This document shows positions 1 to 39,559 of a stretch of DNA of 39,559 nt, piece after piece (the first letter of the stretch is position 1; the number at the start of each line of letters is the position of its first letter). The notes under the pieces are model-generated. The model did no database searches, was not told where the DNA came from, and saw only the letters and a program-made list of their open reading frames with translations. The stretch lies in NCBI GenBank assembly GCA_017463865.1, contig JAFTOI010000021.1, positions 1 through 39,559 on the forward strand, given 5' to 3'. The stretch comes from Clostridia bacterium. GTDB taxonomy: Bacteria; Bacillota; Clostridia; Oscillospirales; CAG-272. The translations under genes and the position numbers were made by a program.

Positions 1-19
1 CCCTGAAGGTGCACCAGCA

Positions 20-135
<116 letters not shown>

Positions 136-138
136 ACG

Positions 139-162
139 AAAGTTCCGCAAGACGGGACTTTT
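139..162 (+). terminator. Hairpin between the two 5S genes, possible weak terminator
   Basis: AAAGTTCCG at 139-147 pairs with CGGGACTTT at 153-161 (one G-U) around a short loop. Only four T follow, so termination would be weak; it may instead be a processing hairpin. A second small hairpin, CCGGA/TCCGG, lies just downstream near 170-185. The rest of the spacer to 226 shows nothing else recognisable. Confidence 0.4.
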
Positions 163-226
163 GCTGTATCCGGAGGCAAAAATCCGGCGTAAGCGCGCGA
201 GTGTGAGAGCACCCAGGCGCGTGGTA

Positions 227-342
<116 letters not shown>

Positions 343-347
343 ATTAT

Positions 348-423
348 TCCTCCTTAGCTCAGTCGGTAGAGCACCTGACTGTTAATCAGGGAGTCGTTGG
401 TTCAAGTCCAACAGGGGGAGCCA
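348..423 (+). tRNA. tRNA-Asn (GTT)
   Basis: A 76-nt cloverleaf can be drawn. The acceptor TCCTCCT pairs with AGGGGGA, the D-arm contains AGCTCAGTCGGTAGAGC, the anticodon stem CCTGA/TCAGG encloses loop CTGTTAA with anticodon GTT, and the T-loop is GGTTCAAGTCC. The 3' CCA is encoded at 421-423. It sits at the end of the rRNA cluster and is followed at once by a strong terminator. Confidence 0.97.
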
Positions 424-424
424 G

Positions 425-464
425 AAAAACTCTTGGAAGCAATTCCAAGAGTTTTTTCTTTTTC
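425..464 (+). terminator. Rho-independent terminator of the 5S-tRNA cluster
   Basis: AACTCTTGGAA at 428-438 pairs perfectly with TTCCAAGAGTT at 443-453 around a four-base loop, followed by a T-rich tail to about 464. Confidence 0.93.
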
Positions 465-516
465 TATCAAAAATTATATATCTTCGTAAGACAACAAGAG
501 AGGGGAACACGTTAAA

Positions 517-1113
517 ATGATGAGCATGATGACAGTGCTGATGGCGATCGAGGCTATCGAGGACGACAATGAGCGGGAGTATATCGGAAATTTGTTTGAA
601 AAAGAGTCGCCGTATGTGATGAACATCGCAAGATCGATCCTTCACAACGAAACAGACGCCGAGGATGCTGTCATCGAAACATTTCTGCGCGTGATCCGTT
701 ACCGGGAGCATTTTTTGTGGCGAACGCGGGACGAAATCATCGGTTTGCTCGTTAAATGTACCAGATGCGCTTGTATTGACATGCAGCGGAAGCAGAGCCG
801 TCGAAACCACATTCCGCTTGAGCAGGACGCGGACGAATGCACCAGCGGCATTCCGATCGATGACATCGCCGATGAGATCGACGTTCTGCAGGAGCTGGTG
901 CGGGACGAGACGATCGACGAAGTCCGCAAAGCATTGGAGGAGCTGGGAAGCCCGGACAAGGAGATCATGGAGCTGCGCTTTTATTACGAGCTGCGGACCG
1001 ATGTAATCGCCGGACTGGTCGGAATGAATGCCTCCACTGTGCGGACAAAGATACAGCGCACCAAAGAAAAGATGAGAGAGAGGTTGGAGAGGTATTATCA
1101 TGGGCAGAATTGA
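517..1113 (+). CDS. Sigma-70 family (ECF-type) RNA polymerase sigma factor
   Basis: A 198-aa protein with two-domain ECF architecture. A sigma-2-like helical segment spans about residues 25-90, with a DAEDAVIETFLRV stretch typical of region 2. A sigma-4-like segment spans about 130-190, with a helix-turn-helix around IAGLVGMNASTVRTKIQRTK. A GAGAGGGG ribosome site lies about 12 nt before the chosen ATG; further ATGs at 520, 526 and 529 leave the exact start open. Its last 14 bases overlap the next gene, so the two are translationally coupled. A sigma factor paired with a DUF4367-like membrane protein is a familiar Clostridia arrangement in which the partner probably restrains the sigma factor. 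The target regulon is unknown. Confidence 0.88.
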   Translation: MMSMMTVLMAIEAIEDDNEREYIGNLFEKESPYVMNIARSILHNETDAEDAVIETFLRVIRYREHFLWRTRDEIIGLLVKCTRCACIDMQRKQSRRNHIPLEQDADECTSGIPIDDIADEIDVLQELVRDETIDEVRKALEELGSPDKEIMELRFYYELRTDVIAGLVGMNASTVRTKIQRTKEKMRERLERYYHGQN

Positions 1114-1798
1114 CGACACGACGTTGAGCATTGTCTTGAAGCTGGCCGCGAAAGCTTCGCTGGAGGCGGATGTGGAGATGTACAAAAATCTGGACGTGCG
1201 CGGCTGCACGGTCAGCGAGCGCGTCAAGCGGAAATTCCGGCGCAGTCTGGCGTGGGAGCTTGGCCGGCCAACGCGGCGCAGGATCATCGCGGTGACGAAG
1301 CATGTGGCGGTCGCGTGCCTGGCGGTATGCACGCTGCTGTTCGGCGCGGCGATGTGCATCGAACCGATCCGCGCGGCGTTCGTCGAGGCGGTGATCACCT
1401 GGTACGAGGACTACATCGGTTTTCGCTTTGTGCAGGCAGAGGCGATGGAGTATCCCACGACGATCGAGCACGTGTATTTGCCGGGGAATTTGTCGGAGGA
1501 GTGGGTTGTGACGGAGGTGGCTTATTCCCCTACTGGGATAATACATAGAATAACAGGGCCAAATGATGAAAATATTTGTCTTGAGCAACTTGTGCGAGCC
1601 AATGTATTCGAAACAACAGTTGATAATGTGGATGCTGAAATAGAAGAAACTGAGTTAAATAATGGGACAAAAGCATATTTGACTACATATTCCATGGGGG
1701 AGAATACATTAATTTGGTATGGAAACTACTTGTTTAAGATTGCTGGTAAAAATACGTCTAAAGAAATGATTTATCATATAGCGAATGGACTTCGATGA
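1100..1798 (+). CDS. Membrane-anchored DUF4367-like protein, putative anti-sigma factor
   Basis: A 232-aa protein. The first 65 residues are a charged cytoplasmic segment, one membrane helix lies near residues 70-90 (VAVACLAVCTLLFGAAM), and the rest would be extracytoplasmic. The C-terminal part resembles DUF4367, with an ending around LIWYGNYLFKIAGK followed by an IAN-type helix. The start ATG lies inside the end of the sigma-factor gene. By position it is the likely anti-sigma partner, but no dedicated anti-sigma domain is recognisable. Base composition changes sharply inside the gene at about 1520: GC-rich before, clearly AT-rich after. The 3' half may therefore have been replaced by recombination. 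Confidence 0.72.
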   Translation: MGRIDDTTLSIVLKLAAKASLEADVEMYKNLDVRGCTVSERVKRKFRRSLAWELGRPTRRRIIAVTKHVAVACLAVCTLLFGAAMCIEPIRAAFVEAVITWYEDYIGFRFVQAEAMEYPTTIEHVYLPGNLSEEWVVTEVAYSPTGIIHRITGPNDENICLEQLVRANVFETTVDNVDAEIEETELNNGTKAYLTTYSMGENTLIWYGNYLFKIAGKNTSKEMIYHIANGLR

Positions 1799-1800
1799 GA

Positions 1801-1844
1801 AAAAAAGTTGACCCAAAATAATGGTCAACTTTTTTTATTTTTCT
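1801..1844 (+). terminator. Rho-independent terminator of the sigma/anti-sigma pair
   Basis: A-rich AGTTGACC at about 1806-1813 pairs with GGTCAACT at 1823-1830, and the flanking A and T runs extend the stem. A T-rich tail runs to 1844. It begins three bases after the stop codon. Confidence 0.93.
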
Positions 1845-1914
1845 GAGACAAAATAATAAAGTTATTCGTTATATTAAATAAAAGGATATTTTTCCAACAA
1901 AAAGGAGATTACCT

Positions 1915-2328
1915 ATGAAAAAGAGACTTGTCGCGTTGTTTATGTCATTTCTTCTGCTTATATGTTTTGAAACAAGCGCATATGCCGCACTTCCAGAAGT
2001 TGTTGAGCCACTATGGAATAACATTAGTACTGTTAGCCATACCTTGAATTTTAACACATCGCCTGCAAATTCATATGCAAGTATTATCGGTAAGAGCGGA
2101 ACGACGAATATTACCGGTACTCTTAATGTGTATAAGCAAACGAGTTCTGGTTGGACATTGGTTGGACATGATTATGATACCACGACAACGGACGTTTTGG
2201 CATTTTACGTCGAATTCGACGCCGAACCCGGCGCCTACTACCAATCCGTACTTAACTTCTCGGTCACCATCAACGGCGTGGTCGAGCCCGAAACGCTGTA
2301 CGAATTTGCAACCTGCCCCACAAACTGA
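1915..2328 (+). CDS. Small secreted protein of unknown function
   Basis: A 137-aa protein beginning with a clear Sec signal peptide: MKKR, a hydrophobic core to about residue 20, and an SAYA-A cleavage site near residue 25. The mature part is Ser/Thr/Tyr-rich, lacks Cys until near the end, and looks beta-rich. An AAAGGAG ribosome site lies about 8 nt before the ATG. The first two thirds of the gene are AT-rich like the upstream intergenic DNA; the last third, from about 2190, returns to high GC. I do not recognise the family. It may be exported under control of the upstream sigma system, but that rests only on position. Confidence 0.8.
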   Translation: MKKRLVALFMSFLLLICFETSAYAALPEVVEPLWNNISTVSHTLNFNTSPANSYASIIGKSGTTNITGTLNVYKQTSSGWTLVGHDYDTTTTDVLAFYVEFDAEPGAYYQSVLNFSVTINGVVEPETLYEFATCPTN

Positions 2329-2350
2329 ACCGATTCGTAAAAACTGAACA

Positions 2351-2378
2351 AAGCTCGCAGCGTATTCGCTGCGAGCTT
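2351..2378 (+). terminator. Strong hairpin after the secreted-protein gene
   Basis: AAGCTCGCAGCG at 2351-2362 pairs perfectly with CGCTGCGAGCTT at 2367-2378 around TATT. There is no long T tail (GCTTGCGCG follows), so it is either an inefficient terminator or an mRNA-protecting hairpin. Confidence 0.6.
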
Positions 2379-2427
2379 GCTTGCGCGTAAATCTACAAAA
2401 TAAACCATACATTTGGAGGATATCACG

Positions 2428-2652
2428 ATGAATTGTCGCTATCTTTTGCTCGATACCGCCGTCGGCGGCTCCCAGCGTTATGGCATCGCGGCCGTCGCCC
2501 CGGACGACGATGCCGCCGTCATTCTGGATTCGTTCGTGGATCTGAGCGCAAGCAGAGCGCCGGTCGATGAATTGGTGCGGCTGTGCAACGTGCTGGAGCT
2601 CGACCTCGCGCAGCTGCGGGATGTAGTGGAAGATTTTGTTGCAATGGCTTGA
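2428..2652 (+). CDS. Small conserved protein, possibly DUF6514-like
   Basis: A 74-aa protein starting MNCRYLLLD. The ATG at 2428 was chosen because GGAGGA ends seven bases upstream; an in-frame TTG at 2413 would overlap that ribosome site. It has a YGIAAV strand, a middle segment around DLSASRAPVDELVRLCN, and a helical end LRDVVEDFVAMA. That pattern resembles short Clostridia proteins grouped as DUF6514, whose function is unknown; the match is from memory and uncertain. A strong terminator follows. Confidence 0.72.
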   Translation: MNCRYLLLDTAVGGSQRYGIAAVAPDDDAAVILDSFVDLSASRAPVDELVRLCNVLELDLAQLRDVVEDFVAMA

Positions 2653-2711
2653 GAAAATTGTGGATATGCTCCGAACTGTATATCACACACGGCGCCGCGC
2701 TCGCCGAAGCT

Positions 2712-2742
2712 GGGATGAGTCCTTTCGACTCATCCCTTTTTT
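2712..2742 (+). terminator. Rho-independent terminator
   Basis: GGGATGAGTC at 2712-2721 pairs perfectly with GACTCATCCC at 2727-2736, followed by six T. It closes the 74-aa gene before the MBOAT promoter. Confidence 0.93.
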
Positions 2743-2799
2743 ATCCGCAAACCCACCTGCGAAAATCTTGAGTTAGCCGCATAAAACTCCCGAATATTC

Positions 2800-2828
2800 T
2801 TGCATTCGCCAACAATCTATGCTATAAT
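2800..2828 (+). promoter_or_regulatory. SigA-type promoter of the MBOAT gene
   Basis: TTGCAT at 2800-2805, a 17-nt spacer, and a perfect TATAAT at 2823-2828, about 35 nt before the MBOAT start codon. Confidence 0.85.
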
Positions 2829-2862
2829 ATAAGATGAAATCCTATCCAATTCCGGAGGAACC

Positions 2863-4263
2863 ATGGTCTTCTCATCTACCATCTTCCTTTTCATTTTCCT
2901 GCCCGTCGTGTGGCTGGCCCACCTCGCGCTGCCCTCGACCCGCGCCAAGAACACCCTCCTCTCGGTCGCCAGCCTCCTCTTCTACGCCTTCGGCGAGCCG
3001 ATCTACGTTCTCTTGATGATCGCGTCGGTCGTCGTCAACTTCTTCGCCGCCCGCGCCGTCGCGGCGAACGGCACCGCCGCCAACCCTAACCGCGCCCGCC
3101 GCGTCTCGCTGGGGCTTGCCATCCTCTTCGACCTCTTCATGCTCGGCCTGTTCAAGTACGCCGGCTTCCTCGTCGAGTGCATCAACCTTCTGCCGCTGAT
3201 CGAGCTGCCCGTGCCGGCCATCCGCCTGCCCATTGGCATCTCCTTTTACACCTTCCAAATTCTCTCCTACGTCGTCGACGTCTACCGCGGCGACACCCCC
3301 GTCCAGGAGCGTCTCGACGACCTCTTCCTCTACATCGCCTTCTTCCCGCAGCTTATCGCCGGCCCCATCGTCAAGTACCACGACATCGCCGCGCAGATCG
3401 ACCGCCGCACCATCACCCCCGAGAAGGCGGCAATGGGCCTGCGCCGTTTTATCATTGGCCTGGGCAAAAAGCTGCTCATCTCCAACGCCTGCGGCGCCCT
3501 GACCGACACCGCCTTTGCGGCCTGCGCCCACGGCAACCTCACCTCCTCCCTCGGCTGGCTGGGCGCGGTGGCGTACTGCTTCCAGATCTACTACGACTTC
3601 TCGGGCTACTCCGACATGGCCATCGGCCTTGGCCACATGTTCGGCTTCGACATCGCCGAGAACTTCAACTACCCCTACATCTCGGGCTCGATCCAGGAGT
3701 TCTGGCGCCGCTGGCACATCTCGCTCTCGACCTGGTTCCGCGAGTACGTCTACATCCCCCTCGGCGGCAACCGCCGCGGCAAGGTGCAGACGGTGGTCAA
3801 CAAGTACATCGTCTTCTTCACCACCGGCCTTTGGCACGGCGCCAGCCTCAACTTCATCGTCTGGGGCCTCTTCCACGGCACCATGCAGATGATCGAGCAG
3901 CTCCTGCGCCCGACCCAGCGCCGCGGCCTGCGGCCGCTGTGGCGCGTCGTGACGCTGCTGGCGGTGATCCTCTCCTTCGTCGTCTTCCGCGCCGACAACA
4001 TGACGGTCGCGCTCCAATATCTCGGCGGCATGTTCGCCGGCGGCTCCGCCGCCTCTGCGCTGGCGCTGCTCGATCCGTACACCCTGCTCATCCTTGCCGT
4101 CGCGGCGATCTTCTCCGCGCCCATCGTCCCGCGCGTCCGCGCCTGGGCGGAGGCGCACCGCGCCGACTGGGTCGGCTACGCCGTCAGCGTGCCCCTGCTG
4201 CTGCTCTGCGTGATGTCGCTGGCGTCGTCGACGTATAATCCGTTTATTTATTTCCGGTTTTGA
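2863..4263 (+). CDS. MBOAT family membrane-bound O-acyltransferase (AlgI/DltB-like)
   Basis: A 466-aa polytopic membrane protein with about ten hydrophobic segments. The family signature is present: FWRRWHISLSTWFREYVYIPLGGN with His285, then TTGLWHGAS with the invariant catalytic His325. This is the AlgI type that moves acetyl groups across the membrane onto extracytoplasmic polysaccharide or teichoic acid. GGAGGAACC gives a good ribosome site immediately before the ATG. Length is normal for the family. Such genes usually sit beside an SGNH/AlgJ-like or DHHW partner that completes the transfer; none is adjacent here. The nearest SGNH hydrolase, about 16 kb away, has a different architecture. 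The substrate cannot be named from sequence. Confidence 0.93.
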   Translation: MVFSSTIFLFIFLPVVWLAHLALPSTRAKNTLLSVASLLFYAFGEPIYVLLMIASVVVNFFAARAVAANGTAANPNRARRVSLGLAILFDLFMLGLFKYAGFLVECINLLPLIELPVPAIRLPIGISFYTFQILSYVVDVYRGDTPVQERLDDLFLYIAFFPQLIAGPIVKYHDIAAQIDRRTITPEKAAMGLRRFIIGLGKKLLISNACGALTDTAFAACAHGNLTSSLGWLGAVAYCFQIYYDFSGYSDMAIGLGHMFGFDIAENFNYPYISGSIQEFWRRWHISLSTWFREYVYIPLGGNRRGKVQTVVNKYIVFFTTGLWHGASLNFIVWGLFHGTMQMIEQLLRPTQRRGLRPLWRVVTLLAVILSFVVFRADNMTVALQYLGGMFAGGSAASALALLDPYTLLILAVAAIFSAPIVPRVRAWAEAHRADWVGYAVSVPLLLLCVMSLASSTYNPFIYFRF

Positions 4264-4289
4264 CGATAATATCGGTCAGTGCTGACCGT

Positions 4290-4522
4290 TCCGCGCTCCC
4301 GCGCGGGCCGGGGGCGGACCAACTCAAACGCCGAAGTTCCTCCCCCGGCACCCCCTCTCCTTGGCTGGGTTTTGCCACCCCCTACAAGTTGACGAGAAAC
4401 TTCGCGCAGCCAAGGAGGTTGGGTGGGGGTGAGCCGCCGCAGGCGGCAGGGGGAGGGAAGGGAACTTTGGCGTCTGAGATGGTCCCTTCCTTCCCCTACC
4501 CGCGCGGGAGCGCGGAAAAATC
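4290..4522. repeat. Element A locus 1: divergent pair of structured repeats
   Basis: Two element A copies lie back to back. The reverse-strand copy has P3 (CGCGCTCCCGCGCG) near 4291-4304, the loop ACTCAAACGCCGAAGTT at 4322-4338, and its AGCCAAGG box read as CCTTGGCT near 4359-4366. The forward copy has AGCCAAGG near 4408, P1 GCCGCC/GGCGGC near 4433-4447, P2 arms GGGAGGGAAGGG (4451-4462) and CCCTTCCTTCCC (4484-4495), loop ACTTTGGCGTCTGAGATGGT, and P3 CGCGC-GGGA-GCGCG near 4501-4514 followed by an A-run. It fills the whole gap between the MBOAT gene and copA, so no ordinary terminator or promoter is separately visible. Confidence 0.85.
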
Positions 4523-4578
4523 CGATCAAACCAAACAATTCACCCCCTCGCGCAAGCGAGCAAAGAAAGGCCCACACC

Positions 4579-7077
4579 ATGAAACTCCGCTTCCAAGTCA
4601 AAGGCATGACCTGCGCCTCCTGCTCAGCCCACGTCGAGCACGCGGCGTGCGGCGTCGCGGGGACGCGCGAGGTCAGCGTATCCCTGCTCACCGACTCGCT
4701 CTCCCTCACGGTCGACGATGCCGACGCCCCCCGCGTCCGCCGCGAGATCGTCGCCGCCGTCAAAAAGGCCGGCTACACCGCCATCCCCGAGGGCGAGGCC
4801 GACGCAGGACAGGCTCTGCCCGCCGCCGACAAAAAGGAGGACTCCCCCCTCCCCACCCTCATCGCCTCGGCCATCCTCACCGCTCTGCTCATGACCGTCT
4901 CGATGGGCCCCATGCTGGGGCTCTCCATCCCCTTCTTTGACGGTGTGGAGAACGCCATTCCCTACGCCTTCACCCAGCTCCTGCTGACCATCCCCGTCCT
5001 CTACCTCAACCGCAAATTCTTCACCTCAGGCTTCGCCGCCCTCGCCCGCCGCGCCCCCAACATGGACTCGCTGGTCGCCATCGGCGCCACCGCCTCGGTG
5101 GCCTACGGCATCTTCGCCATCTATGCCATCGGCTACGCCCAGGGCGACGGAGACACCGCCACCGTTCACCACTGGCTCCACTCGCTCTACTTCGAGTCGG
5201 CGGCCACCATCCTCACCCTTGTCTCGCTTGGCAAGTTCCTCGAGCACCGCGCCCGCCGCAAGTCGGCCGATGCCGTCCGGGCGCTGGCCGCACTCTCCCC
5301 CGACACCGCATGGGTTGAGCGGGACGGCGACTGGGTCGAGGTCCCGGTGGGGGACATCGCCATCGGCGACCGCGTCCGCGTCCGCGCTGGTGAGCTGATC
5401 CCCGTCGACGGCATCGTCGCCGAGGGCGACGTTTCGGTGGACGAATCCGCCCTCTCCGGCGAGTCGATGCCGGTCGACCACAGCGTCGGCGACCGCCTCT
5501 CGGCCGCCTGCACCATCGTCGACGGCGCGGCGGTCTTCACCGCCGACCGCGTCGGCAGCGACACGGCCCTCGCCCGCATCCTCCGCCTGCTCGAGGATGC
5601 CGCCGCCTCCAAGGCCCCCGTCGCCCGCCTCGCTGACCGCATCAGCCGCGTCTTCGTCCCCGCCGTCATCGCTGTCTCGATCGTCACCGCCATCGTCTGG
5701 CTCATCGCCGGACAGCCCGACACCGCCTTCCGCTGCGCCGTGTCGGTGCTGGTCATTTCCTGCCCCTGCGCGCTGGGACTGGCGACCCCCACTGCCATCA
5801 TGGTGGGCACCGGCCGGGGCGCCCAGCTGGGCATCCTCATCAAGTCGGCCGAGGCGCTGGAGACCCTCCACGCCGTCGACTGTATCCTGCTCGACAAGAC
5901 CGGCACCCTCACCGAGGGCAAGCCAGCCGTGACCGACGTCATCCCCCTCGGCGCCCGCCCGGCTGACGAATGCCTCGCCCTCGCGGCGGCGCTGGAAGCC
6001 TCCTCCACCCACCCGCTGGCCCGCGCCATTACCACGGCGGCCGGCACCTGCCCCGCCGAAGGCGCGGTGCAGGGTTTCAAAAATGAGGTTGGCCGCGGCG
6101 TCGGCGGCACGGTAAACGGCCTGGCCTGCTTCGTCGGCAAGCCGGGCGCGGCGGCGGTCGAGATCAACCCCGCCAAGCTTGCCCCCTTGGAGGCCGCTGG
6201 TAAGACGGTCGTCTGCCTCACCGTTGACGGCGAGGCGGCGGCGCTGATCGCCATCTCGGACAAGATCAAGCCCGACTCAGCCGCCGCCGTGGCGGCGCTG
6301 AAGGCGGCAAAGGTGCGCCCGGTGATGCTGACCGGCGACAACCCGTCGACGGCGGCAGCCGTCGCGGCGGCCGTGGGCATCGCTCCCGCCGATGTACATG
6401 CCTCCCTCCTGCCCGAGCAGAAGGAAGCAGCAGTCGCTGCCGAGACGGCGGCGCACACCACCGCCATGGTGGGCGACGGCATCAACGACGCCCCGGCGCT
6501 CACCCGCGCATCGGTGGGCATCGCGATCGGCGCGGGCACCGAGGTGGCCATCGACGCCGCCGACGTGGTGCTGACCCGCTCGACCCTCTGCGACGCGGTG
6601 AACGCCATCGCGCTCTCCCGCGCGACCTTCGCGAACATTCGCCAGAACCTCTTCTGGGCGCTCTTCTACAACGCCATCGGCATCCCGCTGGCGGCCGGCG
6701 TGCTGATCCCGGCCTTTGACCTGGCGCTCAACCCGATGTTTGCGGCAGCGGCAATGAGCCTGTCATCGGTCTGTGTGGTGACCAACGCCCTCCGCCTGCG
6801 CCGCTTCAAACCCAAAATCGAAACCAAACCCAACGAAAGTGAGGATACCAATATGCTTTTCGGCAAAACTAAGACCCAAACCACCACCCTCAAGGTCTCG
6901 GGCATGGCCTGCGGCCACTGCGCCGCCCGCGTCGAGCAGGCCGTCGCCGCCATCCGCGGCGCCACCGCCAAAGTCGACCTCGCCTCCGCCACCGTCACCA
7001 TCGAAGCCCCCGAAAAAGTCACCCGCGAACAGCTCGTGGACGCGATTGAGAAGGCTGGGTACAAGGTCGAGGGGTAA
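4579..7077 (+). CDS. copA: Copper-translocating P1B-type ATPase with a CopZ-like C-terminal domain
   Basis: An 832-aa P-type ATPase exporting Cu(I) from the cytoplasm. The N-terminal heavy-metal-associated domain has GMTCASC with CxxC at residues 12-15. The membrane-embedded CPC motif is at 395-397 in SCPCALGLATP. The phosphorylated Asp439 lies in DKTGTLTEG, TGDN starts at 585, and the hinge GDGINDAP at 632. The start at 4579 was chosen because homology begins there; the frame stays open upstream only by reading through repeat DNA. Unusually, residues 759-832 form a complete second metal-binding domain (GMACGHC) of chaperone size that begins with Met and has its own ribosome-site-like sequence, so it may also be made as a free CopZ. 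Confidence 0.95.
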   Translation: MKLRFQVKGMTCASCSAHVEHAACGVAGTREVSVSLLTDSLSLTVDDADAPRVRREIVAAVKKAGYTAIPEGEADAGQALPAADKKEDSPLPTLIASAILTALLMTVSMGPMLGLSIPFFDGVENAIPYAFTQLLLTIPVLYLNRKFFTSGFAALARRAPNMDSLVAIGATASVAYGIFAIYAIGYAQGDGDTATVHHWLHSLYFESAATILTLVSLGKFLEHRARRKSADAVRALAALSPDTAWVERDGDWVEVPVGDIAIGDRVRVRAGELIPVDGIVAEGDVSVDESALSGESMPVDHSVGDRLSAACTIVDGAAVFTADRVGSDTALARILRLLEDAAASKAPVARLADRISRVFVPAVIAVSIVTAIVWLIAGQPDTAFRCAVSVLVISCPCALGLATPTAIMVGTGRGAQLGILIKSAEALETLHAVDCILLDKTGTLTEGKPAVTDVIPLGARPADECLALAAALEASSTHPLARAITTAAGTCPAEGAVQGFKNEVGRGVGGTVNGLACFVGKPGAAAVEINPAKLAPLEAAGKTVVCLTVDGEAAALIAISDKIKPDSAAAVAALKAAKVRPVMLTGDNPSTAAAVAAAVGIAPADVHASLLPEQKEAAVAAETAAHTTAMVGDGINDAPALTRASVGIAIGAGTEVAIDAADVVLTRSTLCDAVNAIALSRATFANIRQNLFWALFYNAIGIPLAAGVLIPAFDLALNPMFAAAAMSLSSVCVVTNALRLRRFKPKIETKPNESEDTNMLFGKTKTQTTTLKVSGMACGHCAARVEQAVAAIRGATAKVDLASATVTIEAPEKVTREQLVDAIEKAGYKVEG
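6839..6855 (+). promoter_or_regulatory. Internal ribosome site and start for a CopZ-like product inside copA
   Basis: GTGAGGA at 6839-6845 is seven bases before an in-frame ATG at 6853. Translation from that ATG would give a 74-aa protein containing only the GMACGHC metal-binding domain, the normal size of a CopZ chaperone. Whether ribosomes use it is not shown; it may be the fossil of a gene fusion. Confidence 0.5.
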
Positions 7078-7079
7078 GA

Positions 7080-7215
7080 CCTTGGGACGCTGTCCCAAAC
7101 CCTGCTTAGGCCCCTTTTCGAGAAAAGGGGCCTAAGAACCCCGAAAAGCTTCCCAACACGCTTTTTGACAACACTTCCTGCTAAGCTGGCTAAGGGGTGA
7201 AGAAGCGCACAGCTC
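7080..7215 (+). repeat. Element B copy 1, in sense orientation after copA
   Basis: It begins a few bases after the copA stop. Hairpin TTGGGAC/GTCCCAA (about 7083-7099) comes first, then a long hairpin TTAGGCCCCTTTT / GAAAAGGGGCCTAA (about 7106-7136). A conserved stretch follows, including TTGACAACACTTCCTGCTAA and GCTGGC, ending AAGCGCACAGC near 7215. The same order, with different but still complementary stems, occurs on the other strand at 28719-28852. It could serve as the 3' end or terminator of the copA mRNA, though no T-run follows the hairpins. Confidence 0.8.
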
Positions 7216-7332
7216 ATATCTGCGCATCAGCCAGTAGCCGACGAAGTCGGCGACCGGTCAGCTCACCAGGCAACATTGGCGAAACAAATCTTGCCCATAG
7301 GGGGCGCTACCCCCGAAGGGGGTAGCAGCCTT
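7216..7332 (+). other. Intergenic spacer with two hairpins between elements B and A
   Basis: No gene. It holds a small hairpin GCCGAC/GTCGGC near 7238-7252 and a stronger one GCTACCCCC-GAA-GGGGGTAGC near 7306-7326. In the second composite (28.7 kb) elements B and A touch directly, so this 117-bp piece is extra and may be an insertion into the composite. Confidence 0.55.
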
Positions 7333-7453
7333 AGCCAAGGAGGGTGAGGTGGGGTGAATTGTCGCCGGAAGGCGACAAGAGGGGAGGAGAGGGAAACTTC
7401 GGCGTCTGAGATGGTACCCTCTCCTCCCCTCCTCGCCCGGGAGGGCGAAAAAA
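7333..7453 (+). repeat. Element A locus 2
   Basis: Box AGCCAAGG at 7333, P1 TTGTCGCC-GGAA-GGCGACAA at 7359-7378, P2 arms GGGGAGGAGAGGG (7381-7393) and CCCTCTCCTCCCC (7417-7429), conserved loop CTTCGGCGTCTGAGATGGT ending at 7415, and P3 CGCCC-GGGA-GGGCG at 7434-7447 followed by six A. This is one of the most complete copies. It lies about 100 bp upstream of rbfA. Confidence 0.88.
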
Positions 7454-7551
7454 CGAGCGCAAACTATCGCCCAAACCGCACTAACCCCACGTTCAACGCA
7501 AGTATTTACAATTTGTTCATAACTATATTTACCATATCTGGAGGAAATCCC

Positions 7552-7950
7552 ATGGCTGGATACAGACGAGCCCGCATCAATGACGCGATGCAGGCCGAGC
7601 TTTCAACAATCTTCCGCGAGATCAAGGATCCCCGCATCTCGGGTGCATTCCTGACCGTCACCGCCTGCGACGTCACCCCCGACCTGAAGTTCGCCAAGGT
7701 GTACTTTTCGTTCATGCAGGGCGAAGTGAAGGAGATCATGCGCGGCCTTTCCGCCGCCTCTCCCTACATTCGCCGACGCATTGCCGAGTCGCTGAACCTG
7801 CGCATTACCCCCGAATTTACCTTTGTTCACGACGTTTCTCTCGCCCACGGCGCGCACATCGCCACCCTGCTCAATCAGATCGAGCGCGAGCGGGCAGAGA
7901 AGACTCCCACCGACACGGAGGGTAAAAATGATGCAGACACTGACGCTTGA
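7552..7950 (+). CDS. rbfA: 30S ribosome-binding factor RbfA
   Basis: A 132-aa KH-type cytoplasmic protein that binds immature 30S subunits and helps form the 16S 5' end. Hallmarks: an N-terminal helix ending EIKDPRI, then a strand around DLKFAKVYFSF, then RRRIAESLNLRITPEFTFVHD. The ATG at 7552 was chosen because GGAGG lies nine bases upstream and homology starts there; a longer reading from 7354 would translate repeat DNA. The last 23 bases overlap the DHH phosphoesterase gene. rbfA followed by an nrnA-type gene is common in Firmicutes, but here infB and the nusA cluster are absent upstream, replaced by repeat elements and copA. Confidence 0.95.
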   Translation: MAGYRRARINDAMQAELSTIFREIKDPRISGAFLTVTACDVTPDLKFAKVYFSFMQGEVKEIMRGLSAASPYIRRRIAESLNLRITPEFTFVHDVSLAHGAHIATLLNQIERERAEKTPTDTEGKNDADTDA

Positions 7951-8941
7951 GCAAACCGCCGACCGCCTCGCCGGCCTTGAGCAGGTGCTGATCCTCTTCC
8001 ACGCCCGTCCCGACGGCGACGCAGTGGGCTCCGCCTTCGCCCTGCGCCGCGCACTGACCCTGCGCGGCTGCGACGCCTGGTGCGTCTGCCCCCATGAATT
8101 GCCCAACAGACTGCGCTTTTTAGTTGAATTAGATGGCGAAGATGCACAAAATTCGGTCCTCGCCGATGCAATTCCCGAGCGATTTACCGACGCACCGGTG
8201 GTCAGCGTTGATACCGCCGCCCCCGGCCAGGCAGGCGATCTGGCCGAGCAGCTTCTGCCCCGCTGTGTGCTGATGATTGACCACCACGCCTCCGGCACCC
8301 CTTACGCCGACAGCTATATCCGCCCCGAGGCGGCCGCGGCGGGGGAGGTGCTCTATCCTATTCTGATGCGTCTGCGCGAGGGCGACGGGCCGCTTGATCC
8401 CATCGTGGCGGCGCGGCTGTTCGCGGCCATTGCGTCGGACACGGGCTGCTTCAAGTTCTCGAACGCCGGCGCGGCGACGCACCGGGCGGCGGCTGACCTG
8501 CTGGACGCCGGATTTGCGTCGGTCATCGAGCCGGCCGAGATCACGCGGCGGTTGTTCGACACCAAAACGCCGGGCGTACTGCGCGGCGAGCAGACGGCGC
8601 TGCGCAATCTGCGGCTGTTTGCCGACGGACGGATCGCCGTGACGACGCTGAGCCATGCCGAGCGCGAGGCCGAAGGGCTTCGTCCCGAGGACACCGAGAC
8701 GATGATTGAGGCGATCCGGGTGCTGGCCGGCTGCGAGATCGCGGCGACGATGAAGCAGGCCGACGACACGCCGCTGTGGCGGGTCTCGCTGCGCTCGACG
8801 GGGCCGAATGTGGCCGAGGTTGCGGCGCAGTTCGGGGGCGGCGGGCACCACCGAGCGGCCGGATGTGCCGTCGAAGCAGAGACGGCGGATGCCGCTGTTG
8901 CGGCGTTGGTTGAGAAGCTGCAGGCGGCATTGGGGGCGTGA
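7928..8941 (+). CDS. nrnA: DHH/DHHA1 phosphoesterase, NrnA-like oligoribonuclease/pAp phosphatase
   Basis: About 337 aa. The DHH domain shows HARPDGDAVGS near residues 26-36 and the DHH-type motif IDHHASGTPYAD near residue 118. The C-terminal DHHA1 domain ends with the nucleic-acid-binding GGGGHHRAAGC. NrnA-type enzymes degrade very short RNAs and/or pAp. GGAGGG lies inside the end of rbfA, five to eight bases before two adjacent ATGs (7928 and 7931), so either could be the start. The overlap with rbfA indicates translational coupling. Which activity dominates cannot be read from sequence. Confidence 0.9.
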   Translation: MMQTLTLEQTADRLAGLEQVLILFHARPDGDAVGSAFALRRALTLRGCDAWCVCPHELPNRLRFLVELDGEDAQNSVLADAIPERFTDAPVVSVDTAAPGQAGDLAEQLLPRCVLMIDHHASGTPYADSYIRPEAAAAGEVLYPILMRLREGDGPLDPIVAARLFAAIASDTGCFKFSNAGAATHRAAADLLDAGFASVIEPAEITRRLFDTKTPGVLRGEQTALRNLRLFADGRIAVTTLSHAEREAEGLRPEDTETMIEAIRVLAGCEIAATMKQADDTPLWRVSLRSTGPNVAEVAAQFGGGGHHRAAGCAVEAETADAAVAALVEKLQAALGA

Positions 8942-9002
8942 ATAAAAAGCACCCGCATGAGGATTAGACTACTTCCCAGCGATTAGACAGGAAAAGAAGC
9001 GC

Positions 9003-9302
9003 CTATCGCAGAATAACGTGAAACCACGCGGCCTTACTCCTGATATCATCAGGAGTAAGGCCGTTTTCTATGTTGATACGTTCGAAGTGATAGAAATGCA
9101 TATCAGCTGCCGCAGCCTTGTGGAGTACGAGCCCCACGGTCGCCTTTTGTTTTGCAGGCATATTTCTGATTGTATCGGTCACAAGTGTAGTGGTCATATT
9201 GTTGCCAATACGCCACGATGAGATTATCCGTTCGTACAGATCGATGACGGCTCACAGATAGACGACCCCGTTCGCCGTGCGGCCGTCACCCAGAAGGGAT
9301 TG
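9003..9302 (-). pseudogene. Remnant of an IS3-family (IS150-like) transposase, OrfB
   Basis: Reading leftward from about 9300: a piece resembling the DDE-domain strand (ANGVVYL, stop, AVIDLYERIISSW), then a continuous run to MTTTLVTDTIRNM and VGLVLH. It then jumps directly to FYHFERINIENGLTP and RSKAA, which is the normal C-terminal end of these transposases. So there is one in-frame TGA, probably replacing a Cys or similar codon, and an internal deletion of roughly 40-60 residues that removed the catalytic Asp/Glu region. The N-terminal half is missing. It is not functional. No terminal inverted repeats are recognisable. Confidence 0.7.
9029..9066 (+). terminator. Palindrome acting as likely terminator after nrnA
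   Basis: CGGCCTTACTCCTGAT at 9029-9044 pairs with ATCAGGAGTAAGGCCG at 9047-9062, followed by TTTTC. The palindrome lies inside the C-terminal codons of the transposase remnant, so transposon sequence may now be serving as the nrnA terminator. Confidence 0.6.
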
Positions 9303-9325
9303 GGATGTTCCTGCGGGGATCGTGA

Positions 9326-9357
9326 AAGGAAAAGGACACGGCATGCCGTGTCCTTTT
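9326..9357 (-). terminator. Terminator of the first oxidoreductase gene
   Basis: AAAAGGACACGGCAT and its complement ATGCCGTGTCCTTTT form a near-perfect palindrome centred at about 9343, with a T-rich tail on the minus strand. It lies about 35 nt beyond the stop of the minus-strand gene ending at 9390. Confidence 0.8.
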
Positions 9358-9389
9358 CTCTTTGGGTTTCCCGAATATATTACGTCACC

Positions 9390-10397
9390 TCAAAACCTAT
9401 AATCCACCGTCACCGGCCGTCCCTCGGCCGCTGATTCCACGATCGCGAGGCACGCCGCCACCGACTTTGCGCCCTCGAGGGCGGTCGTTTTCACCTCGCC
9501 GCCGTCGAGGACGAGCGAGCAGAATTCGGCGAATTCGCCCACTGCATTGTGGTTGTTGATGACCAGCGGCACTTGCTCGGCCACCGCTTTGCCGGTTTCG
9601 TCACAGCGGAAGACGGTCATCTCGGGGCTGGTGTTGTCGGTGATGATCGTGCCCTTGGTGCCGTAGAAGCAGGAGCGCATGGTGTATCCGCGCTTGCAGC
9701 CGGTCGAGCAGAAGACTTTGCCCACACAGCCCGAGCCGAAGCGCAGGATGGCGATGGTGCAGTCGTCGTAGGGCATGTCGGGCATGCAGAAGCGGTTGCC
9801 GTAGGCAGTGACCTCGACCGGATCGCCCGCCACCCAGCGCAGCAGGTCGACGGCGTGGCAGCCGCCCCCCACCATGCCGTGGCGCAGCGGGTCGGAGCGC
9901 CAGCCGCCGGCGTGCAGGATCTTCGCGTAGTCGTGCGCGTACTCCGACTCGACGAAGTACAGCTCGCCGATCTCGCCGGCGTCGATGAGGGCTTTCGCCT
10001 GGGCGAAACCGGGGGTATAGCGGCAGATCTGGCCGACCATCAGCACGCGGTTGGACGCGCGGCCGGCGTTCACAATCGCCGCGCAGTCGGCGCGGGTGAG
10101 GGCCAGCGGCTTCTCGCAGAGGACGTGCTTGCCCGCCGCGAGCGCGGCTTCGACCATTTCGCGGTGGAGCTGGTCGGGGGTGACGATGATGACGGCGTCG
10201 ATGTCGTCGGCGGCGAGCATGTCGCGATAGTCGGTGTAGGCACGTGTGCCGAAATCAGCGGCGGTCTGCGCGAGCTTGGCCTCGTCGATGTCGCAGACGG
10301 CGACGAGGGCAGCGCGGTCGTTGGCCTGCACGGCCTTCATGTGTGTCCGCGCCATGCCCGAGCAGGAGATGACGCCGACGCGGAGAGGGGTTGTCAT
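9390..10397 (-). CDS. Gfo/Idh/MocA family NAD(P)-dependent oxidoreductase (first copy)
   Basis: A 335-aa protein. The N-terminal Rossmann fold starts RVGVISCSGMARTHMKA; the GxGxxG-type loop is replaced by SCSGMA. The family motif CEKPLALT lies near residue 95. The C-terminal alpha/beta half holds GGGCHAVDLLRW, the conserved Asp/His region. The start was chosen at GGAGG plus eight bases; the reading frame is open 11 codons further upstream without a ribosome site. The family oxidises sugars, inositols and their derivatives. The substrate is unknown and there is no transporter next to it. A terminator follows, and the promoter is not obvious in the repeat-containing gap upstream. Confidence 0.9.
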   Translation of the reverse strand: MTTPLRVGVISCSGMARTHMKAVQANDRAALVAVCDIDEAKLAQTAADFGTRAYTDYRDMLAADDIDAVIIVTPDQLHREMVEAALAAGKHVLCEKPLALTRADCAAIVNAGRASNRVLMVGQICRYTPGFAQAKALIDAGEIGELYFVESEYAHDYAKILHAGGWRSDPLRHGMVGGGCHAVDLLRWVAGDPVEVTAYGNRFCMPDMPYDDCTIAILRFGSGCVGKVFCSTGCKRGYTMRSCFYGTKGTIITDNTSPEMTVFRCDETGKAVAEQVPLVINNHNAVGEFAEFCSLVLDGGEVKTTALEGAKSVAACLAIVESAAEGRPVTVDYRF

Positions 10398-10462
10398 GGG
10401 GGTGTCCTCCTTTGGGGTGTAGTCATGCATGTGTTGTATTGCGGGAAATACGAAACAACGCT

Positions 10463-10532
10463 GTCATTCTGAGGAGCGCAGCGACGAAGAATCTTTGCCG
10501 AAGAAAAGATCCTTCGCTGCGTTCAGGATGAC
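10463..10532. repeat. Repeat C copy 1 (inverted repeat with GTCATTCTGA ends)
   Basis: A 70-bp imperfect palindrome from GTCATTCTGAGGAGCGCAGC to CTGCGTTCAGGATGAC with inner arms AAGAATCTTT/AAGATCCTTC. A second copy in opposite orientation lies at 37867-37936. Repeats of this form (ends GTCATYCTGA, inner CGAAGGATCTT) are, from my general knowledge, frequent in gut Firmicutes genomes. It sits between the oxidoreductase start and the valS terminator. Confidence 0.85.
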
Positions 10533-10549
10533 ACGTTTTTTGTTCAGCG

Positions 10550-10596
10550 GTACGCAAAACACAAAACGCACACCGACCACAATGCGTCGGTGTGCG
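10550..10596 (-). terminator. Terminator of valS
   Basis: On the minus strand CGCACACCGAC (10586-10596) pairs with GTCGGTGTGCG (10567-10577), followed by TTTTGTGTTTTG. It lies about 30 bases after the valS stop codon. Confidence 0.8.
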
Positions 10597-10626
10597 CCTG
10601 TTCAACGCATCTTTGTGCGGTTTATT

Positions 10627-13263
10627 TTACAGCTTGCCGAGGGCTGCCTCGATGCCGGCCAGGGTGTCCTTGTACTTCTCCAGCTTCACGCGCTCGCCCT
10701 CAACCACAGCGGCGGGAGCCTTCGCGACAAAGCCGGCGTTGGCCAGCTTGCCCTCAAGGCGCTTGATCTCGCCGGCGACGCGGTCGCGCTCGCCGGTGAG
10801 GCGCTTGCGTTCGGCGTCAAGGTCGATGATGTCGGCAAGCGGCAGGTAGATGCTGGCCGAGTCGGTGACCAGCTGGACGCAGGCGTCGGGCGACGGGAAG
10901 CCGTCGGCTGTCGGTGCCACGATGACCTCGGAGGCCGAGGCAAGCTTCTGGAAGAAGACGGCCGTCTTGTCGTTGTAGCTGTCGTGGAAGGTGGTCGCGA
11001 TATAGACCTTCGCGCGGCGGGAGGGAGCGACGTTCATCTCATTGCGGCGGGTGCGGATGGCGCGGATGGCGGCGATGACGCGCTCCATCTTGGCGGCCTC
11101 GTCCTCGTAGTTGAAGACGTCGTCGTAGACGGGGTAGTCGCTGATCATGATGCTCTCATCGGCATGCGGCAGCGAGAGGTAGATCTCCTCGGTGATGAAG
11201 GGCATGAAGGGATGCAGCAGCTTCAGCGTCTGGGTCAGCACGTAGGCGATGACCTTCTGCGCGGTGATATTTTCGGGGGTGTCCTTGGCATTCAGGCGAA
11301 CCTTGGCCAGCTCGATGTACCAGTCGCAGAAGATGTCCCAGATGAAGTCGTAGAGGGCCGAGAGGGCGACGCCGACCTCGAACTTGTTGAGGGCTGCGGT
11401 GACGGTGGCCGTCACGGCGTTGAGGCGGGTCAGGATCCACTTGTCCTCGAGGGCGAGGTCGGCGGGGTCGGGCAGGGTGACCTCGTCGATGGTGAGGTTC
11501 ATGCGGACAAAACGGGATGCGTTCCAGAGCTTGTTCGCGAAGTTGCGGGCCGACTCGATCTTCTCATCCGAGAAGCGCATATCGTTTCCGGGCGAGTTGC
11601 CGGTGGCGAGGGCAAAGCGGAGGGCGTCGGCCCCGTACTGGTCGATGATCTCCAGCGGGTCGATGCCGTTGCCGAGCGACTTGGACATCTTGCGGCCCTG
11701 CGCGTCGCGGACGAGGCCGTGGATGAAGACATGCGAGAAGGGCTTCTCGTCCATATGCTCGAGGCCCGAGAAGATCATGCGGGAGACCCAGAAGGTAATG
11801 ATGTCGTAGCCGGTGACGAGGACGCTGGTGGGATAATACTTGGCCAGATCCTCGGTCTTGTCGGGCCAGCCGAGGGTCGAGAAGGGCCAGAGGGCGGAGG
11901 AGAACCAGGTGTCCAGCACATCCTCTTCCTGACGGACAGGCGCGCCGCACTTGGGGCAGACGGTGATGTCTTCCTTGGAAACGGTCATCTCGCCGCAGGT
12001 GTCGCAGTAGAAGGCGGGGATGCGGTGACCCCACCACAGCTGGCGGGAGATGCACCAGTCGAGGATGTTGTTCATCCAGTTGAAGTAGTTCTTCGAGAAG
12101 CGCTCGGGCACGAACTTGATCGAGCCGTTCTCGACGGCCTCAATGGCGGGCTCAGCGAGGGGCTTCATCTTGACAAACCACTGGTCGGAGGTCAGGGGCT
12201 CGACGGTGGTGCCGCAGCGGTAGCAGGTGCCGACGTTGTGGTCGTGGGGCTCGGTCTTGACCAGGTAGCCCTCGGCCTCGAGGTCAGCGACCAGGGCCTT
12301 GCGGCATTCGTAGCGATCCATGCCCTCATACTTGCCGGCATAGGCGTTCATGGTGGCGTCGTCGTTCATGACCTTGATCTGCTCCAGGTTGTGGCGCTGG
12401 CCGACCAGGAAGTCGTTGGGGTCGTGGGCGGGGGTGATCTTGACGCAGCCGGTACCGAAGCCGATCTCGACGTAGTCATCGGCGATGACGGGGATCTCAC
12501 GGCCGACGATGGGGAGGATCAGCGTCTTGCCGATCAGGTGCTTCATGGCCTCATCCTCGGGGTTGACGGCGACAGCGGTGTCGCCGAACATGGTCTCGGG
12601 ACGGGTGGTGGCCACGGTGACATAGCCGTCCTCGCCCTTGATGGGGTACTTGATGTGCCAGAATGCGCCGGGCTGGTCCTTGTACTCGACCTCGGCGTCC
12701 GAGAGGGCGGTCAGACAGTGGGGGCACCAGTTGATGATGCGGTGGCCGCGGTAGATCAGGCCCTTATCGTAGAGGTTGACGAAGACCTCGCGGACGGCGC
12801 GGGAGCAGCCCTCGTCCATGGTGAAGCGTTCACGGCTCCAGTCGCAGGAGGAGCCGAGCTTTTTCAGCTGGCTGATGATGCGGTTGCCGTACTGGTGTTT
12901 CCAGTCCCAGACGCGCTCGAGGAACTTCTCGCGGCCGAGGTCGTAGCGGGTAATGCCCTCGGTCTTGCGCAGATGCTCCTCGACCTTGATCTGGGTCGCG
13001 ATGCCGGCGTGGTCGGTGCCGGGCACCCAGAGGGTGTTGAAGCCCTGCATGCGCTTGTAGCGGACGAGAATGTCCTGCAGGGTCTCGTCAAGGGCGTGGC
13101 CCATGTGGAGCTGGCCGGTGACGTTCGGGGGCGGAATCACGATGGAAAAGGTGGGGCGGTTGTCGGCGGGGTCGGGCGTGAAGTAGCCCTTCTCGCACCA
13201 GTTCGCGTAGATGCGATCCTCGAATTCCGCCGGGCTGTAGGTTTTCGGCAGTTCGTGTGTCAT
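10627..13263 (-). CDS. valS: Valyl-tRNA synthetase
   Basis: An 878-aa class I aminoacyl-tRNA synthetase charging tRNA-Val. The HIGH signature is HMGH at residues 53-56 in [20 protein letters not shown] lies at about residue 525 in [14 protein letters not shown]. The editing domain occupies roughly 200-400, with the family's [15 protein letters not shown]. Zn-binding CxxC pairs are seen around YCDTCGEM and CPKCGAP. The C-terminal coiled-coil arm spans about 810-878 ([20 protein letters not shown]). Length is normal. AAGGAGAACC-type sequence precedes the ATG. Expression is governed by the T-box leader immediately upstream. Very long open frames on the opposite strand are only shadows of the GC-rich codon pattern. 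Confidence 0.98.
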
Positions 13264-13299
13264 GTGTGGTTCTCCTTATATGATAATGAAAATATTTTG

Positions 13300-13583
13300 C
13301 TGTGGAAAAAATAAAGCCCCCACGCCCTGAGCGATTGCTCTCAGGGCGCGGAGGCGCGGTACCACCTGAGTTCGTGCTGACACGGTCAGCGACGCACTTT
13401 AGACAAGCGATGCTTGTCACGCATAACGGGCGCTGCCGTTGATCCTTATTTGGCGTGCCGTTCGGGATCACCGCTCGGAGGGGACGTTCGGCCTGGGGCT
13501 GCCGCGGCACTTGCACTGTCTGCCGCTCGCTGGGGGCGCCGGGGGAGGCGTACTCTTCCTCGTCATCGCGTTTGGGATAGATA
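13300..13583 (-). promoter_or_regulatory. T-box riboswitch leader of valS
   Basis: On the minus strand the T-box signature AGGTGGTACCGCG (13355-13367) is followed by terminator stem CGCCCTGA/TCAGGGCG (13323-13348) and a T-rich tract (about 13305-13312). Upstream are small hairpins GCTGAC/GTCAGC (13376-13390) and GACAAGC/GCTTGTC (13402-13418), plus a stem I region with GAGGAAGAGTA near 13550-13565. In this class, uncharged tRNA pairs with the specifier codon and with the T-box bulge, which favours the antiterminator and lets valS be transcribed. A GTC codon at 13483-13485 is a possible valine specifier; I cannot place it with certainty. The leader is about 320 nt from transcription start to ATG. 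Confidence 0.93.
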
Positions 13584-13588
13584 TATGT

Positions 13589-13618
13589 AGTATAGCACAT
13601 CGAGGGGTGGTTTGTCAA
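13589..13618 (-). promoter_or_regulatory. Promoter of the valS T-box transcript
   Basis: On the minus strand TTGACA (13613-13618), an 18-nt spacer, and TATACT (13589-13594). Transcription would start near 13582, just before stem I of the T-box. The remaining 150 bp to the next gene (13620-13771) show no feature I can name. Confidence 0.85.
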
Positions 13619-13771
13619 GGGATTTTGGGTGAAATCTGTGGAAACGGCGGTTACGGCTTTCCCTGCGCTACACCGCTGACAGAGACCAAACTCGGCGTGA
13701 AGATGATTCTCGCGGATCATCCCGGGCAGTTCAGAAATGACAGCTGGCAATAAAGCGAAAATTTGCGCCGA

Positions 13772-14923
13772 TTACCCCTTGATGGTATATACCGCGTCGC
13801 CGATGCAGCGATCCGCACCCGAGAGGTCGACGTCGCCGAGGTAGTCGCGGCTGTCCATGCCGAGGTCGCCGCAGATGCGCGCCATCTCGGCGACGGTGTG
13901 GATGTCCACGTCGATGCCGTCCCGCAGGTGCGCCGCATAGGCCGCCATCTCCTTCTCGCCGTGGGTGTAGATCGGCACCTGCTCGTTAGCCCGCTTGGCG
14001 CTGCGCAGCTCTTTGAGGAAGACCGACAGATTCTCTCGCAGCGCCTGCGCGTCCCCGAAGATGGCCGGGTCGATGGCAATAAAGGCATGGCAGGTGCCGG
14101 CGCCCTGGCCCTTTACGCGCTGGTGATGGTTGGATGTCGCGCCGCACGAGGTGATCGAGCAGAGGATCTCGCAGATCATGCTGAAGCCGTACCCCTTGTG
14201 GCTGCCGCTCTCCTCGCTCCGGCCGCCGACGGGCAGGATGCCGCCCACGCCCAGCTTCTTGTCGATGCAGCCGAGCACACGCTCGGCGTCGGTACATTCG
14301 TCGCCGTTCTCGTCCACCGCCCAGCCGCTGTGCAGCGGCTGATCGGCCTTGTGATAGACCTCCAGCTTGCCCCTGGGCACCACCGTGGTTGCTGCGTCGA
14401 ACCAGAACGGGTACGGATCGGCCGGCATTGCGAAGGCGATGGGGTTCGAGCCCAGCACTGCCTGCCGCGCGCCCGTGTGCACCATCAGCGACTCCGAGTT
14501 GGTCGCGCAAATGCCGATGAGCCCCGCGTCGCAGGCCATTTTTGCGTAATAGCCCGCGATGCCGAAATGGTTGGAATTGCGGACGGTCACGAAAGCCATG
14601 CCGGTGGTTTTTGCCTTCTCGATCGCCTTCCGCATGGCCGCGGCTGAGATCAGCTGCCCCATCCCCGCGTGGCCGTCGATGACGGCCGAGACCGGCGTCT
14701 CGAAGACCACCTCGGGCTTGGCGTCCACCTTGACGCAGCCGCTGGTGATCGACTTGTGGTAGCGGATCAGCCGCTGTGTACCGTGTGATTTGATGCCGTA
14801 GAGGTCGGCCAGCAGCAGCACGTCGGTGATCTGCGCCGCCTCCTCCGCCGTAAAGCCAAATTTTGCAAAGGCGTCGCGGCAGAATCGCTCCAGCCGCGCG
14901 GCCGTGTAAGTGATCGAATCCAT
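13772..14923 (-). CDS. Ldh family (malate/L-lactate dehydrogenase-type) oxidoreductase
   Basis: A 383-aa member of the non-classical lactate/malate/ureidoglycolate dehydrogenase family. Characteristic stretches: HGTQRLIRYH near residue 50, IDGHAGMGQ near 93, VRNSNHFGIAGYYA near 125 with the catalytic-region His, and ATNSESLMV. KGYGF lies in the later cofactor-binding part. These enzymes reduce 2-keto acids or oxidise 2-hydroxy acids with NAD(P). The ATG at 14923 was chosen for its GGAGGGAG ribosome site; the frame is open much further upstream but crosses the promoter. The gene is divergent from an AraC regulator, which probably controls it. Which 2-hydroxy acid it uses is not evident. Confidence 0.92.
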   Translation of the reverse strand: MDSITYTAARLERFCRDAFAKFGFTAEEAAQITDVLLLADLYGIKSHGTQRLIRYHKSITSGCVKVDAKPEVVFETPVSAVIDGHAGMGQLISAAAMRKAIEKAKTTGMAFVTVRNSNHFGIAGYYAKMACDAGLIGICATNSESLMVHTGARQAVLGSNPIAFAMPADPYPFWFDAATTVVPRGKLEVYHKADQPLHSGWAVDENGDECTDAERVLGCIDKKLGVGGILPVGGRSEESGSHKGYGFSMICEILCSITSCGATSNHHQRVKGQGAGTCHAFIAIDPAIFGDAQALRENLSVFLKELRSAKRANEQVPIYTHGEKEMAAYAAHLRDGIDVDIHTVAEMARICGDLGMDSRDYLGDVDLSGADRCIGDAVYTIKG

Positions 14924-14948
14924 ATGGATCTCCCTCCGTTTTTTCTCC

Positions 14949-14977
14949 ATTATACGGCAGACGAGGGGAAAAAGCAA
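14949..14977 (-). promoter_or_regulatory. Promoter of the Ldh-family gene
   Basis: On the minus strand TTGCTT (14972-14977), 17-nt spacer, perfect TATAAT (14949-14954), about 25 nt before the start codon. Confidence 0.82.
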
Positions 14978-15041
14978 GGCGCTGCCGTTCGCGTCGATTG
15001 GCATATCGTTCGGATATTTTGCTTTTTCGTCAATCGTTTTG

Positions 15042-15060
15042 CGAAAATCCTTGATTTTCG
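15042..15060. promoter_or_regulatory. Inverted repeat, candidate operator between Ldh gene and AraC regulator
   Basis: CGAAAATC and GATTTTCG form a perfect 8-bp inverted repeat with a 3-nt spacer. It overlaps the -35 box of the AraC-gene promoter, so a protein bound here would block that promoter. AraC proteins more often use direct repeats, so the binder is uncertain. Confidence 0.5.
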
Positions 15061-15079
15061 TTCGCCCGTGTGCTACAAT
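15051..15079 (+). promoter_or_regulatory. Promoter of the AraC-type regulator gene
   Basis: TTGATT at 15051-15056, 17-nt spacer, TACAAT at 15074-15079, about 24 nt before the start codon. Confidence 0.8.
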
Positions 15080-15102
15080 AGCCGCAGAAAGGGGGGAGGC
15101 AC

Positions 15103-15951
15103 ATGCCCACAAAGGATCTCTACGACTACGGCTTCGGCCGGGTGTGGAACCAGGTCTACGTCAACCGCCGCGAGGGCTACTCCACCTCGGTGACAGACTA
15201 CCATGAGCACGGCTTCTACGAAATCAACCTCATCCTCTCGGGCAACGTCAAGATCCTGCTCGGCGACCGCGCCGAGGAGGGCACCGGCAGCCGCATCGTC
15301 CTGACCCGCCCCGGCACGCCCCACTATATTTCCTGCAAGCCAGACACCCTCTACAGCCGGCTGTATCTGGTCTTCACCGACGATTTTATCGCCGATTCGC
15401 TCCCCGAATGGCCGCAGCTCGCCGCCGTCTTCGCGCCCCGGGGCACCATTCTCCCGCTCACGCCGGCGATGACCGAGCAGTACAAGGCTCTGATCGAAGC
15501 CATCGGCCGGGAGACATCCCGCCTGCGTCAGCGGCTGCTGACCTGCTGTCTCCTCTCCCATCTTGCCGACCAGGCCGCCGCCGAGATCGCACCCATGACC
15601 CGCATCCCACCCTACATCCTCGAAGCCATTGCTTACCTCGAGCAGCACTATGCCGAAAAGATCCTCGCCGCCGACCTGGCCAAGGTGCTCCACATCGGCC
15701 GCACTACCCTCATGACTGAATTCAAAAAGCAGACCGGCAAAACGCTGGGCGAATATCTCACACATTGCCGCCTAGGGCACGCTGTGCGCATGCTGTGCGA
15801 GGGAAAAAAGCTGGAATATATCGCCGTGCAATGCGGTTTCTCGGATAGCAGCGGCCTGATCCGCAGCTTCAAGCAGCGCTTCGGCACCACGCCCCGGCAG
15901 TATGCGGAGACATACTGTCGGCTCGGGCAAATCGGGCCGGACGGCCGGTAA
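15103..15951 (+). CDS. AraC family transcriptional regulator
   Basis: A 282-aa regulator. The N-terminal half is a cupin-like ligand domain: DYHEHGFYEINLILSG near residues 27-45 is the typical start, with the RPGTPHY turn later. The C-terminal roughly 100 residues hold two helix-turn-helix units. The first is around ILAADLAKVLHIGRTTLMTEFKK; the second is IAVQCGFSDSSGLIRSFKQRF followed by the AraC signature end GTTPRQYAE. GGGGGGAGG precedes the ATG. It is transcribed divergently from the Ldh-family dehydrogenase across about 180 bp holding both promoters and an inverted repeat. The dehydrogenase is therefore the likely target, with a sugar or hydroxy acid as effector. Confidence 0.93.
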   Translation: MPTKDLYDYGFGRVWNQVYVNRREGYSTSVTDYHEHGFYEINLILSGNVKILLGDRAEEGTGSRIVLTRPGTPHYISCKPDTLYSRLYLVFTDDFIADSLPEWPQLAAVFAPRGTILPLTPAMTEQYKALIEAIGRETSRLRQRLLTCCLLSHLADQAAAEIAPMTRIPPYILEAIAYLEQHYAEKILAADLAKVLHIGRTTLMTEFKKQTGKTLGEYLTHCRLGHAVRMLCEGKKLEYIAVQCGFSDSSGLIRSFKQRFGTTPRQYAETYCRLGQIGPDGR

Positions 15952-15958
15952 AGGACAG

Positions 15959-16001
15959 CACCGCCCCCAGCTTCCCTCGGAGAGGGAGACTGGGGGCGGT
16001 G
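15959..16001. terminator. Bidirectional terminator hairpin between convergent genes
   Basis: CACCGCCCCCAG followed by CTTCCCTC pairs with GAGGGAGA then CTGGGGGCGGTG, a stem of about 20 pairs with few mismatches. The AraC gene ends eight bases before it and the SulP gene ends seven bases after it. T tails are weak on both sides. Confidence 0.72.
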
Positions 16002-16007
16002 GATTGT

Positions 16008-17531
16008 TTATGCCTGATGCGCCCGCTTGAGGGCCTTTTCGACCTGCGGGGTGAGGTTGATGAGCTTCAGCTCAACACCGGCCTTGTCGCAGGCGGCGCG
16101 GAGTGCGGCGAGGCTGCGCTCGCCGGTGGCATCGACGGCGGGGACGGCGGCCATGTCAATGACGATGTCACGACCGTTGAGGGCGATGGCCGCGATCTGT
16201 TGGGTCGCACCGAAGAAGATGGGGCCCTGGACGGTATAGACGTCGTGGGCATCGTCGCTCTCGTCCGAGCGGGTGACGCTGGCCGCGCCGTGCATGCGGG
16301 AGACGAAGAAGAGGAAGGACAGGATCATGCCCGCCGCGATGGCGATGACGAGGTCGAAGATGACGGTCAGCGCGAAGGTGGCGACGAGGACGATGATGTC
16401 GGTGGCGGGGGCGGTCTTGCACAGCTCGACGAAGTGGCGCCACTCGCTCATGTTGTAGGCAACCATCAGCAGGATGGCCGCGATGGCCGGCATGGGGATC
16501 AGTGCCGCGTAGGGCATCAGCACGATCAGCACCAGCAGGAGGACAACGGCATGCACCATGCCCGCGATGGGCGTGCGGCCGCCGTTTTTGATGTTGGCCG
16601 CCGTGCGCGCGATGGCGCCGGTGGCGGGGATGCCGCCGAAGAGGACAGAGCCGATGTTGCCCACGCCCTGCGCGATCAGCTCCATGTTGGAGTTGTGCTT
16701 GGCGCCGATCATCCCGTCGGCGACGACGCAGGACAGCAGCGACTCGATACCGGCCAGGACGGCAATGGTGAAGGCGTCGGGGATGGCGTCGCGGATCGCG
16801 CCGAGGCTCAGCTCAGGCAGGGTCAGCGAGGGGAGGGAGGAGCTGATGGTGTACAGGTCGCCGATGGTGTTGACCGGGAGCTTGAGCAGCTTGACCATCA
16901 AAATGGATACGATAATCGCAATCAGCGAGCCGGGGATCTTCTTGCTCACATAGGGCCAGACGATGAGGATGGCGAGGCAGACCGCGCCGACGAGGAAGGC
17001 CCAGCCGTTGAAGGTGCCGAGGTTGGCGAAGAAGACCTCGAGCTTCTCCATCGTCTCAACAGCAGTGGTGCCGGCAGGGTAGGTCAGGCCGACGAAATCC
17101 TTGAGCTGGCCGACGACGATGGTGACGGCAATGCCGGCTGTGAAGCCAACGGTAATGGTGTAGGGGATGTACTGGATGAGGCTGCCCAGCTTAAAGACGC
17201 CCATCAGGATGAGGAAGATGCCGGCGAGGACGGAGGCCAGTACGAGGCCGGACATGCCCTTCTCAGCAACGATCCCGGCAACGATGGTGGCAAACGCCGC
17301 CGTCGGGCCCGCGATCTGCACGCGGCTGCCGCCGAGGAAAGAGATCAGGAAGCCGGCGATGATGGCGGTGTAGATACCCTGCTCGGGGTTGACGCCCGAG
17401 GCGAGGGCGAGGGCAATGGACAGGGGCAGGGCGATGACGGCGACGATAAGGCCGGCGGTGACGTCCTTGATGAGCTGCTTGCTGTTATAGCCGCGCAGCG
17501 AGTTGAAAAGTTCAGGTCTGAGTTTTTCCAT
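16008..17531 (-). CDS. SulP family anion transporter with STAS domain
   Basis: A 507-aa membrane protein. About 11-14 hydrophobic segments occupy residues 20-400, beginning KDVTAGLIVAVIALPLSIALA, the SulP signature in its bacterial form. A cytoplasmic STAS domain occupies about 415-507, with DMAAVPAVDATGERSL in place of the phosphorylatable DSSG-type loop. SulP carriers move sulfate, bicarbonate or other anions, often with H+ or Na+. The ATG at 17531 has an AAGGA site; the longer frame upstream runs into repeat D. No sulfate-assimilation genes are nearby, so the transported anion is open. It stands alone, converging on the AraC gene. Confidence 0.93.
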   Translation of the reverse strand: MEKLRPELFNSLRGYNSKQLIKDVTAGLIVAVIALPLSIALALASGVNPEQGIYTAIIAGFLISFLGGSRVQIAGPTAAFATIVAGIVAEKGMSGLVLASVLAGIFLILMGVFKLGSLIQYIPYTITVGFTAGIAVTIVVGQLKDFVGLTYPAGTTAVETMEKLEVFFANLGTFNGWAFLVGAVCLAILIVWPYVSKKIPGSLIAIIVSILMVKLLKLPVNTIGDLYTISSSLPSLTLPELSLGAIRDAIPDAFTIAVLAGIESLLSCVVADGMIGAKHNSNMELIAQGVGNIGSVLFGGIPATGAIARTAANIKNGGRTPIAGMVHAVVLLLVLIVLMPYAALIPMPAIAAILLMVAYNMSEWRHFVELCKTAPATDIIVLVATFALTVIFDLVIAIAAGMILSFLFFVSRMHGAASVTRSDESDDAHDVYTVQGPIFFGATQQIAAIALNGRDIVIDMAAVPAVDATGERSLAALRAACDKAGVELKLINLTPQVEKALKRAHQA

Positions 17532-17580
17532 GATGATAATTCCTTGTGATGATTGTAATGTAGGGTTTAGCCCGCGTGGG

Positions 17581-17661
17581 GACACCTCATCCGGCGCTGC
17601 GCGCCACCTTCCCCTCAAGGGGAAGGTGGATTCGTCGTAAGGCGAAGACGGATGAGGTGTC
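17581..17661. repeat. Repeat D: palindromic intergenic element
   Basis: GACACCTCATCCG at 17581-17593 and CGGATGAGGTGTC at 17649-17661 are perfect inverted ends. Inside is a second perfect hairpin, CCACCTTCCCCT/AGGGGAAGGTGG, near 17604-17629. The 81-bp unit has no coding capacity and resembles a MITE-like or REP-like sequence. From general knowledge similar CCTTCCCCT/AGGGGAAGG palindromes are frequent in gut Clostridia. Only one copy is present here. Confidence 0.8.
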
Positions 17662-17695
17662 TCCGCGCTGACTAAACAAAAGCAGAACGGGTTTT

Positions 17696-17723
17696 GGGGA
17701 GGCCCATTTGCACAGGCCTCCCC
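17696..17723 (-). terminator. Hairpin after the sugar-phosphate isomerase gene
   Basis: GGGGAGGCC pairs perfectly with GGCCTCCCC across a 10-nt loop, 12 bases past the stop of the minus-strand gene. The minus strand continues with AAAACCCG rather than a T-run, so termination strength is uncertain. Confidence 0.5.
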
Positions 17724-17734
17724 GGTATCCGTAT

Positions 17735-18727
17735 TTACGCCCAGCTCATGGTGGTGGGCTTGGGCTCCTCGATGATGATGTCCTTGAGGAAAGTGACAGC
17801 CTTCTTCAGGCCCTCGTCGATGGACATGACGCTGTCCTCATGCTCGATGGAGAGGACGCGGTCGTAGCCGCAGAGGCGGAGGTTGGAGACGAGGTCGCGC
17901 CAATAGGTCTCGCCGTTGCCGTAGCCGACCGTGCGGAAGACCCATGCGCGGTGGATCTCGTCGCCGTAGTGCTTGGTGTCGAGCACGCCGTTCTTGGCGG
18001 TGTTGTACTTGTCGATCTTGGTGTCCTTGGCGTGGACGTGGTAGATGACGCCGGCCAGCTCGCGGATCGCGGCGACGGGATCCATGCCCTGCCAGATGAG
18101 GTGGGAGGGGTCAAAGTTGGCGCCGAGGACGGCACCGACCTCCTCGCCGGCGACGTCGCTGACAGCCTTGCGCAGCTTGAGCAGGGTCTCGGGGTTGTAG
18201 ACGCAGAAGCCGGGGTGCATCTCGAAAGCGATGTGGCTGACCTTGTGGGCAAGGGCGAACTTCGCGGTCTCGACCCAGTAGGGGATCAGAACCTCGTTCC
18301 ACTGGTAGTCGAGGATGGCGAGGAAGTCCTCCGGCCAGGGGCAGGTGACCCAGTTCGGGTACTTCGCGCCGGGTGCGTCGCCGGGGCAGCCCGAGAAAGT
18401 GATGACAGTGTCGACGCCGATCTGCTCGGCGAGGAGCACGGCTTCACGGAAATCGCGGTCGAAGCTCTCGGCGGTGGCCTTGTCGGGGTGGACAGGGTTA
18501 CCGTGGGCGGCGAGGGCGCAGACGCTGACGTCGTATTTCTGGAAGGTGGCCTTCCAGGCGGCCAGCTTGGCGGGATCGGCCAGCAGCTCGGCGGGGTTGC
18601 AGTGTGCCTTGCCCGGATAGCCGCCCGCGCCAATCTCGACGGTGTGTACGCCGAGGGCGGTCAGCTTCGCGAGGGTCTCGTCCAGCGAGAGGGCGCCGTA
18701 GAGGTTGGCTAATACGCTGAGTTTCAT
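17735..18727 (-). CDS. Sugar phosphate isomerase/epimerase (TIM-barrel, xylose-isomerase-like)
   Basis: A 330-aa TIM-barrel protein. Features: VHTVEIGAGGYPGKAHC near residue 26 (first metal/substrate strand), FEMHPGFCVYNPETL near 180, GANFDPSHLIWQGMDP near 210 and YHVHAKDTKID near 238, ending with SIEHEDSVMS near 296. Glu/Asp/His positions fit the divalent-metal site of the AP-endonuclease-2-like sugar isomerase group. The ATG at 18727 follows GGAGGAACACCC. It is the second gene after the oxidoreductase at 19986, separated by element A locus 3, so they are probably co-transcribed. The pair fits catabolism of an inositol- or keto-sugar-type substrate. Confidence 0.92.
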   Translation of the reverse strand: MKLSVLANLYGALSLDETLAKLTALGVHTVEIGAGGYPGKAHCNPAELLADPAKLAAWKATFQKYDVSVCALAAHGNPVHPDKATAESFDRDFREAVLLAEQIGVDTVITFSGCPGDAPGAKYPNWVTCPWPEDFLAILDYQWNEVLIPYWVETAKFALAHKVSHIAFEMHPGFCVYNPETLLKLRKAVSDVAGEEVGAVLGANFDPSHLIWQGMDPVAAIRELAGVIYHVHAKDTKIDKYNTAKNGVLDTKHYGDEIHRAWVFRTVGYGNGETYWRDLVSNLRLCGYDRVLSIEHEDSVMSIDEGLKKAVTFLKDIIIEEPKPTTMSWA

Positions 18728-18775
18728 GGGTGTTCCTCCGTATATCGTTGTAAATGTGTATGGGTTCACGTCCCC

Positions 18776-18890
18776 AGCCAAGGAGGTGAGGAGGGTGAAT
18801 GCCCGCCCACGGCGGGCAGAGGGAGGAGAGGGAACTTCGGCGTTTGAGATGGTCCCTCTCCTCCCTCACCGCGCGGGCGCGCGGAAAGAT
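18776..18890 (+). repeat. Element A locus 3
   Basis: Box AGCCAAGG at 18776, P1 GCCCGCC-CAC-GGCGGGC at 18801-18817, P2 left arm GGGAGGAGAGGG (18821-18832) with right arm CCCTCTCCTCCC, loop ACTTCGGCGTTTGAGATGGT ending at 18853, and P3 CGCGC-GGG-CGCGCG around 18870-18885 followed by GGAAAG. It is antisense to the two flanking minus-strand genes and touches the stop codon of the oxidoreductase at 18892. Confidence 0.88.
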
Positions 18891-18891
18891 C

Positions 18892-19986
18892 TTAGAACTT
18901 ATACATCTCGCCGGTCTTCGCCGAGGTATAGATACCCTCAAGAATCTTGGTCACAACAATGGCCTGCTCCGGCGTGACAAACGGCGTCTTGTCGTTGACG
19001 ACAGCGTCGATCCACATGCGGGCCTCGCGGTCGGCGGGGGACTCGCCCTTCACGCCGTCGTAGAAAGCTGCGCCCTTCGCGCCCAGCTGCGGCGTGAAGA
19101 TGTACTGCAGGTTGTTGCGGATACCGTTGATGCGCAGACCGTTGATCATGTCAGCACCTGCCTTGGTGCCGCAGATGGTGGTCATCGCCTCGCGCGGATC
19201 AGCGTAGTTCAGCGCCCAGGATGCGCGCAGGTTGATGGTCGCGCCGTTCTCCATGACGATGAAGCCGAATGCCGAGTCCTCGACGGTGAACTTCTCAGGA
19301 TCCCAGTTGCCCCAGTCGTTGCCCTGTTCGACCGAGTTGTTGAGCGCGTGGTAGGTGGTGCCAACGCAGTACTTGGGGGTATAGTTGTCCATCATCCAGA
19401 GGGTGAGGTCGAGCGCGTGGGTACCGATGTCGATCAGCGGACCGCCGCCCTGCTCGTATTCGTTGAGAAACACGCCCCAGGTCGGGACGGCGCGGCGGCG
19501 GATGGCGAGGGCCTCGGCGTAGTAGATGTCGCCGAAGGTGCCGGCCTCAGCCTCGGCCTTCATGTACAGCGAGTCAGCGCGGTGGCGGGACTGGTAGCCG
19601 ATGGACAGCTTCTTGCCGGTGCGCTTTGCGGCGTCGAGCATCTTCTGTGCTTCGGCCGAGTTGATGGCCATGGGCTTCTCGCACATGACGTGCTTGCCGG
19701 CCTCGAGGGCGTCGACGGTGATGGTGCTGTGCGAGCGATTGGGGGTGAGGACGTGGACGACGTCGATGGTCTTGTCCTCGAGCAGCTTCTTATAGTCGGT
19801 GTAGACGGCGCAGTCGGGGGTGCCGTACTTCTCGCGTGCCTTGAGCGCGCGCTCTTCGATGATGTCGCAGAAAGCGACCATTTTTGCGTTCTTTACCTTT
19901 GCAAGCGAGGGCATGTGCTTGCCGTTTGCGATGCCGCCGCAGCCGATGATGCCGACGCGGACGATGTCATTTGCTCCGATTCCCAT
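18892..19986 (-). CDS. Gfo/Idh/MocA family NAD(P)-dependent oxidoreductase (second copy)
   Basis: A 364-aa enzyme. The Rossmann start is VRVGIIGCGGIANGKHMPSL with a proper GxGxxA loop. The family motif CEKPMAINSAEA lies near residue 100, and GGPLIDIGTHALDLTLWMM near 180 carries the conserved Asp and His. The ATG at 19986 follows GAGGAGGATCCACCT, a strong ribosome site. Well separated from the first copy in sequence, it probably has a different substrate. A promoter is visible upstream and the isomerase gene follows downstream. Together they look like a two-gene sugar-oxidation unit. Confidence 0.93.
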   Translation of the reverse strand: MGIGANDIVRVGIIGCGGIANGKHMPSLAKVKNAKMVAFCDIIEERALKAREKYGTPDCAVYTDYKKLLEDKTIDVVHVLTPNRSHSTITVDALEAGKHVMCEKPMAINSAEAQKMLDAAKRTGKKLSIGYQSRHRADSLYMKAEAEAGTFGDIYYAEALAIRRRAVPTWGVFLNEYEQGGGPLIDIGTHALDLTLWMMDNYTPKYCVGTTYHALNNSVEQGNDWGNWDPEKFTVEDSAFGFIVMENGATINLRASWALNYADPREAMTTICGTKAGADMINGLRINGIRNNLQYIFTPQLGAKGAAFYDGVKGESPADREARMWIDAVVNDKTPFVTPEQAIVVTKILEGIYTSAKTGEMYKF

Positions 19987-20018
19987 AGGTGGATCCTCCT
20001 CGAAATAGTGGTAATATA

Positions 20019-20047
20019 ATGATACATCGAAATGGGGGAATTGTCAA
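20019..20047 (-). promoter_or_regulatory. Promoter of the oxidoreductase-isomerase unit
   Basis: On the minus strand TTGACA (20042-20047), 17-nt spacer, TATCAT (20019-20024), about 32 nt before the start codon. Confidence 0.8.
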
Positions 20048-20098
20048 GATTTTTGTCTGCAAAAAACAAAGTAAGTCTATTGCAGAGGCGCAGACCCC

Positions 20099-21172
20099 TT
20101 ACCGCAGCGCGCGCTCGATGGCGCGGCCGATGTGCTCGGCCATGAGCAAGAAGCCAAGGTCGTTCGGATGTGAGCGGTCGACCGTGCAGCTGTCCTCATA
20201 CGGCCCGCGGAAGATCGACTGGCCGTCGATGAAGTAGACGTTTTTGTCGCCCTCGGCGAGTGCGCGGGTGTAGGTCTCGTACACGACGGAGCGGCGCTTG
20301 ACCGATTCGTCATAGTTGCAGTCGAAGTCGGGGCGGGAGAGCATGATGTAGGGGATGTCGGGGTGCTTGGCGCGGATGGCGGCGTAGAGGGGGTAGTGGG
20401 TCTTCGCCAGATACTCGGGGTTTGGCGCGTTGTGGTCGTAGTCGGAGACAAAGATGGACATGTCCTGCTCGGCCATCCAGCCGCAGATGACCGGCTCGGC
20501 CTTGCCGCTGCCCGAGAAGCCGAGGTTGACGAAGTTGACGTTCAGCCGGCGGGAGATGATGTTCTGGTACGCAAGGCCGGGACGCGAAGCGCAGGCGCCT
20601 TGGGTGATGGAGGAGCCGTAGTAGTAGATGGGCGCCATGTCGCGGTAGGGGCGGCCCTCGCCGACGGCGGCGTCGGCCTGGACGCCGACATAGAGGGTGT
20701 CGACGGCGTTGTAGGAGGGGAAGTTGATGGTGAAATGGCGCATCTTCCGGTCGGGGAAGCGGGCAATGGACTCGTAGCCGTCCTTGGCCGAGGTGGGGAT
20801 GCGGAAGGTGTGGCTGTAGTGGGAGTCGGCCTCGGTGTCGAGGTAGAGGTCGAAGCCCGACGAGCCGGTCAGGGGCATGTGATCCATGTGCTTGACGTAA
20901 GGCATGACGGCCTTGATGGCGACATACTGCGAGTCGGTGGAGAAGCGCACACGGCCGCCGGCAGTCTGGACAGCGAGGGTCTTGACGCCATTCGAGGTGG
21001 CAGCGGCGATGTCGTCGGGGACGCGCTTGAAGTTGGGCTCGGTCTGGGCGTGCCAAAGGCCGTAGAGCTGGAAGGGCGCGCGGCGGGTATCGTAGAAGCG
21101 CAGGTCTGGCTCGGTGAGCGTCGTCGCGACGATCATATTGCGATCGACTTCGGCGGGAACGGGGTTGGACAT
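20099..21172 (-). CDS. SGNH/GDSL-type hydrolase with N-terminal GxDLY domain
   Basis: A 357-aa protein. The N-terminal beta-rich domain (about residues 20-160) contains SGFDLYLDTE, the GxDLY motif. The C-terminal SGNH domain has the nucleophile block YYYGSSITQG near residue 190, then FVNLGFSGSGKAEP, and the catalytic Asp-His pair DRSHPNDLGF near residue 336. This pair of domains is typical of carbohydrate or lipid esterases that deacylate polysaccharides. No signal peptide is visible, so it acts in the cytoplasm. The ATG at 21172 follows AAGGAGGTCTCCCCC. It is followed, on the same strand, by the oxidoreductase-isomerase unit, which suggests work on an acylated sugar. Confidence 0.9.
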   Translation of the reverse strand: MSNPVPAEVDRNMIVATTLTEPDLRFYDTRRAPFQLYGLWHAQTEPNFKRVPDDIAAATSNGVKTLAVQTAGGRVRFSTDSQYVAIKAVMPYVKHMDHMPLTGSSGFDLYLDTEADSHYSHTFRIPTSAKDGYESIARFPDRKMRHFTINFPSYNAVDTLYVGVQADAAVGEGRPYRDMAPIYYYGSSITQGACASRPGLAYQNIISRRLNVNFVNLGFSGSGKAEPVICGWMAEQDMSIFVSDYDHNAPNPEYLAKTHYPLYAAIRAKHPDIPYIMLSRPDFDCNYDESVKRRSVVYETYTRALAEGDKNVYFIDGQSIFRGPYEDSCTVDRSHPNDLGFLLMAEHIGRAIERALR

Positions 21173-21223
21173 GGGGGAGACCTCCTTACAGTGTGATTTG
21201 TAGGCGGAAAGTGGGGGGGAAAG

Positions 21224-21318
21224 TGAAGAAGTAAGAGTGAATCGTGAAGAGGTAAGGTAGCTTTTCGCCGGAGGCGAAAAGCATTTGAATTGCGTTTGGC
21301 CTGCGGCCAAACGATTCC
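21224..21318 (-). repeat. Repeat E copy 1
   Basis: It contains GAAGAAGTAAG and GAAGAGGTAAGG direct sub-repeats, then two hairpins: GCTTTTCGCC-GGA-GGCGAAAAGC and CGTTTGGCC-TGC-GGCCAAACG. A close second copy is at 24755-24846 in the same orientation, also just upstream of a minus-strand start codon. No coding capacity. Confidence 0.85.
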
Positions 21319-21320
21319 TT

Positions 21321-21656
21321 TTACTTTATCTGCTCGCCCGCGGTGAGTTTGATGAGCAGGTTGATGTCGTCCGGCTGCACCGCCGCCTCGTGAGCGGCTT
21401 TGCAGCGGCGGATGGCGCCGCATTTTTCGCATTTGTGGATGATGACGTAGCCTTTGCGCGGGTCGGGCTCGACGCGGATGGGGCGCATCTGGCCGCCGCA
21501 GTCGGCGGCGCGGTCGCCGGGGTTCTCGTCGAGGTGGAGCGACCACAGGCAGACGGGGCAGTGGTTTCGCGAGGAGTAGCCGAGGGGGGCGACCTCCGCG
21601 CCGCAGTGGGCGCAGGTGAAGGCGGCGTCGTTTTTGCGGAAGCGTTTTTCGGGCAT
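21321..21656 (-). CDS. RNHCP domain protein (zinc-ribbon-like)
   Basis: A 111-aa protein. Hallmarks of the RNHCP family: FTCAHCGAEV at residues 14-23, SSRNHCPVCLWSLHLDENPGDR at about 28-49, CGGQMRPI, and HKCEKCGAI near residue 75. The paired Cys residues suggest two zinc ribbons. The function of the family is not known to me beyond a possible nucleic-acid role. The start ATG has GAGGTG upstream. It ends three bases from repeat E copy 1. Confidence 0.9.
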   Translation of the reverse strand: MPEKRFRKNDAAFTCAHCGAEVAPLGYSSRNHCPVCLWSLHLDENPGDRAADCGGQMRPIRVEPDPRKGYVIIHKCEKCGAIRRCKAAHEAAVQPDDINLLIKLTAGEQIK

Positions 21657-21679
21657 GTGCTGCGCACCTCATGTTCTAT

Positions 21680-21826
21680 CAAGATTTTGATTGAGCGAAT
21701 CGTTCGGGGAAGGGGCGGGGAGGAAACTTCGGCATAGCCAAGGAAGGTGGGGGGTGTTGGGGGCGGAAAACTTCGGCGTTTGAGATGATTTCCGCCCCCC
21801 AACTCGCCCGGAAGGGCGAAAAAAGT
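21680..21826 (+). repeat. Element A locus 4, with a partial second copy
   Basis: Main copy: AGCCAAGG at 21736, no P1, P2 arms GTTGGGGGCGGAAA and TTTCCGCCCCCCAAC, loop ACTTCGGCGTTTGAGATGAT (one base off the usual core), and P3 CGCCC-GGAA-GGGCG with an A-run to about 21824. Immediately before it (21680-21733) is a fragment: TTTTGATTGA, then CGTTCGG, then the arm GGGGCGGGGAGGAA and the first part of the loop. That fragment resembles the outer flank of locus 6 but with the loop in the opposite orientation. Confidence 0.8.
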
Positions 21827-21840
21827 TTGCGAAACGCAGA

Positions 21841-24225
21841 TTATTGTGCGGGGGTCTCGGTCTTGACCGTCTTGACGAGCACTGTCCAGCCGTCATCGTC
21901 ATCGTAGCAGGCGATAACGCCCGACGAGGGCGCGCTGACGTAGTCGTACGCGAAGGGAATCACCACGCGGCCCTCGGTGTCGACGGCGCCGCAGAGGCCG
22001 CCTTCGAAACCGATGACGCCGAGGCCTTCCAGGAAGGGCTGGGCGTAGGTGTAGACCGGCTGGGCAATCCAGCGGCCGGCGGTGCTGTAGTAGCCGTATT
22101 TGCCGTCCCGCTCGAGGAGCAGGACACCGTCCGAGTAGCCGGCGATGGTGTAGCCGGTCGGGATCTCAAACGCGTTGCCGGCGGTGTCGATGAGCAGCTC
22201 GCGGTCAGCGGTGACGCTCTCGCGGTAGGAGTAGTCGCGCTCCAGCTCGCGGACGCGGACGTAGCCGCAGTCGTAGTAGAGGTGGCCGATGCCCGAAAGG
22301 TCGTTGAAGAGGGGCTCGACGTAGGAGGCGACGACGTAGCGGCTGTTTTCGTTGGTGAGGTAGACCCACTCGTTGGCCCAAGCCTTGGTGGGCAGGGCGC
22401 GGTAGCCGTTGGTGCCGACGAAGATCAGCCTGCCCTCGGTATCGACGGCGGCGCCGCGGCCCTCGCGGAAGGCGTAGGTGCGGAGGTAGCCGGCATAGGT
22501 GAGCCGCCAGCCGGTGTTGTAGGTGAAGCCCCACTTATTGCGGGTCACCTCGCGGGAGATGACGACGTTGTTGCCCTCCAGGTAGGCTGAGCCGCCTTCA
22601 AACTCGACGATCTCGATGGCGGGGACGGCGGGTTCTTCAATCGGCGCGGTGGTTTCCTCGGAGGGAGCGGTGGTTTCTTCCGGCGGTGCGGTGGTTTCCT
22701 CGGGAGGAGCGGTGGTTTCTTCCGGCGGCGCGGTGGTTTCCTCGGGGGGAGCAGTGGTTTCTTCCGGCGGCGCGGTGGTTTCCTCGGGGGGAGCAGTGGT
22801 CTCCTCGACCGGGACGGTGGTCTCTTCGACCGGTGCGGTTGTCTCGGGGGCAAGGGTAGTCGATTCCTCGGCCGGGACGGTCGTTTCGGGGGCGGGAATA
22901 GTCGATTCCTCGGCCGGGACGGTCGTTTCGGGGGCGGGCGCGGTCGTTTCCTCGGTCGGTACCGTCATTTCGATGGCGGCGGCGATCGTCTCCGCTTCTT
23001 CGGCGGGGACGAGAACGCGCTCGTACAGGGTGCCGCGCAGGGCGTCAATGATCAGCAGCTCGCTGCCGTCGGCGGTGACGGCCATGACGAGGCCAGCTTC
23101 GGCGGCCGTTTCGGCTGCGGTGGTCTCGGCGGCCTCCGCCTCAGCCATGGCGGCTTCGCGCTCCTCCTGCTTGACCTTGACAATGGCCTGGTAGAGAGCC
23201 TGTTTGAAGGCCGGGTTGCGGCTGGCGACCTTATCGGCGTAGGCCGGGTCGACGCGGTAGATGGGCTCGGCGAGGTCGGCGTCGATCGAGCCGAGAATGT
23301 ACCAGTTGGTGCGGTCGATGGTGTTGGTCAGGGTCTCGGTGACGGAGGCCGAGTAGGTTTCGAGGTTGTTGTCACTCTGCCCGTAGTCGGGCGTGTAGTC
23401 GAAATTGAGCCCCCGGCCGTCGAGCTCGGGATCGTAGTCGCTCCGCATCAGCGCGCCGGTGGCATCGAGGTAGTAGTAGACCGTCTCGGTAACGGGGTCG
23501 GACTCCTCGTCCTCGGGGTCGCTGAGCACCGGCTGGCCGTCGACGATCAGGGTCTCCTCGGTGCGGAAGAGGGGACGTCCCTCGCGGTCGCGGGTGTAGG
23601 CGGGGACAAGGTCGCCCGCGCTGTAGCGGCCGATGAGGGTGCCGTCGCTCTCGGCCAGGGCGATCATGTCATTGCCGATATCGGCCATGATGTAGCCGCC
23701 GTAGAGCTCGACGGCGTAGCGGGTGGTCGACGTTGCGACCTCATACGGGAAGCGCTCGCCGTCCTCCTCGTACTGCCGGGTGCGGAGGGTGTAGATCACC
23801 CGCCGTCCGGCCTCAAGCAGGCCGCGGGGCGTATAGCCCAGCTTGGCAAAGTCGAGCTTGGCCAGCTGCATGCTCCCGTCCCAGTCGGCGTAGGTGATGG
23901 CGTACCCCTCTGCCTTCAGCGTGTCAAGGGTGGGGTAGGCGAGGGCGTCGGGCGAAGCCGTCGTCTCGGGCGCGTCGGTCACTGGTCTGCCGACGGTGGT
24001 TCCGGCGGGGGGAGTTACATCTCCGATGGTGTCGCCGGGACGGAGGCCGGCCAACTGTGACTCAAGCGCCAGCTCCTCGGGAGGGCGCGTCTCTGCCTCC
24101 CCTCCGCGGTCGATAAAGGAGAGGTCGAAGTATTCGAAATGATAGAGCATCGCCGCCGCGCAGATGGCGGCCATCGCCAGCAGCGGGACGCCGCGGGCGA
24201 GGATGCGTTTGATGCGTTCGTTCAT
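21841..24225 (-). CDS. Large membrane-anchored WG-repeat protein with a PPEETTA linker
   Basis: A 794-aa protein. An N-terminal membrane anchor lies at about residues 10-30 (GVPLLAMAAICAAAMLYHF), so the rest is extracytoplasmic. An N-terminal domain to about residue 400 is of no recognised family. A low-complexity linker of heptads such as PPEETTA fills about residues 425-535. The C-terminal part carries WG-type beta-propeller repeats (DGKYGYYSTAGRWIAQPVY, GLCGAVDTEGRVVIPF). WG-repeat proteins are common in Clostridia and function is generally unknown; they probably bind a surface ligand. The ribosome site is weak (AAAGG). The gene is followed by element A locus 4. Confidence 0.85.
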   Translation of the reverse strand: MNERIKRILARGVPLLAMAAICAAAMLYHFEYFDLSFIDRGGEAETRPPEELALESQLAGLRPGDTIGDVTPPAGTTVGRPVTDAPETTASPDALAYPTLDTLKAEGYAITYADWDGSMQLAKLDFAKLGYTPRGLLEAGRRVIYTLRTRQYEEDGERFPYEVATSTTRYAVELYGGYIMADIGNDMIALAESDGTLIGRYSAGDLVPAYTRDREGRPLFRTEETLIVDGQPVLSDPEDEESDPVTETVYYYLDATGALMRSDYDPELDGRGLNFDYTPDYGQSDNNLETYSASVTETLTNTIDRTNWYILGSIDADLAEPIYRVDPAYADKVASRNPAFKQALYQAIVKVKQEEREAAMAEAEAAETTAAETAAEAGLVMAVTADGSELLIIDALRGTLYERVLVPAEEAETIAAAIEMTVPTEETTAPAPETTVPAEESTIPAPETTVPAEESTTLAPETTAPVEETTVPVEETTAPPEETTAPPEETTAPPEETTAPPEETTAPPEETTAPPEETTAPSEETTAPIEEPAVPAIEIVEFEGGSAYLEGNNVVISREVTRNKWGFTYNTGWRLTYAGYLRTYAFREGRGAAVDTEGRLIFVGTNGYRALPTKAWANEWVYLTNENSRYVVASYVEPLFNDLSGIGHLYYDCGYVRVRELERDYSYRESVTADRELLIDTAGNAFEIPTGYTIAGYSDGVLLLERDGKYGYYSTAGRWIAQPVYTYAQPFLEGLGVIGFEGGLCGAVDTEGRVVIPFAYDYVSAPSSGVIACYDDDDGWTVLVKTVKTETPAQ
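22640..22960 (-). repeat. Tandem 21/42-bp coding repeats for the PPEETTA linker
   Basis: A 21-bp unit encodes PPEETTA; two slightly different versions alternate to give a 42-bp period over several units near 22660-22800. More diverged versions (TTVPAEES, TTAPAPE) extend to about 22960. Such arrays expand and contract by slippage, so length probably varies between strains. Confidence 0.85.
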
Positions 24226-24255
24226 GGTTGCCTTTCGTGTGGGTGTAGAATGGGC

Positions 24256-24735
24256 TTACTTGTGGTACTTCGACCCGTGCGAGATCGAGAGTCCGCGGTA
24301 GAGGGCCTCGAGCAGGATCACCTGCATCAGCTGGTGAGGGAAGGTGAGCTTCGACACCGACAGCCGGTGCGCACAGGCCGCTTTGACACGCTCGTCAAGG
24401 CCGTGCGACGAGCCGATGACGGAACAGATACAGCCGGCCTCGGCTGCACCGCGCTCGAGGAGCGCCGACAGACCGGGCGAGTCGAGCTGCTTGCCCTCAA
24501 CGCAGAGGGCGATCTTCATGGCGCGCGCCGGCATGGCGGCGAGGATGCGGTCACCCTCGTCGCGCAGAGCGGTGTCGATTTGCGCGGGCGACGGATCGTC
24601 CGGGACGCGGGCCTCGCGCAGGGCAACGATCTCCAGCTTCGCGTAAGCCGAGATGCGCTTGCTGTACTCGGCCACGGCGGCGCGGAGATAGTCCTCTTTG
24701 AGTGTACCCACGGTGATGAGTTTGATTTGGAGCAT
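24256..24735 (-). CDS. rlmH: 23S rRNA (pseudouridine1915-N3)-methyltransferase RlmH
   Basis: A 159-aa SPOUT-class methyltransferase acting on helix 69 of 23S rRNA. Motifs: LQIKLITVGTLKEDYLR at the start, CVEGKQLDSPGLS in the middle, FVIGGS-like SVIGSSHGLDERV near residue 110, and the C-terminal LTFPHQLMQVILLEALYRG ending in the family's KYHK. Length is exactly that of the family. The ATG at 24735 follows CCGGAGGAACCGCC; the longer frame upstream reads through repeat E. It follows the MBL-hydrolase gene, the same order as walJ-rlmH neighbourhoods in other Firmicutes. Confidence 0.96.
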   Translation of the reverse strand: MLQIKLITVGTLKEDYLRAAVAEYSKRISAYAKLEIVALREARVPDDPSPAQIDTALRDEGDRILAAMPARAMKIALCVEGKQLDSPGLSALLERGAAEAGCICSVIGSSHGLDERVKAACAHRLSVSKLTFPHQLMQVILLEALYRGLSISHGSKYHK

Positions 24736-24754
24736 GGCGGTTCCTCCGGAACGA

Positions 24755-24846
24755 ATGAAGAAGTAAGAGGGAAAAGTGAAGAGGTAAGGCAGCTTTTCGC
24801 CGGCGGCGAAAAGCATTGAATGCGTTTGGCCTGCGGCCAAACGCTT
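24755..24846 (-). repeat. Repeat E copy 2
   Basis: It has GAAGAAGTAAGAG and GTGAAGAGGTAAGG, then hairpins GCTTTTCGCC-GGC-GGCGAAAAGC and CGTTTGGCC-TGC-GGCCAAACG. It is nearly identical to copy 1 at 21224-21318. It lies between the rlmH start and the MBL-gene stop, so it is inside the likely operon. Confidence 0.85.
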
Positions 24847-24879
24847 CCACACTTTCCCTATTCACGATTCCCTTTTCCC

Positions 24880-25653
24880 TTAAATTGCGGTTGGCGCTGT
24901 CGGCGAGGCGATGGCCATCGTCACATCGCCGCCGTTCTCTTTCAGGCGGTGGCCGATGGCGCCGCAGAGCTCGGCGTAGGCGGTGTCGGGGGTGTTGTTC
25001 TCCTCCGAGAGGTGGGCCAGCATCAGCGCGCGGGTGCCGCCCTCGATCAGCTCGGCGGCAAAGCAGGCGCAGTCGGGGCCGGAGAGGTGGCCGCGCTTCG
25101 AGGCGATGCGCCGCTTGAGGTCGGCCGGATAGCGGCCGTACATGAGCATCTCGGGGTCGTGGTTGCACTCGAGGACGACGGTGCCGCAGCCGCGAAGGCC
25201 TTCGCGGACGCTGTCCGAGATGTGGCCGACGTCGGTGGCGTAGCCGATCTCGCCCTCGGCGCAGGTGAGGCGGAAGCCGACGCAGGCGGCGCTGTCGTGA
25301 GGTGTCGCGAAGGAGCGGACGGTGAGGCCGGCGATCTGCTCCGCATAGAGCGGAGGATGGACGACGGCGCAGGCGGCGATCGACGCATGCGCCAGCAGGC
25401 GGGGGGCGGAGGGCTCGGTTATATGTACCGGGATGGCGCGGCGGCGGAGCAGAACCTCGAGGGCTGCCGTGTGGTCGGTGTGCTCATGGGTGAGGAAGAT
25501 GGCGTTGATCTCATCGATGCTGCTGCCGACACCGGTGAGGGCGGTGCACAGCGCGCGGGCCGAGCGTCCGGCGTCGATGAGGATGCTCGCGCCGCCGGCG
25601 CGGATGAGGGTGGCGTTGCCCTTCGAGCCCGAATAGAGGTTGACGACCTGCAT
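24880..25653 (-). CDS. MBL-fold metallohydrolase (WalJ/YycJ-like)
   Basis: A 257-aa metallo-beta-lactamase-fold hydrolase. It starts VVNLYSGSKGNATLI, the typical opening of this group, with the zinc motif LTHEHTDHTAAL (HxHxDH) near residue 62. Further metal residues lie in VLECNHDPEML and ALMLAHLSEENN. WalJ/YycJ proteins are thought to be 5'-3' DNA exonucleases or to link cell division to replication. The start at 25653 was chosen because homology begins there and the stop of the upstream gene overlaps it as TGATG. Three-gene order: membrane protein, this gene, rlmH. Confidence 0.92.
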   Translation of the reverse strand: MQVVNLYSGSKGNATLIRAGGASILIDAGRSARALCTALTGVGSSIDEINAIFLTHEHTDHTAALEVLLRRRAIPVHITEPSAPRLLAHASIAACAVVHPPLYAEQIAGLTVRSFATPHDSAACVGFRLTCAEGEIGYATDVGHISDSVREGLRGCGTVVLECNHDPEMLMYGRYPADLKRRIASKRGHLSGPDCACFAAELIEGGTRALMLAHLSEENNTPDTAYAELCGAIGHRLKENGGDVTMAIASPTAPTAI

Positions 25654-26090
25654 CAGCTGAACCAGACGTCGAGGAGCATGACGTCGATGACCTCGTAGGC
25701 GAAGGTGAGGCAGAGGGGGAAGATGATGGTCAGCATCCACTTGGAGCGGTCGATGCGGCGGGCGGCGTCGGCGAGAAAGGCGTCCTTCTTCGCCTCGTCC
25801 CAGTCGTCGGGGAGCTGCTCGCGGGTGACGTTGGCAGGCACAAGGCCGCGGTTATAGACGAGGTAGGCGATCAGCAGGGCCAGCAGGGCGACGCCGTAGA
25901 GGGTGAAGACGTGGAAGAAGTAGCCGCGGCTGACCAGCACGCGGTAGACGCCGAAGAGGAGGATGGTGTTGGTAATCAGCAGGGCGATGCGGCGCCAGTT
26001 GAGGGCTTTGACCTGCCGCTTCAGCTGCTGCTGGGGGGAGAGCTCCTTCTCGCGGCGTCGGGCGGGGGATTTCTTTTTGTTTTTGGGCAT
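25653..26090 (-). CDS. Small integral membrane protein of unknown function
   Basis: A 145-aa protein. A very basic N-terminus (PKNKKKSPARRREKE) to about residue 30 is followed by two adjacent hydrophobic helices (about 35-53 and 62-80), a hydrophilic stretch, and a third helix near 118-137. The start at 26090 has only a weak AAAGG site. The stop overlaps the MBL-gene start by one base, so translation is coupled. I do not recognise a family; association with the MBL-hydrolase/rlmH set is by position. Confidence 0.75.
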   Translation of the reverse strand: MPKNKKKSPARRREKELSPQQQLKRQVKALNWRRIALLITNTILLFGVYRVLVSRGYFFHVFTLYGVALLALLIAYLVYNRGLVPANVTREQLPDDWDEAKKDAFLADAARRIDRSKWMLTIIFPLCLTFAYEVIDVMLLDVWFS

Positions 26091-26144
26091 GGGTGTACCT
26101 TTCGTGATTTGACAATTGGGCATAGCTGAAGGCTTCTGCAAACT

Positions 26145-26385
26145 TTTTCCGCGCTCCCGCGCGTGCCGGAGGGGGGACCATCTCAAACGCCGAGAGTTTC
26201 CGATTTGGCAAAGCCAAATCTCGAGGTTGGCAAGCCAACCTGGCCCCCAACCCCCGGCACCACCCCCTCCTTGGCTGGCCGCGCTGAGCCAAGGAAGGTG
26301 GGGTGAATGCCCGCCGACGGCGGGCAGAGGGGAGGGGCGGAAAACTACGGCGTTTGAGTTGGTGTCCGCCCCTCCCCTTCTTACG
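26145..26385. repeat. Element A locus 5: divergent pair with extra hairpins
   Basis: Reverse copy: P3 CGCGCTCCCGCGCG near 26151-26164, loop ATCTCAAACGCCGAGAGTTT near 26179-26198, box CCTTGGCT near 26269. Between its loop and far P2 arm sit two additional perfect hairpins: GATTTGGC/GCCAAATC and GGTTGGC/GCCAACC. Forward copy: AGCCAAGG near 26287, P1 GCCCGCC-GAC-GGCGGGC near 26309-26325, P2 arms GGGGAGGGGCGGA and TCCGCCCCTCCCC, loop CTACGGCGTTTGAGTTGGT, no P3. It fills the gap between galK and the membrane-protein gene. Confidence 0.82.
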
Positions 26386-26390
26386 CACAG

Positions 26391-27674
26391 TTACGCAATA
26401 CGAGTCGCGCCGACATTGCGGACATGCAGGATGTGGCACGCGCCGTCGCCGAAGACGGCGTCCATGGCCTTTGCGTAGTCGGCCGAGGCGGCGACGGGGA
26501 CAAAGGCCTGAATGGTGCCGGCGAAGCCGCCGCCGTGGACGCGCCATGCGGCGCCGTCGACGCCGGTGAGGGCACGCTCGGTCAGCGCGAGCGCGAGGGA
26601 GAGGCCCTGCTCGGCGACGTTGATGGTGGTGTAGACATTCTGCAGGTAGCAGAAGGACGAGCGGCCCGACGCCAGCACGCCGGCGAGGAAGCCGTCAAGC
26701 TTGCCGGCCAGCAGAGACTCGGTCTGGGCGGCGACGCGCTTGTTCTCAGCAACGAAGTGCAGGGCGCGCAGGATGGCGCGGTCGCCGACTTTTTCGCGCA
26801 GGGCGGGGATGGCGGCGATGAGCTGCTCTTCGTCAGCCTCGCGCAGGACCGAGACGCCCAGCTCGGCCGCGACAGCCTTCATCTCGGCAGGCACCGAGGC
26901 GTAGTCGGCGTTGAGATCGGCGTGGTTGCCGCCGGTGTTGACGATGCAGAGGGTGTAGCCGGCAGCCGAGAGGTCGAAGTCGACGGGGGTGATGACAGGC
27001 TTGGCAGGATCGGCGAAGTCGATGGCCACGATGCCGCCGTGGGCGCAGGCCACCTGATCCATCAGGCCGCAGGGCTTGCCAAAGAAGCGGTTCTCGTCGA
27101 TCTGCGCCCACTTGGCGATCTCGACGCGGTCGATCTCGCCGTTGTTGAAGAGGTGGGAGTAGATCGAGCCGATCATGACCTCGAAGGCGGCGGAGGAGGA
27201 GAGACCGGAGCCCTTGAAGACATTGGAGGTGGTGTAGGCATCGAAGCCGCCGACTTTCTTGCCGCTGTCGCGGAAGCAGGCGGCCATGCCGGCGATGAGG
27301 GAGGCGGAGGTGTAGAACTTGCTCTCATCCGGCTCGGTGTAGGCGGCGATGTCGACCACATCTTCGGGGAAGCCCTCGCTCTTGACACGGACAGTCATGT
27401 CGGCGCGGGCGCGGATGACGGCCACGATGTCGAGGTCGATGGAGGCGGCGATGACGCGGCCGTGGTTGTGGTCGGTGTGGTTGCCCGACAGCTCGGAGCG
27501 GCCGGGGACAGAGAGGATCATCAGCTCACCGTCGGTGCCGTATTCTGCGCCGAACGCTTTGACGGCGTCGGCGAGGCGTGCACGGCGGGCGTCGACGGCA
27601 GGGCCGTAGAGGGGAGCAAGGCCGGCGTCGAGCGCACCGGAGGTGATTTTATCGAGAAGGGCGGTGTAGGTCAT
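26391..27674 (-). CDS. galK: Galactokinase (GHMP kinase family)
   Basis: A 427-aa GHMP kinase. The substrate signature is SVPGRSELSGNHTDHNHG at residues 55-72, a variant of the classical GRVNLIGEHTDYNxG found in many Clostridia homologues. The ATP-binding GSGLSSSAAFEV lies at 155-166, and the C-terminal GHMP motif VHGGGFAGTIQAFVP near residue 390. The family phosphorylates galactose at C1 for the Leloir pathway; with the altered signature a related sugar remains possible. No galT or galE is adjacent. The ATG at 27674 follows AAAGGAGATCTCAACC and a good promoter lies upstream. Confidence 0.92.
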   Translation of the reverse strand: MTYTALLDKITSGALDAGLAPLYGPAVDARRARLADAVKAFGAEYGTDGELMILSVPGRSELSGNHTDHNHGRVIAASIDLDIVAVIRARADMTVRVKSEGFPEDVVDIAAYTEPDESKFYTSASLIAGMAACFRDSGKKVGGFDAYTTSNVFKGSGLSSSAAFEVMIGSIYSHLFNNGEIDRVEIAKWAQIDENRFFGKPCGLMDQVACAHGGIVAIDFADPAKPVITPVDFDLSAAGYTLCIVNTGGNHADLNADYASVPAEMKAVAAELGVSVLREADEEQLIAAIPALREKVGDRAILRALHFVAENKRVAAQTESLLAGKLDGFLAGVLASGRSSFCYLQNVYTTINVAEQGLSLALALTERALTGVDGAAWRVHGGGFAGTIQAFVPVAASADYAKAMDAVFGDGACHILHVRNVGATRIA

Positions 27675-27718
27675 GGTTGAGATCTCCTTTGTGGGTTGAA
27701 GAAATTTCATTCCTCTTT

Positions 27719-27747
27719 ATTATATCAAACCTCGCGCGCCGAGACAA
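27719..27747 (-). promoter_or_regulatory. Promoter of galK
   Basis: On the minus strand TTGTCT (27742-27747), 17-nt spacer, perfect TATAAT (27719-27724), about 45 nt before the galK start. Confidence 0.82.
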
Positions 27748-27864
27748 GTCTTTTTCGATGAATTCCGTAACAATTTCTTGAACAGCACGCGCTTTTTTCG
27801 CCCGAAACCGCCATAAACCGACTTTTCAACAGGCGCGGAACGGGCATATGGCTGAGAAATCCCC

Positions 27865-27919
27865 ATTTCCACATGGTTTTCCACAGGGTGTGGAAAAATT
27901 TTGATCTTGCTGTGGAAAA
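27865..27919. promoter_or_regulatory. Cluster of four TTTCCACA-type boxes (DnaA-box-like)
   Basis: ATTTCCACA at 27865-27873, TTTTCCACA at 27877-27885, TGTGGAAAA at 27889-27897 and TGTGGAAAA at 27911-27919. Each differs by one or two bases from the DnaA consensus TTATNCACA. The middle pair forms an inverted repeat. The cluster lies between the galK promoter and the RNase M5 terminator. It may bind DnaA or another regulator; no dnaA or dnaN gene is nearby, so this is not an obvious origin. Confidence 0.45.
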
Positions 27920-27928
27920 GCTTGCCGG

Positions 27929-27958
27929 CAAAAAGCCCCACCCGGATGGGTGGGGCTT
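27929..27958 (-). terminator. Terminator of the RNase M5 gene
   Basis: AAGCCCCACCC (27933-27943) pairs perfectly with GGGTGGGGCTT (27948-27958) around GGAT, with a T-run on the minus strand. It starts 16 bases after the gene's stop codon. Confidence 0.9.
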
Positions 27959-27973
27959 GGGCAACGCCGACGC

Positions 27974-28579
27974 TCAAGGCGTAGGCGCGGGAAGCTCAGC
28001 CGCCAGGCGCTTGTATTCCTCGTAGCTGCACACGCATCGCACAGCGGCGAGCAGGGCCGTCGCCGACATGCCGGGCGGGAGCGACAGGGCGGCGGCGAGG
28101 GCATCGCGGCGGGCCTGGCTGTTCGCGCCGCCCGAGAGGCCGTCGAGGTAGAAGTCGGTCTTCGAGAGGGGATTCTCGGCCGCCCGCGCGGCAGCGTTGG
28201 GATCGGCATAGGGGGCGAAGAGGGCGCGGAGCGTATCGGGCGCGATGCCCTCGACGCCGAGAATGCCGGCCTTGGAGGCGGTCTTTTTGCGCTTCTCCTT
28301 GCCTGCGACGGCGGGGGTGTAGAGGTCGATGATCTTCTCGGGCGGGAGGGCCGAGTGGATGAAGTTGCGGATGACCTTGCCCGCGCCGTCCGAGTCGGTG
28401 AGGACGATGACCGGCGTCGCCGCCGCCAGCCGGCGGATGAGCGCCAGCTTCTCGCCGCGGTTGAAGATGCCGAAGCCGTCGGTGCGCACGATCTGTGCGT
28501 CGATGATGCGGGAGAGGGTTTCGAGGTCGTAGCGGCCCTCGACGATTACCGGATAGGGAATGGGGAGTTTTTCGTTCAT
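27974..28579 (-). CDS. rnmV: Ribonuclease M5 (5S rRNA maturation)
   Basis: A 201-aa Toprim enzyme. VIVEGRYD near residue 12 carries the catalytic Glu, and VIVLTDSDGAGKVIR near 57-71 carries the DxD metal site. The C-terminal DUF4093-like part starts around KEKRKKTASKAGILGVEG, which matches the usual GVEH-type motif of RNase M5. RNase M5 cleaves the precursor to produce 5S rRNA. No KsgA gene is next to it, which is unusual because rnmV and ksgA are often paired. A single ribosome-site-like AGAGAG precedes the ATG. Confidence 0.88.
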   Translation of the reverse strand: MNEKLPIPYPVIVEGRYDLETLSRIIDAQIVRTDGFGIFNRGEKLALIRRLAAATPVIVLTDSDGAGKVIRNFIHSALPPEKIIDLYTPAVAGKEKRKKTASKAGILGVEGIAPDTLRALFAPYADPNAAARAAENPLSKTDFYLDGLSGGANSQARRDALAAALSLPPGMSATALLAAVRCVCSYEEYKRLAAELPAPTP

Positions 28580-28586
28580 GATGTAC

Positions 28587-28719
28587 TCTCTTGGTTTTGA
28601 TTGATCTTATTGTTCGGTAAGGAGGGCGGGGAAGAACCATCTCAAACGCCGAAGTTTCTTCCCCGCCCTCTTCCTGCCCCCAAAGGGGGCAGGAATTCAC
28701 CCACCCTATTTCCTTGGCT
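28587..28719 (-). repeat. Element A locus 6
   Basis: On the minus strand: box AGCCAAGG at 28712-28719, P1 TTCCTGCCCCC-TTT-GGGGGCAGGAA at 28671-28695, P2 arms GAGGGCGGGGAAGAA and TTCTTCCCCGCCCTC (28622-28670), and loop AAACTTCGGCGTTTGAGATGG. P3 is absent; instead the end is CCGAACAATAAGATCAATCA, shared with the fragment at locus 4. It is joined directly to element B copy 2, making a complete B-A composite. Confidence 0.87.
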
Positions 28720-28852
28720 GTGCGCTTCGCCACCCTAAGCCAGCTTAGCAGGAAGTGTTGTCAAGACATTTGCCTGAAAGCTTTTGAAGAGTCCAGAGGG
28801 ACTTTTCTCGAAAAGTCCCTCTGGTGGGGTTTGGGGCGACGCCCCAAGGTCT
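28719..28852 (-). repeat. Element B copy 2, in sense orientation after holA
   Basis: On the minus strand it starts about ten bases after the holA stop: hairpin TTGGGGC-GTC-GCCCCAA (28831-28847), then CCAGAGGGACTTTT/AAAAGTCCCTCTGG (28793-28824), then the conserved TTGACAACACTTCCTGCTAA stretch and GCGAAGCGCACAGC. Order and conserved parts match copy 1 at 7080-7215, while both stems have different but fully complementary sequences. Confidence 0.85.
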
Positions 28853-28855
28853 TTC

Positions 28856-29896
28856 CTACAACCCACAAACCAGCCTCTCGATCGCCGCATAGCCCTGAGG
28901 CGACAGTTTCAGCTCGGCGTCGGCTTCGGCGCAGAGGGTGATGGCGCGGCGGAGGCGGGCGTCGTCGATGGAAGCGGAGGCTTTCTGGTAGAGGGTGACC
29001 TTGTAGCTGTGGAGCTTGGTTACGGCGGCGATCTCGTCAGGGCGGCGGCCTTCGGCGGTCAGCAGGCGGACGCTGAGCATGTCGCTCCAGGTGCGGATCA
29101 CCTCGCCGAGCAGGAGGATCGGATCGACGCGGCGGTGCCGGAGGATCGCCAGCGCCGCCAGCGCGTCGGCGCGCCGGCCCTCCATGACGGCGTTGCCGAA
29201 GGCGAAGGCGTCGTACTCGATCCCCGCGCAGGCCACTTCGCGGATGTCGTCGGCGGTCACTGCTGTCCGTCCGTGCGCGAGGACGTAGCAACAGAGCTTG
29301 TCCACCTCGGCTGCCAGCGTGAACATGTCGCGGCCGCAGTAGTCGATCAGGAAGGCCGCTGTGTCGGGATCAGCCACCACACCGCCGTGCGTGAAGTGTT
29401 TCGCCACCCAGCCCACCAGCTTCGGCACCGTGACGCGGTCGTAGCGCACGGGCACAAGGCAGGCGGCGAGGCGGGAGAAGAGCGCTGAGGGCCGCTTGGG
29501 CAGGTAGCCCACATCCATGCCCTCCTGCGGCACGACCACCACTAAACAGTTGTGCGGGTAATCGCCCAGCTGCTCCGCCATCTCGCAGAAGCGGTCGACG
29601 TCGGGGGCGCGCATGGCCGACAGATCCATGCCCGTGATGGTCACCAGCTTGCGCTCGGCCATCACCGGCAGCGGCGTCAGCGCGTCGAGCAGACGCGCGG
29701 GGGTGTAGTCGAGGGCGTCGAGCTTGATCTCGTTGAAGGCGGCAAAGGCCGGATCAAGAATCGCCTGCCGCGCCGCTTCAAGGGCGTGGAGCTTGAGGTA
29801 ATCCTCGTCGCCGAAGAGCAGATAGCCTGCCGCCGGCGCTTTCTGCAGCTGGCGGCGGTACTCGGCGTCACCCAGAATGGTCAGCGGGCCGCTCAT
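28856..29896 (-). CDS. holA: DNA polymerase III subunit delta
   Basis: A 346-aa clamp-loader subunit. The N-terminal domain has YLLFGDEDYLKLHALEAARQ near residue 25, the typical opening of HolA. The middle has RPSALFSRLAACLVPVRY and GWVAKHF, then the AAA-like small domain, with IDYCGRDMFTLAAEVDKLCCY near 187-207 (matches the conserved DL..L..E..KL pattern). The C-terminal helical bundle has AILRHRRVDPILLLGEVIR. The start overlaps the stop of the DUF1934 gene as ATGA, so translation is coupled. HolA loads the sliding clamp during replication. Confidence 0.9.
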   Translation of the reverse strand: MSGPLTILGDAEYRRQLQKAPAAGYLLFGDEDYLKLHALEAARQAILDPAFAAFNEIKLDALDYTPARLLDALTPLPVMAERKLVTITGMDLSAMRAPDVDRFCEMAEQLGDYPHNCLVVVVPQEGMDVGYLPKRPSALFSRLAACLVPVRYDRVTVPKLVGWVAKHFTHGGVVADPDTAAFLIDYCGRDMFTLAAEVDKLCCYVLAHGRTAVTADDIREVACAGIEYDAFAFGNAVMEGRRADALAALAILRHRRVDPILLLGEVIRTWSDMLSVRLLTAEGRRPDEIAAVTKLHSYKVTLYQKASASIDDARLRRAITLCAEADAELKLSPQGYAAIERLVCGL

Positions 29897-30468
29897 TGGA
29901 GGGGATTTTCGCTGCCCGGGACATCGGGCAGCGTCTCGTGCGCAAGCAGGTCGGCGAGGTGTGCGTCGTCGGCGCTGATCTCGAGGGTGAATTTGTTGCG
30001 CTCGACCCGCGCGCCGCGGATCTCGATGGTGTAATCGAGGTAGAGGAAGCCCGATTCGAGCAGCTCGTTGACGACGCGGTAGGTGCGCACGCAGAGCTCA
30101 AAGGGCATGTAGGGGGTGCGGTAGGCGCAGATGTGCTGCTTGCCCCGCTCGAAGACGAGGACGGTCTCGACGGTGCCCTCGCGCATCATGGTGACCAGAC
30201 CCGGATTGTCGCGGTCGAAGCGCAGACGTGTCGTCGCGCCGGCCATGCCGGTCAGCTCGGTCTCGTCGTATTCGACGGTGACCCGGCCGTCGTCAACGGT
30301 CAGCCAGCCCTCGCTGGACATGGTAAAGGTGTTGTCCTCACTCTCGGCCTTACCGCCGCTCATCTCGACGCCGTTCTGCTCCAGATCAGCGCGGGCGCGC
30401 TCGAGCATCATCTCGGACACGGCAATCTGGCGGCTGGTGATCTTGAGGTTGATCTTGTTCTTTTTCAT
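29893..30468 (-). CDS. DUF1934 domain protein (YwiB-like)
   Basis: A 191-aa protein. The DUF1934 beta-barrel spans about residues 45-185: EGWLTVDDGRVTVEYDETEL, GMAGATTRLRF, MMREGTVETVLVFERGK, YRTPYMPFELCVRTYRV, and FLYLDYTIEIRG. YwiB-type proteins are lipocalin-like barrels of unknown role. The ATG follows GGGAGGTATCCC and a consensus promoter is present. It is the first gene of a unit with holA. Confidence 0.88.
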   Translation of the reverse strand: MKKNKINLKITSRQIAVSEMMLERARADLEQNGVEMSGGKAESEDNTFTMSSEGWLTVDDGRVTVEYDETELTGMAGATTRLRFDRDNPGLVTMMREGTVETVLVFERGKQHICAYRTPYMPFELCVRTYRVVNELLESGFLYLDYTIEIRGARVERNKFTLEISADDAHLADLLAHETLPDVPGSENPLQ

Positions 30469-30497
30469 GGGATACCTCCCGGATGGATTCTGGGACT

Positions 30498-30526
30498 ATT
30501 ATACCATGGTTTCGGGGGAATTGCAA
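30498..30526 (-). promoter_or_regulatory. Promoter of the DUF1934-holA unit
   Basis: On the minus strand TTGCAA (30521-30526), 17-nt spacer, perfect TATAAT (30498-30503), about 30 nt before the start codon. Confidence 0.85.
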
Positions 30527-30566
30527 GGGGGAGCTGCGGTCGGGCTGGGGTAACCGCAGCTCTCCC
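30527..30566. other. Long hairpin between two divergent promoters
   Basis: GGGGGAGCTGCGGT at 30527-30540 pairs with ACCGCAGCTCTCCC at 30553-30566 with one mismatch. It lies exactly between the promoter at 30498-30526 and the opposite one at 30575-30603. No T tail, so it is not a terminator; it may bind a protein or insulate the promoters. Confidence 0.5.
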
Positions 30567-30574
30567 TTCACTGC

Positions 30575-30603
30575 TTGACACCGTGTGTATTTTATGCTAT
30601 ATT
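30575..30603 (+). promoter_or_regulatory. Promoter of the lipoprotein gene
   Basis: TTGACA at 30575-30580, 17-nt spacer, TATATT at 30598-30603 (overlapping ATTATAAT). About 70 nt before the start codon. Confidence 0.82.
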
Positions 30604-30670
30604 ATAATCACTGATTAAGCGGTAAGGAAAACTTTTACGTCAGCGGACATTGGGGAGGAAGCCTATTCAT

Positions 30671-31444
30671 ATGCGAAATAAAAAAATCCGTTTTGTAGCA
30701 TTATTTCTTTTTCTTATCACATTCGTCTCCTGCTTCGATGCATATTCTCCATTTGCAGAAATGAATTTTGTCAAGGAGTACGGTTGGACAGACAGCAGCC
30801 AGATCATGGCATCCCCTATCGCAGATACCAATAATCCCGAAGCGATTGCCGAACTCTCCTCTCAAGTCGTGATCTGCGAAATTTCTGCGCTTGACCGGGC
30901 AATCGTGAACGGGATCGGCGATCTTCATTTCTATTATACCGCAACCATCAAAGAGATCCTCTACGATCGCGATTTAATTTTCACAGTTGGCGACAGCATT
31001 ACGGTGAGCTCTTCCGAAGGGATCCTTCCCGCCAATGAGGCGAAAGCGCTGTATCACGATTCCGCTTACGCCAAAAAATACGGCGTGATGCAGGGAGAAT
31101 ACAGCGCCGACGACTATGTGCGCTCTTCTTTTGACAACGCCATTCCGATTCAGGTGGGCGAGACTTATCTGATGTATCTGACCGATCGCTATTTTGCAAG
31201 AGAAAAGGTTTACGCAGAAAATGGGCAGCAGTATCTTTATCTGTGCAAAGATAATACGCTGTATGCCGGGCGTGAAGGGATAAAAACCGATGTTACATTG
31301 GAGAAAATGAAGATGCAGGTTTCCAAACAAATGGCCGCGCGCACGGGGCGTGCCGATGAAATTGGCCATAGCGCCTACCTGAATGAGTTGGGAAAGCGGC
31401 AAGCAGAAGAACGCCTCCAGCAGGCGAATCAGAACAGCGATTAA
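30671..31444 (+). CDS. AT-rich gene for a putative lipoprotein of unknown function
   Basis: A 257-aa protein with a lipoprotein signal peptide (MRNKKIRFVALFLFLITF, then VSC lipobox at about residues 19-21). The mature part is acidic and hydrophilic and holds a beta-rich segment with GDSITVSSSEG and later VGETYLMYLTDRYF. That pattern is seen in many small secreted proteins of Firmicutes. GGGGAGG lies about 12 nt before the ATG, a slightly long gap. Codon use and base composition are noticeably more AT-rich than the surrounding genes, suggesting recent acquisition. No family is recognised with confidence. It has its own promoter and terminator and no partner gene on the same strand. Confidence 0.82.
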   Translation: MRNKKIRFVALFLFLITFVSCFDAYSPFAEMNFVKEYGWTDSSQIMASPIADTNNPEAIAELSSQVVICEISALDRAIVNGIGDLHFYYTATIKEILYDRDLIFTVGDSITVSSSEGILPANEAKALYHDSAYAKKYGVMQGEYSADDYVRSSFDNAIPIQVGETYLMYLTDRYFAREKVYAENGQQYLYLCKDNTLYAGREGIKTDVTLEKMKMQVSKQMAARTGRADEIGHSAYLNELGKRQAEERLQQANQNSD

Positions 31445-31445
31445 G

Positions 31446-31483
31446 AATAAGCCGGCACGGTCTTCCGTGCCGGCTTATTTTTT
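31446..31483 (+). terminator. Rho-independent terminator of the lipoprotein gene
   Basis: AAGCCGGCACGG pairs perfectly with CCGTGCCGGCTT around TCTT, followed by ATTTTTTG. It starts two bases after the stop codon. Confidence 0.94.
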
Positions 31484-31536
31484 GAACTGCATCAACAAAG
31501 GGAGAGGTCTCCCTCTCCCTGCGGCGTGCGCTGCGG

Positions 31537-31785
31537 TCAGGCTTGGGCGGTGTACTTCTGCTTGAGGGCCGAGATCTTCTGCTGCTCGGCCTGCTCGGCG
31601 GGGTACCAGCCCTTGGCTGCCATCTTGGTGTGAATGGTGTCCTGCATGCAGAGCGACTCGGTCAGCGCCTGGTCGAAGACCTTGTGCACATTCGCGGTCG
31701 ACGACTCGATGGTGGCGTGCATATACAGGTCACACGCGCCCTTCTCGAGCAGAAGCAGGTTTTCCATCAGCTGCTTATCGTCCAT
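31537..31785 (-). CDS. CotF-family spore coat protein
   Basis: An 82-aa protein consisting of helical segments typical of the Coat_F family: LMENLLLLEKGACDLYMHATIES, then VHKVFDQALTESLCMQDTIHTKMAAKGWYP. CotF proteins are assembled into the spore coat, so the organism probably sporulates. TAAGGAGGAACGATC precedes the ATG, where the TAA is the stop of the upstream 57-aa gene; the two are tightly linked. Confidence 0.9.
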   Translation of the reverse strand: MDDKQLMENLLLLEKGACDLYMHATIESSTANVHKVFDQALTESLCMQDTIHTKMAAKGWYPAEQAEQQKISALKQKYTAQA

Positions 31786-31797
31786 GATCGTTCCTCC

Positions 31798-31971
31798 TTA
31801 CAGTAAGCCGTAAAAACTGGTGTAGAGCTGCTGGTTCTTGGCGGCCAGCTGCTCAACGTAAGCCTTGAGCTCGCTGTCCTGGAGCTTGGACGCCGTCTCG
31901 CGGCACTGCGCGACGAAGTATTGCGCGTGGCCGAGGGCGTCTTCGATATAGAGAAGTTCTTTGGTTGACAT
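31798..31971 (-). CDS. Small spore-coat-associated protein, partner of CotF
   Basis: A 57-aa protein: MSTKELLYIEDALGHAQYFV, then a helix QCRETASKLQDSELKAYVEQ, then AAKNQQLYTSFYGLL. Short proteins of this form, ending in a Phe-Tyr-x-Leu-Leu tail, commonly precede CotF genes in Clostridia. The ribosome site GGAGGTGAT three bases before ATG is near-perfect, and its TAA stop is immediately followed by the GGAGG of the CotF gene. Too short to be called by many gene finders. Confidence 0.88.
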   Translation of the reverse strand: MSTKELLYIEDALGHAQYFVAQCRETASKLQDSELKAYVEQLAAKNQQLYTSFYGLL

Positions 31972-32040
31972 GAGATCACCTCCGCGCTTAGTTTGTGCGG
32001 AGGTGACCGGCGTTATGCGGGTGGAAAAATTTTATTTTGC

Positions 32041-33651
32041 TCAGATGCCGCAGCCCAGCGCCACGGTGGTGTGCGCCGCATCGTCTGGCATGGCGATGAC
32101 CCCGGCGGCGAGCGCCTTTTTGAGCATCATGTCGCGCAGCTCGAAGGGATACATGATCGTCGCAAAATCTGAGGTATAGCCGTCGGGCAGATCGGCCGCT
32201 ACCACGGCTTCGTTGTCTTGCATAAAGCGATGGACAGCGATCTCGATCGCGAGCACATGAGGCAGCACCTCGGCATCGTAGACCTCGCGGCTGCAGGCCT
32301 GCTGGACCGCCGACGAGCCCTGCCGGAACACCGGGAAGGTGGGCAGATAGCCCCCCTCGACGCTGCGCAGATAGCCCCGCTCGGCCAGCCGCGCCAGAAT
32401 GTCGAGGTCGACTGCGCCGCTCCCCCGCAGGAATTTCTCCAGCGTGGCCGCTTCCGCGCCGACCAGATCCCCGCCGCAGCGGGCAGAGAGGCCGCCAATG
32501 CCGATCTTGTAGTCCTCCCACTGCAGGGTGTTATCATCCCCCGAGCCGTGCAGACCGACGCCGCTGAAGCCGGGATTGTAGTCCTCGTAGCCCACCAGCG
32601 TCCATCTGCCGCCACGCGGGCGTTCAGGCAGGGGCTTGCGCTCGCCGAACACCGCCACCTTGGCGTTCCAGATCGCCTCGTCGGTGATGCGCAGGAGGAG
32701 ATACCACCCCAGGTCTGGGAAATCTTGATACCCGCCCAGCGGCACCACGCCGGTGCGGTCGCGCTCGGTGCGGATGGCGGCCAGCGCCGCCTGGGCGTGG
32801 GGATAGATTTCGTCGGCCGTCTGCTTCATCGCGCCGAAGATCTTCTCCTGCGCCCTGCGGCTGAGGATGGGGAAGCCGGTGACATACCGCTCGCCCTCCC
32901 GGCGCAAAAGCTCGACGGCGCAGAGCTCCTCCACCGCGTCCTCCATGTAGGGCGCGGCGACGCCCAGCTCCATCGACAGGTCGGCGATGGTGCATGGGTT
33001 GCCGTAGGCCTCCAGTAAAATATTCTTGTTGAGCCGGCTCCCCAATTGCGTCCAGGGCGAGCCGTCGCGGCCGTCATTGCCGTTTTTCGTGAAGGTGATC
33101 TCCTCGGGTCTGTAGCTTCTCTTGCCAAATTCGCGTGCCATTTGCATGCCCTCCTTGAGTTTTTGTCGGGAGCGTGACAGCTTGGCCTTGACGGTGCCCA
33201 GCGGCAGGCCGAGCCGCGCCGCAATGTCCGAGAGACGCTCGTCGTCGAGGTAGTGGGCGACGATGATCTCGCGGCAGTCGCGGGCGGTAAAGGCCAGCTC
33301 GCGGCGCATCAGCGACAGCGTCTCGTCATGGATGAGCGCCGCCTCCACATCGCCGTCCGGATCAGCGAGAGGAAGGTCAGCGATATCCTCGATGGCGGTG
33401 CAGCTGCGGCTGCGGCGCCGGGCGTCGGCCCAAGCCGCAAAGCGGTTGTGCGCGATCTGCCAGACCCACGCCGGGAAGTGCGCGACCTCGGCACCGCTGC
33501 GCAGCGCGTCGACCACACAGAGCGCGATGTCGGCGGCCAGCTCCTCCGCCTCGGCGGAGTCGCCTGTCTTGCGCAGACAGAAGTAGTAGAGTTTGGCGGG
33601 ATATTCGGCGGCGAAGGCCGCCAGCTGTGCGTCGGTGCGCGTCGCGGACAT
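32041..33651 (-). CDS. ECF-type sigma factor fused to a large C-terminal domain
   Basis: A 536-aa protein. The first about 175 residues are a complete ECF sigma factor: region 2 around AEELAADIALCVVDALRSG with WQIAHNRFAAW, and region 4 with LSDIAARLGLPLGTVKAKLSRSRQKLKEG. Residues about 205-260 look like a winged helix (YGNPCTIADLSMELGVAAPYMEDAVEELCAVELL). The remaining about 270 residues hold no domain I recognise; they include GGYQDFPDLGWYLLLRITDEA. It is much longer than a normal ECF sigma factor, and no anti-sigma gene is adjacent, so the tail may replace it as a built-in sensor. AAAGGAGCTGACACCC precedes the ATG. Confidence 0.87.
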   Translation of the reverse strand: MSATRTDAQLAAFAAEYPAKLYYFCLRKTGDSAEAEELAADIALCVVDALRSGAEVAHFPAWVWQIAHNRFAAWADARRRSRSCTAIEDIADLPLADPDGDVEAALIHDETLSLMRRELAFTARDCREIIVAHYLDDERLSDIAARLGLPLGTVKAKLSRSRQKLKEGMQMAREFGKRSYRPEEITFTKNGNDGRDGSPWTQLGSRLNKNILLEAYGNPCTIADLSMELGVAAPYMEDAVEELCAVELLRREGERYVTGFPILSRRAQEKIFGAMKQTADEIYPHAQAALAAIRTERDRTGVVPLGGYQDFPDLGWYLLLRITDEAIWNAKVAVFGERKPLPERPRGGRWTLVGYEDYNPGFSGVGLHGSGDDNTLQWEDYKIGIGGLSARCGGDLVGAEAATLEKFLRGSGAVDLDILARLAERGYLRSVEGGYLPTFPVFRQGSSAVQQACSREVYDAEVLPHVLAIEIAVHRFMQDNEAVVAADLPDGYTSDFATIMYPFELRDMMLKKALAAGVIAMPDDAAHTTVALGCGI

Positions 33652-33671
33652 GGGTGTCAGCTCCTTTCGCT

Positions 33672-33703
33672 AAGATAGTGCGGAAAGGCGGCAAAAGGTT
33701 GCA
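33672..33703 (-). promoter_or_regulatory. Candidate autoregulatory ECF-type promoter
   Basis: On the minus strand TGCAACC is followed after about 15-17 bases by CGCACTATCTT. The AAC-containing -35 and the short -10 resemble ECF-sigma promoters rather than a SigA promoter, and no TTGACA/TATAAT pair is visible upstream of this gene. Autoregulation is a common ECF habit but is inferred here. Confidence 0.4.
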
Positions 33704-33744
33704 GGTGCGCGAAAATTTTTATCTTTCCCGGAAAAGCAGACGTC

Positions 33745-35187
33745 TCATTTCCGCCGGCCAACCGGCCCCAGTACCGATCCGACCGCGATGATCAGGATCA
33801 CCACAATCCCGATCGGCAGGATTACGCCGATGGGCAGTCCCTCCGCCTCGCCGATCGCGGGCGCGGTGCCGGCCGGCACCGTTGTCCCTGCCGTCGCCGG
33901 TGCGGCTGTCGTGACCGGCGCCTCCGTCGTGACCGGTGCGGCTGTCGTCTCGGGCGGCGCGGTGGTCTCGGGCTCGGGCGGGATCTGCTCGGCATAGGGG
34001 GTGATGTGCTCGAAGAAATCATTCACGCCTGGCGTGTCGTCGCCGACCGTGGTGCGCCAGAGGCCATATGCGCAGGGGCTGTAGGTCGTGATCTGTGCTG
34101 CCGCTGTGATGGGAGCGGCGGTGGTGCCCCGGATCCAGCGGGTGAACCACGTCCAGTGCTGGGAGTAGTGCTCGTTGTAGCCGAGGTTGGACACCTCAAA
34201 GGCTGTCTTGCCGCCGTAGAAATCGAGCGGCTTGTCCCAGTTCATGGTCACGGTGCGCTCGGGCCAGAGGTGGAGGTAGGTCTTGGGGACGTCCCACGTC
34301 CCCCACGCGGCGGCTGAGTCGGGATAGGCGGTCGGATCGGCCGATATTTCCAGCGCCGCCTGAAGCGCCGCCGTGTTGACGATGTGCGCGCCGTGGTTGT
34401 ACTCGCCGTTCACATCGTGGCCGATGACGACCTGCGGCCTGAAGCGGCGGATCTGCTCGACGGCGTAGGCGATGAAGTCATCCTCTTCATAGCCGCGCCC
34501 GGCGTAGATGGTGCGGGCGGCAGCGAGGGAGGTCGAATAGAGGTCAGGGAAGGGGCCGACGATGGGATAGTTCCGCACACCGACCGCCCAGAGGCCGTTT
34601 AGCTGCTCATGCGGGCGGTTGTGGGTGTCGAAGTGCTGGGTCATGTAGACCACCTGCGCGGCGAGGCCCCGGTCGATGCAGTCGGGGAGGATGCCGGCGA
34701 AGAAGAGATGCTCGTCGTCGCTGTGGGTCGAGAAGAGGAGCAGGTCGGCCTCAGCGTAAGCCGGCTGCCAGACCTGCACGCTGTCGGGCAGGTCGCCTGC
34801 CGACCAGGCCGAGCACTCGGCGATGACGGCACCGACGGGGAAGCTGAGCGTCAGGCCGCGGGCGGCGGCGGGCACCTCGACATATTCGTGGAGAAAACCG
34901 TGCTGGCCGGCGGCGAAGGTGATGCCGGTGTCGGTGGCGCACTGCCATTCGCCGGGTACTTTGTCGAAGACGAGGTAGACGCCCGCGATCTGGCTGCCGC
35001 CGGCGTCGACCGTCAGCGAGCCGCCGGCCGGGATGGCGAGGTAGGTGCTCTCCTTGCCATCAGCGAGGGGCGCGGTGGCCGCGCCGGAGGAGACAGTCAG
35101 GGTCACGGGCAGCTGCGCTGCCTCGGCAGCCGCCGGCAGGGCGAAGAGGGCGACGAGGAGGAGGAAAAGGGGGATGAATTTTCGCAT
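33745..35187 (-). CDS. Secreted, membrane-anchored PIG-L family deacetylase
   Basis: A 480-aa protein. A signal peptide (MRKFIPLFLLLVALFALPAAAEA) is followed by a beta-rich region to about 140. The PIG-L/LmbE domain begins at LLLFSTHSDDEHLFFAG with the metal motif HSDDEH at 155-160, and further metal ligands lie in GHDVNGEYNHGAH near residue 256. A Thr/Pro/Ala-rich linker (TTAPPETTAAPVTTEAP) at about 410-445 is followed by a C-terminal transmembrane anchor (VILPIGIVVILIIAVGSVLG). The family removes N-acetyl groups from GlcNAc-type sugars; the enzyme probably sits on the outer face of the membrane. AAAGGATCGAATC precedes the ATG. Confidence 0.92.
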   Translation of the reverse strand: MRKFIPLFLLLVALFALPAAAEAAQLPVTLTVSSGAATAPLADGKESTYLAIPAGGSLTVDAGGSQIAGVYLVFDKVPGEWQCATDTGITFAAGQHGFLHEYVEVPAAARGLTLSFPVGAVIAECSAWSAGDLPDSVQVWQPAYAEADLLLFSTHSDDEHLFFAGILPDCIDRGLAAQVVYMTQHFDTHNRPHEQLNGLWAVGVRNYPIVGPFPDLYSTSLAAARTIYAGRGYEEDDFIAYAVEQIRRFRPQVVIGHDVNGEYNHGAHIVNTAALQAALEISADPTAYPDSAAAWGTWDVPKTYLHLWPERTVTMNWDKPLDFYGGKTAFEVSNLGYNEHYSQHWTWFTRWIRGTTAAPITAAAQITTYSPCAYGLWRTTVGDDTPGVNDFFEHITPYAEQIPPEPETTAPPETTAAPVTTEAPVTTAAPATAGTTVPAGTAPAIGEAEGLPIGVILPIGIVVILIIAVGSVLGPVGRRK

Positions 35188-35208
35188 GATTCGATCCTTT
35201 GTATGTAG

Positions 35209-35730
35209 TCAGCGTCCCCGCAGGGTGGCGAGGGCGTCGCGGTAGTCGGGGAGCCAGCGCTCGATCTCGGCATAGAACGCCGCGCTGTGATCGTGGTGAC
35301 GCATGTGGGCGAGTTCGTGGACGATGACGTACTCGACGACGGCGTCGGGCCAGCGGAGGAGGTTGTACGACAGGCAGATGTGGCCATCGGCCGAGCAGGA
35401 ACCGAGGCGTTTTTCGGCAGATGTAATGCGCAGCGAGGCCGGCTCGAGCCCCATGCGGGCGGCCCAGGCGGCGAGGCGGGGCGGCAGCTCTGCCTCGGCG
35501 CGGGCGCGGAGGGTATCGGGGTCGGTGTCGGGCTGCGCGGCCTGCGCCTCGGCACGGCGGGCCTGGCGCGCGCGGGCAGAGGCGATCCACGCGGTCTTCG
35601 CTTCGACGAAGCGGGCGATTTCGCGCTCCGGCATGCGCCGGGGCGCGCGGACGACAAGCGTCCCGTCGGCCCTCACCTCAAGGGCGAGGGTGCGGCGGGA
35701 TGAGCGGATGACGGTATAGGGTTCAGTCAT
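35209..35730 (-). CDS. YgjP-like metallopeptidase (M48/WLM type)
   Basis: A 173-aa protein with the zinc motif HELAH at residues 138-142, continuing MRHHDHSAAFY. A preceding RLGSCSADGHICLSYNLLRWP matches the GSC-type stretch of the YgjP/DUF45 family. Family function is poorly known. The start at 35730 was chosen because the upstream gene's stop overlaps it by eight bases, which implies translational coupling; no strong ribosome site is seen. Confidence 0.92.
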   Translation of the reverse strand: MTEPYTVIRSSRRTLALEVRADGTLVVRAPRRMPEREIARFVEAKTAWIASARARQARRAEAQAAQPDTDPDTLRARAEAELPPRLAAWAARMGLEPASLRITSAEKRLGSCSADGHICLSYNLLRWPDAVVEYVIVHELAHMRHHDHSAAFYAEIERWLPDYRDALATLRGR

Positions 35731-35953
35731 CGAGCAGGTCGGCAATGGCGACAACGGCCAGCACAACGGCGGCGGCCTTGAGCAGAGGCGTGGCGATGTT
35801 CTGGTCGAATTTGAGGTTCACGAGGGGTGTATCGGCGCCCTTTTCGGGGTAGATGCCGACCTCGCCCTCGGCGCGGATGCGCAGCTCGGGGCGCGAGGAG
35901 TTGATGAGCCGCCGGGCGCGGCGGGCAAGGACGGTGAGGGGGTGACGGGTCAT
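35723..35953 (-). CDS. Small single-pass membrane protein of unknown function
   Basis: A 76-aa protein. A basic N-terminus (HPLTVLARRARRLINSSRPE) is followed by a short polar region and a C-terminal hydrophobic helix (LLKAAAVVLAVVAIADLL). AAAGGAGCCACACC precedes the ATG, and a consensus promoter lies just upstream, so it is the first gene of a unit with the YgjP-like metallopeptidase. No family recognised. Confidence 0.75.
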   Translation of the reverse strand: MTRHPLTVLARRARRLINSSRPELRIRAEGEVGIYPEKGADTPLVNLKFDQNIATPLLKAAAVVLAVVAIADLLDD

Positions 35954-35986
35954 GGTGTGGCTCCTTTGGGATGTTTGATTGACATC

Positions 35987-36015
35987 AGTATAGCAGATTG
36001 GGCGGGGGATTGCAA
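35987..36015 (-). promoter_or_regulatory. Promoter of the small membrane protein/metallopeptidase unit
   Basis: On the minus strand TTGCAA (36010-36015), 17-nt spacer, TATACT (35987-35992), about 33 nt before the start codon. Confidence 0.82.
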
Positions 36016-36052
36016 GGTTATCTTGTGAATTTATTCGTTTTTACGAGGCTTT

Positions 36053-36165
36053 CCGCCCTCCCGGGCGGTGAAGGGCGGGGAGGGACCATCTCAGACGCCG
36101 AAGTTTCCTCCCCGCCCTCGGAGGTCGCCATGGGCGACCTCCTCACCCACCCCACCTCCTTGGCT
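36053..36165 (-). repeat. Element A locus 7, directly after the PTS EIICB gene
   Basis: On the minus strand: box AGCCAAGG at 36158-36165, its first bases overlapping the TAG stop codon of the EIICB gene, P1 GAGGTCGCC-CAT-GGCGACCTC at about 36121-36141, P2 arms AGGGCGGGGAGGA and TCCCTCCCCGCCCT, loop ACTTCGGCGTCTGAGATGGT near 36085-36104, and P3 CCGCCC-GGGA-GGGCGG at 36053-36068 followed by AAAG. It is in sense orientation to the upstream gene and may shape the 3' end of the PTS mRNA. Confidence 0.88.
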
Positions 36166-37801
36166 AATCGGCCATTCTTTCCTCGAGCTCGCTTTTGATG
36201 ACGGCGACCTGGGGGCCGTAGACGACCTGGACGCCGTCGCCTTTTTTGATGACGCCGGCGGCGCCGGAGGCTTTGAGCATGCCCTCGTCGACGAGGGCGG
36301 GATCGACGACGGTGACGCGGAGGCGGGTGGCACAGCAATCGAGGCCCGAGATGTTGGACTTACCGCCGAGGCCGGCGAGGATGAGTTCCGACTGGTCGGG
36401 CGCCTGATTGTCAGCGCGGGCGGCGGCGACGGGCTCCTCAGCCGGATCGCCTTTGCTCTTTTTGCGCTCATAGTCGGCGCGGCGATAGAGTTTGGTCTCG
36501 ACGCCCTCTGCCTCGCGGCCCGGGGTGGCGTAATTGCGCTTGAGGATCAGGAAGCGGAAGAGGATGAAATAGACGGCGAAGTAGCCGAGGCCGACGAGAG
36601 GGATCATGAGCCAGTTGGTCTTGGCGTTGCCCTGCAGGATGCCGAAGAGGGTGAGGTCGATCAGGCCGCCCGAGAAGGTCATGCCGACGCCGACCTTCAG
36701 GATGTGCATCAGCATATAAGCCGCTCCTGCGAGGACGCAGTGGACGAGATAGAGCACGGGCGCAACAAAGAGAAAGGTAAACTCCAGCGGCTCGGTGATG
36801 CCGGTCAGCGCCGCGGTCAGCGCCGCCGAGAGGAGGAGCGAGCCGGCGGCGCGCTTTTTCTCGGGCTTGGCGCAGGTGTACATGGCCAGCGCCGCGGCGG
36901 GCAGGCCGAAAATCATCAGCGGGAACTTACCCGACATGAAGCGGGTGGCCTCAACCGAAAAGACGGTGGTATTGGGCGACGCCAGCTCGGCGAAGAAGAT
37001 GTTCTGCGCGCCGTAGATGAGGGTTCCGTCGATGACGGCAGAGCCGCCGACGCCGGTCTGCCAGAAGGGGAGATAGAAGACGTGGTGCAGGCCGAAGGGG
37101 ATGAGCAGGCGCTCGAGGAAGCCGTAGATGAGGGTACCGACGTAGCCCGATTTGAGCACAAGGTCGCCGAGGGCGAAAATACCCCGCTGGATCATCGGCC
37201 AGAGGAAATACATGGCGACGCCGACGAGGATATAAGCGACGGTGGAGATGATGGGGATGAACCGTGTGCCGCCGAAGAAGGAGAGAATGTCGGGCAGGCG
37301 GATCTTATAGAAGCGGTTGTGCAGCCAGGCGACGCCGAGGCCGACGATGATGCCGCCGAAGACACCCATCTGCAGCGATTCGATGCCGACAACATTGGCG
37401 ACGGTGCCCTCGAGCATGACGCCGGGCTCGAGCTTGCCGTTCAGGTCGAGCAGGGCGTGGATGGTCTGGTGCATGACGAAGAAGGCGATGGCGGCCGAGA
37501 GGGTGGCGGTGCCCTTCTCCTGCTCGGCCATGCCGAGGGCGACGCCCATGGCGAAGAGGATGGGCAGGTTGGCGAAGATGATGTCGCCGACCTGCGCCAT
37601 GACAGTCAGCACAGCGCCCAGCGCCGTGCCCTCGCCGAGGATGCCGGTGAGACCGTAGGCCTCGAGCATGGAGGGATTCGTCAGCGACGAGCCGATACCG
37701 AGCAGCAGACCGGCAACCGGAAGCAGCGCGATCGGCAGCATAAACGCACGCCCGACGCGCTGCAGCACGCCGAAGGCGCGTGAGGATTTGGTGGTGGACA
37801 T
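36164..37801 (-). CDS. PTS transporter subunit EIICB, glucose/N-acetylglucosamine type
   Basis: A 545-aa membrane protein. An EIIC domain of about ten hydrophobic segments fills residues 15-420; it includes FGLHHVFYLPFW near residue 240 and GITEPLEFTFLFVAP near 345, the sugar-binding GITE motif. An EIIB domain fills about 470-545, with the phosphocysteine Cys490 in LDCCATRLRV. Two adjacent Cys are present where one is usual. It takes up and phosphorylates a hexose, glucose or GlcNAc being likeliest. Its ATG lies downstream of the EIIA gene in the same direction. Confidence 0.93.
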   Translation of the reverse strand: MSTTKSSRAFGVLQRVGRAFMLPIALLPVAGLLLGIGSSLTNPSMLEAYGLTGILGEGTALGAVLTVMAQVGDIIFANLPILFAMGVALGMAEQEKGTATLSAAIAFFVMHQTIHALLDLNGKLEPGVMLEGTVANVVGIESLQMGVFGGIIVGLGVAWLHNRFYKIRLPDILSFFGGTRFIPIISTVAYILVGVAMYFLWPMIQRGIFALGDLVLKSGYVGTLIYGFLERLLIPFGLHHVFYLPFWQTGVGGSAVIDGTLIYGAQNIFFAELASPNTTVFSVEATRFMSGKFPLMIFGLPAAALAMYTCAKPEKKRAAGSLLLSAALTAALTGITEPLEFTFLFVAPVLYLVHCVLAGAAYMLMHILKVGVGMTFSGGLIDLTLFGILQGNAKTNWLMIPLVGLGYFAVYFILFRFLILKRNYATPGREAEGVETKLYRRADYERKKSKGDPAEEPVAAARADNQAPDQSELILAGLGGKSNISGLDCCATRLRVTVVDPALVDEGMLKASGAAGVIKKGDGVQVVYGPQVAVIKSELEERMAD

Positions 37802-37866
37802 GGGTGATATCCTTTCTTTGGCGGATCAAACCAATGGATTCGTTGCACAGCTGAACGAATCGTCGT

Positions 37867-37936
37867 GTCATCCTGAGCGCAGCGAAGGATCTTTTCCATC
37901 GTCAAGATTCTTCGTCGCTTTGCTCCTCAGAATGAC
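37867..37936. repeat. Repeat C copy 2
   Basis: GTCATCCTGAGCGCAGCGAA to CTCCTCAGAATGAC: an imperfect palindrome with inner AAGGATCTTT/AAGATTCTTC. It is copy 1 (10463-10532) in opposite orientation. It lies between the EIIA and EIICB genes, inside the likely PTS operon. Confidence 0.85.
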
Positions 37937-37986
37937 GGATCTGTTTTGCTTAATCACAAATTTGGAGAAAGAGGTTGATTGGAAAT

Positions 37987-38454
37987 TTATATCTGATAGG
38001 TCGCCGCAACCGATTTTCCGCCCTCGACGGTGCCGGATGCGGGCGTCAGACCGCGCAGGGCATCGGGGTTGGAGATGATGACCGGCGTCACGACAGGCAG
38101 GTCGGCGGCGCGGATAACGGGCAGATCGGCGCGGGCAATGGGCTGGCCGGCCTTGACGCGGTCGCCGGGGGAGACGAGCGCGGCGAAGGGGCGGCTGGCG
38201 AGCGAAACGGTATCGATGCCGATGTGGACGAGGATATCGAGGCCGTCGTCGGTGTGGATGGTATAGGCGTGGCGGGCGTCGGCGACCGTCTCGATGGTGC
38301 CATCGGCGGGCGCGTAGATGCTGCCGTCGCTCTCGCGCGACGGCTCAACGGCAAAGCCGATGCCAAGCATGCCGGTGGAGAAGGCCTCGTCGGGGACAGA
38401 AGCAAGGTCGACAATGGTGCCGCTGATAGGGGCAAGAAGGGTGTATTTGGGCAT
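37987..38454 (-). CDS. PTS EIIA component, glucose type
   Basis: A 155-aa soluble protein. The active-site His77 lies in LDILVHIGIDTVSL and the second conserved His62 in RHAYTIHT. Together they match EIIA-Glc, which passes phosphate from HPr to EIIB. It begins YTLLAPISGTIVDL, the typical opening. Length is normal. It lies between EI and EIICB genes; the three probably form one operon. AAAGGATACCACC precedes the ATG. Confidence 0.95.
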   Translation of the reverse strand: MPKYTLLAPISGTIVDLASVPDEAFSTGMLGIGFAVEPSRESDGSIYAPADGTIETVADARHAYTIHTDDGLDILVHIGIDTVSLASRPFAALVSPGDRVKAGQPIARADLPVIRAADLPVVTPVIISNPDALRGLTPASGTVEGGKSVAATYQI

Positions 38455-38481
38455 GGTGGTATCCTTTCGTGGAGGTAAATT

Positions 38482-38593
38482 CGCCTCGCTCTCCGAGGGA
38501 GGTGGCAGGGCACAAGCCGTGACGGAAGGAGTTTACTTTGACGGGGGAACTCCCTCAGTCGGCTTCGCCGACAGCTCCCTCGGGGAGGGAGCC
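38482..38593. repeat. Repeat F: CTCCCTC-type palindromic repeat
   Basis: GCTCTCCGAGGGAGGTGGCA on one side and ACTCCCTCAGTC, GGCTTCGCC, GACAGCTCCCTCGGGGAGGG on the other make nested inverted repeats. Repeats of this CTCCCTCAGTC...GACAGCTCCCTC form are, to my knowledge, frequent in Faecalibacterium-like genomes. It fills the gap between the EI and EIIA genes. Confidence 0.8.
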
Positions 38594-38595
38594 TT

Positions 38596-39559
38596 TTATG
38601 GGGTGTTGCGGACGCTTTCCTTGATCCGAAGCAGCTGGGACGGCGAGACCGACAGCTCGTCCACGCCCGCGCGGAGGAGCGTCTCGGTGAGGGCGGGATC
38701 AGCCGCGATCTCGCCGCAGAGGCCGCACCAGCCGCCGGTGGCGTGGATGGCGGCGGCGGTGCGCTCGATCAGCGCGAGCACGGCGGGGTGGAGGCCGTCG
38801 GCGATGCCGGCGACGGCAGCGTTCTGGCGGTCGACGGCGAGGGTATACTGGGTGAGGTCGTTGGAGCCGATCGAGAAGAAGGCACAGCGGGCGGCAAATT
38901 CGTCAGCCAGGATCGCGGCGGCGGGGGTCTCGATCATCATGCCGACCGAGAGAGACTGGTCGGTCGGCTCGCCCGAGATGCGCAGCTCGGTCTGGACGGC
39001 GCGCAGCTCGCCCATGGCCTCGTCGAACTCGTGGGTCGAGCAGATCATCGGGAACATGACCGCGATCTGCCCGGGGCGCTCGCCGGCGGCGCGGCAGATC
39101 GCCCGCAGTTGGCAGCGGAAGAGGGCGCGCTGGGCCAGACACAGGCGGATCGCCCGCAGGCCGAGCGCGGGATTTTCCTCATGCGGGAGGCCAAGGTAGT
39201 CGGCCTGCTTGTCGGCGCCGATGTCGAGAGTGCGGATGACCAGCATCCGGTCGCCCAGCGCCTCGGCGGCGGTGCGGTAGGCGTTGTACTGCTCAGCCTC
39301 ACCGGGCGGGTCTGGGCGGCCAAGGTAGAGGAACTCGCTGCGCATCAGCCCCACGCCGTCGGCGCCCAGTTCGGCGGCCTCCTGCGCCTCGGCCGGCCGG
39401 CCGATGTTGGCGCAGAGCAGGATGCGCTTGCCCGAGCGGGTCTGGGCGGGGAGATCGACCAGGCCCATCCGCGCGCGGTCGGCGGCGGCCCGGGCGGCGG
39501 TGCGGGTATGGTAAGCGGCAAGCGCGGTGGGATCGGGCTCGACGATCAGCTGCCCCGCC
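38596..39559 (-). CDS. ptsI: Phosphoenolpyruvate-protein phosphotransferase (PTS enzyme I), partial
   Basis: About 320 C-terminal residues are present; the N-terminal part lies beyond the window edge. Visible: ADGVGLMRSEFLYLGR (PEP-binding region), LVIRTLDIGADKQ, RAIRLCL, FPMICSTHEFDEA, then GMMIETPAAAILADEFA, FSIGSNDLTQYTLAVDR, and GGWCGLCGEIAADP near the end with the catalytic Cys of CGE. Enzyme I takes phosphate from PEP and gives it to HPr. No HPr gene is seen in the window. The open frame continues to the edge with no stop. Confidence 0.95.
   Translation of the reverse strand, partial: AGQLIVEPDPTALAAYHTRTAARAAADRARMGLVDLPAQTRSGKRILLCANIGRPAEAQEAAELGADGVGLMRSEFLYLGRPDPPGEAEQYNAYRTAAEALGDRMLVIRTLDIGADKQADYLGLPHEENPALGLRAIRLCLAQRALFRCQLRAICRAAGERPGQIAVMFPMICSTHEFDEAMGELRAVQTELRISGEPTDQSLSVGMMIETPAAAILADEFAARCAFFSIGSNDLTQYTLAVDRQNAAVAGIADGLHPAVLALIERTAAAIHATGGWCGLCGEIAADPALTETLLRAGVDELSVSPSQLLRIKESVRNTP

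Follow-up and report, generated by a model that had tools for sequence, protein, structure and literature searches.

A dispersed intergenic repeat of gut Clostridia with putative coding for an intrastrand purine-motif DNA triplex

Introduction

Among dispersed bacterial repeats with a capacity to fold, the PIT/boxC/TM-ECO sequences of Proteobacteria are described as intergenic, G/C rich and present in tens of copies, occurring also as inverted pairs, with copy number differing widely between relatives, and as carrying on one strand the third strand and the purine and pyrimidine arms (R and Y) of a purine-motif triplex (Holder et al., 2015, PMC4666352). For a related E. coli triplex repeat the same source describes a stable fold in vitro and no clear function, while a stable triplex in vivo is said there to have obtained no support (PMC4666352). 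In-cell formation and relevance of intrastrand DNA triplexes have been in question since the first description of PIT elements. The antiparallel triplex code, including T over C-G, is already published (PMC10609763). Other families are organized differently. REP/BIME sequences with RAYT are short palindromes arranged as inverted pairs in spacers, and their genomes carry a cognate Y1-type gene, which the repeat usually flanks. Pneumococcal BOX, RUP and SPRITE are described as modular or terminator-like, gene-free and MITE-like interspersed repeats (PMC3049150), and MITEs (PMC10969869) as short units with terminal inverted repeats and a target-site duplication, related to an autonomous element with transposase.

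Here, we analysed a stretch of 39,559 nucleotides (the window) from a Clostridia bacterium of the CAG-272 lineage (contig JAFTOI010000021.1, assembly GCA_017463865.1), for which an earlier note, made from the letters alone, had proposed a structured repeat at seven intergenic loci, acting as a functional RNA or as a hairpin recognised by a protein. The element belongs to a kind already known, that of the PIT/boxC/TM-ECO intrastrand triplex repeats, with which it shares all the properties listed above for them except the host taxon; in the literature searched, neither this family nor its order of parts, its long near-invariant loop or its three-way covariation was found. The case also illustrates that covarying stems need not imply RNA; a covariance model by itself would class the element as a new RNA family.

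Results

Plan of the element and its copies in the window

The shared plan comprises an 8-nt box, a purine-rich spacer, a hairpin P1, a stem P2 closing on a 21-nt loop and a 3′ hairpin P3. Box and P2 with its loop are present at all seven loci, as the earlier note had it, whereas P1 and P3 are found in part of them only, and the seven loci hold nine copies because 4290-4522 and 26145-26385 are inverted pairs with facing boxes. The loop length of 21 nt and the lack of P1 in part of the copies are corrections to the earlier note. The parts of copy 3, which is the clearest, and the extents of the other copies are as follows.

7333..7340, + strand: copy 3, box AGCCAAGG
7341..7356, + strand: copy 3, third strand, mirroring the P2 purine arm (16/16 by reading; the first 14 positions as scored by program all match)
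7359..7378, + strand: copy 3, hairpin P1, linking the third strand to the purine arm
7379..7394, + strand: copy 3, P2 purine arm
7395..7415, + strand: copy 3, near-invariant loop AACTTCGGCGTYTGAGATGGT
7416..7431, + strand: copy 3, P2 pyrimidine arm
7432..7453, + strand: copy 3, hairpin P3 (GGGA loop) and A run
4290..4366, - strand: copy 1, without P1, in an inverted pair with copy 2, triplex match 8/11
4408..4522, + strand: copy 2, with P1, triplex match 12/13
18776..18890, + strand: copy 4, with P1, triplex match 13/14
21736..21826, + strand: copy 5, without P1, triplex match 10/12
26145..26276, - strand: copy 6, two extra hairpins by the loop, in an inverted pair with copy 7, stem 0
26287..26385, + strand: copy 7, with P1, without P3, triplex match 11/14
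28587..28719, - strand: copy 8, with P1, without P3, triplex match 12/14
36053..36165, - strand: copy 9, with P1, triplex match 13/13

A covariance model built on P2 and loop recovers in the window eight full copies (E ≤ 4.7e-12) and one partial, copy 6, at 26174-26201. This copy has no simple P2 and makes a counterpoint to the triplex model set out below. Throughout the copies the arms are almost entirely purine on one strand, which agrees with the asymmetry described before. The repeat is gene-free, and of the 71 copies from the same genome (own copies) none falls within a gene called by our codon-usage script. A 3′ hairpin of at least five pairs accompanies 63 of these 71 copies, 45 times with the loop GGGA.

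Beyond the window the copy set extends to 178. Loci without box and stem were dropped (L111, L112, L114 and L115, which are overlapping near-identical viral contigs, as well as L021 and L031); L008, overlapping L116, was excluded from some counts, and one count also left aside copies near locus ends and repeated sequences.

Covariation in the stems

Stem covariation of the element is real. Of the 178 copies, 145 have 8 or more of the 12 pairs when G.T is included, and 88 diverse copies were chosen among these. In this set 91.5% of P2 cells are paired, the covariation score reaches 0.787 against 0.293 for shuffled and at most 0.329 for slid alignments, and cells with double changes number 361 against 102 ± 13 after shuffling. 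The earlier note was right that the stems change with pairing kept and that box and loop stay constant. With no filter for pairing, Watson-Crick pairs fill 615 of the 700 cells for the inner ten positions of P2 in the own genome and 887 of 1080 in other genomes (410 and 535 expected under independence), and ten perfect inner pairs occur in 92 of the 178 copies. For P1 the compensated pairing reported earlier stands with a reservation: own copies hold 35 hairpins, whose outer six pairs show complementarity in 210 of 210 cases against a shuffled mean of 90, but seven of these hairpins are by sequence extra hairpins and not P1, and since they were picked as perfect stems only the gap to the shuffle is informative.

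Such covariation is also what would be expected if the element were a functional RNA, a 3′ UTR or small RNA with P1–P3 selected as RNA helices and an unrelated spacer. This reading, unlikely in our estimate, draws further support from the P3-type loops, 54 of 63 being GGGA, GGAA, GAGA or GAAA, like RNA GNRA loops, and from the orientation of copies, since, among 97 co-directional spacers, 63 have element and genes on the same strand (29 against 18, 7 against 7 and 27 against 9). Stem mismatches speak on both sides. Near-intact copies display 20 G.T and 13 A.C, and those outside the own genome 14 and 5, near an RNA pattern; over all 178 copies the counts are 55 and 66, lacking the G.T excess of the 17 tRNAs from the fetched loci taken for comparison (16 and 3). 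Both orientations and inverted pairs occur, which argues against RNA, and Rfam gave no match above the gathering score at the element, in line with the earlier note, which did not recognise it as a known RNA family, and only generic hairpin families, mostly microRNA, at E up to 10.

The spacer as a third strand

Box and hairpins are separated by a purine-rich spacer, which is a mirror image of the P2 purine arm in the code of the purine-motif triplex, namely G over G-C, A or T over A-T and T over C-G. This spacer could be scored in 126 of 178 copies, the requirements being a box, 9 or more stem pairs with no more than one mismatch, and 8 nt or more from box to arm; the third strand itself played no part in this choice. 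Its mean match to the arm of the same copy is 0.901 against 0.604 ± 0.012 for arms of other copies (z = 25, none of 1000 shuffles as high), and it begins directly after the box in 119 of the 126, with a box-to-arm distance, third strand included, of 8 to 59 nt. The non-redundant set of 60 copies retains the signal (0.880 against 0.578, z 19). The code had been derived from a few copies of the own genome ahead of its test; the 37 non-redundant copies outside the own genome, some of them from its genus, are independent of those and give z 13.8.

Over positions 1-11 the third base is G at 797 of 861 arm G, T at 146 and A at 159 of 322 arm A, and T at 58 of 74 arm C. By our arithmetic the purine motif agrees with 1160 of the 1264 cells, as against 956 for a pyrimidine-motif triplex formed by the opposite strand. 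Mirror identity (z 22.3) exceeds direct identity (z 4.1), although the direct-repeat control is itself slightly positive, which weighs against the triplex reading. At one orthologous site (L149/L152) the third-strand T, as read from the sequences, shifts along with its arm C. A scan of both strands of the window that was blind to the loop recovered four of the nine copies together with a single further place, and no match in four one-strand shuffles.

From this match between spacer and arm we infer that the copies very probably carry the coding for an intrastrand DNA triplex. Mirroring of the purine arm by the third strand accounts for both the spacer and the purine/pyrimidine asymmetry, and the reported failure of RNA to form purine-motif triplexes (PMC4666352) points to DNA. 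An RNA role is not favoured in this respect as well, the mirror image in triplex code being left unexplained by it. The earlier interpretation is hence partly supported and is incomplete, the third strand having been overlooked; its other branch, a hairpin recognised by a protein, may hold for single-stranded DNA.

Three further readings meet the same observation. Pairing might be kept by mutation, template switching within the hairpin copying changes between arms, in accordance with the 92 copies having ten perfect inner pairs, the random-looking single mismatches of 43 copies (14 G.T, 9 A.C and 20 other) and three orthologous sites where stems differ in sequence and are still paired. By our reasoning, however, this process would yield inverted or direct repeats and not mirror repeats in a code of T for A and T for C, while box and loop remain fixed, and we regard it as very improbable. 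Almost no weight is given to a G-quadruplex built of G tracts from third strand and purine arm: both are G-rich, but such a structure could do without a complementary pyrimidine arm and without in-register matching of A with T and T with C. A plain MITE- or REP-like mobile hairpin, with the triplex code as purine-rich low complexity of no role, appears improbable, slightly less so than template switching; the cross-copy control keeps composition and yet scores far lower, and T over C is no composition effect. In its favour are the dispersal, the occurrence of inverted pairs, and the imperfect inverted ends and matching flank hairpins considered below.

Proposed structure and its box and loop

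Taken as a whole, the element is probably DNA encoding an intrastrand purine-motif triple helix on its + strand. The proposal builds on the observed three-way covariation, fixed register, near-invariant box and loop, and dispersal. When the + strand becomes single-stranded in the cell, R and Y arms of P2 would form a hairpin, into whose major groove the purine/T-rich segment after the box would fold back antiparallel as reverse-Hoogsteen triads, with P1, when present, bridging the basal turn. The box would end up beside the loop and may pair with it, GCCAAG with CTT(C)GGC as read from the sequence of copy 3, closing a knot; this pairing has no covariation to draw on because box and loop scarcely vary. 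The folded strand would then be read by a DNA-processing protein, most likely during copying into new sites near terminators. A recognition role of the folded strand is put forward tentatively, at somewhat less than an even chance. Still more tentative is the view that triplex and box-loop closure together are the selected structure of single-stranded chromosomal DNA, a recognition mark for a mobile repeat copied into sites beside terminators, with covariation across several genera recording the selection. If true, it would provide evolutionary evidence for intrastrand triplex DNA structures kept in living cells. The joint variation of the three strands according to the triad code, seen in many copies from several genera, supplies natural variants and predicted rescue mutants for a direct test.

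Constancy of the loop is partly by construction, since nearly all copies were found via it. Starting instead from the box in own loci, which too were originally fetched via the loop, the exact loop is met at 53 of 71 boxes, a loop with one to three changes at 15, with six changes at one, and none at two, one of them at a contig end (1.7 boxes expected by chance).

At the sequence level the element has the class I purine-motif arrangement, third strand, R and Y following each other on one strand with antiparallel G.G-C and A/T.A-T triads, whereas TM-ECO is assigned to class II (Y, R, third strand; PMC4666352). It further differs from TM-ECO in the 21-nt near-invariant loop, the frequent connector hairpin, the 8-nt box and the widely varying stems with three-way covariation, and from PIT/boxC/TM-ECO in its position near terminators and in Clostridia. 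The ITxF finder accepts loops of 1-6 nt (PMC4666352), which the 21-nt loop exceeds; this is a limit of the finder and no chemical requirement. The TM-ECO class II consensus CCCTCNCCC N3-6 GGGNGAGGG N3 GGGNGAGGG has no exact match in the window and 232 loci.

Search for an enzyme or partner

Searches of element-bearing genomes for Y1_Tnp, Cas1 and left ends found no autonomous partner or enzyme. Y1_Tnp matches occur in 15 of 29 genomes and are absent in G000, G001, G002, G121 and G174, the latter two rich in copies, which sets the element apart from REP/RAYT systems, with which it has in common short palindromes arranged as inverted pairs in spacers. G121 is 99% complete and holds at least 30 copies. 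Of 21 Y1-type loci 11 come from copy-bearing genomes, and no copies are known for the genomes of the rest. A link to RAYT was rejected, none of 11 loci with RAYT-like genes having an R1 match; among the ten other Y1_Tnp loci a copy occurs once, in L194 of G209, at a distance of about 280 bp from an IS200-type gene. This is not read as a link because, for the 11 loci from copy-bearing genomes, a single neighbour of this kind is by our estimate close to chance expectation. Cas1-type integration, considered because units lie between duplicated palindromes, was likewise discarded: Cas1 is present in none of 12 element-bearing genomes, some incomplete; the one genome that has it, G061, gave no R1 copy at E ≤ 1e-6. 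A search for Y2 (IS91-type) enzymes matched none of 16 genomes, nor any control genome, and so carries no information. The left-end pattern occurs at 26 places in G132, 22 in G174 and one in G213 (controls 3, 1 and 1); five places outside known units were inspected, three being decayed or solo ends, one in G132 (C10) chance-like and one in G213 (C16) ambiguous.

Dispersal and genomic setting

The element is dispersed in gut Clostridia in a MITE/REP-like manner, near gene 3′ ends and terminators. Its exact loop occurs 55 times in the available 1.91 Mb of the own genome (67% complete; reversed control 0), and the counts of exact loops for five genomes of one genus are 55, 8, 1, 5 and 4. In another genus, two genomes give 40 to 46 BLAST matches each, with queries holding a unit of about 143-148 bp and with some matches partial or at contig ends and few to flanks. 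GC skew has no link with element orientation (positive in 31 of 69 own and 78 of 142 other copies). As to a known REP or MITE family, a match to which the earlier note had named as contrary evidence, the outcome is divided: dispersal is like that of MITEs and BIMEs, and the known families tested gave no match. BOX, RUP and SPRITE resemble the element in being modular or terminator-like and free of genes; as compared by description (PMC3049150), they belong to another taxon and show no triplex coding. The single unit is below 200 bp, as in MITEs. In contrast to MITEs, the core is alike across genera while the ends differ; no transposase was identified in the searches above.

Clean empty sites were absent among the orthologous pairs inspected; in G213 the site corresponding to L037 has one hairpin and no unit, its left flank missing. 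Flank duplications, observed in part of the copies, are mostly terminator-like hairpins of variable length, which would differ from those of MITEs. Matching flank hairpins of this sort occur at 16 of 35 sites (9 direct, 6 inverted and 1 tie). By eye, g77 units have imperfect inverted ends, and among eight aligned composite units of the own genome two display a 10-bp duplication in the terminator hairpin, one a less exact duplication, and five are ambiguous.

Copies in the window and in its own genome

The earlier note described seven intergenic loci built on one plan, and this was borne out: a box and a P2 stem with a fixed loop are common to all seven, and hairpins P1 and P3 are often present. 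R1, a covariance model of P2 plus loop, returned eight full copies in the window (E <= 4.7e-12) and a ninth partial copy, two of the loci being inverted pairs with boxes facing each other. The genome to which the window belongs, 67% complete and searched as 1.91 Mb in 48 contigs, contains 55 exact loops and no instance of the reversed pattern; stretches fetched from it hold 69 to 71 distinct copies with at most two loop changes, the count varying with the filter. None of 71 own-genome copies lies inside a gene called by our own script, and 47 occupy co-directional, 14 convergent and 7 divergent spacers, 3 being not assigned. Immediately before the box of copy 5, positions 21700-21735 hold a purine arm and half loop (AACTTCGGC), resembling a fused truncated second copy. 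Two extra hairpins stand between purine arm and loop at window 26145-26276 and in fetched loci L118, L122, L124, L129 and L143.

Other features of the window
20-420: two copies of 5S rRNA, separated by about 90 bases and followed by a tRNA
13339-13575, minus strand: T-box leader preceding a gene of valyl-tRNA synthetase type (10627-13263)
32041-33651, minus strand: ORF of 536 aa, sigma-70 region 2 and 4 matches in the first third only

Covariation of the stem and of a third strand

The claim that the stems change with pairing kept held for 88 diverse copies, in which 91.5% of P2 cells are paired, double-sided changes occur in 361 cells against 102 +/- 13 after shuffling, and the covariation score is 0.787 vs 0.293 shuffled and at most 0.329 slid; unfiltered pairing counts are consistent with this result. 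The mismatches make a constraint acting on RNA only less likely: the inner ten P2 pairs of all 178 copies hold 55 G.T and 66 A.C mismatches, thus no G.T bias, in comparison with 16 to 3 in 17 tRNAs from the fetched loci. Near-intact copies give 20 to 13 (6 to 8 in the own genome, 14 to 5 in others).

The segment between box and hairpins is purine-rich with scattered T and, read outward from the loop, mirrors the P2 purine arm, with G for G, A or T for A and T for C.

Triplex-code match of the spacer in window copies (matching/printed positions)
7398: 14/14
18836: 13/14
36085: 13/13
4466: 12/13
21772: 10/12
26346: 11/14
28636: 12/14
4318: 8/11
26177: without simple P2

Over 126 copies, selected blind to this segment, the mean match is 0.901 vs 0.604 +/- 0.012 with strands swapped across copies, and none of 1000 cross-copy shuffles approached it (maximum 0.644). 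Sixty non-redundant copies give 0.880 vs 0.578 exchanged, and the 37 of them from other genomes reach z = 13.8. The relation is one of mirror symmetry (z 22.3 vs 4.1 for direct orientation) and its register is constant: the offset is 0 in 119 of 126 copies, so that the third strand begins directly after the box. To our knowledge, this is the first instance of three-strand covariation. In an orthologous spacer of two species of the own genus (L149/L152), the element lies at the same place with stems that differ yet pair, P1 is found in just one of the two, and third-strand T stands over C in both despite a one-position shift of the C. Stems also differ in L090/L140 and L005/L049; they are identical in L018/L097 and L034/L035.

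Proposed fold

In the antiparallel triplex code G is placed over G:C, A:T takes either A or T, and C:G can take T (PMC10609763); judged by sequence, the orientation of the element, its code and even its treatment of C interruptions agree with such a triplex. Third-strand T lies over A in 146 of 322 cases and over C in 58 of 74, a pattern that would be ill matched to a triplex of the pyrimidine motif formed on the other strand. RNA is reported to be unable to form purine-motif triplexes (PMC4666352); this, together with T over A and C, points to the + strand as DNA as the encoded form.

In such a fold P1 would span from third strand to purine arm and the box would end up adjoining the loop, where its GCCAAG could pair as GCCAAG/CTT(C)GGC (by inspection only). 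CTTYGG, a half loop, is a candidate alternative partner where it stands no more than 16 nt upstream of the box, as in 15 of 69 own copies (0 in a control window) and in 4 of 112 copies from other genomes vs 2 in the control. A short-P2 subfamily (L025, L016, L084, L100) has the connector GCGAAGC or GCGTAGC; d(GCGAAGC) is an unusually stable DNA mini-hairpin.

Relation to known triplex repeats

Intrastrand triplex repeats are known from E. coli as boxC, PIT or TM-ECO (PMC4666352). TM-ECO runs Y (pyrimidine arm), R (purine arm), third strand with short loops, whereas the present family runs third strand, R, Y and, unlike TM-ECO, carries a box as well as a loop of 21 nt that hardly varies; it would escape the finder of Holder et al. 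as such, because loops there are limited to 1-6 nt. Neither the window nor any fetched locus contained the TM-ECO pattern. Open-access literature yielded no paper on the element sequences and, among the papers listed on triplexes, mirror repeats and covariation, none that appeared to concern a comparable family. The family is new, its kind already known and its architecture new.

Holder et al. (2015) describe the E. coli triplex as stable in vitro, a stable triplex in vivo as unsupported, and the repeats as linked to genome instability (PMC4666352).

As to function of the present family, our preferred inference is that the folded single strand serves as a mark which a DNA-processing protein reads while the element is copied. 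Alternatively, it may block replication or transcription at gene ends, or may be a selfish unstable repeat.

Spread across genomes

Four other genomes of the genus carry 8, 1, 5 and 4 exact loops, and the other 54 relatives searched carry none. Across the family R1 matches 39 of 196 genomes and 18 of 71 genera at E <= 0.001. At E <= 1e-9 there remain 18 of those 39 genomes, from 10 genera. Matches of lower significance may be chance hairpins, and copy numbers are lower bounds, at most 30 candidates having been scored per genome. Order-wide, 5 of 394 genomes match at E <= 1e-6, one lying outside the family. A scan of named genomes gave at least 102 stretches; among the matches listed, except the bare loop matches L021 and L031, every title names a MAG of Clostridia, Oscillospiraceae or Lachnospiraceae, and the host, wherever stated, is a herbivore. 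A viral-collection contig has two exact loops and one degenerate loop at L113 10561-13944, and its ORFs look phage-like by eye.

Insertion sites and the search for a partner

In another genus (g77), BLAST with queries containing a unit of about 143-148 bp was run on two genomes and gave 40 to 46 matches per genome, some partial or at contig ends and a few to the flanks. The inverted ends of this unit are imperfect, and terminator-like hairpins often adjoin it. Matching hairpins flank it on both sides at 16 of 35 sites (9 direct, 6 inverted, 1 tie), counting those that exceed the 99% level of controls paired across sites. At some sites the hairpins on the two sides are unlike, and some sites are tandem. 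At one site shared by two species (L037/L173) the hairpin is species-specific, yet the same on both sides within each. Of 30 placeable units, 15 occupy convergent spacers and a single one a divergent spacer; another 18 were too close to the locus end to place. The spacers of these loci, unit-bearing included, total 24 convergent, 56 co-directional and 16 divergent. In the own genus, two of eight aligned composite units (L138, L122) lie within terminator hairpins and, by eye, seem to be flanked by a 10-bp duplication; in L133 it is less exact, and in the other five it is not clearly seen.

As for an enzyme that would move the units, neither Y1-type transposases nor Cas1 were present in genomes rich in copies, and no autonomous copy was found among the places inspected from the unit-end search. 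One copy, in L194, lies near an IS200-type gene: within 1-958 a box-like inverted remnant (from base 1) is followed by the transposase gene and then by an intact copy (910-958), which looks like insertion of the IS into an inverted pair. RAYT-like proteins in L202, L203, L204, L205 and L208 have short variable inserts (GAIHESP, GEGSPLPR etc.), which presumably resemble translated GTAG-type REP sequences within the gene. Tandem hairpin-unit-hairpin-unit arrangements, with the same terminator-like hairpin repeated, occur in L179 (1652-1961), L176 and L178.
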